64,000 nt of DNA from Siderastrea radians (Eukaryota; Cnidaria; Anthozoa; Scleractinia; Rhizangiidae), in assembly GCA_964017195.1 (NCBI GenBank), contig OZ024891.1, positions 11,256,458 through 11,320,457 on the forward strand, written 5' to 3'. Below are positions 1 to 64,000 of this stretch, in pieces. Position 1 is the first letter of the stretch, and each line of letters begins with the position of its first letter. Made by a program: the position numbers and the translations under genes. Below the pieces are notes generated by a model. It ran no database searches. It was not told where the DNA came from and saw only the letters and a list, made by a program, of their open reading frames with translations.

Positions 1-27
1 CCTTGCGTTAGTATTGCATGTAAAACA

Positions 28-656
28 GAATATGTCAAGGATTTTTCTGGAGTTGTGACAAAACTGTGCTAAATTTACGAGGAAACACTTTCGCTCACCC
101 TCTACAAATGTAAATGCTCCCAGAACACAAGGGGGGGGGGTGGGGGGAGAGTTGCTTCAAGTGAATTTTTGTAGGAAGAGCGAACTACAGTAAGCCTTTA
201 ACGATTTTTGCAAGACACAACCACAGAACTTCCAAAAGTTGGCCCAAGTTGTAATCAATTTCAATCCTGGCGATCCGTGACAATGCTCTTACTAATAGTT
301 TTACGGAACACTAGCATATTGTATCAGGTTTCAGCGAAAACACGAAGTTTGCAGTTTGGTGCATTTGGGTTGGGCTGAGTTAATCATCACAAAACCAACG
401 CCTTCTCCTATATTATGGCCTGTGTCGTATATTATGCTTTGGTTCTGCAAACTGAGAAAATTCGACCGTTTTGAGCTCCAGCGGCAGAGGCTTCGTTGCA
501 AAACAAGGCTTGAGGTACATGTCGCGATGGAAAGCTACAAGTAATTATGAAAAAAAAAAAACTTGAGCGAATCCGCAGTCTTAAAATGGTGTTTAGTATC
601 ATATATTATAGACTAGGACCTCCAACTACATTTGTACAGCTTTCATAAAAAATTTA
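28..656. repeat. Copy 1 of a 630-bp direct repeat
   Basis: This stretch aligns along its whole length with 2,577-3,212. Shared blocks include TTTTTCTGGAGTTGTGACAA near the start and TCAATCCTGGCGATCCGTG in the middle. It has no open frame that looks coding. The second copy lies immediately upstream, in the transcriptional sense, of an FN2 exon, so this copy probably marks a duplicated exon-plus-intron unit whose exon lies left of the window. Confidence 0.75.
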
Positions 657-1080
657 ATAGATGGACCGGGGCATTAATTTGCCTGTTCAATAAATTCCTG
701 CGTGCGGGCAACGATTCTGTCTGCGTGAAAAGTTAGATTTCAAATGCTGAATCTCGTGTTGGTAATTTTCTCTTTTGTAATATTGAGCTTGAGAGAGTCT
801 GAATTATCTATATTATGTGTTAAACCGAGAAATTTCTCACTTAGTGTGTGTTATCCCAGGGCAAAGACTTCACGAAATTCGAGATCTTTTAGAGATCTTG
901 CGCGAAAGATTAATATCCAGCGTTTAAACCATCTGTCTTCAAAGACAGTGTAATGAGGACGAGAAGAATTGGCCCCCAAAACGTGCTCGCATTAAGCCGG
1001 GATTAAAAGCTTTCTCTAGCTTAAGTTTTCTGGTCTGCTTTCACAGAGTGGTGCTTGTCACAACTCCTACTGAGATTTTG

Positions 1081-1128
1081 GTAAAAAAAAACAAACAAAA
1101 ACAAACAAACAAACAAACAAACAAACAG
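1081..1128. repeat. (AAAC)n microsatellite
   Basis: A run of about ten AAAC units. It is non-coding. Confidence 0.9.
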
Positions 1129-1187
1129 AAAACAGAATCTAAACAGCGGGAACTATTTTCCTGATCCGGCTTAAACTTTTATACATT

Positions 1188-2069
1188 CAAGTCGGACGCC
1201 CCTCTATTACCAGGGTAATGGGCTCCTGCTATTACGGACACTCCTCTAACACGGACAGTATCTGAATCTCCGGGAAATGTTACAGAAGTTTGACTGAAAC
1301 AAGCTCTTGCTAGTACAGACTTACGGACACTTTGCTTGGACCCGAGGGCGCAATTTTATTGTGTAACTCTCGCCCGGTATAGCGGATATTAAGCGGCATC
1401 TTTGAACACTGACTACTAACAATGAAAATCCTTCAAATGAAAATGCTTCTTCCGTTTTTTGATATCGCATTTGTTTTCTTTCTTTCTTTTCTCTGCATTA
1501 ATTTTTAAAGCTTCTTCTGGTGGCCATCTAAAAATTCCTTCCTCTCTTCCTTGCAAGGCCAGCTTTGCAGTGTCGCTCCTATGAACAGATTCGCCTAGCC
1601 TGTCCAATTCGTTTCTTCCGCCCTACGTTCTTTAAATAACTGACTGCAATTTCTGGCCCTTAGCTACCTGCGCAGTTGATGGCTTTTCCACAAATTTCTG
1701 CCGTCGCTTTGTGGCAATCCCTATTCAAAAACGATGACATAACCTATGTGTTCTTAGTGAATTTTCAGGTTCCTTCTTGAAGATAAATCCTTAACAAACC
1801 TAAAGGCCTTATTATAGAAAACCATAAGGATCAGTAAAGGATAGATTCTCCAGTATACTACTACATAGAAAAAAAGCGTATGAAATGTTTGCTCTTTTAT
1901 GCACTTTACATACCAAAGCGGCTCTGGAATTGGTACTGCATCAATGTAAATGTAATCAAATGTAAATCCCCTACCATAAATGCATTTTTTAAGAATTTTA
2001 TCTCTCATCCCGCTATTACGGACAACAAATCACGGTCCCGAGGGTGTACACAATAACGGGGGTTGACTG
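1188..2069. mobile_element. Fossil Tigger/pogo-like DNA transposon (non-autonomous)
   Basis: The right end read inward begins CAGTCAACCCCCGTTATTGT and continues with blocks such as CCCTCGGGACCG and GTCCGTAATAGCGGG. This is the style of pogo/Tigger terminal repeats in the Tc1/mariner superfamily, where ends read CAGTCGA.CCCGTTAT..CGGACA. The left end at 1,188 reads CAAGTCGGACGCCCCTCTATTAC and also contains a TATTACGGACAC block. A TA dinucleotide follows the right end. No transposase is left inside. The family call comes from end similarity only. Confidence 0.35.
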
Positions 2070-2331
2070 TAGTGTTCACTTAATGTAAATATAAACTTCT
2101 GGTTTTTCAAAGTGTTACTTAAATAGTTGACATAGTTCCTTTAACTGTGACGATGAAATCTTTCTCGGAGGAAAATGTTTCCATGTTTCTCTAACAGTCA
2201 AAGAAAAAATCTTTTCATCTCAAACTTTCAACTGGAATGACAACGCTGAAACAATCTGTTGAACCAAAGAGAAGGTTAGGTACCCTTTACGACAAAACAA
2301 TTTTTTCAAGTTATTCCAGAAAAATACTCAC

Positions 2332-2508
2332 GGCAATCGCCCCATCTTTCCTTGTATAAAGGATCCAAGGAACACCAAGGTCTCGGGTGAGTAAATCTTA
2401 CGCATTCATTGTATGTCACTCCTTTGTACGTGAAAGGAATGCTACAGCATTGACCAGATGTTGTCTTCTGAAGGCAGATCTGCGGAGTCGTTGGCTCTGA
2501 TATAGTCA
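2332..2508 (-). CDS. Fibronectin type-II domain exon of a gene extending left of the window
   Basis: This 177-nt exon begins after a TTTTTTGCGTAG acceptor and ends at a GTGAGT donor; both introns are phase 1. It encodes one complete FN2 module of about 50 residues: C, then GQCCSIPF, Y-x-G-x-x-Y-x-x-C, PWC, and W-x-x-C at the end. FN2 modules bind collagen or carbohydrate in extracellular or membrane proteins. The exon lies 8.5 kb downstream of the TIR receptor's stop codon on the same strand, so it belongs to a different gene. No other exon of that gene is visible here. A symmetric 1-1 exon is typical of shuffled extracellular modules. Confidence 0.75.
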
Positions 2509-2576
2509 CTACGCAAAAAACAAACAAACAGAAAAACAGATGATATACCTCGAATTATTATTGAATTAAAACGGGA

Positions 2577-3212
2577 CTGTCATGTCACGAATTTTTCTGG
2601 AGTTGTGACAAAACTGAGCTAAAACTATGAGGATGTACTTTCGCTGACACAGAACAAAATAATATAAATGTTCCCAGAACACAAGGAAGGAAGGGTGGAG
2701 TGCTTCAAGTGAATTTTTGCAAGGAGAGCAAACTACAGTACGTCTTTAACGATTTTTGCAAAACACACCCACAGAACTTCCAAAAGTTGGCCCAAGTTGT
2801 AATCAATTTCAATCCTGGCGATCCGTGTCATTGCACTTACTAATAGTTTTACTTCACACTAGCCTAGTGAATCAGGTTTCAGCGAAAACACGAAGCTTGA
2901 AGTTTGTTGCATTTGGGTTGGGTTGGGTTGAGTTAATCATTACAAAACCAACGCTTTCTGCTAGATCATGGTCTGTGTCGTCTATATTAAGCTTTGGTTC
3001 TGCAAAAGAAAATTTGGCCGTTTCGAGCTCCAGCGGTAAACATTAGGTTTGAAAACAAAACAAAACAACTGAGCTTGAAATACATTCCGCGATCGAAGGC
3101 TACATGTAATCATAAAAAAATTTCGAGCAAATTCGAGGTCTTAAAATGCTATTTCGTATCACATATTATAGACTTGGAACTCCAGCTACATGTGTACAGC
3201 TTTCATTAAAAA
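2577..3212. repeat. Copy 2 of a 630-bp direct repeat
   Basis: Partner of 28-656. It begins only 69 bp from the FN2 exon acceptor side, so on the minus strand it is the 3' part of the intron preceding that exon. Confidence 0.75.
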
Positions 3213-4882
3213 TTGCCTTTGCAATGAATTCTTTAATCATTTCCCTTCCAAGCCCGTCAATTGAAATCTTTGTTAATTGCCATGAACAGGAGCCCATTAC
3301 CATGGGCTCCTGCCATAAACTTATATCTGTCTTGATTCTGATACTTTTGTCAATATAGCAGCAACTGACGATTGGCGTCGTTTTAAGGCATTTGCAGGCG
3401 TTTTTTCTTAAAACTCGTCCGTTGCTTTCTTCAGCGTGGAAAGTTCCCCGCCTGCAGAGATAAGTTCCCATGTTTCCCAGACAACAATTAAACATTTCAT
3501 AGCAGTCCAATAACACCGAAACCAGCACAATATTTCGTAAGGCGGGCGTGGTTCAAGACCTATATTTTTATCTTCGCTGGTCAGTGGGTGTGAAGAGCTA
3601 CCTGTACATATATCTTCACAGGTTCGCGGCCGGTAGGTCACACACATTCAACAAGGAAGGCCAACATCTTTCCCAACAAGATTAATTTCCCAAGGAAAAC
3701 AAACCCCTACAGTAAATATTTCCCAGGACTGGAACAGCTACACAACAATAATTTGCCAGCCAGCAGAAATTCCACTAGGGATGAGATGTAGCCAGGAACA
3801 GATTCGTTAAGTGTTTCTAACCTCTCAATCTCAATTCCAAAAACGCCAAAAATAGACATTTCCAAATTTCACTTTGGAAACAAATGGTAGGTAAAAAGCA
3901 TGCACGGGAGCGGGCAGAATTTTCCTGTCTCTGACCACGGTCATGGTAACCGCGCGAAAACCGTGAATGAAAATTAAAACACAGCAAACCTCGGTTGAAC
4001 TCGGAAAGCTTTTTGTAGATTTTTGGCCACAAGATGCGAATTTTTCGTCAACTCACAATTCTCACATGTGTTTTAAGTGGGAAGTCTAACAAGGAGGGGA
4101 ATAAAAGGTCTTGTAATTCCTTAAAAAGGCATGTACTCGTCGTTTTGATATTGTGTTTGATTGTAGCTTCATAGCATGACGGCTCGTGATGTCACTTAAC
4201 ACAGCAGTTTAGGTGTTGAATTGCGCCCGCTGCAATGCCTTTTGACCCCGATGCTTACTTTAAATGACTTCATTTTTAGTAATTTTTTCGTTTATCGAGA
4301 TTCCGCTTATTTTCATTTAAGAATGTGTGTTTCTCTGGAATTTTGCTTTTTCATCTGCCACGAATGAAGACAAAAGCCGGCGCACAGTTCGCTTGATTAA
4401 AAGTGAAAGTACACTGAACAGTTTCGCTAGATAATAATGATAAAATTTTTTATTTCCGAAGAACCAACAGATACGTTCCCAAGCTCAATGCAAAACAGAA
4501 AAAGAAAGGAATTAGACAAAACAGAAGTTATTTCAAGTATTCCTGTTTACGCAAGGGCGATGGAAATGCTTTTTGAAATGCTCCTCAAGTTTGAGTACTG
4601 TTTTAAATACGGTTTTGCGTTTAGTAAGCTAAATTATTAGGTTTTAATTTAGGCTGTTTTTTTTTATGCCGGCTAAGATTGCCCAAGTGAATGTCTGTTC
4701 TTAATGACAACCTTTTCCGAGATGATATGGTAGTCTTCCTCGAGAAAATTAAGCTCAAACTTAAAAGTTTCAAAAGTTTATGATTACATTCGCTACCCAG
4801 TTTCCTGGCACCTGACTCAATGAAACCTCCTCGCGTACCTGCAACCTTCAAAGATTGCCCTGTAAATTCGAAAGGTTGCAAA
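3213..4882. other. No gene seen
   Basis: AT-rich sequence with only short, unconvincing open frames. The one local feature is a palindrome at 3,287-3,312, with 11-bp arms CAGGAGCCCAT and ATGGGCTCCTG. A similar ATGGGCTCCTGC string occurs at about 1,218 inside the fossil DNA transposon. Confidence 0.6.
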
Positions 4883-5014
4883 AATAAATATGTTATTTAC
4901 CGGCCTAGGTCGGTCCATATAGGGAAAAACTGTGCCCTCGGTTTTGGGTACTCAAGACCGCGGGCACAGTTTTTCCCTATACGGACCTCCCAGCCGGTAA
5001 ATAACATATTTATT
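4883..5014. repeat. Fold-back element with 55-60-bp inverted arms
   Basis: The arms begin AATAAATATGTTATTTACCGG on the left and pair with CCGGTAAATAACATATTTATT on the right. A second paired block, TAGGGAAAAACTGTGCCC, lies nearer the centre. The loop is about 15-20 bp. There is no coding potential. It looks like a small palindromic MITE. Confidence 0.8.
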
Positions 5015-5175
5015 CCACCGACAAGCAAAAGAGTAAATTATAAATTGCACGTGATGGCTCATGATTTGAATCTTGGCCTGAAGGATAAGTAGGAGACGAT
5101 CAAGGCAAAGGCGAAGAAATCACTTGTAGTTGACAAAATCACAGCTTCGTAACAAACAAATATGTATCTCGAGCG

Positions 5176-6230
5176 TTATAGCGGAGCCCACGCGCTAGCG
5201 CGCCAGCGGAGCACCATTGCTAAGCAAATTTGGTAACCTATCGATCCGAGAAATTTTGGTTGTGACGTCATCGTACACTCGCCCGCCCGCCTGTCCGCAC
5301 AGACTCTTGGGGAGGGAAACTGGGAGTTCCAAGACAACCCGACGAGGAGGGGGGGGGGGGGGGAGAATGCCATTTTTTCTTGGCGGGAAACCTCCCGGTG
5401 CTTTTGGGCAACCGGTGTTTTTCTTGCCGGGAAATCGCATGACCACCGTCGCTTTTGAAAAAGAGGTTTTTTAAAAGCTTAGCTTGTTTAGCAAAACGAT
5501 TTAGTTCGACAGAAGTGAAGTTTAGAGATTGTAAAAAAATTTTCAAATATCTATAAATGGAAAGAAGAAGTTCAAAAGAATACTCAGTTGTCTTTTTGGT
5601 GGAAGGCAAAAAGTTTAAGTTACTAAATTTGCCTTCGGCCACTTCTGAACTTTGTGGTCGGTTCTGTTGCCAACTCGGTCGGCACAACGCTTGAGTTCAC
5701 CGCATTCGGCAGCGGCCCTGAGGCCAAACCTAGCAGAACTAGTGCCTTCTGGTTTTTCCTGTCCACAACCATGGTTTTTGCGGAGGTCCGAACACATTTT
5801 TCCAAGAAAAACCCCTGTGTTTCTCGTAACACAGTAACTTGCGTAACTCGCGTAACATCGAATCGAGTCGAAGTACATCGCTTGAATTCGCAGCATTTGG
5901 CAATGGTTCGGACATCAAACATAGCAGAGCTAGTGCCTTCCGGTATTTTCTGTCTACAACCATGGTTTTTGCTGTGGTCCGAACACATTTCCCTAAGAAA
6001 AACACCCGTGTTTATGTCAATCCAGCTGCAATCAATAAACAACTGTTTAAGTATTAAACTTAATTCCTAATTGACAACGTAACAGAAGTTGTACAGCGAT
6101 AAGTATTCCCCCTTATCGTTCCGGCGGTTTGGCAATTCGGCGGTTCGACCCCCATCACTTAAAAAAATTAACAATTTCCAGCAATTAAAAAAAAAGGGGG
6201 GGGTCCGCTTTTAGGCTTGGCTAAATTTAT
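5176..6230. repeat. Dispersed repeat, copy 1, with internal tandem duplication
   Basis: The left 350 bp, from AGCGGAG through TTTTGAAAAAGAGGTT, match 13,586-13,910. The right end, CCGCTTTTAGGCTTGGCTAAAT, recurs at about 18,173-18,194. Inside, a unit of about 190 bp is present twice (5,676-5,822 and 5,864-6,012). Both copies contain ACAACCATGGTTTTTGC followed by GGTCCGAACACATTT. The G-run at 5,350 and the open frames here are not convincing genes. The repeat is probably a non-autonomous transposon, but its exact ends are unresolved. Confidence 0.6.
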
Positions 6231-7667
6231 TTAAATTTACGAACTGAACAGAGATGAATTTTGAAAACTGTTAAGCCTAACAGTTTTTCAAAACCCCAAT
6301 TGCAATCCGTGTTAATCTTCTTGAATTTGGCCCATCCGTGCCTTCTTTTGTATTTCAGCTGTGTTATTAAACCTTTCGTCAATGTTTTAAGCGGTTATTT
6401 TTATGTTTCGCTGAATTTGGAGCCCAGATCTTTGAGGTTGAATGTGGCTAAATTTCGTGAAACACCAAGGCAATTTCAGTTTTGCTTTTCTCCAAACAAC
6501 CGCCTTCTACTCGTCATGTATTTGCTCAGGACGCAATTTATTTCTATTATACCTCTCAGAAATGACATTACTGCGTAGGAACGGATGTGGAGTTAGGGGG
6601 GGAGAGACCTCTGCAGTCAACATTTTTTCCCTGTGATTCATAGGCAGGCCATCACCATTAGATAGATGGATTAACTTAGCCCCCATTCTACGCTTATGCT
6701 CTCTAATAAAATCGCAAGCCAGTTGATGTGAAAACCAGCCATTAAACAACACATAGCGTGTTCACGACAAAGTTGAAATCAATCAACTTTGTAACTCATT
6801 CTCATGTATGGTAACGCGTAAATTGAAAATCAACTCAAGCAGGGTAGCTATCCTTGGTTGAAATTTTATCTTCCTTTTGTTCATTGGTATGGTTTTGTAT
6901 GACAATGATTTTGAAACAATGGAAAATAAATTTTAAACCAACGATAAAATTGAACCACAGCAGATTTATTCAGGAGATAAAAGGTTTCACCATATCAAGT
7001 GGTATTTTAGAATTTAAATTGTTATCAGATGAATGTAAATCGACATCTTACACTGAGAGCTGTCTCCTCCTTCGCCCAAGCAGAGTCTTGCTCTGTAAAA
7101 GGACTAACATCATTATTAGCTAGTATCCCGTGATTTTTATTATTTTGCCATTTGGGTAGTTTCACTCCTTCCCCCAACCAATAAAAAAAATTAGATGCAT
7201 AATATATTTCTGATCCGTATTAATTATATACTGCATATTACATTAGTGCATTAGATCCAAATTGTATTTACTGCGTACTATATCACTGATGCATATTAAC
7301 GAATCTTCATGCATATTTACATTCAAAAAGCAAAGAAAGGCTTAACATTTACTGAAAACGAGCATTTCTTGTGAAGAGAACTTTGTTTTTTCGAAATGTT
7401 GCATTTGTAAAATAATGCGTGCTTCCGCAAATTGTTGGAATGGTTATCTAGCGCCGTTAAGTTATACTGAACGTTTTATAGTGTTTCTAGAAGGCTTATG
7501 ACGACGCAGGCTAGAAGGCGAGGAGCTTCACAGACTGACCTACTTACAAATAAATAAGTTTAGGTCTTGGTCTTTTCTAAGTGCTTTTAATCCCGGTATG
7601 GCTTCTCAGCTGGTGCTAATGTTCATGAATACGGCTTTTGTTCAAACTCGTTGTTCTAATAATAATA
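6231..7667. other. No gene seen
   Basis: Unique-looking AT-rich DNA with scattered short frames. Nothing in it is recognised as coding, repeated or regulatory. Confidence 0.55.
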
Positions 7668-7683
7668 ACAACAACAAAACAAC

Positions 7684-7743
<60 letters not shown>

Positions 7744-7760
7744 TATTATTATTATTATTA
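7668..7760. repeat. (AAT)n(ATT)n microsatellite
   Basis: About 20 AAT units run directly into six or seven ATT units, so the repeat switches strand sense at about 7,741 and can fold on itself. Poly-Ile or poly-Asn frames through it are artefacts. Confidence 0.95.
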
Positions 7761-10700
7761 TACCGGTACCTTTTGCGCCTTTAGTTGAGTGGAGATAGCC
7801 AAAACGATCTAAAAACGTAGCCGGGGGACACCGCGGCAAAACGTCTGCGCATGCGCTCACTTCGGCCATTTCCGGTTTCGAGCTTATGTTGTTCATTTTC
7901 ATTCGGTGTGCTTTCGAACTGTCTGGGAACTGAATTCGCAGGGATGGCGCTCAAGTCCAGTAAGAGAAGAAAAATTCACCCTCGTGTGTACCCGTTCTCC
8001 CAAAAAAAACAACAACTTAAAACTGGTCATTTCACTTTGTTGTTTTGCAGAGGACGGAAAAGAAATGTACCAGAATGTGTAACGCACGTGCAGAGGCATT
8101 GTTTAGCTCATTAAGGCCTATTGTTTTTCGACGTTCTCGTTGCCGTCGCTGTGGTGGTTGCTTAAACTGCTAATGCCACTACAATGGCGACATGCGAACG
8201 TAAACTATCGATTTTCATGATGTTTTTCGCTGTGGGTGCAAGCCCGAAACTACGAGGTGCAAAGGTGTAGAAACAGATAAAACTATATTGAAGCTGCTCT
8301 GGATTTTTTCACCTTAAGTTTGATGTCTGGAGTCTAAGTTTTTCAAAATTCGCGGCCGGAACCCGAGTTTGTGATTCTTGCCAATAGTTTTCAATAGGGG
8401 AGCATTGACAAGAAGTAAAAATACAGTGCATTTTGCCGCGATGTCTAGCCGAGGCACTGTTATTGAACAACAATGCCTCCGGGATGAGTCTGAATTTCTG
8501 TTTCGTTAAAACTGCCAATACGAAGTTGATCCTTGGAAGAGTGGTTTTGCTCGAGGAGTCTGTTATAAAATTTAAGTTCCACAAAAAATATGCAAGGAGG
8601 TTAGCTTTCTTTTCTTTCATGTTTACACAATTAATTTGCTAGAAGACGGAAGAGGCGGAAGACCACGAGTGTAGTTGTTACGTTCTTTCATAATGACTGC
8701 ACCATTATAACAATGCCCCTACTATCAGTTAAAATATGCTACCGAAAGAATTTTTTTTGAAAGTTATTGACATGGTGCCAGCGAGTTGTCATAGCGTTGT
8801 CACGTTGCCGGAAATTAACGTCACTTTTTCGAGTAAATGCACGTCGTGGGTGGCGATTAATGGAAAACAAGGTCCTTAGAGGGAGGCATTAATTAAAGCA
8901 AGATTTAAAGTAGGTATGTTAGGCGCACGTACAGACTGGATTATTACATCCATGCCCAACGTTTCGCAACCATATTTGCGTTGCTCATTTTTAACCTAAA
9001 CTCTTGTTTAGACGGCGTAGAACACAGACTTAAACGCAATTAGTTTCTTAGCCTGACCAAGTTGTAATTAAAGCCATATCTCTGGATTTTCGGCCAGGGA
9101 TAGCTTCCGAGCGTCTCGAGCTATTTCCCTTGAATACCGCTTTCTGTATAAAAGTGTTCTTCTTGAGTGAAGAAATTAATAGCCACAAACGTTTTCAGTA
9201 AAAGCTTAGCCAAGTAAATCTTTGTCATTGAAAAATAATGCCCTCGAGTTGTACCTGTAGTTTGTATTTTTGAATCAAGACTGAGTTTTGCTGCTCAGGG
9301 AGAATTATGTATTTTAAATTCCTACAAGATTAATCTAGCACATTAGTTTTATCTTCTTCCATTTTTACATAAGTTGTTAATATTTAAATTTCACGTCAAT
9401 AAAGCTTGAATCTCTAGGTTTTTATTCTCTGCTTGTAGTTCAATCGTTGATCTTATCCAGTCTGCTCTCACAATGTGTTCTGGCTATGTAGTACGAATTT
9501 TGAAGACACATTAGTTAATATTTTATTAACTTTATTTATATGTCCTCGTTATTTTAACATTTTAAAAGGGCTTCAGTCGCTAATATTTAAAAACTTTTTT
9601 AGTATTTTAGCGTGTTGGGTTCACTTTCAATACGCATCGTTGTAAGTCATCAGTAAACTCAAGAATTTTCGCAAAGCAGCGATTATTGTGAGCCAAATGA
9701 TGTTCGAGTAAAGGGAAACAGCTTCAATTGGTTTTAGGCGTTCTAAACGTTTCTGTAGAATGAACCATGGATGTTGTACTCACCAATCCTCAATAAAAGG
9801 TGGCAAAGAAGCAAAATTTTCACGGTAGCCTTCATTATCGTTACAGCCGCGATCAAATTGGCCCGCTTTGTTTAAATGATCTTGTCTTTTACACAGAATG
9901 ACTGTGCTGCGCTGTGCGTTACTATCTCAAAAAATAGCGGTCCACGGGAAGAACATTTCTTAAATTATAGTCAGGGTACCATGGAGTTTTCTACAACGCA
10001 GGAAGTAAGTCATGCAGACGGGAAGTCAGGAAGTAGTTCATTTTTTTCCCTCTTTAACACAAAATAACTTTCATTTAATGGCCACTATACTCTTAGGGAT
10101 TTCATGTAAATCGACTTTGTTGAACAAGGAAACAAGTGACTTTGTATGGACTACAGTAACAAAATATAAGTACTGGATCCTGTAGTAAAGGATCTAATCA
10201 GACTGCAGAAGGTTTATAGGAGAAATACCTAGGTAAAGAGAGACAGTGTGGAATACAGTCAGAGTCCGACTAAATCCAACTCACTTATAAGCACTATACT
10301 ATTCAAAACCGTAAAGCTCATGCAAGGGAAGAGATTTTACGTGAACATTTCTCCTTTCCCTTTACCTAATTCATATAGTCATAAGTCTTATAGTCCTAGT
10401 TTAAACTGCAAACGTTCGAAGAGCGTCGGAAACTGGAGTCTAGAATTACGTCTCGAGTTTCAGCCATTGAAATGGTTGAAGTCATTAAAACTATTAACCC
10501 TCCCCGGGAGATTATGATTATAGTTATAAAGAACTGCAAGTCTCGCATGCTCAGGAACTTCATAGAAGCCCAGGCTAAATAGACATCGGTGTTATTACCA
10601 TTCTTCTGAGAAACCGAATATATTTTCCAAGAAGTCAGGAACAGACAAACAAAAATATGTTTTAGGTTCTCAATAACAATAATCCGGTAACGTTGCAGTA

Positions 10701-10885
10701 GTTTTATATTTTATTTTACGATCCACAACAGCCTGAACTAATATTAGGCGTTCTTATTACTTATCAAGAGCAATGTTGTTATACATTGCAATTGTACTGA
10801 ATCCAAATAATTTGACGCAGCTTAAAAAATGGTTCGGTTATAAAATAAGCGCTATTTGAAATTCTGTGTTGTATTTTGTGATCAG
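7761..10885. other. No gene supported; repeat-like fragments
   Basis: Mostly AT-rich. A more GC-balanced patch at 7,800-8,170 contains a short frame starting MALKSSKRRK at 7,944, and a TTAA-bounded block at 8,111-8,163 with CGACGTTCTCGTTGCCGTCG. I could not assign either. No exons of the receptor or of the FN2 gene were found. Confidence 0.5.
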
Positions 10886-10891
10886 TTTATT
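10886..10891 (-). terminator. Candidate poly(A) signal of the TIR receptor
   Basis: AATAAA on the minus strand, about 140 nt past the receptor stop codon at 11,031. It is the nearest canonical signal downstream. Confidence 0.5.
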
Positions 10892-11030
10892 CACCTTAGC
10901 GTATGTTGACTACTTCATTGCACGTACACGGAAAAATTACATGTTGAGTTTTCGCGTTCTGTAAAAGCTTCTGCCTCCTTAATCCTGTTATTTCTTTATG
11001 TTGCCGCCTCTTCAAGCAAATAGATCGGGC

Positions 11031-11668
11031 TTATAAAAATGTTTCCTGTTCTTCATTCGACGACGTGTCTGATAGAGAACGGTGATGAATCAGAACACGA
11101 GTTTGATAAACGACGTGCGTCGTTTTAATTGCACTGTTTAATTCGTCATTTTCATTTTTTGAGCTAATTCCATTGCTACTTGAAAAGGCATTACTGTTCA
11201 AGACGTTGTCGCAGTTCTGGTGCACAGTTTCGTCTGAGTTACTGAAATCAACTGGAACATTAAGAAACGAAAGCAGCCTGTGTTCCCACAAAGGCCTTTC
11301 CAGTGGATTAGTATAGTCGATGAAATTTCTCTTCCTTAACTCTCGAGGAAGTTTACTGGAATCTTCGTCGTCAATTCTTATCATAACCAGACTGTCATCC
11401 CCTCTGTTCAGAAGACGATATTTGGCGATGTTTAGTTCGTACTTGCAGTAGTTGCTCTTTAGGAAACTGCTTGATAACACTGCTATGATTTTGCGACTCT
11501 TGTACACACTTTCCGCCATGCTTTCTTGAAAAGGCTTTCCAGGCGTAAAGTCTCTGTAGTGTATGCAACACTTTAAATGATATTTTTCTTCCAGGAGAGG
11601 AAGCAGCCTTTGACTCACCCAACGGGAATCTTCGTTGCTGTATATTATGAAAGCGTGGTAGGTGAACT
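11031..11668 (-). CDS. TIR-domain terminal exon of the receptor
   Basis: The exon starts after CTATCCATATAG in phase 1 and runs to a TAA stop. The TIR boxes are clear: box 1 [11 protein letters not shown], then [12 protein letters not shown]; box 2 (BB loop) [11 protein letters not shown] with the conserved Pro-Gly; then [21 protein letters not shown]; and a box-3 region [10 protein letters not shown]. This matches the Toll/IL-1R type rather than plant or bacterial NADase TIRs. The roughly 75-residue tail after the domain is Ser/Asn-rich and ends in E-T-F-L, which fits a class-I PDZ ligand. It also holds SNEE, which fits a short TRAF2-type consensus. Both tail motifs are weak on their own. 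Confidence 0.9.
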
Positions 11669-14600
11669 CTATATGGATAGATAAAGAACGCAAAACAGAA
11701 TAAGAAACCGAATGACTAAGACTTGCTAAGGCAGGTAGTGGACAGAAGAGGGAAATACTTACCAGAGTTCAAGATGCCACCTGAAAAAAAAAAGTTCACA
11801 ATAAGTTAACCGAAATAATGCAGTGTATTTTGATAAATATTCTGAAAATTATGGTACAGTATGGTACAGTGCAGTGCAGTATGGTATGGTATGGTATGGT
11901 ATGGTATGGTATGGTATGGTATGGTGTGGTATGGTACGGTTTAGTAAATAGACATAAAAAAAGAAAGACCAAAGATGGGTGATCTAAACAAACAAACAAA
12001 CAAACAAACAAACGATGTGAAAACGTTTTGGAGCACCGTTCTTCTTCATTTCCAGCAAATTTAGGGCTGATTCAGAAGGTATGATTTTTGCTTACGACTG
12101 GTGTATGCAAAAATGTAGCGTGCATTGCTCGCGTCAGGCAAAGATCGTAAACAACTCGTCATTCTAACAGAGTCTAGGACTGTCGTAGGGTTTTAAAACA
12201 TGTTTCAAAATCCTGCGACATTTTTCATGTTATGTGCAACTGTCGTGAGGATGTTGTACTCCTGATTTAGACGACACGATTCGTGTTGCAGTCATGACGT
12301 GGCTCGCATACAACAGTTGAAAGCAAAAATCGTACCCTCTTAATCGGCCCTTAGAGAACGAAACTAATAGCAAACATACAGAATCAAAATATAAGACAAT
12401 AAACAAAATGAAAAAAAGAGAACTACATAAATAAGAACACTGAGGTGTTTGAGTTAGTCGAGGATTAATCAGTGGATTTGACCAACCTGGTGATTTTCTT
12501 TTTTTGAAGAACAAATAGTACTTCAATAACCCAGCAATTACGGCTAACGCCACCAGAATTCCAACGGAAATGGACACATAAGTTGTGACGTGACTTTTGC
12601 CTAGAAGAAGAGAGCAAAATCATTCTAACCAATAATCCGTACAATTTGGTTAAAAAAGTCATTTTGTTATACTTAGCCCCACCCTCACTTCCTTCGAGAA
12701 AACGGTGTTTGATAAATGAGCCCAGAAAATCAATACCGCAAACGATGTTCACCCCTTCTCAAGCGTCTAAATAAAAATAAAATAAATCGACTTTGTTTAA
12801 CGAGGGCGACACCAAACAGTCCTTCAATTGATAAACCTGTGACTCTTGGATTCCAGATCGAAATTGGAAATTTTTTTTTTTTTGAGAAGGCAGGAAAATG
12901 CCGGAAGACCCCCGAAAAAAACCCCTCGGAGCAAGAACGAGAACCAACAACAAAGTTCTACCCACATAATTTTTTACGCCGGGTCCGGGAAGCAAACCAG
13001 GCCACATTGGTGGGAGGCGAGTGCTCTCACCACTGCTCCCCTAAACCAAGATCGGAACAAGAGCAAAAATGCTTATTTTAAAAAGTCAGAATCTCGTTGT
13101 ACAAAATAATAAATGAATGAACTGCCCGGTACTTTTTATTTGAACAGTTTAACAAAAAGTTCCATGACGTTTATTCCACACTTTGTAAGTAGGAAACGGC
13201 GCACTTGGATGTTTTTCTGTCAAGGCACGTGAGTGACGTCGGCGTCCCGTAGGGTCAAAATGATTTAGCAATCTCATGCAGGCAAACTGTCGCTTCAGCG
13301 ATAAAATTTATAAATTTGGAAATGTTTTTAATTAGCATAACAAATTTCACTAGTCTGTAAATTCATAATTATTAAATGACGCATACGGCGTTTAGAGAGT
13401 CGGTTGTTAGATACGAAGCGTTTATTATAGACTGAGGTCTTAATTCAATGTCCTGCGACACGTATAGACAACATCACTCCAAATTTATGTCAATATCGTT
13501 GGCTATTCGGTCCATTTTATAAGCCTCGGAAATACGTAAATTAGAGGAAGCGTTTATTGAACTTGTCCCGAAACTTTAATTAATAGCGGAGCTCCTTTGT
13601 GCCCGAAGGTCGCAGAGCGGAGCACCATGGGTAAGGAAACTTGGTAACCTATCGATGCGAAAAATTTTGGTTGTGACGTCAGCCTACGCCCGTCTGTACA
13701 GACTCTGGGGGAGCTGGGGGGAGGGGAGTCCCAAGGCAACCCAACGGGGGTGGAGTATGCCATCTTTTCTTGGCGGTAAATCGTGCGGTTCTTTTGGGCA
13801 ACCGGCGTTTTTCTTGGCGGGAAATCGCATGGCCATCGTCACTTTTGAAAAAGAGGTTCCTAGCTTAAGCTTATTTAGCAAAAGGATTGTTTGACAGTAC
13901 TGAAGTTTTAAAGTTGCGAAAAAACATCAAATTACGTTTTGAAATGGAAATTTAATTTATGTCATTAGAAATCTGTCATTTACTTTTTATTTATGTTGAC
14001 GTTGACTTTAGAAAATTATTAGAAAACGCGCTCAGATTTTAGACAGATGTAGTCTTATTATATAATATTTTGTCATGCTCAGCCGATTTTCTTTGCGTGG
14101 ACGGACCCACGATGCAGGAAGTGTAACGGGAATTGCATTTAAGTATAAACTAACGGATTTTTTAATAAACTTTTTGAAAAATGATTTCTCTGGCCATTAT
14201 TTTGTGTTTGTTTATTAATAACAGTAGGTCAAAACACAGTCGTAAGACAACAACACAAGCGTCACTTTAGTGAGTTGTCGGCGAATAATTGTCCTCAATT
14301 TTGACCGTCGGGTCCTTCTCTTTGTGCAAATGTCGATTTTCTTGTGTTAGAAGTTTTCAACAGTAATAATCTTTTAAGCGAAACAGTTGTCGGTTTAAAG
14401 CTATTTTATCCGAAGCTTCCGAAAACAGTTTTGTGCGGTACTCGAGGCGCCCAAATTTGTGTAAGGTTACTTCGCAACCGCAAAACTTATGCCATAGTTT
14501 AAAGCATGTTTGGTGTTTGTTTGTTTTCAATCTCAATGGTCTCTAGTTAGAGAACGAAATTTAACAGTTATTTATAATAAGTAACTATAAGCGAATCGAA

Positions 14601-17600
14601 GCAGTTGTCGGTTAGAGCTATTTCACCCAATAAGCTTCCGAAAACAGTTCTGTGTGTTCCCCAAAGCGCCCGAATTTCTTCGCGGCCGCTAAACTTACGC
14701 GACATTTGTTCGATAATTTACAGGTTCTTGGAAGCTCCCAAAATCCTTCTTTTGGGTAATCCCAGTAAAATGCCAGTGAAATGTCAGTATAATTTTTGAC
14801 TAGACTCTTAGTGGCAGTTCGTGTTATTCGTGTAACGTTTAATAGATAAGCTCTCTTTAATAACGTCTCGTAACAACAACAGTGGCAGTTTACAGCAGAC
14901 TCCGAGACAGCCGATTTTTTCACTCGATCAACAACGCACGTGTTCATCCCCCTCCCTAGCGAAGGAAGGGTGTTATCAATGTCCTTCCCTAAGAGGAAGT
15001 CTCCCGTCCAGGCAGGAGCATGGAAGATCCTGGCTGAACGTCTTAGTTGCAAGTCAGACTCATGGATGATAACCGTGGCATTCTCCGTAGCCGACAGATC
15101 CTCAGGAAGGGAATCTATGGCGGAGTTCTCTGGCGTCTCTATCAGAGCGTGCTTTCCAACAGTCAGACCGGTAGGCTGGCTTGCGACCTCCTTGACATCG
15201 TGCAACGTCGGCTGAAGCTGAGCAGGCCTGGCGTGATACGGTTTAAGACGGTTAAAGTGTACAATCATTCTCGTCTTCCGCTTCTCCCTTGCAGGAGCCA
15301 CTTCTTCGCACTGTATTCTGTAGGTAACATCCGATATGACTTTGACTACTTGGTACGGTCTTGAGTTTCCTTTGCAGCGTGCCTCGTAGACATCCTTCTG
15401 GTGACGGAGGCTAGTTTTCAGATTTTCTTCCACCCGTTCCTGTACTTCCTTAAGGATTTCATGCTGCTTCTTGACAGAAGATGGGTAATCGGGAGGTTGT
15501 TCCGTTGGAGGCTCGTCCCTCATTGCGTCATTAGGTAACCTCAGTTCCCTGCCAAACATGAGCATACTTGGAGAGAACCCTTTTGTTTCATGGGATGATG
15601 CTCGCAACGCCAGGGGGACCTTAGGAAGATCCCATTGATCCCATTCCTTCTGCTCCTCTGCAAACTTAGCAATAACACTGGTAACTGTTGGGATAAGCCG
15701 TTCAGCACCTCCGTCGAATTGAGGGTGGTATGGTGTTGTCCTCTGTTTGACGAACTCAATCAAGTTGCACAACCCCCGGAATGTCCGAGACTCGAAATTA
15801 CGACCCTGGTCGCTAAGCACTCCTCGAGGGCAACCGAAGCGGCACACAAAGTTGTCCATGACAGCTTGCGCGACTGTCTCGGCCACTTGATCAGGTAAAG
15901 CATACGCTTCGGCCCACTTTGCATACATGTCCTCCACAACAGCAACAACCTTGTTTCCTCTGTTGGTCTCTGGAAGTGGTCCGAGAACATCAATTTGAAT
16001 CCTCTCCAGTAGATAAAATGTCTTAATAGATTGAGGGATTAGTCCGTTTCTGGAGCCACATGTGTGACATGTTCGGGAGTACAGTTCAATATCCGCAGTA
16101 TGGCCAAACCAGTAAAAGGGTTTCCGCACAATGTCTGTAGTCTTACGCACCGAAAAGTTTCCGCACTGGTCATCTATAACTCCTGCAGCAGATGGCCCTT
16201 TAAATTCTGCGGGACACCTAACTGTAGGCTCTCACGCCCTGTCTTTTCATCAAACCATCGCCGGTACAACACTTCATCCTGCAATAGCAACCGATCGTTC
16301 CTGCTCCACAGAGACCACATATGTCGGTTGGCCCCTTCCATACCTTCTTTAGGGGGTCTCCTTCCTGCTTTCAGTCACTGCAGCAGGGCATTCAGATGTT
16401 TGTCCTTGGTTTGCTCTATTCTGAGGTGAGCACTGGACCACCGTGGGGGTGGGTGTCTGGGTTCCGACTGGTTTTTCATCCTGAACAGAAGTCGTGGCTT
16501 CATTACTAGCCGTCGCTCCAACAATCAATGGCACATAAGAAGGGCATGAGGTTTCCCTTGAACACCACTTGAAGGGATAGCATTAGCCACTGCTTCAGCT
16601 GCTGCCTTTGCTGTAGCTGATGCAATCATAGTTGAGAGCTCTGGAGCCCAGCCTGGTAGAGGTAGGTTTTGCGCTTGACAAGTTTCTTCTCCACGGGTTG
16701 ACACCTTGTTCACGACTCTTTCTCTCATTCTAACTGCTCCAAGTTCTAACGCTTCAAGCTCCAGAGCTTCTGACAGGGCTTTTATCTAACTTCAAGGGCC
16801 TAGAGCGAATTACGTCCTTTACAAGCGTTGCCCCAAGTGCATCAGTGAAATGATCTATACAAGCTTGCTCCAAGCTAGCTGGGCTCAAGGTCGGGTAAGC
16901 CTCCCCAGACAGGGGTTTAATATCAATGTTTAAATCTAACAATGTTTCTCCCACCTTTTTACGTAGGGCCTTGAACGTAGCTTTGGCGGCTTCGGGAACC
17001 TGGCGCATTCCGATTTTTCCGCGTAGAGCCTGGCTCCCGTACAAGCTCTTGTCGTTCGACGAGAGCTGAGACATAGCCACACGCGCTTTCTCCTTCATAT
17101 TCAAGATCAGTTGATTTGCTTTCTCTTTTTCGTCTCAGCTGTTCATCCTCGCACACGCCTCGACCTGATCCAAAAATGCCTGGAAGTCTGTGTCGTTGCC
17201 ACTACCCGAAAATTTTTCGGGTTTCACCCTCGTCGACGTCGCCGACTGTCCCTTAACGTACTGCTTGCTTTCCATCTCCGATACTTTCTCCAGCTCTTTC
17301 TTCGCCGATTCCCTTGCCTCATCCTTCTCACTGATTAGCTCAGACTCCTTTTTCTTCAGTTCGTCGATCTGGTGGACGACTTGTGTGTGTTCTTTCTCCA
17401 GGGTTTCAAGGTTCTCCTATGCTTGTCGCAATTCTTCGCTAGTCGATTTCAAGGTTGCCTTCGCGAACTTCAACTGCGTGGTTAGCCGTTCGATTACATC
17501 TTCCAGAATTTCCCTCGTGGCCATTTCGTCGATCCCACCGCTGCTCACCAGTGTACGGTTAATAGATAAGCTCTCTTTAATAACGTCTTGTAACAACAAC

Positions 17601-20600
17601 AGCGAAAGTTTACAGCAGACTCCAAGATGGCCGACTTATGCACTCGATCAACAACGCACGTGTTCATCACCCCAAAGTCCTGGGGCGAGGTTAATCTAAT
17701 CTCCATAGCAACGTTACATTCGTTAACATCCAAAAACAATGAAAACCCAAAACAATAACCCTGATTTACTTCACAGTAAGTTATTTTTTGTTGTTGTAAA
17801 TGAGCGTCATTTCAAATCCACTCAAGCGAACAGCCAATAATCCAAGGAGATATAACAAGCCTTGACAGTTAAATGACAGGATATGGAAACATTGCAAAAA
17901 CCAAGCAAGACGGCTCGTGAGTAAAATATGTGTTCAGTGTGATGCCCGAAAAAAATAATCAATCTGTGCTCAGCCTCTGAAATGACCCTTCGAGCTCGGA
18001 TTCACAGAACAGATCCCCAAAATATTGGAGAACAATTCGGAACACTTTCGGACTTTTTGAGAAACACTTTTTGAAAGAGAACGAGTCAAAAAAAAGACCC
18101 GAGATATATTTGGGACCAAAAAGTTTCAGGGCTATTCTTGAGAAACGAACACCAGCTTATTGCTTCGCAGCTCCGCTTTTAGGCTTGGCTAAATCTATAT
18201 ATTAAGTTGTGCGCTATAATTTTCGCTGATTTTTCTTAGTGTACGGGAAACATCAACTATCTTTAGTTTACTTCATTGTACTGTTTATCCTAATTATGGA
18301 AGGGCGCGTTTACTGGTTGTGGGGCATTTATAAGAGAGTGGGCCTTTATTTGGTCATTTGCTGTAATGGTCAAAGGGAAGATACAATATGTTTGTCAGTT
18401 GTTTACACTTTAGTCGTTGATTTTAAGTTAAAGCCTTTTATTACGCTTAAACTAAATTCTATTGTTCGCTCCATGTAAGGTAATCCAAGAGGGTCTTTGA
18501 TCCTGAACTTCTCAGTTTGGAGTCAGGATTCGTTGACCGGATTTCATTTCTTAGAATTCCAGTTTTCAAATGTATTGGGATTCTTAGGGCTGGATTCAGG
18601 GTTCCAAAGCTCTGTATTTCCGATCCCAGAGGTAATAATTTGCTGAATTTAGGACTACTAACAAATTATACTTACTTGACTGTTTATCCGCAGCGTGAGA
18701 ATCACCTATACCAGGTAAGAATAGCAGAAAAACTGTTTAAGTTAACTGAACGTGCTTTATTACACGGTGTTGTATTTCGAACTTATCAAGAGGTTAGTCA
18801 AACAATGAACGGCAGCGCAAAATTAAGCACAAAATCTAGCAGAATGAGCTTAGAAGCGCAATGTAACCTTTATGCCATGTGGATGCTTTTTGGTTGTTTG
18901 TTTGTTCCCCACCCCCCCCCCCCCAAAAAAAAAAACTAAATAAATAAGCAAATAAATAGATAGATAGATAAGAAATTGCTAATAGAGTGGTTTTGTAGCG
19001 AACAGTCCCCGCCTTTCATGGACTTCTTCCCCTGCAACAAACGTCGGTAAACAGCTAATGTTTTTGCGATTTATACTACTTTTCTAGATCAAGCTTTTTT
19101 AGTCTCCGTCCCTGTCGTGGCTCTAATAGATTATTTAGCAAATCTCGACCCACTCATTATCACCGTTATTGTAGCATAATGTTCTCATCCATCCTTGTAA
19201 TCACAGGCTGCCTTTTTAAAAGATAATTTATTAGAAACCCACCATGAGTTGTTGTCTCTCCAGTAAAACTGTATTGCCTACCTGGGCAAACTGCAACATT
19301 ACATTTCACTGTCTGAGTGATATTTCCCAAGTGGGAGCAGTCTTCTCCATAAGGACCTGGGGGAGGGTTTGTACAAGAACGGAATCGCGAGCGGCTTCCA
19401 GCCCCACAAGTTACAGAACATGGGGTCCATGGACTCCACTGGGAGTAATTGCCATTCTCTATATAAAAATATAAAATGACAATGATGTTTGTACTCTGGG
19501 CAAGAGCTCTTAAGGTAACTGTTGCTGTATACACCTTATTCACAGATGGCGGATGCAAGGGAAGAAACCTGGTATCTAGCACCAAAACGAGGCATTTTAG
19601 GATAAACAAAAAATAATTTTGCTGCTAGCGTATGCCAACTCAGCACATAATTTAGTACAAACGTCTTTAATAGCAAGCTTCCTGATACAGATTTCATTCA
19701 GGTTGAGTCAGATCATTATGTTTATTTCTGTGCTTCTTGTTATAATGCAAGAGGAAACGTAGACTCTCATGAGAAAAGAGTCTGATAATTTTGCTTTCCC
19801 ACGGATTCAAACCTTTGAGGGCAATGGTTACAGAATTAAATAAACCACCTCTTAGTTTTCTATTTTTTCTGTTCGGGCAGGAAAACCATCGACACTACTG
19901 GAAACCTCACCTTAGCCCTCGGACGTACAAGCAAAGTCACACCCCCACCGTGGTACAATTGGGGGGGGGGAGGGGTTGATGGAATCCCTTCCCCTTAGGT
20001 TTTCGTTATGTTACAATAATTCAAAAAGATTTCATCTTTAGTAGAAAGCCTGTGATGTGTTCTACAAGATGAGGTAGAAATTATGGGATGCCACGCTGCT
20101 GGGGACCTGTGACACCATTCAAGATGGCCGCCATGTTGGCCACCATCTTGGATTTTACCGAAAATTAGAAATCGTTAAAAAACGTTAAAAATTGAAACTT
20201 TTTGATGCTGGACATGTAGGATATCACATAATTAAGCATTTTGCCGCTTTTTGCATTTTTCACCTCAAAAGGGTGAAAAACAGGAATTTTTCTTAACAAA
20301 TGGCTTGACCACCTGCTACTTATGACGTATCTCGTAACCATAGCAACCGATTCTCACCAAACCTATGTCAAAATGTGTCTTAGAGATAGGTTCACAGCTA
20401 CTGAAAACGGCAGGTCTAGATGATAGTGCGTCTTGGAAAAATTCAAGGAAAACCTTTCGGGAGGGGGGCCTCCCTCCCCCCTTGTACGCCCGAGGGTTAA
20501 AATTAGCAAGACTTGAGAAATTGAGCGTTGTATTGTGCCTTGTAGTAGCCAAGGTATAAGTCGCAAATTTTGAAATTTTTACAGATGGGGAGAGTAATTT

Positions 20601-23600
20601 CTTGACCGGTATGCAAGTAATCTCTACTGTGATACAAAAGATGCAAACACAAAAGGAAATTGTTTGATTAAATGAGGAAGTATCGATTTTAAAAGAACGA
20701 CTCCAAAACTCTTAAATCCAATTGGAAAATGTTCACGCCGAATTAAGCGTCAATTCAGTGTTAAATGCCGAGTTGAATTCACGTAAGTTTGCATAGATAA
20801 TTTGCAGAATTTGATCTTATTTCGTTTTATGATGGGTTCACAAACTTGCTCACGATTCAGCGAATGCTGACATATGTAAACCCAGGGGGAAAGGACTGAA
20901 AAATGTTAGAAAGTTAACTCTTACGATAAGAACTATAGCCAAAGGGACGCAAACATACTTTACCTCAGTAAGAGATCGACAGAGAACTTTCAAACTGGAA
21001 GAATAATTTTTGCGGTTCCATATCCGCATTGCGGAAAGGATCCCATAAGAGACAATTGGTCATTTTATTTATCATCTTTCACTTAAAGATCAACTTTATG
21101 TTTCTTCGTTTGGACACTGCAATCAATATGTTTTTCCAGAAAAACAATGCTCGAAGATTTACAAAGTTTACATATCCCAAGACACTAGTCGTCCTTGTCC
21201 CAAATTTTCGGCTTTTGTACAATAAATTGTCCCAGGACAAAGAAGAAAACAATCCTTTCCTTGACTGGTGTAGTGTTCAACTCTAGAGGATTCAGGAAGA
21301 CAAAGGGTTAGCATAGATTATGTCAGGTGAAAAATTAAAAGTCGATCAACATCGAATCAACAGATAATCGAGCGATACAAGCTTACCGCTTTTAATAACA
21401 TGATGAAATTAAGTGAAACCACTGCGGCATTAAAGCCAATAAATTTACTCGTAATTTTTCATGATCAGCTAAGGTAGATTTCTTCCACATGAAGAGGATC
21501 CAGGAACCGGGATATTGCCCTCGCGAAGTACAGAACTACATACAGAACAGACATGTTTTCATTCTTCCTTCGGCGATTATCTTAAAAAACGCTTCGATTC
21601 CATGCTCGATTCCATTACCCGCCCCAAGTCAACCACCATTTGTGAATACGGGTTATTATGGTTACATTATAAAGTAGTTTCACGTAGCTTAGGTAATTCT
21701 AAGTTTCGAACGAAATTTTCGAACCGATTGTCATCAATATTCCCTTTGAAGGTCTGAAGGTCAATATTCCCTTGAAGGTCTGACAGTTTTTCGTAAAAAT
21801 GTTCAATTTCCTCCAATATTTCATCCTCCTTACATGAAGGTTTCCCGTCCGAAAGTTCTAATTCTGATATCTTTTTTCTGATGTAATTTCTCTTTTCCAA
21901 ATTGAAGAAATACTTGGTTGGTTTTTCACCTTTTTCGGTCCATCTTGCTTTTGAGCGCAGTATTAAACCGTTCGCTTTTCTCACATAGAAGAGTTGAAGT
22001 TTTTGTTTTAAGATTTCCTTTTCGGTTAGTGCATTGTTCGTAAGCGCTGAATCGGTGCTATCAGCAATCTGTTTGTCTAGCTCTTCTAGACGGATTTGAA
22101 GGTCTGATTCGCTTTTGCGTTGCTTTTTAGCCTTGTTCTTCGAGTAAGCAATGGTAAGGCCTCTTATCTCCATTTTAATGAGCTCCCAGCATAATCTTTT
22201 ATCTTCCAGTTCTCGGTATTTTTCACCTATAATAGGATAATTTTCTTTTATCAGTTTTACGTATTCTTCATCTTCAACAAGCGAATTATTAAATTTCCAT
22301 AGTCCGGGTCCTTGCTTCACTCCTAGAGGTTTTAAAGTGAGTTTTATTGCTTTGTGATCCGGCGCATTAGAAGCCTTGGTTTCAATGTTCGAAACCCAAT
22401 TGGTCAAGGGTCGTGCGACTAGGAAAAAGTCTATTCTTGAACATACTTTCAACGCTTTTGATTCATAGGAAAAACACGGTTTGCGCGGGTATTGTTTCCT
22501 AAAGACATCGATTAGTTCTAATTCTTCCATCATTGAAATTAGGCTGTCCCTATAGGTAGATGCTTTCCATGGGATGCCGCCTCTTTTGTCTTGTGATTGT
22601 AGTGTGACATTCCAGTCCCCACCTATAATGAGATTCTCTACATCCGTGTTATACATTAAATATTCATTCAGGTTATGCAAAAACACTTGTTGTTGTTGTG
22701 AATCGTTCGGAGCATAGACATTGCACAGCGAAAAATTAACTTTTTCAAGGGTTAGATCGATTGAAACAATCCTTCCCTCTTGATCTTTGCTGGACTTTTC
22801 GATTGGTAACGCTAAGCTGAGTGAAGGGTTTATGAGAATACAGACCCCTTTGCTATGAGTAGAACCGTGTGAAAAAAAATGTCACCACCCCACTCGCTTT
22901 TCCAAATTTTTTCATCGTTTGGCTCGGAATAAATTTCCTGCAGAAAATAAAACTGACAGTTTTGGTCTTTAAGATAACTAAAGATACTCCTTCTTTTTAT
23001 CTGATTCCTAAGCCCTCTAACGTTTAACGTCAGTACAGAGCAATTATCCTGTGCAACTTGGAAGGCGTAACTACATTGTTATTACTCTGAGCTGAGTGAT
23101 CCGAGGAATACATTGTGGGTAGACAGAAACATTCAGAAAATAAGTTGGTACAAAAAACATCGCTAAATAACATAAAATATGCAAACCTAAAACACCTACA
23201 CATAAACACAAATACATTTACGTACATTATCTTCGAGGAGGTTGGAAGTCCAGGGAATACCCAGCAACTTCGTTTGGCTGTATGGAATCTTTCGCCGTTC
23301 GGCGATGGAAAAGGGTAAAACAAAACATACCTTGGTTGGCACGGATTTCAATCAACTACTGGTTTAAATTCGGCCGGAATAGAGTTAATGTCATACATTT
23401 GGTTGTCAATAAACAGGCTTCGGTTGATGACTTTAGCTTCTCGTCCCTTTTCCTTTGCGACAAACATAGCTTTAATTAAAGATCTTCTTTCCTCTTGTAT
23501 TGCCCGAGCATAATCTTTGGTGATATAGGCGTTTTCTTACCTTTCGGATCTTTTTAGCCGATTTTTGACTGATAGAACTTGTTCTGTGTGTTCTCGGCTA

Positions 23601-26047
23601 ACAAATCTAGCGATTATCGGTCGTGGGCGCGGTGGCGTAGAGTTGTCTTGATCAGTTTGGGACGCTGTTTTACCGACACGGTGTACTGCATGAAACTTGA
23701 TATTTTCGGTGCTTAACTTTAGCTCATTCTCTATTATATCATAAACTATGTCCCAACAATTTTCCTCTCTTGCTTCTGGAATGTTCATGATTCTCAGATT
23801 TTCTTTTCTGGTGTAGTTCTCTAAAGCGATAAGTTTTTCTTGGGTCTCTTTGAGTGATGGTCGCATTTGATTATTGTCAGCACGAATTTGCTCTATCTCC
23901 GCTTGGAGTTCTTGGATGGTCGATGTATGCTTGTCTAGCATGTCCTGGTGAGATCTTTTTGAATCTTTATTCGTTTTCGCCTCCTGCTGGACGTCTTCGA
24001 TCTCTGCCCACGCGTTCTCGAGGGATTTTTCGATCTCCTTGATATTGACTTTGACACCATCAATTTGTACTTTGAACTCGCACCTTAGATTAGATTAAGA
24101 AATTTTTCTCATACAAGATCTTTTAAAAGATGATGGCAAATTTTTTACTTATCCGGAATTTGTCCGAAGATACGAGCTTAAGTGCAATTTTTTAACTTAT
24201 ATGCAAGTTGTCTCGGCAATCCCAAAACATTTAGTCAAAAAGGCAAGGGAAAAACATCTAGACAAGAGCACCTTTCTAGCCGTAGATGCTTTCCAACTCT
24301 CGCCCAATACTGTAATAGACCTACTCAAAATGAAAAACAAGGATTACTACTGGCTCCTAATTAACAAAGACAATCAAGAGATAAAAGCTGAAGTGAAATG
24401 GTCTCGAGACTTGCATTCGGAAGAATTTAGACTAGATGATCTTTTCAGCCGTGTTAAAAATGTTTGCAAAGAAAATAAAATGAGAGAATTTTATTTCAAA
24501 CTTATTCATAGAATAGTGGTGACCAAAAAAGAGCTTTTTTTCTTCGGTATAGAAGACGACATGTTTTGTTTATTTTGTCAAGAACCTGACTCAATAAGTC
24601 ACACTTTCTTAAATTGCCGCTGGTCAATTCAGTTCTATTCGGAGGTTATCAAGTGGTTTAACAAAGAAAATGACACCACCTTCTCGCCAAGCCCCGTAGA
24701 AATACTGTTCGGGAAAAAATCAAGCAATTGCTCTCAAGGCTCGTTTAAATTGTTAAGGAAATTTAATTATACACTCCTGTTTGCTAAATACTATCTATAT
24801 ACACAAAAACTACTCAAAAAAGAAATAAACACGAAAGAGTATATTAGGAAACTCACTTTTAAATATCAAATTGAAAAGCTATTTTGAGCAGTTATCAACG
24901 CTGTTCTCCAGCCCTCCCCACTACTCTTACTGTTAGTCATAAGAAGAATACTGTGTGGTAAACACTCCCTTTTTGTCTTTCTTTAATTTTTATGTATGTA
25001 TTCTTATTTTAGCGACGTATGTAATGTATTAAGTAATTCTACTGTAAATAATGTCACTGTATTGTATATTATTATTTAAAAAAAAAAAAATAAAAGAAAA
25101 AAAAAATAAAGTAGTTTCACAAATTAATTCTTAAGGCCCGACCAAGTAGTTTCAACATCGTAAGGTACATGGTGTACATGGTGATAACAAATGTTGATAG
25201 CATATGACAAAAGAGCTTCTTTCTCAAGCCTTTCATAATTTTGGAGCAGCCAAATTGCTATAGACTTGAGACATGAGCTATGAGAAATGTGTAGTTCATT
25301 GAAAAATTCGAGGATATAAACATAGACTATACTTTCAATTCTTGCCGAGTACTACCTGGGCAAACTGGTTTGTTGCATTCCTCTGTCTCGGTGCTGTCTC
25401 CCAGTTTAGAGCAGTCATCTCCATAAGGACCCGGCGGAGGATTTGTACAAGAACGGTTTCGGGAGCGGCTTCCCGCTCCACAAGTTACAGAACATGGAGA
25501 CCAGTCACTCCACCGAGAGTAGTTTCCATTCTCTGCATCAGGAAGAAAAACAGATACAATTAAGCCTCCGTAATCCGAGGCCTCATAACTGTCTTTAAAA
25601 TATCTGCCCTTGCCAGCTGAAGTTCACAAACTTCCTTTTAATTGAAATACACAGAATCTGGTTAAAATGGAAAAATTCTTACTTTTTCTGCAGCCATAGA
25701 GCTCTACCCTCAAAGCCATATTGATATTCTCCAGAGACGACTGTACATTGATTCTTAGGTACCGTGCTCTTATTGGTGGAAGCAGTTCGTGACCGACAAC
25801 GGTGGTGCTATCAGTATTCCCTGAAAAAATCTTCAAAAACTCTACAGTCAGGTCCAAAATGGCCATTTCAAAGAATCTTATCTATCTTTGATTACGCGCT
25901 CACAATTTACACTGGAAATTAAATACTCATTGAGACGTGAAATCTACCGGGCAAGAGCTAAATAATTAGGCAAGCCGACAGAATATTCAAAATTTTAAGC
26001 ATCCAAACATGAGAGGGACATTGGGCAGCTCTGAATATCGCAACACG

Positions 26048-26096
<49 letters not shown>

Positions 26097-29000
26097 GCAC
26101 ACAAAATAATAATAATAATTAAGAACAACATTATAATTATAATAACCTTCCCAGAATCCTTTTTACCTGAAAAAATTTCATTGCCAAATAACTTTATCAA
26201 TCATCAGCGTAGTAAAATGCTACGTCATGTGATTTTTACACAAACCATGAAATACCACTCATATCAAGCTTAGTGTGGTGACGTCATTATTCACGTGTCA
26301 TGGGTCATTTAGAAATGGGCGGTGATATCATGGGATATCAAAACTGCGCTGGCTATAAGCGAGAAGAAAATAAAGGATTAAGTCTTAGGTTTAATATCTT
26401 TGTCAGTTTGAAGCACAACTCAACCAACTCAACTTCGCGAGCTCTGTTTATATAAAAATCAGTGACACCTTTTACGTTTGATACAAATTCTTGGCACCAT
26501 AGTGGCTAATTCGTCATGTTCTTAAGTGTATTTCATACATACATGTAACAATGGCAAAGTTACCGTAAAAGCTCTATTAAGCCCCCTGGGGGCTTATTTA
26601 ATTTCTGGCCTCAGAGGGGGGTTGTTAGAGAGAGGGGCTTTTTTCAAATCATAAAATTTACTAAAAACTCAAATTAATTTTTAGAAAAAATTATTCTAGA
26701 TCGTTGGCTAATAGGGACAAAAATGGTGTGTGTAATTTACAAAATTACAACTGAAATAATGAATATATATATATTTATTAAAAACTGGACTAGGTATATT
26801 GGATTTCTACCATTCTGATTGGCTGAACGGAGCCAGGCTATCAGCTCATATACCTGCTGTGACCAAATATGGTCAATGAACACTCAACAACAAAATGAAC
26901 AAAGTGAGCTGGAAGTTTTTTCCTAGCCAGCAACCCGGCGAGAAAAATAGACAAGAAAAATCACTTGGCAGCGAATTTGAATTAAGCAGAAATTCCAACA
27001 GCGTCACTAAAAGCGTCGTCTAACACAAGTCAAAATTGTTTGAAGAAACTGTGCAGAAAAAGAAATTAGAAATTTAAGCATTGAGCGTTGTGTTTACAAT
27101 TAATTTCTTTCATCGATCGTCACGTCGATCATTAAAATTGAACAAACGGTAGGTTTTATCAGGAAGCCTTTCCACTTCAAAATATCAAGACAAGACAAAA
27201 TAAAACACAGTGAAATGGGGCAGAAGCATTTTTAATAACAACTGTCACACATTCGTGACGATTTGGTGCGAAAATCATGAAGCAGTCTGAACAAGTACTA
27301 AACAAACTACAGCTGCAAACTACCAAGAAGGCCGAAGGAAGGGCGAAAATTTTTTTTCGGCTTTAACACGCAAAATTGACACTGGTTTACCTGCACTCGT
27401 TGTAGCTCTGTGTTCCAACAGGTCCAAATACTCGGATAGAAATCGGATGCCAATTTGTAAGCGGAGTTGAATCGCTTTTCCAGTTGTTTGAATGTTGTTT
27501 TTACCATTCCGTCCGCAACCTCTAAACCGAGAACAACTGCATTTTGTGCTTTGCATTAAACAAACTATGATGGTGAATTCTAATGTTCCTCGCTACAGTA
27601 ATCTTGCTTCTGAGCTGCATAGAAATTACTTCTTCAATTTCAAATTGGTTCTGTCTTCATTTCGATCAACACGCACATGATGGCTCCGTTGTGCGAACAG
27701 ATTACAAACTTGTTCTGTTTCAACTCCAGCAGCTAATATGGTGAAATTGTACAGCTTCAATCCGCTTTGAACGATGATTACAACAGTGTTTCGGGAAAAA
27801 TCAAACATGTACCATATTTCAGAGCCAATAATTAGAAGATTTTTTCCCAAACTTGTGCCACTTCGTTCACTTTCGAGCAGTTTTCATTGATTCATTCAGC
27901 TTTGCAATGAAACGCTGCAACACTTCGCAAGGTTTTGGCGCCTTTTTCGTTCAGTCATGTGATCGATTCTTGCTCCCTTTTTATCCCTTTTCTCATTTTT
28001 CTCTTTCTTTCTTGATTTTTTTAACAAAAATAGTGGTTAAGTTTTTAATAAAACAATTATTCTACTCGGGCTTGCTGGATATCAAATGATTATAACCAAC
28101 TCGGCGCTACGCGCCTCGTTGGTTATCTATCATTTCATATCCAGCGCGCCCTCGTAGAATAATTGTTAAATATATCATATATGACAACTATAACATAATT
28201 TATACTCTAATATAATGGTACTTCTGGGAAACGAAAGACCAAATTTCCCAAGAGAGTGGGGCTTAAAAGAGAGGGGGGGGGGGGTTAAAAGAGCTTTTAA
28301 AGTGCACCTAACCCCTCAAATTTTTTTTCGCTAAAATAACTCTTTGCACGTGTTCGAAAATCATTGCGCCCTCAGTCTTGACTTTTTATAGGCTGTAAAT
28401 GTTACGAAATCAAGCCATCATCTGTTACACGACTGAGCTAGTGAGGGGCATGAGTCTATTCTTGATTTGACATCACAAACTGATTTGCATCTCCTTAAGT
28501 CTTTGTAAACATGCATGCAAAGCAGTTCGTGACGTCAAATCAAGAATAGACCCGAGCCCCTCAACTAGCTAGGTCGTGTAACAGATGGTGCTTAGTTTTT
28601 CGTAAGTATTGAAGCCCGTAAAAAAGTCAAAAACTGCAAATAATGGCGAAATGTTTTTAATATAGGTGCAAAGTTTTATATTAGCGTAAAAAATATTTTG
28701 GGGTTAGGTGCACTTTAAGGAATTAAAACAAGAACATGTGGAGATATTTATGGAGTTAATTTGGAGTGCAAAATCTTTTTCACTTGTGACTGCTGACCAA
28801 ACGTTTGTCGATGGTCAAATGCCCCACTTCGTGGAGCTGAAGCGGGGTCAAACTCCTGTTTGCTGCCTGGGGTGATTAACATGCTTAGAATTGATTGATA
28901 AGTGCACATTACTGAAAGGTATGTTATTTAGATCCACTGGGGTGGGAAAAAATTTTCTGACACCAATGTATTTCAGAGTCACTGATTAGATATTGGATCT

Positions 29001-29150
29001 GATAATTGTTTGATTGCCTGATTGATTTTCTTTGCTAGTTGATTGATTGATTTCTTAATATTAAAATGGTAATTCATTAAGCAAACAGCAAAGTAAATGT
29101 ACAAAGCTGTCATCACTAGAAGATCAATAAACACAAAAACTACAGACAAC

Positions 29151-29195
<45 letters not shown>

Positions 29196-30421
29196 AGTTG
29201 ACTGATGGGATTGCTAATTGACTGATTGATTGATTAACCTACTTATAGTATCTTTGAATTGCTAATTTGTTATGCTGACTTTTCGCACATTTATGCAAAT
29301 CTCACTGCACTGAAAATAGCCTTGGAGAGTCGGTCAAAATATAAATTAAGGTGGCTAGACCCGATTTTCACTAACCATACCTACTCTCTTTGAACATGAA
29401 ATGCAGTTATAAAGATGCCTCAAAAGAAAAGCGAAATCCAGTTATATCTATTTGTAGGGTATAGATTGAAGTTTAAAACAGTGGGGTTTTTTTCGAGATC
29501 GACATAGCCATAGCAACACGATGCCGTCATTGTCTATTTTTACTTTTCCTTACTTTGTTAGAAATCCAGACATTCGTTTTCAAAGCTATTTACAGGACTT
29601 GTAGTTCATATAATTTTCTTCAGTCGTACCGATGTTAAACAATTTTTATGAGAGCGTTTTCGAGAAATAATTTATTGAAGTTTTTAGCCGCTGCTAACAA
29701 ACGAATCATAAACAATTCTTTTCGCGTTCACATTATGGGAAATCGGATGAAGCGATTTCTTTCATCTATTCCTGCACGATAGCTGAAATCTCTAGAAAGA
29801 ATTTGAGGCCAAAGTTTTCTTTCCACGGTCAGGATGAATGTCAGTTTGTGGAACGCGAAAATAAAACAACCTCCAAACTCTAACAAATAGCAAATCCGTT
29901 TAATAATACATGAACCACCAACTTTTCGGAAAGGGCATCCAAAGGAAATGATACATTTTATACCTTTGGAAACGGTTTCCGGAAATGATGGAAATCCTCA
30001 GATGCTCGCTCCAATTCATTTTTGAGCACTTTGATGGTAAACCCATGCCATTGGCAGCGTCGCGTTTCTCCCGTTTTGTGCATTAATGTTAATTTTGAGG
30101 AAACTACCCAATGGAAACCACACTCCCCGTGTTCATTTTAACGAAGGTGTGAAGTGTCCTCCAGATTTGCTGAACTAAATAAATAAGTACAAAAAATAGA
30201 AATAAGAAATTTTAGACCTTTGGAGGTATCAGTACGACGAAAAAAACTTTTCAGTGTCAAGGTGGCAAAGAGAATGAAAAGTTATAAAATGTCAGTATTT
30301 CAGGTTGCACTGTACACTGTTAATGTTTAATTCTAATACACGTTTTCTTGTTCCATAGCTAGAGATCACACTCTTCAGGATATATAATTTTAAAATTGTT
30401 CTTCTAGTTCCACTTGAAATA

Positions 30422-30483
<62 letters not shown>

Positions 30484-33400
30484 CCCGCGTCTTTTATTTT
30501 CGTTAGCGCGCTCTTCAATCTTTTGACAAAATAGAAGGTCTGTGAACAGACTAAAGATCAAAAGATATTTGAACAGTCTGCCATAGCATGTGAGAACAAC
30601 TACGAGCTCCTGCTACGAGTTATGGGTCCAACGCCGACCATTTTGTGCAATCATTGTGCCATCAAACTTAATCGAACTATAAAATCGATCCTAATGGAAC
30701 TCAATCCCTCCTCAATGTGCTCAATCTAAACTAATCGAATTTAATCTAATCATGAATAAATATATTTTTCAGAGGCCAGGAGTGGTCGGAGGGCCTCGGA
30801 GCGGGTATAGACGGGTATAGACTGACCTCTAGACTCTAAGGTCTAATTTAAGTTATGCAGATATAAAGAATAGTAACGTGTGTTACAAACTTACCAAATA
30901 GATGCTCTCAGCTTTGAAAGGCATTTTTTATTCCTGCTGACCCAGCATCTAGACTTATTCTTATTTCGGTAGTTTTCACCACCTTTCCCCTCTTCATAGA
31001 AAAAGGCAACACAATGGAGTACGGATCCTGCCCCGGCATCTTCATTAAGATCATTTATTGCCTCACTCATGTTGTTACGTATCTTCACCACGCGTTTACT
31101 CGTCGTTACTAAAACTGTGAAACTCAAGCTCGCCGATAGTCCGGGTGGCAGAGGTCAAGTTGCTTATAAATGGAAACGGCTTGGGATTGTTAACTAGACA
31201 GTATTTGACTACATTTTGTTTGAATTTAAACGCAGTTTTAACAAAGAGTCACAATAGTACGTACTTTTAATAAATAAGCATGGATTATTCTGAAAAGGAT
31301 AAAGCAAGTAGCTGCAACACCGCAAAAAATTTCGTTTCACCGAACACCGTAGGTTTAAAGTGCCACTGGGACCAGAATTTTCGTATTTCATATCTTTGCA
31401 TTTTCGAAAATAGTCTGTGGTTGTTAGCCACCACGCCAAATTTCAACTCATTTCGACGACTGGAAGTCGCTTTTTTCGGACGGTTTTTGTCGAGATTTTA
31501 CGGCCGCCATTACTGGCCCTTGTTCCGGAAGCTGGCTTGCGAATTAGTGGAAGTGACGTTAGAGGCTCACCTCAAACCTAGTACCTTCTTACAGTTACAT
31601 GCCGTGGGAAATTTAACTGCCGTCGAGGGAAGATTTCCTGCCAACTATTTGCTGTACGGCCTTGAAATTTTCCTTGCTGCAGTAGTTATTAAGGATATTA
31701 CTTGTGTTGTACAATGCTACAACAATAAATCCAACCACCGAGCTGGTATTTCGCTTCATCAAAGCCTTGCGAGCGGACCCGCAATGGAAAAATGGATAAT
31801 GTTCGTACTCACACACAGTGCAAATTTCAACCCAAGAGGTATTTTTGTCGGCTGTTCTGATCACTTCACGGACGAGTGTTTCCAGAGGGCTGTTCATGTC
31901 GAAGGATCCTAGAGGTCGATTATGCCATTGTCCATTCCAACTATATGGAAAAAAAGATCCGGAAAAAAATGAGACGAAAGGTACCTAATCTTAACGCATT
32001 TGAAGTGATAGTTTGTTACTTTTTCAACGCATCCACCATTCTGCAAAACTTATTTTCTTTTAACGTGTTTTGAAATTTATCTTGCTTGTGGAAGACCCTT
32101 TCAGTTCTGCCGCCTGCTAGCGCGAAGATCTTCGGCGTAGTCCTCATAAAATGCATCCTGGGCGAATGGAGGACCGTCGCGATTAAGCCGATAGTTTGTA
32201 TTGCTTACCTTTTTTTTCTTTTCTCTTTTTTTATTTCCGTGTGTGTTTATTTCAGAGCAGTAATCGCTTAGAAGCATGGTCATTTATTTTATAGCATACC
32301 ATACTGAATGTCGAGAAACTTTTCTCCTTATTCCCTGTCGGTGAAGAGTCGATTGACATTATTGTTCGAAATATATAAAGGCTTCAACAGGTTGGCTCGT
32401 CTTGCGTGGAAATTTAAGTTGGGAAAAAATATCACACGCCACTATTTGTCTAAGGGGTTTACAGTGTTATTTCTTTTAACTGTCATAGCAATCTTAGTAA
32501 AGGAACTACCAAGAAAAATGATTAAATATCAAGTTATTATTTTTACGCAATGAATAAAGCAAGTGAAAGCTTCGTTTCCGCGGCGGTCCTCATGTTGTTG
32601 TTGTTGTTGAAAATTTTCCTTGTGGCTTTGATTTGCACTACAAATATTTAGATTCCGGCCACACAAGGCCTCCAGTTCTTAAAAAGAGGTCTTAGTTTAT
32701 TTCACTTTTTTCGGCTCGAGTTAAGAATTGTACAAAAACTGTTCAAAATATTTAGAAACACCAAGTAGTTGTCTTTCAATGCACTGTACTATGGTGGACA
32801 CGATAAGTTTCATCAGCTGACTGCCAGATGACTACAGCATTACGGCTCTTCAAGAAAGTTTCCCATACTATGCTAAGAATAGCCAAAAATCTCAATGTTT
32901 ACGATATATAATGAATGTAAACAACGACAGACAAAATATAGCTTCTTTTATTTCTCTACCGAAGCGAACAATAAAATCAATCGACCGACTAGAGAGAATT
33001 CGCGAGCATCAAATTCTAGAGTCTTTATAGGTGTTTTGTCTAAATTTCCAAAGCTTAAAACATCAGTTTTTCGATTAGCTGGACAGCGATTTATCCGTTG
33101 GATAAGAGTTATCCGCTCTTTGAGTAACTTGTGCCTGAACTGTAATCACTGTATGAGCATTATTTCGCGCATATTTTGAACTCTCGCCAATATAAAGGCG
33201 AGAAAAACAACTTTGAACAGTTGTTTACAGGCTTCTAAGCTAAAATCTCCTGACATCAGTTCTTACATCGTACGTTAAGAAAAATTCTTCATTTGCTGAA
33301 TGAAGTGAAGCCTCTGATGCTTCGAAAGCTTAAGACTGTTCCGAATCGTAGAAATACTCTTCGGAGGTTTCGCAGTCGACGGTAGGCACCTTGAGTAAAA

Positions 33401-36400
33401 ACACAAGAAGGAAAGGCGACTGAGGTGAGCCTCTGACGTCACAAGCTATTAAATTGCGCAATCACCCAGGAACACGTTTTCAGTAATGGCGGACACATTT
33501 TACGCAACTTTGGAGCCGAAAAATATTAGGATGGACGGTTTCTTGTTCAGTTATTTGGGAAAATATAGACACAACGCTATATTCTGCGACAGAATTTGGC
33601 CGAAATAAACCTACGAATTTTCGTCTCAGTGGCACTTTAAAAACACAAACATCGCACACCGTAGGGTTTGAGATCACCTCAATACCGCAAGGTGGGATTT
33701 TATTCACCGAAATACCGCACAAAAAGTGTGCAACACCGTAACACCGCAAACCCAATGTCCCCCTCAAATATGTTGACCATCCATGTATCCCTTTCCAGTA
33801 ATTCGTTAGGTATCTTCACAGATTTAAATGTGGAGGCGTAGATAACTAGGTTAATTCCACAGCCGATGAAGCAAGTGCTCTAACTTAACGAAGTGAATCA
33901 AGTGTCAAGGTTATCTGACACAAGTACTTGTAGCCAAATAACGTGACCCATGAATCAAAATTGTTCCATCTTAGACCCATCTTAATTTGTAATTTACCTT
34001 GGTTTCATGTCCTTGTTGATATGCTTTGAAATTTACGCCATCGTTACTGTAACTCAGTGAGTAAGACTTTACAAAGGTTTGATATCTTAAGGGATGTCCC
34101 TGAGAGGAAATGCCCGTAACTTGAGTATCATTTCGAAGATCTATTTGAAGCCATTCCATTTGGTCCATGTTTGGCCATGTTTGGTCTGGTACCCAGGCGC
34201 CTTTGTTGACGTGAAGCCTGGCATTTTTAGGGGCATCGTAGGAACCCAAACGGTCAGATTGGGAAGACGCTGTTATAGAATCATCTGATATTTGACCGCT
34301 TTCCATCCCCAAAGGTGTCTTGCAAATATTTAACCCAGCAACTGGAAATCCTGTGCAGTGTAAATGAAAGGCCACAAACATTCAGTGGGAAAACGTGGAA
34401 ACTGTAAACTTGTTGAGAGTAGCACCATGGTACTCGACCGTGGGGCTACACCTGACTAGTTCCCAGCACTGGCTGTATATCGTAAGCATTAAGTAGCATT
34501 TAGGGTACAAAGCGCACTCACTTGGAAAGTACTTAACCCTCTGACACAGTCCGTTTTCGAAGGTTTTTCTCAACACCCGGGACTTCAACTAGAATGGCGA
34601 GCAGAGAAAGAGTTTGTAAAGATATTTGCCTCAAAAAATTGTGAGTTTGAAGAGTTGTTCGATTTGTGTTCGTTCTTGCCGCTAGAGGGAAGTTATGTGA
34701 TGGCCTTGATCATTTCAGTGTCGTTTTGTGTCATTTCCGCTGGAGAATTGACATAACATTTCACAGATGTTTGGCTTAACTTGAGCGGGTTCCATTCGAT
34801 TGATTATTTTGAGCAGGAAAAAAAAAACTAGGAATTCGATGAAGTCCCGATTGAAAACGCTGTTTCACTTTGCTTAAGGCTATTTGTCCTTACTCGGATT
34901 TTGAGTGGATAGCCAACGATGGTGCCTCTTATGAGAAGGATCCCAAGGATACTCGACACTTCTTCTCAAATAATTTAGGTTGTATAAACAGGAGACATCA
35001 GCGAACTTCTCATAGGTCTTCAGTTTAATTCGCAGACGTTTCCCATTCGGGCTTCATCAGTACATCAGCTATTGTATACTTGGAGTAAAAAGTAAAAAAA
35101 TTTTATCTTATCTTTTTCAAAGTTTATATACAAATAAAAATACAATGAAATGAACAGGAAATACAATGAAAAGAAAAAGATAACAATAATTGGAGATAAA
35201 AATTATGTAAGAATTACGTAATAAATTAGAAAATCACATGACTATTGTGCAAAATTGTTTACAAAAACAGTACCTAGTTAGCGGCTCATGAAAATAACAA
35301 TGTAAAGTGAATAAATAGTGAATTGTGAATATATACTCTAACGGGCTAGTGTAGGAAATAGTGACACTTTTATGGCTAATTGTATCTTATTCTATTTCTA
35401 GAATTAAATTCGCATCTTTTATTAAGCCCGTGGGGCTGTAGAGTGCAGAGTTGCGCGGTCCAGTGCGCTTCTCTCGTAGTAAGACGTTGCTCTAAATTGT
35501 TGTCACTAGCATTACAAATTTCTTCTATAATGGTAAAAATAAAATTACAAAGCACATGTTGTTCTCGATCAAAAATGAAAGCGACTTCACAGGTGTTCTT
35601 GCCCGTGAGCATGGCGGATTTATGATTCCGGAACCTTAAACCTTGAATTCATTGCTGGTGGATCCTACATATTGTAGGTTACACTTATTACAAGTAACCA
35701 AGTAGATAACATTCCTGGATTTACAAGTAATGTGCTGTCTGATACGATAATATCTACCAGTTCTACAGCTGGTGAAAAAATTGGTCTCAACGAGATAGTT
35801 CTTACAAAGATCGCATTTCCCATTGCACTTAAAACAACCTTGTTCGGAAGGACTGGCTGAACAATTGGTATTCTTGGGCTTAACTAGAATTTCTTTGATG
35901 TTTTTTGCCCTTCTAAAAGAGGAAATGATGGAACCCTTGGGGAAAATATTTGCCAAGTTAGGTGAATCGTAAATAGGATGTTTGTAAGAATTCAAAATTT
36001 TACCAATGCTAGGTAAACTTTTTTGTTTTGTTTTTGTTTTTGTTTTTTTTTTCGGTAAACTTGGGTAAAAATCTACCACAAGGGCCGGGGGAAAACAGTT
36101 TTGGAATCTTTCTTTTGGTGATGAAGTAAATTATCCCTGGAAATTGACTTAACCTTCTCAAATTGCTGCTGTACCTGGATGCGGTTATAGCCCCGATTAA
36201 CTAGGTAATCTTGGTATTCAACATTAATGTATTTCACATTCATAAACTGTAAGTATATTAATATATACTGACAGGGAGTAGTAGTTATTACGTTAATTTG
36301 TGTAGATGTATGGACTGGAAGGTCATTCTCAGGTGTCTCTGTGGTACTTTAGATAAAGTTGGCAGTGGAGAGTGGAGATAGCACTTGCAGTTCAGTTACA

Positions 36401-39400
36401 AGGAATATTAATACTTTAATCTAATATGTATATTTGATGCACTCTTTATAAACTGGAAGTCATTCTCCGGTTCTCCGGTGTCTCAGTGGTACTTTAGAAA
36501 AAGTTGCCAGTGGAGAGTGGAGATAGCACTTGCAGTTCAATTACAAGGAATAGAAATAGTTTAATCTAGGTTCTTATATATGTATATTAATGCACTCTGT
36601 ATAAACTTCAAGTTCATTCTCCGGTTCTCTGATGTCTGCGTGGTACTTTAGAAAAAGTTGCCAGGGGAAAGTGGAGATAGCACTTGCAGTTTACTCATCA
36701 GGAATAGTAATGAAGCATTGATTCTCCACTCTGGCCAGCTGTAGCGAATATTCTATCAGGTGGACGGAGACATCAGAGAACAGGAGAATGAACTTGTAGT
36801 TAACACAGAGTGTATTAATATACATATATCATAACTCAGATATATAAATTGCTTTTCCTTACGATAAAACTGCAAGTCTTTTCGCCACCATCTAGTTGCA
36901 AACTTTCTTACAATTCAACGGAGACAACGGAGACCCGGAGAATGAACTCGCGTTCTCGTCCAAGCTGCCGAGTCAATTTTAATATACACACAATGTGGAT
37001 ATAAGTAATTGCACGCTTAGAAGAGGATTTAGAAAGCTGGAATGCAAGCTAGCTTACTGTTAGTTAATTCTTTCAGGCGTTTCTTTTGTCCTGTGAGAAA
37101 TTTAACAGAAACTATGTTGCCCGAAGAAATAAAACAATTATGCTTAACAAAAGATCGTGGTTGATTACGAAAGTAGCACAAGCTAGCGTGGCACTCAGGT
37201 ATAAGCTACGAAACTGTAAGGGTGTTGTTATGGGTGGCTCTTTTAGCCAGCGATATGTTTTTGGTGAAACTATGCTTGACAGTGGAAAAGAATCGCACAA
37301 ACAAAGGGTACATGAAAATTATAACCAAAAACTATTATGTAGGTATAAAATGAATTTGCGTGACGTTGCTTTGTCAGTTGAGCACACGGCCTCTCCAGGT
37401 ATGTGCGCACTAGAAGAGAATGGAAAGCAAGCTGTCTTATTGTTACACAGGGAAAATTCGTGCAAACAAAAGGATGCATGGAAATTACAGTAAACTCTTT
37501 TTATGTGGGAACACAATAAATCTGACTAACGACGCTTAGACTGTCATTTGAGCACAAGACACCATGGCCTCAAGACCTGCAAGGCAGCTTAATAGTAAGG
37601 TAAGCAAGATCTCTTTCATTCTTTTCGTAGGGCTTCTAAGATAAAGAAGGCTTCGACTAATATTTGTATCTAAATCCGCCATTTTGAAAATGGGCCAGGC
37701 AAGAAACGAGCTACAACTACTTTGTAACTGTAATAAGACCTTTTCTTTTATACAAATCCGTCATATTAAAATGGTCAAAACAAGAAACGAGTTACAGCTA
37801 CTTTATTGTTAAAGAAACACCTCTTTACGGAAAAGCCCACCATTTTGAAAATATGCCAAGCAAGGAAAAACCTAAAACTTATTTGTTGATCGTTGTAAGA
37901 CCTTTTCGCGGAAACATCCGACATATTAAAATAGCCGGAAAACGAAACGAACTACAGCTACTTCATTGTTGAGTTAACACCTTTTCACGGAAAAGCCCGC
38001 CATTTTGAAAATAAGCCAAGCAAGGAAAAACCTAAAACTCCTAAATTATTGTAGTAAGACCTTTCCGTGGAAATATCCGCCATTTTGAAATGGCCAAGAC
38101 AAGAAACAAACTACAGCTGCTTTTTTGTTGAAGTAACACTTTTTTGCGGCAAAGCCCACCATTTTGAAAATAAGCCAAGCAAGGAAATAACTACAACTCC
38201 TTTTTAAAAACGGATCCAGAAAAGAGATATCTACACTTACTTAGGCGGGAAATGAAAAAACACTACATGCGGGAAAACCACCATTTTGTAAATGGGCAAG
38301 ACAAGACTCGAACTACAACTACTTTCTAATACATTTTCGCGGAAAAGTCGTTCATTCTGAAGATTGGTGAACTGAGTACTTAGTACAGTAGTTTGAACAA
38401 TTATTTATTTCCTTAGTGTTTAATAATGTGTGATACATTTATCTGATCTTCTAATTTATTTGTTTTTTTTTACCACAGAGTATACGAAGTGCCTTGGTAC
38501 GCACAATCCTTCCTGCAGCCTCCACATGCTCATTGATATCTACAAAGGTTTCCTTTCGCAGAGGTGATAATGACACGAGATTGAGTACAAAGCTAGACGA
38601 TCAATAGTTGAAAATATGCAACAAAAGGGATGAATGCGATCAAGCTCTTAAGAAAATTCAGGGCCTTGCATTCTTTTTCTCTGCGATATCAACGATTGAA
38701 AGCAGAGTAGACAAAGATAAAATTGAGAGAGAGCCTGATGAAGAAGACGAAGAGCAGGAAAAGAAAACTAAAAGTGTTATCTATTCGCCTGTAATTTCCT
38801 ATTGGATTGCCGTTCAGTCGCCAAACGGCACGCGTGTTTCAACAGTGCCCGTTCACTCTGTTTTGTTGGACACTGAAATGGAAGTCAATGCAAAAGTATT
38901 ACCAGAATGCAAAAAGGGAAAAGAGCCGCCCCTTTATGTACGACCCTCAAAGATCACAACAGTGACTTTCTGCAGGAAAAAGTCGATCTTTCATTTTGTT
39001 ACGGGAAAAACCCTTCAAGATCAACTGATGGAAGAACCCCTGGAAGATTCATTGCGAGGAAGTGAGCGTGTTGTAAGATTAGAGGTCATCTCAAATGCGT
39101 TCTGTTCTGTACTACGCGACAAAGGCGTCCCAGCTCTCGTTCGGGCCGGGCTAAAGGTCGACGTATTTAGCATCGAAAATTCACATCTGCCTGACGAAAA
39201 CGATTGTAATAGCCATGAACGACGTCGAACTTGCGATGGAAAAAACTTGGTTATTCGCTCTACAAAGGAGAAGTTTATAAGAAAGTTCAATCTTCTAAAT
39301 ATACATTCAAACACTGTTGCACAGTTAAGAAGTTTCTATCGGTGCTCGGCACCAGTGAATGCTTCAAGGAAACCATTGTGAAACACCTAAACAAGCTTGA

Positions 39401-42400
39401 CAACCTGCTGAGTGATCGAGAGAGCAAATTTGGCAAACAGTTAAAAATCAACTACGATTTGTTAGAAGTCTTGGATGGCTGGTGCTTTTCAATAAGCGGA
39501 AGAGAAATTAGAATTATATGAAGATCATCGCAGTGAAGGTGTCTCAACTTCAGCAGTTGGAAAGATACATAGCCATGATAACTAAACAAAAAGCTTTCAA
39601 TAAAAGCCTGATCGATCAGGAAACCCAAGTAATATTTCTGGACGAAGCTTACGCTGGACTGTTGGAGCCGGATGATTGGAAGGCAGATTGAGTTAACTTT
39701 GTCAACCTTTTGCTTTATATATTTTCCTTGATTTTGTTGTTTTTCTGGAACGAAAATGTTTTTTTTTCGTTTTAGGTGCTTACCCAGGGTAGACTTATGG
39801 CACCCGACCGAAAATTTAAGAGCGCTTGTCTGTAAAAATCAAACATAACGCGGCAAGGGTGGAAAATTCGATTTCTTTCATATTTTAATGTTAGATAGGT
39901 CAGGGTATAACTAAAATCACTGGACACTTTTTTTGGCAAAATATCTTTTTATTTCAAAGAAAAATGCAAATAACGAACTTCCGTTAAAATCGCCATTTGA
40001 AGCAGTAAATTATGACAATAATTTGAGGCGTTCGCGTGCAAAAACAAATCCCTCTGTCGTCTTTAAAACACCCAAAACTACTTTTGCAATCTCTCAAGAG
40101 CTTCAAAAATGATTTTGGCAGAAACTGCGTTGTTCTTTGTGCTTGAAGTAATTTAATTTTGAAAGTATACATTTCTCATCAGGAAAAGTACTTTGTGATT
40201 TAAATTATTTTTCACCATGTGCTAAACTTTCAAATCGATTCAGCTTCTGGCTGTTGAACTAAGAAAAGATGTTCTCAGGATTGCTGCAAAAATGTCTTTG
40301 GGCAAATGATTGAGAGCGACGTAAGAGCTTTTCAAAGTTCGTTAAAATGCAGGGTTTTTTTTACCCTTCCTGGCAACATTCCATTCGCGAGTCACGCACA
40401 TATTTTAATTTGTTTTTCGACCCTCATGAGATCGAACACGTCAAACAGAAAAACAGTTCGAAACGCTCTAACCTCATTCGCTGTAGAGGACAGATCCAAA
40501 GGCCATTTTCGTGTGATTCCCTTGCCGTTCGTCGTATTTTGGTCCTGCTGATGACGTCCAATGAACCGAATGAACACCGCCAACTGGGTCAACTTAATTG
40601 TTAACGGTCGAACAGCTCAACGACACCATCTTCCTGTAAAGCGTTCGACGTCTTTCTGCTCTACGGCATCTTACCCAACGGTTCAGTTGATTTAATACGA
40701 GTGTTGCTCAGTTTTCAGTGCACAAAAGCATTATCAGATTTGACTGCTAAATTGGGACCAAACGTGGATGGCGCCGCGTACATATTTGGTTTGTCACGCA
40801 ATGCGTGTCAAATGCATTTTAGGGGGTAGGGGAAGGGCAAAACCTTTGAGGTGAAGTAAAATAACATCCAGTGTTAATTGCAGGGATTATTCGTGGTTTT
40901 AATGGCGTTGTGTGTCTTTCTTACTTATTATCAGTGTTGTTACAACCATTAAAAATTGTATTTGCTACCGTAGTAGTCTGAAACGCAATTCTAACCGTTG
41001 TACAAGCTTACAGCTGAGTGGTGCAACAGAAGTGGCGCTATTATTAACTAGTCCCAACTTTAATACGGGCAAAACCTATAACTACAAGGGGCTCCCTTTA
41101 GTTAATTGATGAGCGGGTAATCTACCTATGATCATTGGTGTCAGTCTGCTGGTTCTCAGCTGGCACAGGACCGGCACAAGGCACAGTTATATCAGGAGTG
41201 AAGGTCAGCTCGCTGTTAATGTGTTGGATGGAGTTTTGGACAGGAAGGGTTCTCTCTTCATAACAAATGGGTGCGATCGAAGTTTTTAACTGTGCTCTCT
41301 TGTCAGCTATTTGACATAGTCTACATTAGTGTGTCCTGACTAATGAGTGGGGCTTCTAACAGCACGCCAGTGCTGTTTGAAGACTGTAAAATAGGGTACG
41401 TAACCATGGGAACAAAAAATGAGGTTCTGTTCCTGAATTTCTGTTTACGACAGGTTCCCAGTGAGCGAGATCTCTCACAGCAGCCAGCATACTTATCATA
41501 ATGGATATGAGGATATCATAACAGAAATACGTCAAGCACCTTGCCCTTAAACGTCTGTTACCTCTTTCACGTTCTACATACACCTTAATGAGGACGGAGA
41601 GAAGAGTGAGGCTTCCATCGATAACCTGGCTAATATTCGGATAGACCACAAGCGAATATAAAAATCACCTGATTCAACTTTTACAAGCGAACCAGGCTCG
41701 CGTAAGATAACTTCAGATCCCTTTTTCCCCAGTCCTCTTTCACTTTTTGGTCACTCTCCTTTTCCTTACCGTGACCCGGGACCCGGCCCCTTGTGCTGCA
41801 GCTTCTGCTCGACACTATTCCAAGTTTTGCACGATGGCTGGGACATATCGTCATTGTATTCAAGCGTTCGTTGTAAAAACTGACTTGTAACTTGTGGTAT
41901 CAGGCCCGTAGCAAGGCTGAAATAAATGCTGCGAGCAAATTGGCCTAGTCAAAGCCTCCCCCCCCCCCTTCAAAATACACACTCACATAGATACTAACTC
42001 TGTTAACAATGCCACAGTTTGTGTCGATTTCGTCAAAAACGACACCTTTTTGGGGACATCGTTCGTTGACAATTTGCCAAAAAGCTGCTTCCTGTTTGCT
42101 TTTTCGCCGACAAAGTTATTGGCAACATCCACCAGATTTATAGCATCAGTTTTAAAAAAGTACCCTTAAAGTTGCAAGGTTTGTTAAAATTGAAACATTT
42201 CGACAGCCAAGCTACGAATTTCGGACCTATTTTACCTAACTCTCGTAAACGTTTACGTAACTTTTATCACTCGATTGGTGAGATAAAAATAGTTTTGTTC
42301 CTTAGACTTGTTTTAAAACAACATGATGAGCTTAAAGCTTGCAGCAAATACACAACAGTCGCTTAGCTATTAAAGGCATTAAGGTCCTTCACTATACTGC

Positions 42401-45400
42401 CAGCGTCAAGGTGATATGGGTGAAGAAAGACATTGGTAAGGAACCTGGGCGACTGAAATGTGCGGTGGGCAAGTAGATTTTTGAAGCCCACTTGCCCGGT
42501 GGCTAGTGACTCAACAGAAGTCAAACCCTGTTAAAGGTTGTAAAATTATAAAAGGAACTTTTAGCATCAGCATTTAAGACTATTCGTTGCACATTAATTC
42601 GTTTTAATTACATATTTTTCGGCTCATATATTGTAATGTTTTTTCAACTTCCAAAAATTCTGGGGCCTCGAGCTCCTCCCCCTTCTATGGGCCTGGGTAT
42701 TCTTGGTGCATGAAAGTAAGGGAACAATTGTTTTCAAGCTTTTGATTCGTCTAGTGTTGTAACCACAAACTCCGGCAACAAGAAAATGGAACCGACAACA
42801 ACCGTCTTCTGTGTAACGAAGCAATTCATGTGTGTAAATTTGTATGATTTGTGAAAAAAAAAAAAGTCTGAGGTGCCCCTCTAAGCCAAAACAATAAGCA
42901 CAAACTAGTTAGTCAAATCGCAATTTCCCTGAAAAAAAAGATTTTAATGTTCTGGACTCGACGTTTTGAAGAGGTTTCTAACTTAAGCTAGTACACGTAC
43001 CCTTTTTAGCTAATTTTCGTGTTCGAACATTGTTATTTGCATGCCTACAACTCACGCCGAGGGGTGACTACTTTTTCTGCATTCTGGCAAGGGAGGTTGA
43101 AGTGCCTAAATAGAGCACTAATTTTGTTTCGTATTTTTGGTCCATTACTAGTTCCTCCCATTTCTCGGAACCTGAGCCGTTTAAAAAGAATCAGAGCAGA
43201 TTTTGCCCTTCCCTACCCGCTAGTAAAATGTCCATTCCGATGATTTGCATTGCGTGACGCAGCTCTAGATAGCACTCTGGCCACGTTAGCGGCGACATGT
43301 AGTGATAAAAAACCTTTTTGTGTATTGGCAACTAAGGAACATTGACCAGCAACTGAACCGTTGAGTAAGATGTCATAGTGTAGAAAGATGTCGAACGTTT
43401 TGCAAGAAAGGTTGTTGTTGAGCTGTTCGACCGTTTACAATACACTGACCCAGTTGGCGGTGTTCAGTGGACGTCATCAACAGGACCAAAATACGTCGAA
43501 CGGCAAGAGAATCACTCGGAAATGGCCTCTGGACTTGTCCTCTACAGCAAATGAGGTAAGAGCATTTCGAACTGTTTTTCTGTTTGACGTTTTCGATCTC
43601 AGATGGGTCGAAACACATTAAAATATGTGCGTGACTCGCGAATGGAATGTTGCCAAGAAGGGTCAAATAACCTGCATTTTAAAGAACTTTGAAAAGCTCT
43701 CGCGTCGCTCTCAATCATTTGCCCAAAGAAATTTTTGCAGCAATCCTGAGAACATCTTTTCTTAATTCAACAGACAGAAGCTGAATCGATTTGAAGGTTT
43801 AGCACATGGTGAAAAATAATTTAATTCACGAAGTACTTTTCCTGAGAGAAGAGGATGCACACCTTCTACAGTCCGTCGATGGACCGTACCATCCGAACAT
43901 CGAGAAGACCAGAGAGGAATACTTCGCTAAGAAAAAAGCCGAAGAGGAAAGAGCTCTAAAAGAAAAAGCTCAAAGCTACTACGAAGATAAATGGGCTATG
44001 ACCAAAGAAAAAGAGTTGCAAGATCTTTAAAGAAAAGAAGATGCAGCGACGGATCCAGACACCAAACGTGCTCTCGCTTACGTCATGGAAGTTGCCGTGG
44101 ATGCCTTAAAGGGGAGGTTTCAGCGAGAGGACGTACCTGGACTAAAGAAGTATGTGCTGTTGGAGCGAAGACGTGTTGCCATAGAACTTGGCTGGTGTTC
44201 ACGCGACCAAGCAGCAACGATTCAAAGCATTTGGTGCCCACTGCCATTTCCGAGAGAACAGGAATCGGACGAAGACCAAGAGATGTTCATTACACAATCG
44301 ACAGCCCTTTCACAGCTCCGTTCTCAAGTACCCAGCGAAACAAGCACCCCAAAGAAGAGAACCAAGAAGAAAGACCAATTGGAACGGGTGCCAAAACGGG
44401 GGAGCATTACAAATTTCTTTTCCCCACGCCAGCAAGGCGAACATCTGCATTGACATGGACGACTTAAAGTGAATATCGAAATAACTTGTATCTTGTTAGT
44501 TTATGACTACCCCAAATAAGCAAGGAGATCTCTACACTTTTTCATTTAAATTAAAGTCCTAGCGTAATCCAAACATGTATTGTAAGATTAATTTTGTTCA
44601 TATAATTACGTCAAGAACGAAGACTTTGTATATTTGACAGTTACGTCCAAGAGTAAACTAAAGAACTGAATTTACACATGTATACAGTAATAAAAGTCAC
44701 GTTTACAGCAAACGTATTGTCTTTATTAGTCTCAGTAATCACATTGAGCGAATTCATTTTCTAAGGACAATCTTTTGCGACCATGTGCCAATGTTCCAAG
44801 GACCTCCAGTTCACCGATTGTAGCACATCAAGTTCTTCTCGAAGAATGTCCGATCGTTGAACCGGCGACGAGATCGTGTCTAGAAATAGGCTATTTCTTG
44901 CAATATCGCGATCCTCCAGTTTTATGGCGATAAAAAGACAGGCCAGGATCAGATCTCTAAATGTAGACCTTTTCCTGTTTGAAGTTTTGTTCAAGTGTCG
45001 CCAAAGTAGACTTTCCGCCAACAAAGCCGTTTCTTTCGGGTAGTCACAGGCACAAATTTCTTCCAAAAATTCCCCATCAAATTTTAGATCGCTCAAAGAC
45101 AGGGCGGGATGTTTTTTCTACAATCCTGTCCATCTTACTCATTCGGCGCAGCAGAGAAAGAGGCAAAATGCTCTATATGTCGTCCGAATTTGTAGCGAAG
45201 AAACATTTCCAAGCATGCTCTTGGAACCGAAAACGGTATGTGATTGGCAGGCCATAACCAATCACTGCTAACTTGGGATAATGCTCTATCTTTTAGAATA
45301 TGATCCAAATTTTCTTGCTGCCCTGCTCAGGAGAGAGTTAGGTGTTCTTCCCTCGTGAAAATGAAAAGCGGGGTCCCTGAGAATCGCTTTCCACTGACCG

Positions 45401-48400
45401 AAGCCGTATCGCTTAAGTCCAGCTTTCTCGCGCCAATTTCTGTTTTTCTAGCGTATCGTGTTTTAGTGATCGTTTCGTCTTCGTCGGTTAGAGAACTATC
45501 GCTTTTGTCAGCACTGTGCTCTTGTGAAGAAGTTGACTTGTCTGAAAGTCTCGAGAGCACTTCCATTTCTAGCTCCGTTCCCTTGTCGCCGTGTAGTTTT
45601 TCCAAACATTTGTGCGCTCTACTGGCGACCTTGCGCGATCGTTGTTTTTGATAGTGAACCTTTGCCACGACAGAGCTGTGTTTCTGGTCTTCGGAAACTG
45701 TGCTTTGCGCACTGCTGCTAAGATGTCTAGTACTTGCCGTCTCGACTATTTATCGATAGCAAGTCGGATGAACGTACTTGCCCGTTCCATCGAAGAAAAG
45801 TTTACTCATTAGTTCTCCTAGCTTGTTGTGTTGTCCTCCATTTCTCGTCACTAAAACATAATCACAGTTCGGCTTGAGCAGAGGGCGAATATGATTGATG
45901 TAGCCATCTAGCACTTGCATGCTAGTCTCGGTCAGGTAAAGAGAATTAAAGCCATATTTTCCTGCTGTTTTGAACATTTTCTGATCAATAAATCCACCGT
46001 TAGTTTTAGCTTTGTTCACCATTTCAACAGTTAAATACCGATATGCCATCGGGCGCGAGTCTTTAACCTTGATGAACAAATATACGGCGAGAAATTTGGT
46101 AGCAAAAGATAAGTCAAATGGGGATATCAAACCTGGATTATCCTTGCATGACTTCAGCACGCTTTCGTAGCGCGGCAAGTATCGCCCCACGACTTCCAAG
46201 AGCTCTTCGAACGTGGCCCAGTGTCCCTTGGCTTCTAAGGCGTCGATATCGAGTTCGCTCGTCCATTGTAATCGCATCATCTTGGAGACGGTTTTGCGCA
46301 CTTTCTTCAAGTACAGTTCTGTACAAGATAACCCTCTTAATACCGATTCCGAAGCTCCATTAACTTTTCTGAAATCCCCCAATTCTGCAATGGCGTCCAA
46401 GTAGCCTATGCTCCCTGCATGCCCGAGATTCCACTCATCTTGCATCATGTCAACAAATTTGTAAAGGAGATTAGGCGAACATAGACTAAAGTCAACTATT
46501 TCAAATGTGAGATCCTCATCGTCTTCGCAACAGTATTTAAGAAATTACAAACACCTGCTGACAATTTGGTGTGCTTGCCGATTGCTTTTACAACCACCAC
46601 CACTGCGGGTAAGCCAGGACAAGAAATCTTGAGCGATTTTGCTTGACATGTCAAAAGAGAGAGCTCGTCTGATTTTAAGTAAAGTCTTGTCATCATTGGC
46701 GTCATTTTTGTTGCTTTGTTGTTGGCATGCTTCAGTCTGAGTAATGTTTGGCTTTTCGTCGAAATAAAAGTACCAACGGTGTTTGTTCTTGGCGAGTTTT
46801 CTGCAGCCTCTTTGTGTGGTAAATCCATCATGCTTACAGCCTTGCACTGGGCAGTGAAAAAGGCCATCAGAGTCGTCTTCTTCTAAGTGAAGCCTTTTGG
46901 GTTTAGGCGACGCGTTTGGTAGTTTTGACCAGTCGATTTCCACTCCTCTTTTACTCATCTTTTAAGATCTGATATTGTGAAGTTTCTCACGAGACTACTG
47001 TATTTATACCAAATAGCTGACTTGGTATCCTATCCACTCGATATCTGGCCCGTTTTCTACACAATAAAACCAAACAAAGGAGCAGACAAAGGAACAATTA
47101 TGCAAATTAGCTGAGGGCACATTCAATGTGCCCTCAGCTAATTTGCATAAGTAACTTTATGCCATGGTTTGACACCTTGTAGCTTCATGAAGATGGGATG
47201 AGGTGTTATTTCAATTAGTTGTGTGCTGTAAAAGATGACAATGCTGAGTGATGTTTATTACAGGTCATTGCGGATAAAAATAATTTGCCTTCTCAGTCAC
47301 TTTGTTTAGTAGCCTGCGTAGCTGGCGGTATTTTTCCTCGCGAAGGCAAAAACGAGCGCCAACAATATCGCATCCTACGCTTTCTAATTTAATAGGCTAA
47401 GCTGGTAATAATGATTACGACAGAGCCATGATGTCGAAAAACATTTATTTTAATTTTTCGGGGTATTATTTGCCTTGCTCCAGCACCAAACACTACAAGC
47501 TAAGGCTTAGGCGAGATGACACAATACATCGCCTATTTAAGCCAGCTATTATCGCTCGATCGCTTTTGATTGCTGCAACGACAGAATAAGCCAAAGCGCG
47601 ATGTTATACATTCCGCTTCCAGGTATCTGCTACCCAGGGAAGACAGAATAAGTTAAAGCGCAATTTTAGACATTCCGCTTCCAGGTAACTGCTAGTCCCA
47701 AGACAGAATAAGCTAAAACGTTAGACAACATTCCGCTTCCAGGTATCTGCTACCCAAGGAAGACAGAATAAGCTAAAGCGCAATGTTAGACATTCCACTT
47801 CCAGGTATCTGCTACCCAAGGAAGACAGAATAAAGCTAAAGCGCGATGTTAGACATTCCGCTTCCAGGTATCTGCTACCCAAGGAAGACAGAATAAGCTA
47901 TTAAAAGCGCGATGTTAAGCATTCCGCTTCCAGGTATCTGCTACCCAAGGAAGACAGAATAAGCTAAAGCGCGATGTTAGACATTCCTCTTCCAGGTATA
48001 TGCTACCCAAGGAAGACAGAATAAGATTAAGCACGATGTTAAACTTAACGCTTCCAGGTATATTCTACCCAAGGAAAACTGAATAAGCTAAAGCGCAATG
48101 ATAGCGATCCAGTTTCCAGGTACAGCATATTATCTAAGGAAATCAGAATAAAGAGCGCGATGCTAATATTTCGTCTCAAGGTATGTACAAAATCGTAATT
48201 ATGATTGCTACTTACCAAAGGCCTCTTGTCTCTTTTTGTCTCGATTCCATAGCATCGTAGATCGGTCACGTCGTTAAGACGCAACGATTTTCAAAACCTC
48301 ATATTTCCCGCCAGCATTGTGTTACACGCAAAACACAAATGCAATATCATGTTTTGAAGAAAACCTGGTATTACCCAAGATGTCGCTACAATAATTAGGT

Positions 48401-51288
48401 TGAAAACCTTCTATACTTGAAATACAGTAAGTAAAATATCAAAAGGAAAACTCAATAAAGCTGAGGAATGTTAATACATGATACCAGTGTAGCTCGAATA
48501 AATTATAATCGGAGTCATGAAAGCGCCACGTCCCATGCGTCCTCTAACATACATTTCTTCACATAAAAATCAATATTAGTCTAAAAACTGATCGATGTCG
48601 GGTTCTTTGCTCGACCTACATACAAATCAACGCAACTTAGTAAAGCAAATTAATATGCGCAGCTTTCTAAGAGGCATCGAGGAGAATTTGCAGGCTTACG
48701 TAAATAAATAATAAATTCCCGCCAGATAATTCTCACACAAAATTATGATTCTGTTTTGACAGCCTGCCCGGGAAAATCTACTAAAATCACCCGGTTTTGA
48801 TTGCCACAAAGGACTGTGGTGGCGGTCTAGCAAAGAAAATATATCATAAAACTGAAACGACGAACATCATTACAAACGGCGTGACAAGACTGAATAATTC
48901 TCTGGTTCTGTTTTGGGTCTCGTTTCCTGGCGTATGGTGACAAATCGTGCAACTTAAACCCTTTCTGTTGTTGGCATTCGACAGAGCCAGAAGAAGGTTA
49001 ACCGAAAATCAGACTTACTAACCTTAAAATTCCCGCACTTGCGCTGACTGCGCTCGTTCTTTCCTGTAATAATTTTTGCTTTACGACGTGATCACTTTTC
49101 TCATAATCTTAATGTATGTGACGCTGTTAAATAACCGCACGAACACATGCCGACCGCACGTGTTGATATAATTCTTTACATTGCTGACAGAAATGATTCG
49201 CGTCAAATAACGCTTTTAATGAATACATGCTGCGAATTTTTTTCATGGCCTAAGTTCCTCATGTTAAGCGGATCTTATTAGCCCCAGTCTGAAAACGGAA
49301 CACAATTGTTCCCATTCAGCAGGAAAAGGAACAACTTCCTTAGGAAAAAAATTGCTTTGGGAAGGAACCACTTAATACATTTGGGAACGACAAGCCACGA
49401 TTAGGAACAGCACGTTCCTAATTGTTCATAAGAAAATACTTAAGCGGAACTCCGGAACTCGGGAACTTAATGTACTGGTTAAAAGGAACAAATTGTTTGA
49501 AGGAGAACACTCGATAAAATCGGAACCATTTAAAAAGGACCATTTGTTCCTAAAAAGATCAAAACGGAACAAAGGGTTCCCTTTATTCTAAATAAAAAAG
49601 GACCTTCGTGTTCACATTTATGACAAAAGGAACCCTTTGTTCCGAATTCAGACATGGTTGTTCTTATTTTTTATTTCGGCCTAAATAAAAGTTCCTTTAG
49701 GTGTATTCAGAGTTTGTTCCTAAAGCGATAAGAGGAACAAAACAGTAAAGCTCGCGGAACAGTACCTTTTCAAGAAAGCCATTATTTTTCTAGTTGCATC
49801 GGTTAAAATCATAATTTGAAAACTTGTTTATTTAAGCAATATGCCAACAAGGTGGGCAAAAAAATATGACGAAAAACGTTGTCTTTAGAGCCAAAATTTC
49901 TGCTGTCATCGATTTTGGGGAATGTATATGATGATGATGATGATGATAGTTCAACATAGCAAATATACCCACCGGATTTACAACCATAGAAGTCAGCTCT
50001 CAATCCAACGTCATCGTGGTACCTTTTTGGGTTAATTCGGATATAGCGTGTAATTATGGGATTCTGCAGCTTGTGGCTCACAACTGTGAACTGATCACTG
50101 TTGCCATCAAAAATCTTAAAATAGAAACAAAATTATTTTTATATTGATTGTTTCCCCATGCAGATAACCTCTTAAATAGAGGACAGATAATAAAGGGTGA
50201 AATAATTCTGATACCTAAGTCCTGAATTTAGTAGCGTAAAAATTTGACTATGCAAGAATATGTCAAGGGAAAGCGTTCTATTGGGCTACAGCTTTAAGAT
50301 AGAGATCATCTCTGACTTATATGTCGTCTAGTACACTTCCCCTTTTAAATACCGAGTAATAACTACATGACTGTCACCATTTGAAGCTTCTAACTATCAC
50401 AGAGCATAATCTGCAAGTGAGAAATTACATCATTCGCCTTGACCCTTAAACATCAGAAGCCCCAGAGAGTCTGTAACCAAATTTGTAGCATCTGTGGACT
50501 GATCGCTGTTACCATCAAGTATCGCTGTTTACTGTGACTCCATCACTGTTTCCATTAAATATCTTGCACCAGAAACAGATCGATGAGTCAACAAAACCAT
50601 ATAACGACACATGCTTGTTTACCGTGCCAATTGTTAGAAAAAACAACAACAAAGTAGACAAAGTTAAAAAGTTACACGTACAAAAGTACAAAGTTACACG
50701 TACTTTGCCGAAGGAAACAGCGTAAGCTTCCCAATAAAAGTTCTGTGGTGCTCTAGGTTGTTAGATCGTCCTCACCCAAACCATTCTAAATTTGCTTAAT
50801 TAGATTAAATACACTGTAATTACCTTGGCATAATCCCTTAAAATTTACGAGATTAAAGCTTTCCTTTTATAAGAATAATAAATACGACATTTCATCGCGA
50901 ATTCGAAGAGTTTGTATGAAACATGAACTCTTTCAGGAAAATCAAATCCAAGCTGACGCAATTACCTTGGGATATTCCTTTAAAAAAATCCCATCGTAAG
51001 AATAAGACACACTGTATTGCGTCACCCAATAAGAAAATTCTTGCATTCCTTGCGTTGAGATTCTCGTCACTTTCGTCCAGTTTCCAAAGTCAACCTGAAA
51101 CCAGCTGCTTTCGCTGTTACTCGGTCGCCAGCCTCCAAAAATATCAGTTCCAGGTTTATGGTACAAATGAAGCCTTCCGTTTCCGGGTATAGAAGTGGAA
51201 CTGGAAGATGTCAGTGACGAGTCGGGAATGCCATAATTTTCCAATCCCAAGCCTTCTTGACAAGCTGGAGGTTGAGGTGTTGGTAAAC
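11031..51288 (-). CDS. F5/8C-F5/8C-TSP1-TSP1-TM-TIR receptor (partial, multi-exon)
   Basis: Nine visible exons join without any phase conflict: 51,288-50,966; 50,114-49,973; 34,350-33,998; 25,830-25,683; 25,532-25,356; 19,458-19,282; 12,600-12,487; 11,780-11,763; 11,668-11,031. They encode 696 residues of a type-I membrane protein. Approximate layout is F5/8C (10-155), F5/8C (165-322), TSP1 (323-381), TSP1 (382-440), a TM helix followed by KKRK (441-475), and TIR (488-625) with a Ser/Asn-rich tail. TIR domains relay signals through MyD88-like adaptors to NF-kB. Discoidin and TSP1 modules bind glycans, lipids or matrix, so the inferred role is sensing a surface ligand and triggering innate signalling. 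The first visible exon starts in phase 1, so the signal peptide and possibly more domains are missing. Joining into one gene is inferred from strand, order and phase; no transcript was available. Introns carry many transposons. Confidence 0.75.
11763..11780 (-). CDS. 18-nt micro-exon between TM and TIR
   Basis: A TTTTTTTTCAG acceptor and a GTAAGT donor bracket 18 nt that encode G-I-L-N-S in phase 1-1. It bridges the TM exon (ending KSPG) to the TIR exon (EFTYHAF). Skipping it would keep the frame, so it may be alternatively used. It is supported by splice signals and phase only. Confidence 0.6.
11853..12014. repeat. (ATGGT)n and (AAAC)n microsatellites
   Basis: ATGGT pentamers at 11,853-11,940 and AAAC tetramers at 11,988-12,014, in the intron between the TM exon and the micro-exon. 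Confidence 0.9.
12487..12600 (-). CDS. Transmembrane exon of the receptor
   Basis: A 114-nt, phase 1-1 exon between a CTTCTTCTAG acceptor and a GTTGGT donor. It encodes 38 residues with a helix of about 24 hydrophobic residues ([18 protein letters not shown] then KYYLFF), followed by the basic stop-transfer sequence KKRK. This places the TSP1 side outside and the TIR side in the cytosol. Confidence 0.8.
13580..13940. repeat. Dispersed repeat, copy 2 (left part)
   Basis: It matches 5,176-5,540. Shared strings include GGTAACCTATCGAT, TTTTGGTTGTGACGTCA and GGGAAATCGCATG. The matching right end may be at about 18,173-18,194. That would make the gypsy element between them a nested insertion, but the boundary is not proven. 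Confidence 0.6.
14365..14705. repeat. Imperfect tandem duplication (about 210-bp spacing)
   Basis: CAGTTGTCGGTT, AAGCTTCCGAAAACAGTT and the following GCGCCC.AATTT block occur at 14,383-14,460 and again at 14,600-14,690. It lies just outside the 3' LTR of the gypsy element. Confidence 0.6.
14831..14948 (-). repeat. 3' LTR of the Ty3/gypsy element
   Basis: A 118-bp block about nine-tenths identical to 17,552-17,669. On the minus strand it is preceded by a purine run (GGGAGGGGG), the expected polypurine tract, and it ends in ...TTACA. Confidence 0.7.
14940..16330 (-). pseudogene. Ty3/gypsy integrase
   Basis: The integrase has the Cys pair of the HHCC zinc finger (CHTCG). The D,D,E catalytic core is visible: D in [10 protein letters not shown] in VLSDQGRNF, and E in [12 protein letters not shown]. 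The C-terminal VTYRI...HFNRLKP module follows. The N-terminal part, 16,320-16,155, is in another frame after an indel. The GPY region looks shortened. A long open frame continues from the integrase through the LTR to 14,618, but its last 110 or so codons are read-through of the LTR and flank, not protein. Confidence 0.8.
16525..17524 (-). pseudogene. Ty3/gypsy gag
   Basis: The frame starts [14 protein letters not shown] at 17,524. A helical charged stretch follows, then a capsid-like core with [29 protein letters not shown] and AYPTLSP. In-frame TAG (about 17,417) and TGA (about 17,151) codons interrupt it, and a frameshift lies near 16,765. There is no clear zinc knuckle. The call rests on the characteristic Ty3/gypsy capsid pattern and on its position between the LTR and integrase. 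Confidence 0.65.
17552..17669 (-). repeat. 5' LTR of the Ty3/gypsy element
   Basis: Begins TGATGAACACG and ends GTACA on the minus strand. The next bases, C-TGGTGAGCAGCGG, supply the TGG expected of a tRNA primer site. Confidence 0.7.
17670..19165. other. No gene supported
   Basis: Intronic sequence. A plus-strand frame at 18,517-18,939 is unrecognised and ends in a C/A homopolymer at 18,911-18,936. The string CCGCTTTTAGGCTTGGCTAAAT at 18,173-18,194 is the dispersed-repeat end also seen at about 6,206. Confidence 0.5.
19282..19458 (-). CDS. Second TSP1 exon of the receptor
   Basis: A 177-nt, phase 1-1 exon (TTTATATAG acceptor, GTAGGC donor). It encodes one thrombospondin type-1 repeat: the W-x-x-W C-mannosylation site ([15 protein letters not shown]), then GSRSRFRSC, and six Cys in all. 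It is near-identical in layout to the exon at 25,356-25,532, including the start ENGNYS and the end CPG, so the two arose by exon duplication. Confidence 0.9.
19916..20496 (+). mobile_element. piggyBac-like MITE, copy 1 (TTAA target)
   Basis: A 581-bp element with ends CCCTCGGACGTACAAG and CTTGTACGCCCGAGGG, flanked by TTAG (decayed TTAA) on the left and TTAA on the right. Starting with CCC and duplicating TTAA are piggyBac hallmarks. It has no transposase. It is the same family as 53,820-54,418, in the opposite orientation. Confidence 0.75.
20501..21668. other. No gene supported; possible coiled-coil remnant
   Basis: The plus strand at about 20,600-20,790 reads as a heptad-like, stop-interrupted stretch ([21 protein letters not shown]) that could be an old LINE ORF1 fragment. 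The rest is unrecognised. Confidence 0.3.
21669..21683 (+). repeat. Left target-site duplication of the L1-like insertion
   Basis: ATAAAGTAGTTTCAC, identical to 25,106-25,120. The A/T start may partly be tail ambiguity. Confidence 0.85.
21684..23033 (-). pseudogene. L1-like ORF2 endonuclease and linker (inverted segment)
   Basis: An APE-type endonuclease beginning [11 protein letters not shown], with IGGDWNV and RIDFFLV motifs and the SDH-like [10 protein letters not shown] end. The linker [20 protein letters not shown] that normally precedes RT follows. A one-base slip in an A/T homopolymer near 22,880 breaks the frame. The protein stops at the left edge of the insertion, just short of RT. 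Confidence 0.8.
23330..24085 (-). pseudogene. L1-like ORF1 (coiled coil plus RRM-like domain)
   Basis: A coiled coil ([16 protein letters not shown]..., ending [18 protein letters not shown]) leads into the L1 ORF1 RNA-binding domain (FHAVHRVG, then [12 protein letters not shown]). A frameshift near 23,540 separates the last part ([15 protein letters not shown]...). Its 5' end is cut at the twin-priming junction near 24,090. Confidence 0.75.
24098..24887 (+). pseudogene. L1-like ORF2 C-terminal domain (forward segment)
   Basis: This is the region downstream of RT, ending in the LINE Cys/His motif C-x2-C-x7-H-x4-C ([17 protein letters not shown]). The frame is open to a TGA at 24,885, followed by about 200 bp of 3' UTR and the tail. 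It is in the opposite orientation to the neighbouring endonuclease fragment. Confidence 0.8.
25106..25120 (+). repeat. Right target-site duplication of the L1-like insertion
   Basis: ATAAAGTAGTTTCAC, directly after the A-rich tail. Confidence 0.85.
25356..25532 (-). CDS. First TSP1 exon of the receptor
   Basis: A 177-nt, phase 1-1 exon (GATGCAG acceptor, GTAGTA donor). It carries the six-Cys TSP1 fold with W-x-x-W in [15 protein letters not shown] and [13 protein letters not shown]. It lies only 150 bp from the end of the second F5/8C domain, the tightest exon spacing in the gene. Confidence 0.9.
25683..25830 (-). CDS. Second half of F5/8C domain 2
   Basis: The exon begins after ...TTTTTGAAG in phase 0 and ends at GTAAGA in phase 1 (148 nt). 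It encodes [12 protein letters not shown]...[12 protein letters not shown]...LRVELYGC, the C-terminal half of a discoidin domain with its closing Cys. It completes the exon at 33,998-34,350, 8.2 kb upstream. The split point and phases equal those of domain 1. Confidence 0.85.
26041..26095. repeat. (AC)n microsatellite
   Basis: About 25 CA dinucleotides. Confidence 0.95.
26567..28298. mobile_element. Possible DNA transposon with AAAAGCTCTATTAAGCCCC ends
   Basis: The left end, AAAAGCTCTATTAAGCCCCC, is mirrored on the right by a block that reads, on the minus strand, AAAAGCTCTTTTAACCCCC. The 1.7 kb between carries no recognisable transposase. It includes short frames around 27,320-27,680 that I cannot assign, and a palindrome at 28,052-28,172. 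Boundaries and class are uncertain. Confidence 0.35.
28052..28172. repeat. Palindrome with roughly 55-bp arms
   Basis: AACAATTATTCTACTCGGG on the left pairs with CCCTCGTAGAATAATTGTT on the right. GGTTAT and CCAACTCGGCGC blocks pair near the centre around TACGCGCC. This is a fold-back structure. Confidence 0.75.
28301..28714. mobile_element. Palindromic MITE with TTAA target site
   Basis: A 414-bp element beginning AGTGCACCTAACCCC and ending GGGGTTAGGTGCACT, flanked by TTAA on both sides (28,297-28,300 and 28,715-28,718). The arms extend inward for most of the length, for example GTCAAATCAAGAATAGAC. The AGTG...CACT ends plus TTAA resemble the Kolobok-like element at 31,359-33,636. Confidence 0.75.
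28719..30890. other. No gene seen; (GATT)n and (AAT)n microsatellites
   Basis: A GATT/ATTG tetramer run at 29,151-29,196 and an AAT run at 30,416-30,483. The rest is AT-rich intron without recognisable features. Confidence 0.6.
30898..31127 (-). CDS. Possible unassigned exon
   Basis: An open minus-strand frame, with an internal ATG ([15 protein letters not shown]), ends at a near-perfect donor (ATTTG|GTAAGT). Residues are mixed and coding-like ([19 protein letters not shown]). It could be an alternative exon inside the receptor intron or a transposon fragment. I do not recognise it. Confidence 0.2.
31359..33636. mobile_element. Kolobok-like DNA transposon (decayed)
   Basis: A 2,278-bp element flanked by TTAA at 31,355-31,358 and 33,637-33,640. 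The terminal inverted repeats start AGTGCCACTGGG / AGTGCCACTGAG and keep similarity for about 210 bp, to GAGGCTCACCTCA. TTAA duplication together with a THAP domain inside (31,690-31,957) is characteristic of the Kolobok superfamily. No intact transposase catalytic region remains. It sits in the receptor intron that splits F5/8C domain 2. Confidence 0.65.
31690..31957 (+). pseudogene. THAP zinc-finger domain of the Kolobok-like element
   Basis: C-x3-C (TCVVQC), a Trp (EKWIMFV), then the second metal pair in VGCSDHF, followed by CF and a P-T-I-W end (LSIPTIWKK) fit the C2CH THAP pattern. An in-frame TAG at about 31,910 interrupts it just before the closing motif. THAP domains bind DNA, in transposases at element ends. 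The frame upstream is open but it crosses the terminal inverted repeat, so it is not part of the protein. Confidence 0.6.
33998..34350 (-). CDS. First half of F5/8C domain 2
   Basis: A 353-nt exon, from an ACTGCACAG acceptor (phase 1) to a GTAAAT donor (phase 0). It encodes [20 protein letters not shown], then [15 protein letters not shown] and the [13 protein letters not shown] strand, the standard discoidin N-terminal half that forms the ligand-binding loops. It pairs with 25,683-25,830. Confidence 0.9.
34351..34985. other. No gene seen
   Basis: Intron between receptor exons. Nothing recognised. Confidence 0.6.
35031..35060 (-). ncRNA. Hammerhead-ribozyme-like core of the Penelope-like element
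   Basis: The minus strand reads CTGATGA, a short hairpin CCC-GAAT-GGG, then (G)AAACGTC. CUGAUGA...GAAAC is the conserved hammerhead core, and such ribozymes are known in the terminal repeats of Penelope-like elements. Here stem II and the GAAAC share bases, so the copy is probably defective. Stems I and III were not established. Confidence 0.4.
35376..36245 (-). pseudogene. Penelope-like GIY-YIG endonuclease region
   Basis: Reading down the minus strand: ...[16 protein letters not shown] (frame 1). After an indel near 36,075 comes LPSIGKIL...[16 protein letters not shown]...[17 protein letters not shown] and [13 protein letters not shown], which starts GIY-YIG as YLV/YVG. After another indel near 35,640 comes ML...NTCEVAFIF...[20 protein letters not shown], ending NRIRYN. 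The order and motifs are those of the Penelope C-terminus. A simple-repeat insertion lies at 36,012-36,062. Confidence 0.75.
36012..36062. mobile_element. Tail-only retroposed insertion with 9-bp duplication
   Basis: GGTAAACTT occurs at 36,012-36,020 and again at 36,054-36,062. Between the copies is only a 33-bp T-rich stretch with TTTTG units, which reads AAAAC/AAAAAC on the other strand. This looks like a LINE or SINE insertion truncated to its tail. With the duplication it adds 42 nt, so the Penelope frame is preserved. Confidence 0.6.
36315..36830. repeat. Three tandem units of about 145 bp plus one inverted unit
   Basis: Units at 36,315-36,451, 36,452-36,604 and 36,605-36,725 share GTGGTACTTTAGA and GTGGAGATAGCACTTGCAGTT. 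The stretch 36,740-36,830 carries the reverse complement of the unit start (CGGAGACATCAGAGAACAGG, GAATGAACTT) and TATTAATATACATAT. Confidence 0.75.
37086..37676. repeat. Imperfect duplication of about 180 bp; no clear gene
   Basis: CAAACAAA(A)GG..CATG(A/G)AAATTA and TTTGAGCACA-type blocks recur at 37,298-37,390 and 37,465-37,570. A 135-codon plus-strand frame spans the first copies but resembles nothing I know. Confidence 0.4.
37677..38350. repeat. Degenerate minisatellite (80-90-bp units, CCATTTTGAAAA motif)
   Basis: About seven or eight units each contain CCGCCATTTTGAAAA or a variant, then GCCAAGCAAGGAAA or ACAAGAAACGA, and then CTACAACTACTTT. CCGCCATTTTG resembles a YY1 site read on one strand. 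Confidence 0.7.
38608..39835 (+). pseudogene. NTPase/helicase-like gene remnant
   Basis: Three plus-strand frames follow each other. 38,608-39,381 has an acidic [10 protein letters not shown] stretch, then [18 protein letters not shown]. 39,231-39,521 has [18 protein letters not shown]. 39,518-39,691 ends [20 protein letters not shown], a Walker-B-like F-L-D-E-A. A possible short second exon at 39,776-39,835 ([16 protein letters not shown]) would continue it, but the donor would have to be a GC-AG type. No P-loop was found, so that part may be deleted. I infer an SF3-helicase-like NTPase only loosely. The gene is certainly broken. Confidence 0.35.
40178..40845. repeat. Left arm of a 650-bp inverted repeat
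   Basis: It is the reverse complement of 43,196-43,830 at an estimated 80-85% identity. Matching strings include CATTCGCGAGTCACGCACATATTTTAAT and ACGTCAAACAGAAAAACAGTTCGAA (each read on the plus strand here). The outer edge contains the mirrored start of the gene at 43,806. Confidence 0.8.
40846..43195. other. Spacer between inverted arms; mostly no gene seen
   Basis: 2.3 kb with no recognised gene except the degenerate fragment at 41,690-41,863. A C-run lies at 41,957. The short frames at 41,356-41,649 and 42,172-42,366 are not recognised. Confidence 0.5.
41690..41863 (-). pseudogene. Fragment with [12 protein letters not shown] motif
   Basis: The minus strand reads [13 protein letters not shown]...[14 protein letters not shown], then changes frame. 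The motif ICP-x-HRA-x-x-GI also occurs at about 59,970-60,020 on the plus strand, so the two loci belong to one family. I cannot name its function. Confidence 0.35.
43196..43830. repeat. Right arm of a 650-bp inverted repeat
   Basis: Partner of 40,178-40,845. It covers the region just upstream of, and the first codons of, the gene starting at 43,806, so it probably contains that gene's promoter. Confidence 0.8.
43806..44453 (+). CDS. Charged protein with PCNA-binding-like C-terminus
   Basis: One frame of 215 codons plus a TGA stop, interrupted only by an in-frame TAA at 44,028-44,030. The N-terminal third has a long charged helix ([21 protein letters not shown]). The middle holds [17 protein letters not shown] and [12 protein letters not shown]. 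The tail is basic (KKRTKKKDQ) and ends near RGSITNFF. That fits a PIP-box (Q-x-x-I/L/M-x-x-F-F) except for Arg in the Gln place. A nuclear, replication-associated role is an inference. It converges on the cyclin-like gene. Family unknown; the internal TAA means it may be a pseudogene. Confidence 0.45.
44689..44727. terminator. Back-to-back poly(A) signals of convergent genes
   Basis: AATAAA on the plus strand at 44,689-44,694 serves the gene ending at 44,453. AATAAA on the minus strand at 44,727-44,722 lies 34 nt past the cyclin-like stop. The spacing is compact, as in viruses or large transposons. Confidence 0.55.
44761..45150 (-). CDS. Cyclin-box protein
   Basis: Starts [10 protein letters not shown] at about 45,150. 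An apparent one-base loss near 45,107 shifts the frame; from 45,096 it is open to a TAG at 44,761. Helices fit a cyclin box: [12 protein letters not shown], then [16 protein letters not shown] (the conserved A-C-x-F-I-A-x-K-x-E-type helix 3), and [14 protein letters not shown]. About 120 residues hold a single N-terminal box, shorter than cellular cyclins. A captured cell-cycle regulator inside a mobile element would be unusual. It has its own poly(A) signal and a CCAAT pair upstream. Confidence 0.55.
45243..45262. promoter_or_regulatory. Inverted CCAAT-box pair upstream of the cyclin-like gene
   Basis: ATTGG at 45,243-45,247 and CCAAT at 45,258-45,262 lie about 100 bp before the start codon, in the 175-bp gap between the recombinase stop and the cyclin-like gene. 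Confidence 0.4.
45327..46958 (-). CDS. Tyrosine recombinase with N-terminal zinc finger
   Basis: A single minus-strand frame of 543 codons plus TGA, with two in-frame TAA codons (46,547-46,545 and 45,752-45,750) and no frameshift. The N-terminus has [12 protein letters not shown]...[10 protein letters not shown], a C2H2-like finger. The recombinase fold follows. Arg 302 lies in [10 protein letters not shown], Lys in [10 protein letters not shown], His 397 and Arg 402 in YVHPTCYR, His 427 in DQKHSSVVA, and the candidate nucleophile Tyr 436 in KVHYQK. This R...H-R...H...Y order is that of tyrosine recombinases, the family used by Crypton and DIRS elements. A Ser/Asp-rich tail follows. There is no reverse transcriptase nearby, so it resembles a Crypton-type element more than DIRS. 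It may be pseudogenic. Confidence 0.65.
47001..47008 (-). promoter_or_regulatory. TATA box of the tyrosine recombinase
   Basis: TATAAATA on the minus strand, 43 bp before the ATG at 46,958, which leaves room for a 5' UTR of only about 15-20 nt. Confidence 0.55.
47098..47150. repeat. Perfect 53-bp palindrome with POU octamers
   Basis: Arms of 26 bp (TTATGCAAATTAGCTGAGGG, then CACATT) are perfectly complementary around one C at 47,124. Each arm holds ATGCAAAT, the octamer bound by POU/Oct proteins. It lies 90 bp upstream of the recombinase TATA box. It could be a promoter element, a recombinase site, a replication hairpin or a tiny fold-back insert. Confidence 0.85.
47151..47573. other. No gene seen
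   Basis: Intron sequence with no recognised features. Confidence 0.6.
47574..48145. repeat. 62-bp minisatellite, about nine copies
   Basis: Each unit reads approximately GACAGAATAAGCTAAAGCGC, GATGTTAGACATTCCGCTTC, then CAGGTATCTGCTACCCAAGGAA. Copies start at about 47,581, 47,642, 47,702, 47,762, 47,824, 47,887, 47,955, 48,016 and 48,076. Central copies are most alike; the last two are diverged. There are no unique spacers, so it is not CRISPR. Confidence 0.9.
48146..49290. other. No gene seen
   Basis: AT-rich intron. Nothing recognised. Confidence 0.6.
49297..49760. promoter_or_regulatory. Dense cluster of GGAAC/GTTCC motifs
   Basis: I count 21 GGAAC or GTTCC pentamers in about 465 bp, where about one is expected by chance. 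Several are paired head-to-head, for example GGAACACAATTGTTCC, GGAACAAAGGGTTCC and GGAACCCTTTGTTCC. Spacing is irregular, unlike a tandem repeat. It lies in the intron just downstream of F5/8C domain 1. It could be a steroid-receptor-like or heat-shock-like response cluster, or a decayed repeat. Confidence 0.45.
49973..50114 (-). CDS. Second half of F5/8C domain 1
   Basis: A 142-nt exon (CTATTTTAAG acceptor in phase 0; GTGGGT donor in phase 1). It encodes [12 protein letters not shown]...[11 protein letters not shown]...LRADFYGC, the closing half of a discoidin domain. Confidence 0.85.
50440..50565 (-). pseudogene. Two decayed copies of the F5/8C second-half exon
   Basis: After GGTGCAAG the minus strand reads [15 protein letters not shown]. 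About 45 nt later a second start in another frame reads [16 protein letters not shown]. Both echo [12 protein letters not shown] of the true exon 2 and lack the rest of the domain. They lie in the intron between the two halves of domain 1. Confidence 0.6.
50966..51288 (-). CDS. First half of F5/8C domain 1; most 5' receptor exon seen
   Basis: A 323-nt exon (GATTCTTAG acceptor in phase 1; GTAATT donor in phase 0). A Pro-rich linker (PTPQPPAC) leads into [35 protein letters not shown] and [11 protein letters not shown], a standard discoidin N-half. The phase-1 start shows that at least one exon precedes it. The exon's ligand-facing loops differ from domain 2. Confidence 0.9.
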
Positions 51289-51465
51289 CTAAGAATCAAG
51301 TAGCTCTAACTTTTAGTATTTTTGCTGTTATTAAGAACAAGATACGTATATCGTATTTCCTTGAATAAGAGCCCCCTTGGTGTCATGAAAAACTGGTATA
51401 TTCACGAGCCCCTCAGCAAACAGTACAAGAGTAGTAGTTTTACTTAACTCTCGGCCTTCATCGGT

Positions 51466-51519
51466 AAGATAGTAGTAGTAGTAGTAGTAGTAGTTGTTGT
51501 TGTTGTTGTTCTAGTAGTT

Positions 51520-51550
<31 letters not shown>

Positions 51551-51772
51551 CAGTAGTAGTAGTAGTAGTAGTAGTAGTAATAGTAGTAGTAGTAGTAGTA
51601 GTAGTAGTAGCAGTAGCAGTAGTAGTAGTAGTAATAGTAGTAATAGTAATAGTAGTAGTAGTAGTAGCAGTAGTAGTAATAGTAATAATAGTAGTAATAG
51701 TAGTAGTAGTAGTAGTAGCAGTAGCAGTAGTAGTAGTAGTAGTAGTAGTAGTAATAGTAGTGTAGTAGTAGC

Positions 51773-51808
<36 letters not shown>

Positions 51809-51815
51809 TGTAGAA
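51466..51815. repeat. Long imperfect (AGT)n microsatellite
   Basis: About 350 bp of AGT with scattered AAT, AGC and TGT variants. Poly-Thr and poly-Tyr frames across it are artefacts. Confidence 0.95.
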
Positions 51816-52140
51816 GTAGCACAGCACTAATTGATGACACAAATAAAAGATAATAGCAACATATAAAGCTATATAGTATAAAAGCTAAAAACTAGATCCA
51901 TTTACACATCAAACTCCAAAAATGCTTCATACTAAATAGTTACAGAAGAGACGTCTAAACTAACACAAAGCTAAAATCGAAAATCCACACCCATTTGCAC
52001 ATCAAAATAGGATAACAGGATAAATGTTGAATACCAAATGGTGACAAAGTTAATTATTACAAAGCATGCAGTTTTCACAACTATCTTCAACTAAGGAAGT
52101 CAGGTCAGTTTTCCTTATTTTCGTCTTGAATCTGTGCAGA

Positions 52141-52551
52141 CTATCCTCGGCACGTAATTCCTTCGTTAATTTCGACCAAAAGAAAAGGACCAAGGTATTT
52201 TAATGAATGCTTTCCATATTCAATCGTATATTTAACCTGGTTAAAACGAGGCCGGTTAAAGTTTGACTTTCTTAAATAGCATCTCCTTTCACGGTTTGCC
52301 TTCAGTGCAAACAGCTCCTGTACATGATACGTGCGGTAGTAGATTCCTCTTTGCTTGAATATAAGAATAGCTATTTCCTGGAGTCTTCTGTTGGCAAGTG
52401 AAGGGAGCTCAGCCAGCTGAAGCAGTATGTCGTACGAGTCTGACTTGTTGTTGAAAGTTAGCCTGAGGGCTCTCTTTTGTAGTCGTTTTATTTTTCGCTT
52501 GTTCGAGGCTCTGCAGAATTGCCAAATAGTGCTGCACTTATTTAATAGCAC
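52141..52551 (-). pseudogene. LINE ORF2 C-terminal domain
   Basis: The minus strand reads STIWQFCRASNKRKIKRLQKRALRLTF and LPSLANRRLQEIAILIFK, typical of the region after RT in CR1/L2-like LINEs. The frame ends at a TAG at about 52,141. It belongs to the element at 52,141-55,790. Confidence 0.65.
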
Positions 52552-52639
52552 TTAAATAAGTCAAGTGAGGCATTATACGGCAGCTTTGTATAGCTGTAAC
52601 TTAGCATTAGTGGGTATGAGTTTCGTTAGACGTCTCAAA

Positions 52640-53815
52640 ACTCCAACCTGTTGGCGAGCCTTTTTGCAATTAAAACTGATATACTCACTAAAATGCAGTT
52701 CACAGTCCAAGAGTACACCGAACTATTTAATAAGTTCAATTGCTCTATGTTAACTCCACCTATTTGTAGGTTCAATGTATTTGTCACTCTCCCAGAACAC
52801 AGCAACATGGATTGACATTTCTGAACGTTCACTTGTAACAGGTATTCCTCCTACCATTTGGTAAAGTTATTTCCTTCACGCAGCAACTTGTCCTCAACGA
52901 TTCTAGTAGACAAGCATGATGCAAAGATTTAATAGTCGTCTGCATGCATAGAAATTTCCTCCTGAGTCAGGACGGGGCCTAGTAATAGCCATTTTTGTTT
53001 TCTTTCGTGTTCTTCTTCTTTGTTTTCTTTCTCGTGGTCAATAGCCCCAGACTCCCAGTTTTCGCCTGGCTAAACAAATATTCGTTGCAAACTCACCCTA
53101 CACCACTTGGGCTCGTATCTTGAGTGACCGTAATATATTTTGCACACTTGGGGGGAGGCAGAACAACGGCAGGGTCTAATGCTCGTAGGGCTTTTCTTGT
53201 TTTGAAATGAGTTCCACACGAGGGGACCAAATGGTGACCTCTGAGGACAACCTCTTTTTATATTTCTCCTTTGACTAGACACAGATTCCAGCGTGACCCT
53301 GTTTTATCTATGAGCGAAAAACGACTGCAGAAGGTTAAAGGCATATGCTGAAAAAGTGTATGATTCCAAGTTTCTCAATAACTAGTGGTGGGCTAACAGA
53401 ATCAAACGCCTTACTTGTGTCTGAAGATAGTACTCTCACAACTTGTCTATTGTCTAGGTCCATCTCCCATTCCTCAACTAGTCTCAGTAATGTGGTATCG
53501 CACCCACTGTGCTCTCGATAAGCTGACAAGCTGTTGCTAAGTTTAGGATCCATGTTCTCCGTATACTGCTTTTTCAGTAACTTCTCAAACAGCTTGTCAA
53601 GAATTTGTAAAATTGCGATCGGCCGGTAATACTTTACTTCCTCTCTATTATTACTCTTAAACACTGGTACCCATTCGCCTATCTTCCCATCCGATAAACA
53701 AGTCCCTAGTTCTATACTAATGTTGAATATCCTAGTTAGTGATGACGTCAATTCATCAGTCATCAGTTTTAAAATCCTAGGATGAATACCATCACATCCA
53801 GCTGATTTTCGTGTA
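52640..53815 (-). pseudogene. LINE reverse transcriptase (split)
   Basis: TRKSAGCDGIHPRILK, YYRPIAILQILDKLFEKLL and SSDTSKAFDSV are RT blocks of CR1/L2-like LINEs. KRGCPQRSPFGPLVWN follows after an indel near 53,340. About 200 bp that fit no RT then intervene, before the catalytic box, SMHADDY in place of the usual YADD. The C-terminal part reads LLQVNVQKCQSMLL. Confidence 0.7.
52990..53190. other. Unexplained 200-bp insert in LINE RT
   Basis: It lies between WNSFQN and the ADD box of RT, where no family member should have extra sequence. It contains CCCTGCCGTTGTTCTGCCTC and a purine-rich AAAGAAAACAAAGAAGAAG stretch. A SINE or other short insertion is possible; I found no duplicated flanks. 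Confidence 0.35.
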
Positions 53816-53819
53816 TTAA

Positions 53820-54418
53820 CCCTCGGGCGTACAAGGGGGGAGGGGGGCTGGATGCCACCCCCATAAGGTTTTCCTGGAAGTTTTCGGAGACGAATTATCA
53901 TCTAGACCTGCCGTTTTCAGTAGCTGTGCGCATATCTATAAGACACATTTTAACACAAGTTTGGTGAGACTCGGTTGCTATGGTTACGAGATATGACGTC
54001 ATAAGTAGCAGGTGGTCAAGCCATTTTTGAAGAAAAATTCGTGTTTTTTACCCTTCTTAGGCGAAAAATGCAAAAAATGTCAACTAAAAGCAGCAAAATG
54101 TTTAATTATGTCATATTCTACACGTCCAGCATAAAAAATTTCCAATTCTTAACGTTTTTTGACAATTTCTAATTTTCGGCAAAATCCAACATGGCGTCCA
54201 ACATGGCGGCCATCTTGAATGACGTCACAGCCCCCCCCCCCCCTGCAGAGGAGCAACCTATAATATGTACCTCATCTTGTAGAGCACACCACAGGCTTTC
54301 TACTAAAGGTGAAATCCTTTCAAAATATAGTAACATAACGAAAACCCAAGGGGGGTCCATCAGCCCCCCCCCCCCTTGTACCACGGTGGGGGTGTGACTT
54401 TGCTTGTACGTCCGAGGG
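53820..54418 (-). mobile_element. piggyBac-like MITE, copy 2 (TTAA target)
   Basis: A 599-bp element with ends CCCTCGGGCGTACAAG and CTTGTACGTCCGAGGG and intact TTAA on both sides (53,816-53,819 and 54,419-54,422). It is the reverse orientation of copy 1 at 19,916. With the element and one TTAA removed, the LINE frame reads straight through ETVN-TRKSAGC, which proves that the insertion was precise. Confidence 0.85.
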
Positions 54419-54429
54419 TTAACAGTTTC

Positions 54430-54998
54430 AAGGGCATCCTTCACTTCATGATGGTTTAGTAGTCTAAAACAAAAGGGCTATTTGATGCCTCCATAGACGT
54501 GGAGATTGAACGTAAACTGCTATGCTCAATAAAATCATCCTCAGTTAGATCCTCTATCTGCTCTCCTCCTATTCCCTTGGCCATAGATGTATTGTCCTCT
54601 TTTTCCTTCTTGTCTGAGAAAGGTTTAAAAGTTTGAAACAATTTCTTTGGATTTCTCCTTAGATCATGCGATACTTCCTTCCAATATTGCTTTATAGCCA
54701 TACGTCTTTGTCGTGTGGCTTCATTTGTCCATTTCCTCTTCAGATCTAAGTTCTCCGGTGTACTGTTTTGGCTGTACCTTTTGGAATAATTACGTTTTGC
54801 CCTCATAGCAGATTTCCAGGCCGTCGTCATATAGGAAACATCTCTTGTTCTGACTTTCATTCTCTTCAAAGGCAAATGTTCTTGTAATATGTCACGTAGG
54901 AGTTTTATCCAGTAGTCATAACAGTCCTCAACACTATCAAATATCTCGCCAACCTGCCAAGGTGCTTCATTGAGACTCTCTCTCAGTCTCAATATCAA
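54430..54998 (-). pseudogene. LINE EN-RT linker
   Basis: A long open minus-strand frame with TTAWKSAMRAKRNYSKRY, TNEATRQRRMAIKQYWKEVS and NPKKLFQTFKPF, the charged segment between endonuclease and RT in CR1/L2-like LINEs. A stop at 54,456 precedes the MITE. Confidence 0.65.
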
Positions 54999-54999
54999 G

Positions 55000-55790
55000 A
55001 TTCTTGAAATCGGAAAAAGTAATCACTTTGCTATGGTGTGATACTTTACCCTCTCTGTCAGAATCCCATACACCATCAGATGGTCACTAATCTCGAGATT
55101 GTGCACACCACACTCCATATCAGGTTTGCTTGTTAATATGACATCGAATAAAGTTTTTGTTTTTTCAGTAATCCTTGTAGGCTTCGTAACCAGGCACTCC
55201 AGGCCATGAACATCTTCTATACTCGTAGTATCTTTCCTTCTCGTTGATCTGGTCTGAGCCTGTTTAGGTTAAGATCTCCAGTAATTACTACGAACTGCTT
55301 TTGCAGTGATAACCTGGAGACCACTTCGTTCAGCTCGTCCTCCAATCTAGTATAGTAGTTAGCCCCCTGAAGCTTTTGGCGGCCTATAACGGCCAAGTAA
55401 TGCTACTTCGTGTCTTCCAAAGGTTGATTCAATGGCTAGGGCCTTAAGCGTACTATGAGATCTAGTTACTTGAGCTTCTAAAACGGCAACGATGAGGCAA
55501 AGTACGCCATAATGCCACCTCCTCCTTTCTTACGGTCTTTAAGATACATATTGTAACCTTCCACTGAGTTTTGGCTGTTTGGGCAAAATTCATCAATCTT
55601 CGTTTCCGTTAGAAAAACAACTTGAGCTCTTAGGTCCCTCATAAGCATCGCACACTTTTTCCGACTTTTTCTGCAGACTATTAACATTTTGATGAAGTAT
55701 GAGAATTGAGTGACCGCAGACCGTACAGTGTTAGTGTGTGTTATTGCTCGACCTGTCAAAACACCGTATGCTTTTGACGCGTCGCGCATA
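55000..55790 (-). pseudogene. LINE endonuclease fragments
   Basis: Reads VFLTETKIDEFCPNSQ (the conserved T-E-T/W block), YNMYLKDRKKGGGGIMAY, then in other frames QFVVITGDLNLNRLRP and EISDHLMVYG. These are APE-type endonuclease motifs in the right order, broken by several indels. Confidence 0.6.
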
Positions 55791-58700
55791 TGTCATCGCC
55801 TCTTGTCAGGTCCGGGTTCCTTTCAATATCTCCACATGAAAGCATATATTCCTACTGAAAGGTTGCCACAGAATTCCGATGAAACCTGTCTAGTATGCAG
55901 ATATTTTTCCCTCCGTTTCAGTTCGACGAGTACAATTCATATATGGCGGCCCACGAGTCGGTGAGAAATAATCGGATAATCATCAGTTTCGCCTCCAAGA
56001 GCGCGAGGAAATAACCATCTCGGGCACTTGCTCGGAGAAATTCGGTAATACAGTTCTCTCTCGTCTTAGATAATCTCATGACAGTCACTACTTTACTTTA
56101 CTTAATCACTTTTTACGTCGAAGGCAATTTTTGGTTCTTAGATATATATATCGGCAAATACAAGTACGATCCAACATTACAGTATGAACAAGGCGTTTAA
56201 AAAGCCTTGACCTGGTTGCCTAAAGAGAGGAAGAGTTTGTCATTTAAACAAAATTTCTAAAGCGTGTGTGATGGATGTTTTATCTACCTGAATAGTGTCC
56301 TTTAGACAAAGCTATACACACTCTGTTCAGCTGGGACTGGGGCTTAATTGGCCCCAACGTAAGAGGTACAGTTCTATATATCCACTAGTTTTTATAGCTT
56401 TATAGCACAACTGAGGCCCCAAGTTGAATGACCTTGACCTTGGCTTGTAAGTTGTACCTCAATCAATCTGCGTGCTTATTTGGTACTTTTTTTTATTGAT
56501 GCTTGTATTTACTTTCACAGCGGTCAAACGCAAAAAGTTACATCACTTCCGATCTTTCAGAGCCTTAAAGTTTGAATCAGTTCAAACGTTTACGAACGTG
56601 AAGTTCGTATGAAAACGATGCAGAAAGTGTCCTGACAAACCAAATTTCTCGCCGACAAAACTTGTGGGTGTCAGTTACTTCATTTTGAACACATACTTGA
56701 CGTGAAAAGCTTAAGTTTTAAGAAACGGCGTTAATTTTTGCTGTTAAAGTGAGACTTTCGACATTTGTCTGTATTTTCCTTTGTAAACTAATGGCAGTAA
56801 CTGCGCAGGCGTCGTGCGTTTGACCGCTGTGAAGTATCCACTAGCTTTACCAGTTTACAACTTGCATCGTTCGCATTAGTTGTAAATTTTACGATGTCAG
56901 ACGAGCCACATGCTAAAAACGTTCCTACCCGAATGACAGCCATACAATTCCATCCTCAGCGAGATAGGTCCAAAGTCTTGTACTGGGTGAATGCGAACAA
57001 AGCGGGCCACGATAGGTGGATTAAAAGTGTTGAAAACAGCGTTATTTTGGTCTCTGTTACCTTGAAATACCTAAAAACGAAGAAAAATGGTCAATCCCTT
57101 TAATACCCTTTTACTGCCAAGCTAACTGATGAAACCTTGAGTCACGTAAAGAGCTTTTAACTTTGGGATTGAAACACGCAGTGCGATTCAAATAAAAGCT
57201 TTAAAACATGAATGAAGTACACGTTTGTCTCCTTCATAAGAATTAAGGCCAATTTCGCACTAATGGACAAATTGGGATTTGCTTGAGACTGGTCGAGAGA
57301 CATTTTGTGTGAATTTGCCCAGAGACAAAATGTTTGTGTTAAAATCGTAATCGCACTAGGGGAAAAATAAGCTAACAAATCTGGTCCACGCTTTAGCCAT
57401 GTTTTCTCAACTCTCCAATTAATCGTGTTTTTCTGCCCATGGCTAAACTATGAGTTCTTCCTCGGCTCCTGCTTTTTCTCGTGCTGTGTTCTCTTTCGTT
57501 CTGATGAGGAAAGTAGACGGCCGACATCCGTGACGATGCAGTCTCGAATGTAGCAGTTTCAGCCTTCAGAGAGTCCGAGCTGTCGTTTGAAGGACCTGTG
57601 CTGGTAGTCCTCTTATATGGTGTCCACATTTTGGCAATCCGGGATTGAAATATGTTGTGCATATCAAGGAGTATGCTAGTTGAGACACGATTGCAGGATG
57701 GTCACGTTTCGTGGAAAGTTTACCTCATGGTGAATCTATTACCAATCAACTGTCAGATCACTTCAGAATCAAAACACCCTTGGCCTGCTTCTGGCGGTGA
57801 ACAAATTTTGTTTTGGCCAGAAAACGCAATTGCACCTGGTTTTTCGTCATGATGACAGATTTTAATTTTTTTTTGTCCTCTAGTGCGAATAGGCCAGAAT
57901 ACTATTAACTAATTGGCAATATTCAATTGTATTGACGGCCAGTTGGAAGATGGTATATTCCGTATCAGGCGGAGTCGCCGAGCGACGAAGCCCAATATGG
58001 AGAATATGTTTTTTTTCCTGTTCGAAAAAATACGTTTAAAAAGGAGTGATATTAAAAACTGAGAATCGTGATACTGGACATATTTAAGATCATCAATGCA
58101 GAGAAAGCTTTAAATGTTTTTAGGCTAGTTTTTTTTGTTCATATAAAGTTTAAACAGAAATACCATAATTTACAATTTCAGCCCATCTAGAGTGGCTGCC
58201 TGGTAGGATCGAGAATGCTCCGTCATCGGCCCACTTGGAAAATTCCTCATATTTTACCCAAAGATAGCCTTTGGTAAAATGTTCTCAAAAATCACATCAC
58301 GAGCGATGTTTCAGTTTTCGGAAATAAACAAAAAATTGAAAGTGCGACCAAAATGCGGTTTTTCGCATGATCAAATACCCAAAATTAGGTGTGAGGACAA
58401 AGCACCGCTAGGGCATTAAAATAAATTCAATTGACGTCAAACGTGGCATGAATTAGGACCAACTACTCTTATGCATGTTTCACTTTCAAAACAATTTTAA
58501 AATATCTGTTAATACTGAGGTTTTGCGAGCCATTTTGAAAACACCTCTATAGAGTGCTGATAATGACGGCAAAATGTAGGTGAAGTTGAACGGCATTAAA
58601 ATGGTCCTGCTATCTCGTTTTGCGACAATTTTACTTTACAGCCAGAAGATACCACTATTAAATATTTTCCATGCCAAGTTTCAAGGTCAAACGCGCAAAG

Positions 58701-59680
58701 CTTCCTTGTGAGAAAATCGATTGTTTCATGTCATGCGTTCGGCCCAAATCACGCAAGATTTTTAGATGAACTTAGGTTTTAAAATTCTAACGATAATTGG
58801 CAATTTGCCATTGAACTTGAAAAATTTACCCACTAGCAAGTAAAAAAACGTATTTGGGTGTTTTAAAGGCTCTTGAAAGTCTCATTTGTGCTGAAAATCC
58901 CTCCAGTGTAAGTACCGTCGGCTTGTGTTTGCCCTGTTGTATTCGCTGCTGACATTACAAACGGAAGAGGTTTCCGAACCCTCAACTAATTAGCGTTTTT
59001 TTTTTCAATTTCACATTTCAATTCGTTAAACACAAAACCGTGAAACACTTTATAAGTTTAAGCAGTGCGGATGGCTGCCTGTTCGCGCTGAAATCACTTG
59101 CGATCATTCCAAGAGCACTATCAATGCAATGTAAACAAACGATTGGATGGCAATAATCTCTCGAGAGAGGTCAGGTGTCAAGAGCTTTAGTAACGTAAAG
59201 TTTATATAGCAGGAAGGTGATCAAAATGGCAGTGTTATAAACGTAGTAACGATTTCAAATCAAATTCCGCCTATATAATTACAAAACTAAAAGGAAATCT
59301 GTCCGTCGCCAAAAAAATATACAGCTTTTTTAAAAACGCTTATTAAGTTGTATTCCTAAGCAGTCACAAGAAATATACCCAAAAGAAGTACATCTACCTC
59401 AATGCTACAGCACTGTAGCTTCCACAATCTCAGGGTTTCTGTTATGAGCATCAAGGGCCTTTTGAATCTATTTTCTGGTAGCATATTCAGTATACTGGAA
59501 TCCATACTACGTGCTGTGAGGTCAGGTAAAGTGTTTGACATTTGATACATGCAGATAAATTACGCAACCCCCACGTAGCGCATATTGTAGCCTGGTCACG
59601 GGTACATTTCGCTTAATTTCGCACGTGAACAGATGAAGAAGCACTTTTAGATATGTAGTTTTCTTTGCCGTGATTGTTTC
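55791..59680. other. No gene supported
   Basis: AT-rich sequence. A 69-codon plus-strand frame (MSDEPHAKNVPTRMTAIQF) starts at 56,894 after a plausible leader, but I cannot assign it. Minus-strand frames at 57,393-57,662 and 59,356-59,550 are likewise unassigned. No signal peptide for the receptor was found here. Confidence 0.45.
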
Positions 59681-59689
59681 TCGTGTTCC

Positions 59690-60170
59690 AATGGCTTTTT
59701 GTAGCTATAGTACATTACTCAGTAACGCTACCCCTTGCGGGCAGTCTAGTGATTATCCTGGTCAGCTGGAATGTGTGGCGCTCAAAGACTGTACACAAGA
59801 TGTAATCGGTCACTTAGCGAGTTTTAAACTCAGCAATGATGAAGGACTGGGAACTGAAATGAAGTTACTGTTAGCCAGAGCCGGTAAATACCTTTTCAAA
59901 AACGAAAACCCATGCTTAATTATCTAAAAACAAATGCCTTAAGGGGTCTCTCTTTGGAAGAAAAGCATTATGCCCTAAGCATTTGCCCACGCCATAGAGC
60001 CGACTTTGGTATCCGCTGGAGGACAAGAAAAACCATTTGCGCAGTTCCTACAGGATTGGCGGTGCATAAATCCGTGAATGCCAGGGGCAGCTACCTTGTG
60101 AATAGCCGGCGGTCAGCATATATCATCAAAAACACCAACACACCCATTCCAGTTGGATCGCGTAAGTTTA
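59690..60170 (+). pseudogene. Uncharacterised gene fragment with ICPRHRADFGI motif
   Basis: A first frame (59,690-59,925) has MAFCSYSTLLSN...LECVALKDCTQDVIGHLASF and ends KLLLARAGKYLF. A shift then leads to NALRGLSLEEKHYALSICPRHRADFGIRWR and a TNTPIPVGS end, with a possible GC|GTAAGT donor at about 60,167. The ICP-x-HRA motif recurs at 41,690-41,863. Two frames 15 bp apart mean either a frameshifted pseudogene or misjoined exons. Function unknown. Confidence 0.4.
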
Positions 60171-60179
60171 CGTAATTGG

Positions 60180-62650
60180 TTTATACTGAGTGGTGTTGGA
60201 ACTTTCCGCCCACGCATAAATACTTGGTGATGAATAGTAGCTTCCATATTCCTGTGGTCTAGGTCACCCAATCAATTATCTTAAGTTGTTTGAGCTGCCT
60301 GTGCTTGCGAGAGTGTAGACGCAGTTATTTTCTCAGGTTGTTTCCTTTTTTTATGAAACTAACCTTAATGTTATAATTAATGTGTGTACTTAACTAAAGT
60401 GAAATATTTTGCTGTTTTTAGCAATTTGCAAATCGTGCCACGAGTTTATCCGGGGGGGATACTCCCCTATATACGCTATATAGGTGTGTACCACCCGGTA
60501 GGGTAGGGTTTTTGAGGTGCTCAGTCCTTAAATAGGGTCTAGATGTTCCTTACATAGGGTCACTAAATTGCAGCATCCACCTCAACGTACACAACGAGAA
60601 AGATGTGGTCTGTTAAAACTGTACTACACGCCCGAATACACGTTATAAAGTTTAACAAAGCGATTTTAAAACGACGTTTATAGCTTGTGTTGCTGTACGT
60701 GGGCCTTTAAAAGGGTATCAATTCTCCATTTTCTACCCTTAAGAGCCAGTGTCTGTAAATATCGAAAACCCGGCGCCAGTTGTGAAATTTTCAATTCCTT
60801 CATATTTTGCCTAAATAAACCCTTTAGTGAGTTATTTTCGAAAATACAATTAAAAGTTCCTAAAGCGCTTTAGTTTTTTCAAAATCGAGGAAAGTCTGAA
60901 AATCGCCATTTTGGCTTCCCGCCGCCATCAAAAAAAGGGTAAAATGGTGCATTTTCTTTTCGCTCGTACAGCTAAACGCTGTAATGTTTACCGATGTAAT
61001 TTTAGCAAATCATAACACCATTACTGCTCTTTCCAAAACTGTAGTTTATTTGGGAAAAGCTTTTAAATTTTATCTTTCTAGCTGTTTTATCTACCCCACT
61101 CTAAGCAAATTTTAGCTAATTTCTAAACCATAGAAAGCCCACTGGTACATTGAATTTCAAGCCAAAACTACAATGGTCTTTAAGCTTATACTTCATATTA
61201 TGCTGTGTGAAAATTTCTTCCGCGGCCCGACAAAAGTGTCCCGTTGAGAGACGGAAACGATGAGTCAATTTTTGGCAACGCGACCAATTTGTACTACAAA
61301 CAAACGTCACTATAAATAAACCCAACATCAATCAAAAATCAGCTCAGAAAACCTTCTACAGTCCAATATCGGACATCATACACATTGTAACTTAAAATAC
61401 GTTTTATTTTGATGAAACACATCCTACCTTTGGGTATTCGTCGTAAAGTAGATGCTAAGAGAAGAAGCTTTGATTCTAGCTTTCGTTATCCGACACCGAA
61501 TAAATTACATCTCAACCACAGGTCGAAAAGTCAATGCAATCATCTGTTCGTCACACAAGGCTCGTATTTGAGTATTTGCCTCCTTGTACTGCAAAATAAC
61601 ATGTTTTATAGCAAGGAAATTAACTTATTATCTTGGAAAGTTAACATTCCTGGTACTTTAAGCGTTCTTAAAAACAATTGAACATCTGTTTCCACTCGCT
61701 TACATTTGCGTGACAAGAATTCGCTTTCTGCTAAAGCGGCAAACTGTGTCGAAAAGATAAAATGCAGTTTTCAATAGATTAAAACTGCTCATCGTAGGGA
61801 ATATATAGTAGAATTTGTGTTGACTAGTTACTGGCAGCGAGGAGGACTTAAAGTCCTAAAAGTAAAACAGTGACAGACTAGTGAAAGCCAGTCATTTGAA
61901 ATTAATTTCCAGGCAGTCTGTCCAACTGAAATACCCTTGTTCTGAGAAAACACAACAAAGTCTAACATGGTTAAACTTACCAAGGTGGTTGAAGGATGAT
62001 CAACTTGACTGTTAGTATTCTGGTAAAATAATAGGAATGTGTTTCTTGCCAAGCTAGCACTAAAAGTCTGAAGACGACCATGTCAAAGAGCCTGTCGTGA
62101 CAAAATTTGTTTTAGCGTGATTGGGGATTGGGGCGAACGCCGGGGAGAGTGGGTGGGTGTAAGGGGAAGGTAGGGCTTTCGGAGAAAAAAATATGCAGGT
62201 GTTACACTAAAGGCTACATTACTGAAATGACATGAATAAAGAAAGTTACAATGCACATTGATATTTTTGTCTGTATTCCCGTTGTTATTTTTATAATAAC
62301 GTTAATCGACAATGATCCCTTAACCAGCGATATAAACAAAATTTATATTTTAAAAAATCTATTTGTATATATCTACTCTGCCAGACTAATTGTTTTACTG
62401 TAACCTGAATCGAAAGTAAGAAATAACTTGTATAAAATCATTTCTCTTTCGTAAAACCCTTCCTGTTGCGGTAATATTTGTTTTTCGGCCCACGGCATGA
62501 GCTTTACAAATCAATCTTGCAGTGTTATTGTGTGGTCTTTTTGATTTACTCCACAGAGCAACTACAACAATCTACTAATTCTTGAAGAAGAGAAATGTAG
62601 GGTACATTCCTCCGTTCTGGCGGGGTTGGTGCTTGAAGTTCCAAGGCAAC
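60180..62650. other. No gene supported
   Basis: AT-rich DNA. A minus-strand frame at 61,331-61,116 begins with a signal-peptide-like stretch (MMLGLFIVTFVCSTNW). Its position upstream of the receptor is suggestive, but nothing links it to an exon boundary in the right phase. Confidence 0.4.
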
Positions 62651-62664
62651 CTCACCTTTAGCTT

Positions 62665-63140
62665 TTATATTTCCTCAAGAGAAAATAAGGAAACAGAGAG
62701 GGACACTGAGGGCGTTGGTTGGGATATGTCAATTCCACAAAAGTTATTTATAGACTGGCTTTTCAACGAAACGTCCGCATAATACCATTTCCCTTGTTTT
62801 TCGAAGTCGTTTTCATCGACAAAACGTAACACCACTTTGTCCGCCATTACAAGCAAAATTTTGAATGGATCTTCAAACGCCAGATCGAGGTTGCCTTTAT
62901 GCGGACGTCCGGAAAACAGACTTCCGTTCCAAATGGCCATCTAAAAATAACTTTACCGAACGTGACATATCCCAAAGCCTAGACTGACAGTGTCCCTCTG
63001 ACCCCTCTGACACAGATCGTACTGATCGACAACAATAGGGTGGGTGATATGAGGGGAGGAAAGCACGGTGTCTCTGGCTGTAGAGAAGTTCACTTCCTCT
63101 TCTACCGCAAGCACATCTTGCTCCGTCACCTGCACCTCTT
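62665..63140 (-). CDS. Unassigned coding-like stretch (two frames in register)
   Basis: The minus strand reads VCPAKACQQEVQVTEQDVLA...ITHPIVVDQYDLCQRG to a stop at 62,953. It then continues in the same register, after a second stop, as MAIWNGSLFSG...VMADKVVLRFVDENDFEKQGKWYY. Composition is more GC-balanced than its surroundings. I recognise no domain. It may be exons of a host gene or an old element. Confidence 0.25.
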
Positions 63141-63281
63141 GCTGACACGCTTTCGCTGGGCAAACAACCTCTCACCATTTGGGCCCTCGAGCTCGACGCA
63201 TGCCTTTGGAGACAACATCGGGGTCTCGTTTCTTCCCGGTGCCTTGACCGATGTTAAACTTGGCTTTTAGGTAAGACGTAG

Positions 63282-63579
63282 GTAAAACGTTGCCTGACTT
63301 TGAATTTATTATTCCTTGGAATAATCAATTGCACAATTTCGAGTTTGGCGATGGGAAACTAAATGTGGTATGGCGAGCGTATGGCATTGTTTTAGGAAAG
63401 CGTTTTTGTGGTGGAGAAAAATACAGGTTAGTCGCTTTACCTTTGTTATTTTATGATTTTAGAAAGGTAGTATGTTGGTATTAGGGCTCTATAACTGTTT
63501 TATTTACGAGAAAACGAATTTTGAGATGAAATTTCATACAGAAACGTCTTTATAAATTCAAAGTCAAGCAACGTTTTAC
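63282..63579. repeat. 26-bp inverted repeats bounding about 300 bp
   Basis: GTAAAACGTTGCCTGACTTT (+GAATTT) at 63,282-63,307 is mirrored, with one mismatch, by AAATTC + AAAGTCAAGCAACGTTTTAC at 63,554-63,579. The interior holds an open plus-strand frame (FEFIIPWNNQLHNFEFG) that ends near a GTTAGT donor. It may be a small MITE. Confidence 0.6.
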
Positions 63580-63625
63580 CCTAGGGTGTACAAGGGAAGG
63601 GGCCTTGGATGGCACTCCAATGACA
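63577..63625 (+). mobile_element. Partial piggyBac-like MITE end, copy 3
   Basis: TTACCCTAGGGTGTACAAGG, then GGGGCCTTGGATGGCACTCC, aligns with the first 45 bp of the MITE at 53,820. Similarity then stops, so this is a truncated or diverged end. Confidence 0.45.
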
Positions 63626-63759
63626 TTTCAATTTTTTGCACTCTGTTATTTAAATTACTTATCTTTACCATTGATACAGTAATTTAATCCAAAGTTGTTA
63701 TTTTATCTCAGATGTAAACTAAAGTTGGTTCTCTGCTCCATTTTCAAACAGTCATTTTA

Positions 63760-64000
63760 AAACGATATCCACGGTCAGGCAGCCCAGGCAATCCAGCACA
63801 GAAACAACCATGTTCCACAAGTTCGTAGGACTCCAGCTTTGCCCAGGACTGGAGATTCGTTCTCGTGTCCACAAGAGGGTTGTGTACGTGTGTTCCAACG
63901 ACTCTACTATTGAATGGCACCTTTCCCTGGAAGCCTGCGAGCTGTCCCCTGGAAAGTATTGCACCTTAGACCTTGCAAAACAGGAGTACGCCTCTCACCT
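63760..64000 (+). CDS. Unassigned partial frame running off the right edge
   Basis: Open from after a stop at 63,717 and read from about 63,760: FVGLQLCPGLEIRSRVHKRV, VYVCSNDSTIEWHLSLEACE, continuing to the window end. A CAAACAG acceptor precedes it at 63,746-63,752. Composition is coding-like, but no family is recognised. Confidence 0.25.

Follow-up and report, generated by a model that had tools for sequence, protein, structure and literature searches.

Structure of the receptor gene

The window analysed here, a stretch of 64,000 nucleotides at C5:11256458-11320457 in the 804.8-Mb, 439-contig genome of Siderastrea radians, carries on its minus strand a gene whose exons encode discoidin (F5/8C), thrombospondin type 1 (TSP1), transmembrane (TM) and TIR parts. 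An earlier note on this DNA had joined nine minus-strand exons in phase, and we confirmed this join: all introns are GT-AG, and the frame is kept at all eight junctions. The domain order that it proposed, F5/8C-F5/8C-TSP1-TSP1-TM-TIR, agreed with the Pfam matches as far as it went; its 5' end was incomplete, and a third F5/8C domain was missing from that model. The full order is F5/8C x3 - TSP1 x2 - TM - TIR, encoded in 12 in-phase GT-AG exons (Table 1), and the 846-residue product has Pfam matches to three F5/8C, two TSP_1 and one TIR domain. Neither a stop nor a frameshift was found in the 12 joined exons. The TM exon has no Pfam match and contains one long hydrophobic stretch followed by KKRK; the stretch that matches it is prominent by hydropathy in two proteins of the coral Oculina patagonica, P0010 and P0003. 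Contamination was set aside as a source of the sequence, the window sitting inside a 57-Mb contig of the 805-Mb genome.

Table 1. Exons and exon-like features of the receptor locus (window positions unless prefixed by C5)
Feature	Position	Strand	Evidence and remarks
Exon z0	C5:11329465-11329398	-	In phase; beyond the window's right end
Exon z1	C5:11328475-11328233	-	In phase; partner of z2; z0 and z1 lie 7.8-9.0 kb past the window's right edge
Exon z2, second half of a third F5/8C lying N-terminal to 'a'	57070-56929	-	Pfam F5_F8_type_C 5.1e-8; in phase with F5a1
Exon F5a1, first part of F5/8C 'a'	51288-50966	-	Pfam F5_F8_type_C 9.8e-12; splice sites, phase
Decayed duplicate of exon F5a2	50562-50515	-	15 residues then a stop, by eye; probably unused
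Exon F5a2, second part of F5/8C 'a'	50114-49973	-	Pfam F5_F8_type_C 1.1e-4
Exon F5b1, first part of F5/8C 'b', three variable loops	34350-33998	-	Pfam F5_F8_type_C 3.4e-15
Exon F5b2, second part of F5/8C 'b'	25830-25683	-	Pfam F5_F8_type_C 2.9e-5
Exon TSPa, TSP1 repeat with CSVTCG	25532-25356	-	Pfam TSP_1 8.2e-13
Exon TSPb, second TSP1 repeat with CSVTCG	19458-19282	-	Pfam TSP_1 6.9e-12
Exon TM, one transmembrane helix and basic stop-transfer stretch	12600-12487	-	Sequence
Microexon of 18 nt between TM and TIR	11780-11763	-	In phase
Exon TIR and C-terminal tail, ending QETFL-stop	11668-11031	-	Pfam TIR_2 3.8e-20, TIR 3.0e-13
Signal-peptide-like start exon MKATVKILLLCHLLLRIG	9835-9782	-	Probably of the next downstream copy, not of the window receptor gene

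The 5' end and the neighbouring copies

A neighbouring copy, g1 (C5:11199-11217 kb), has exons z0, z1, z2, a1, a2, b1, b2, TSP, TM and TIR on the same strand within about 17 kb. Its single TSP1 repeat has lost a cysteine (CSVSFG instead of CSVTCG) and, given that loss, g1 may not be intact. Because the exon order recurs on the same strand in g1, and in predicted proteins of two other corals, it is beyond chance.

The start exon of the window gene was not located: between z0 and the exon that comes next upstream no signal-peptide exon turned up, and probing with the signal-peptide pieces of relatives did not reveal one either. The surroundings of the signal-peptide-like exon at the left of the window match those of a like exon before g1 (76% of nucleotides over 318 columns), and a related stretch lies at C5:11395944, upstream of a further copy, gene3. 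This copy is a z-a-b set (C5:11330-11363 kb) that has no TSP, TM or TIR exon of its own, and its last F5/8C half-exon sits just upstream of z0; the transcript of the window gene may therefore start there. It is possible, as a candidate model only, that the transcript begins in gene3 and encodes six F5/8C domains. The b1 exon of gene3 (C5:11338450-11339300, L020) is split by some 340 bases with GT/AG ends, whose removal keeps the frame by eye, and this insert looks like a gained intron.

Retroelement remnants lie in the introns of the window receptor at 14618-16231 (-), 21667-22881 (-), 24099-24887 (+) and 53335-53901 (-), with Pfam matches to integrase core, endonuclease, zf-RVT and reverse transcriptase, of which all but the first fall short of the Pfam thresholds; such insertions could account for the length of the gene, tens of kb as against about 17 kb in g1. 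The 15.6-kb intron between F5a2 and F5b1 also contains, at 44761-45117 (-), an ORF with a Cyclin_N match (9.4e-9), adjoined by ORFs at 45327-46961 (-) that have no Pfam match; the Cyclin_N ORF is a nested gene, a retrocopy or part of a mobile element. A fibronectin type II domain ORF (2306-2554 (-), 2.1e-10) lies downstream of the TIR exon, and a long simple repeat of the CTA/TAT type (51444-51891) just upstream of F5a1.

The array of TIR receptors on C5

The TIR exon, used as a query, matched 79 places in the genome. C5 carries 22 distinct TIR exons, 20 in the interval 11.18-12.50 Mb and the others at 22.27 and 22.38 Mb, a list from which a TIR remnant near g1 (C5:11219 kb) is missing. The TIR at C5:11790224 is identical to the window TIR in protein and 99.7% identical in nucleotides, and that at C5:12089067 is a 96% copy; some of these near-identical copies may be haplotypes that the assembly did not collapse.

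Among the TIRs at least 61% identical to that of the window, 12 of 13 have an F5b1 and/or TSP exon upstream on the same strand, against none of the nine below that value (Fisher 2e-5, with the cut set after the identities were known). F5, TSP and TIR exons stand in order at six of the 22 TIRs by script and at nine when three are added by eye (11491874, 12326937 and 22267510, where the script failed only on account of another TSP exon further upstream). The nearest TIR lay downstream and on the same strand for 12 of the 15 F5b1 hits and did not for the other three, and the best 23 TSP-exon hits all fall within the two C5 clusters. Exon counts from these genome searches are lower bounds, 150 of 961 candidates having been scored for F5b1 and 150 of 846 for TSP. 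Exons for another, orphan ectodomain lie at C5:11185-11195 kb and 11409-11417 kb; they stand upstream of array TIRs (at 11402 kb and at 11185-11195 kb), so that two receptor types are interleaved.

The TIR domain and its tail

A comparison of the TIR exon with the PDB returned 44 matches with E up to 0.01, led by TLR6 (1.7e-22), TLR1 (7e-22) and TLR2 (8e-22) and followed by TLR10 (5e-16), TLR3 (2e-11), MyD88 (3e-11) and the IL-1R family (8e-6 and weaker). The conserved BB loop is present, RDFTPG in the window TIR aligning to RNFVPG of TLR1/6. With the modelled structure of the exon (mean pLDDT 74.4, with blocks of 83-96 across the first 140 residues), Foldseek placed TLR1 and TLR2 first and MyD88 next. 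These comparisons support the prediction of a TLR-type signalling TIR. A SARM-like NADase was also considered and set aside, SARM1 being absent among the same 44 matches.

A TIR phylogeny, proposed as a check in the earlier note, placed the window TIR in a coral clade, away from the genome's LRR-type receptors. In this tree of 49 TIRs, with long branches flagged among the outer rows, the clade (92/98, branch not starred) also contains coral TIR proteins with another ectodomain. The F5/8C-TSP1 type requires three changes on the tree and has one origin in 7% of bootstrap trees, a result that fits either a single or a repeated origin; the window receptor and g1 take no settled place in the tree.

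The protein ends in T-x-L, as do g1 and nine of the ten Oculina and Desmophyllum proteins described below (11 of 12 in all, P0010 being the exception and P0006 and P0012 having one tail in common). We take this tail to resemble a class I PDZ ligand, a putative likeness. An S/T-x-hydrophobic end occurs in 8 of 23 other coral TIR proteins listed, and a tail of this kind is thus not unique to the family.

The same architecture in other corals

We looked for relatives among 5.8 billion proteins with the TM-TIR part, a query of 191 residues that gave 37 hits out of 2622 candidates, and in further searches with the ectodomain (278 hits) and with a profile (871 hits from 7976 candidates scored); in each of the last two, 120 hits were listed. 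Of the 37 TM-TIR hits, ten carry F5/8C, TSP_1 and TIR together, the combination that the earlier note proposed to look for in anthozoan transcriptomes: nine are from Oculina patagonica and one from Desmophyllum pertusum, all of them called hypothetical or uncharacterized; these may contain two models of one gene, as P0006 and P0012 appear to be. Because such unnamed records of the same architecture already exist in databases, F5/8C-TSP1-TM-TIR is a family and not a single oddity. The Oculina loci are numbered between ACROYT_G037040 and 037067, which points to a cluster there too.

We confirmed the domain content of four Oculina proteins (P0003, P0005, P0008 and P0010) by a Pfam rescan. There are five F5/8C domains in P0003 (1177 aa) and three in P0010 (825 aa), with a single TSP1 and a single TIR in both. 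Their N-termini look signal-peptide-like by eye, and a 19-residue hydropathy cut flags the TM stretch only. The full-length predicted structure of P0010 has a mean pLDDT of 39.8, and no claim here rests on it. Between the window receptor and four Oculina proteins, identity is highest in the TIR (77-82%), followed by F5z (65-70%), F5a (58-66%), TSP (53-61%) and F5b (52-55%), and lowest in the tail (24-33%).

Among the ectodomain matches listed, F5/8C and TIR occur together only in Oculina patagonica and Desmophyllum pertusum, and among the profile matches listed the ten proteins with both are again nine from Oculina and one from Desmophyllum. One of these nine Oculina proteins, P0155, has F5/8C and TIR without TSP1. 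F5/8C-TSP1 proteins without TIR are found, among the matches listed, in Stylophora, Pocillopora, Porites, Oculina and the anemone Actinostola, among others, so within these matches the ectodomain type is more widespread than its TIR fusion. Five of them (P0040-P0043 and P0045) have ectodomains up to about 55% identical to that of the window receptor and, unlike it, no TIR in the precomputed Pfam list; in 15 such TIR-less proteins hydropathy gave no stretch, except an N-terminal one in four.

The nearest TIR relatives outside the family, by the tree, are orphan-ectodomain proteins (P0009, P0013, P0014, P0019 and P0024; TM read by eye). Unlike the window protein, they have TIR as their only Pfam match at 0.001 (5/5 scanned). 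Their ectodomain, which carries the motif FGQY-NTS-W--N-SWT, accompanies a TIR of this type in proteins of Oculina, Porites, Montipora and Acropora. A separate Oculina protein, P0034 (ACROYT_G036957), combines LDL-receptor class B/A repeats with the same TM and, after it, a truncated TIR; either the ectodomain has been swapped once more or the gene model is a fusion.

Divergence of the discoidin loops

For F5b, the third discoidin domain, a close relative of window F5b1 stands at C5:12122045, in an array copy whose TIR is 98.1% and whose TSP exons are 98.9% identical to those of the window in DNA. With loop borders taken at first from this pair alone, replacements had occurred in 19 of 22 loop codons, with no silent change, against 4 of 95 codons elsewhere; once the borders were set by conserved anchors, the two copies differed at 19 of 34 loop positions and at 2 of 66 in the framework (p 2e-9). 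At the nucleotide level, 30 of 66 positions differ in the loops and 10 of 285 in the framework. Over the whole F5b1 exon dN/dS is 1.27, against 0.29-0.30 in the TSP exons, the latter values resting on one or two changes each. In the TIR, compared here with the 12089k copy, dN is 0.014 and dS 0.040. Against the more distant copy at C5:22255k, dN/dS is 1.00 for F5b1 and 0.30 for the TIR.

Four further array pairs gave loop against framework changes of 1/26 vs 2/66, 5/24 vs 3/66, 6/24 vs 4/66 and 8/26 vs 5/66; three of these show a weaker trend in the same direction and one, the g1-11647k pair (1/26 vs 2/66, p 1), shows no excess. Pooling the five pairs yielded 39 replacement and 3 silent codons in the loops and 16 and 17 in the framework (p 1.8e-5). 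The pool leaves out the identical-copy pairs (11733k with g1, 12316k with 11932k), the 11571k pairs and the controls; the 11932k copy contains a stop, and no TIR on its strand is assigned to it. Tested against a neutral replacement share of 0.80, the pooled loop excess has p 0.02, or 0.005 with transitions weighted twofold, and without the window pair it is not significant (p 0.15). Because TIR-less controls have faster loops as well (7/26 vs 4/71 in the pair 13886k-52562k), fast loops are common in the discoidin domain; the window pair is extreme, and the strong result is that of this one pair.

In an alignment to the factor VIII C2 domain, which we numbered after the published residues, loop 1 falls over the M2199-F2200 loop, loop 3 over the L2251-L2252 loop, and loop 2 starts from R2220. 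These residues are tied to membrane binding in the available portion of PMC9643838. The loops of the 12122k copy contain many F, W and L residues.

This pattern could stem from selection or from gene conversion of the framework. We give a substantial, if lesser than even, chance to non-adaptive variation, in which conversion would have homogenised the framework and the loops would be old neutral divergence or donor-derived sequence. Parts of the array reach 99.7% identity between copies, a sign of active exchange or recent duplication; the contrast between loop and framework nucleotides in the close pair, and the loss of significance once the window pair is removed, fit such an account as well. 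Under it, however, three separate short tracts within one exon would each have to escape conversion, and the 39 to 3 ratio of replacement to silent loop codons over five pairs also speaks against it.

Interpretation

We believe that the locus as a whole is probably best explained as encoding a diversifying discoidin-TSP1-TIR surface receptor, one of an array, that signals through a MyD88-type adaptor. Observed are the gene anatomy, the homology, the array and, in one pair, the loop divergence; from these we infer the ligand, the adaptor, the NF-kB output and a role in defence. The discoidin tips, through loops that align with the lipid-binding loops of factor VIII C2, would bind lipid, glycan or protein, and their target may be microbial or altered host surfaces. 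The TSP1 repeats would form a stalk able to bind glycosaminoglycans. Clustering driven by the ligand would bring the TIR domains together and recruit MyD88-type TIR adaptors, leading to NF-kB signalling. As array copies diverge in their loops under a constrained TIR, the range of ligands could widen while the output stays the same.

Given the array and the variable loops, recognition of microbes is plausible. The earlier note had suggested that the receptor could couple recognition of microbe or symbiont surfaces to MyD88/NF-kB signalling; a special role in recognising algal symbionts we found unsupported: of the two species named above, Desmophyllum pertusum is a deep-water coral without algae. 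We regard as unlikely, though well short of far-fetched, a receptor that reads not microbes but self, by sensing phosphatidylserine or matrix where coral cells are damaged or dying, or that serves adhesion or development. Factor VIII, an F5/8C relative, binds phosphatidylserine (available portion of PMC9643838), the TSP1 repeats bear CSVTCG, given as a CD36-binding motif in the accessible part of PMC5446238, and the F-, W- and L-rich loops of the 12122k copy would also suit such a ligand; yet it is not obvious why an unvarying self ligand should favour divergent loops and a large array.

Decay of the window copy into a pseudogene of a working family is improbable. The introns enlarged by retroelement remnants, the unplaced start exon and the stops in the TIR of other array copies are what one might expect of it, but the twelve exons are free of stop and frameshift, the TIR differs from the 12089k copy with dN well below dS, and from the 11790k copy by no amino-acid change. 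That two adjacent genes, one for a secreted F5/8C-TSP1 protein and a separate one for TM-TIR, have been joined on paper only is very improbable: TIR-less F5/8C-TSP1 proteins do occur in several corals (P0066 and P0070 in addition to the five above), and 7 TSP and 2 F5b1 array exons have no assigned same-strand TIR, but splice sites and phase fit at 8/8 junctions, order and strand are repeated in g1 and in other array copies, plus-strand ones included, and the gene models of both Oculina patagonica and Desmophyllum pertusum join the parts. The window locus is most likely one gene encoding a single-pass type I membrane receptor, in a tandemly amplified array. From its N-terminus the receptor would comprise a signal peptide, at least three discoidin domains, the two TSP1 repeats, the TM, a brief cytoplasmic linker that includes the microexon, the TLR-type TIR and a variable tail with T-x-L at its end.

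Coral health depends on telling symbionts, pathogens and the coral's own damage apart, and a discoidin-TSP1 ectodomain on a TLR-type TIR would add recognition chemistry to the TIR pathway. The most interesting new point, in our view, is the loop divergence on a discoidin scaffold within an expanded array: the array offers many natural loop variants on one scaffold, and their ligand range is open to direct testing.

Relation to known receptors

Receptors with TIR domains in animals are usually described with LRR or Ig ectodomains. The window protein has in common with Toll-like receptors of the TLR1/2/6/10 type a type I layout, one TM and a TLR-type TIR, and differs from them in the ectodomain: theirs is made of LRRs, and there is no LRR match in the 846-residue product. 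Long LRR-like frames (LRR by eye) ending in TIR do occur on C4 of the same genome, and their TIRs stand apart from that of the window in the tree. Cnidarian IL-1R-like proteins (Ig-TIR) have the same ectodomain-TM-TIR layout with an Ig ectodomain, to which the product likewise has no match; one of them, Montipora P0033, shows 50% identity across 71% of the query region and falls outside the clade that holds the window TIR (92/98, branch not starred).

From its ectodomain, the window protein would be compared with other discoidin and TSP1 proteins. Its F5/8C domains match factor VIII (6e-50), neuropilin-2 (3e-40), DDR2 (2e-22) and lactadherin (4e-18); the factor V/VIII C domains, neuropilin b1/b2, lactadherin and DDR2 have F5/8C in common with it, accompanied by other domains and no TIR. 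DDR1/2 differ in having an intracellular tyrosine kinase, and the 846-residue product has no kinase match. With the cnidarian TSR superfamily (Neubauer et al. 2017, PMC5446238, in the portion available) it shares TSP1 repeats with CSVTCG and WxxW, and the term TIR is absent from the main text of that survey.

TIR expansions, Ig-TIR, TIR-only, SARM-like and novel TIR architectures are described for actiniarians and corals in the accessible portions of PMC5094078 and PMC10236652, the former also giving MyD88 as single-copy in three anemones, and those portions name no F5/8C-TSP1-TIR receptor. Among the papers listed by our full-text searches, none was recognisable by title, opening of the abstract or passage as describing one, in line with the earlier note, which knew of no such receptor; this is a weak negative, as the slash in 'F5/8' is unsearchable and subscription papers lay outside the scope. 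The receptor architecture is real and, as far as could be searched, undescribed. By the usage in the available part of PMC8260672, TIR plus TM alone is 'TLR-like', a term that would cover the window protein; we consider it best filed among TIR transmembrane receptors, and not as a TLR or an IL-1R.

More tentatively, the locus may belong to a germline TIR array in which a discoidin scaffold with three hypervariable ligand-binding loops is combined with a shared TM-TIR that is also used on the orphan ectodomain, a reading that we hold possible and short of probable. If true, some stony corals would recognise surfaces with a varied set of receptors that all feed one signalling output, the loops being in principle like antibody CDRs or the LRR variation in VLRs.
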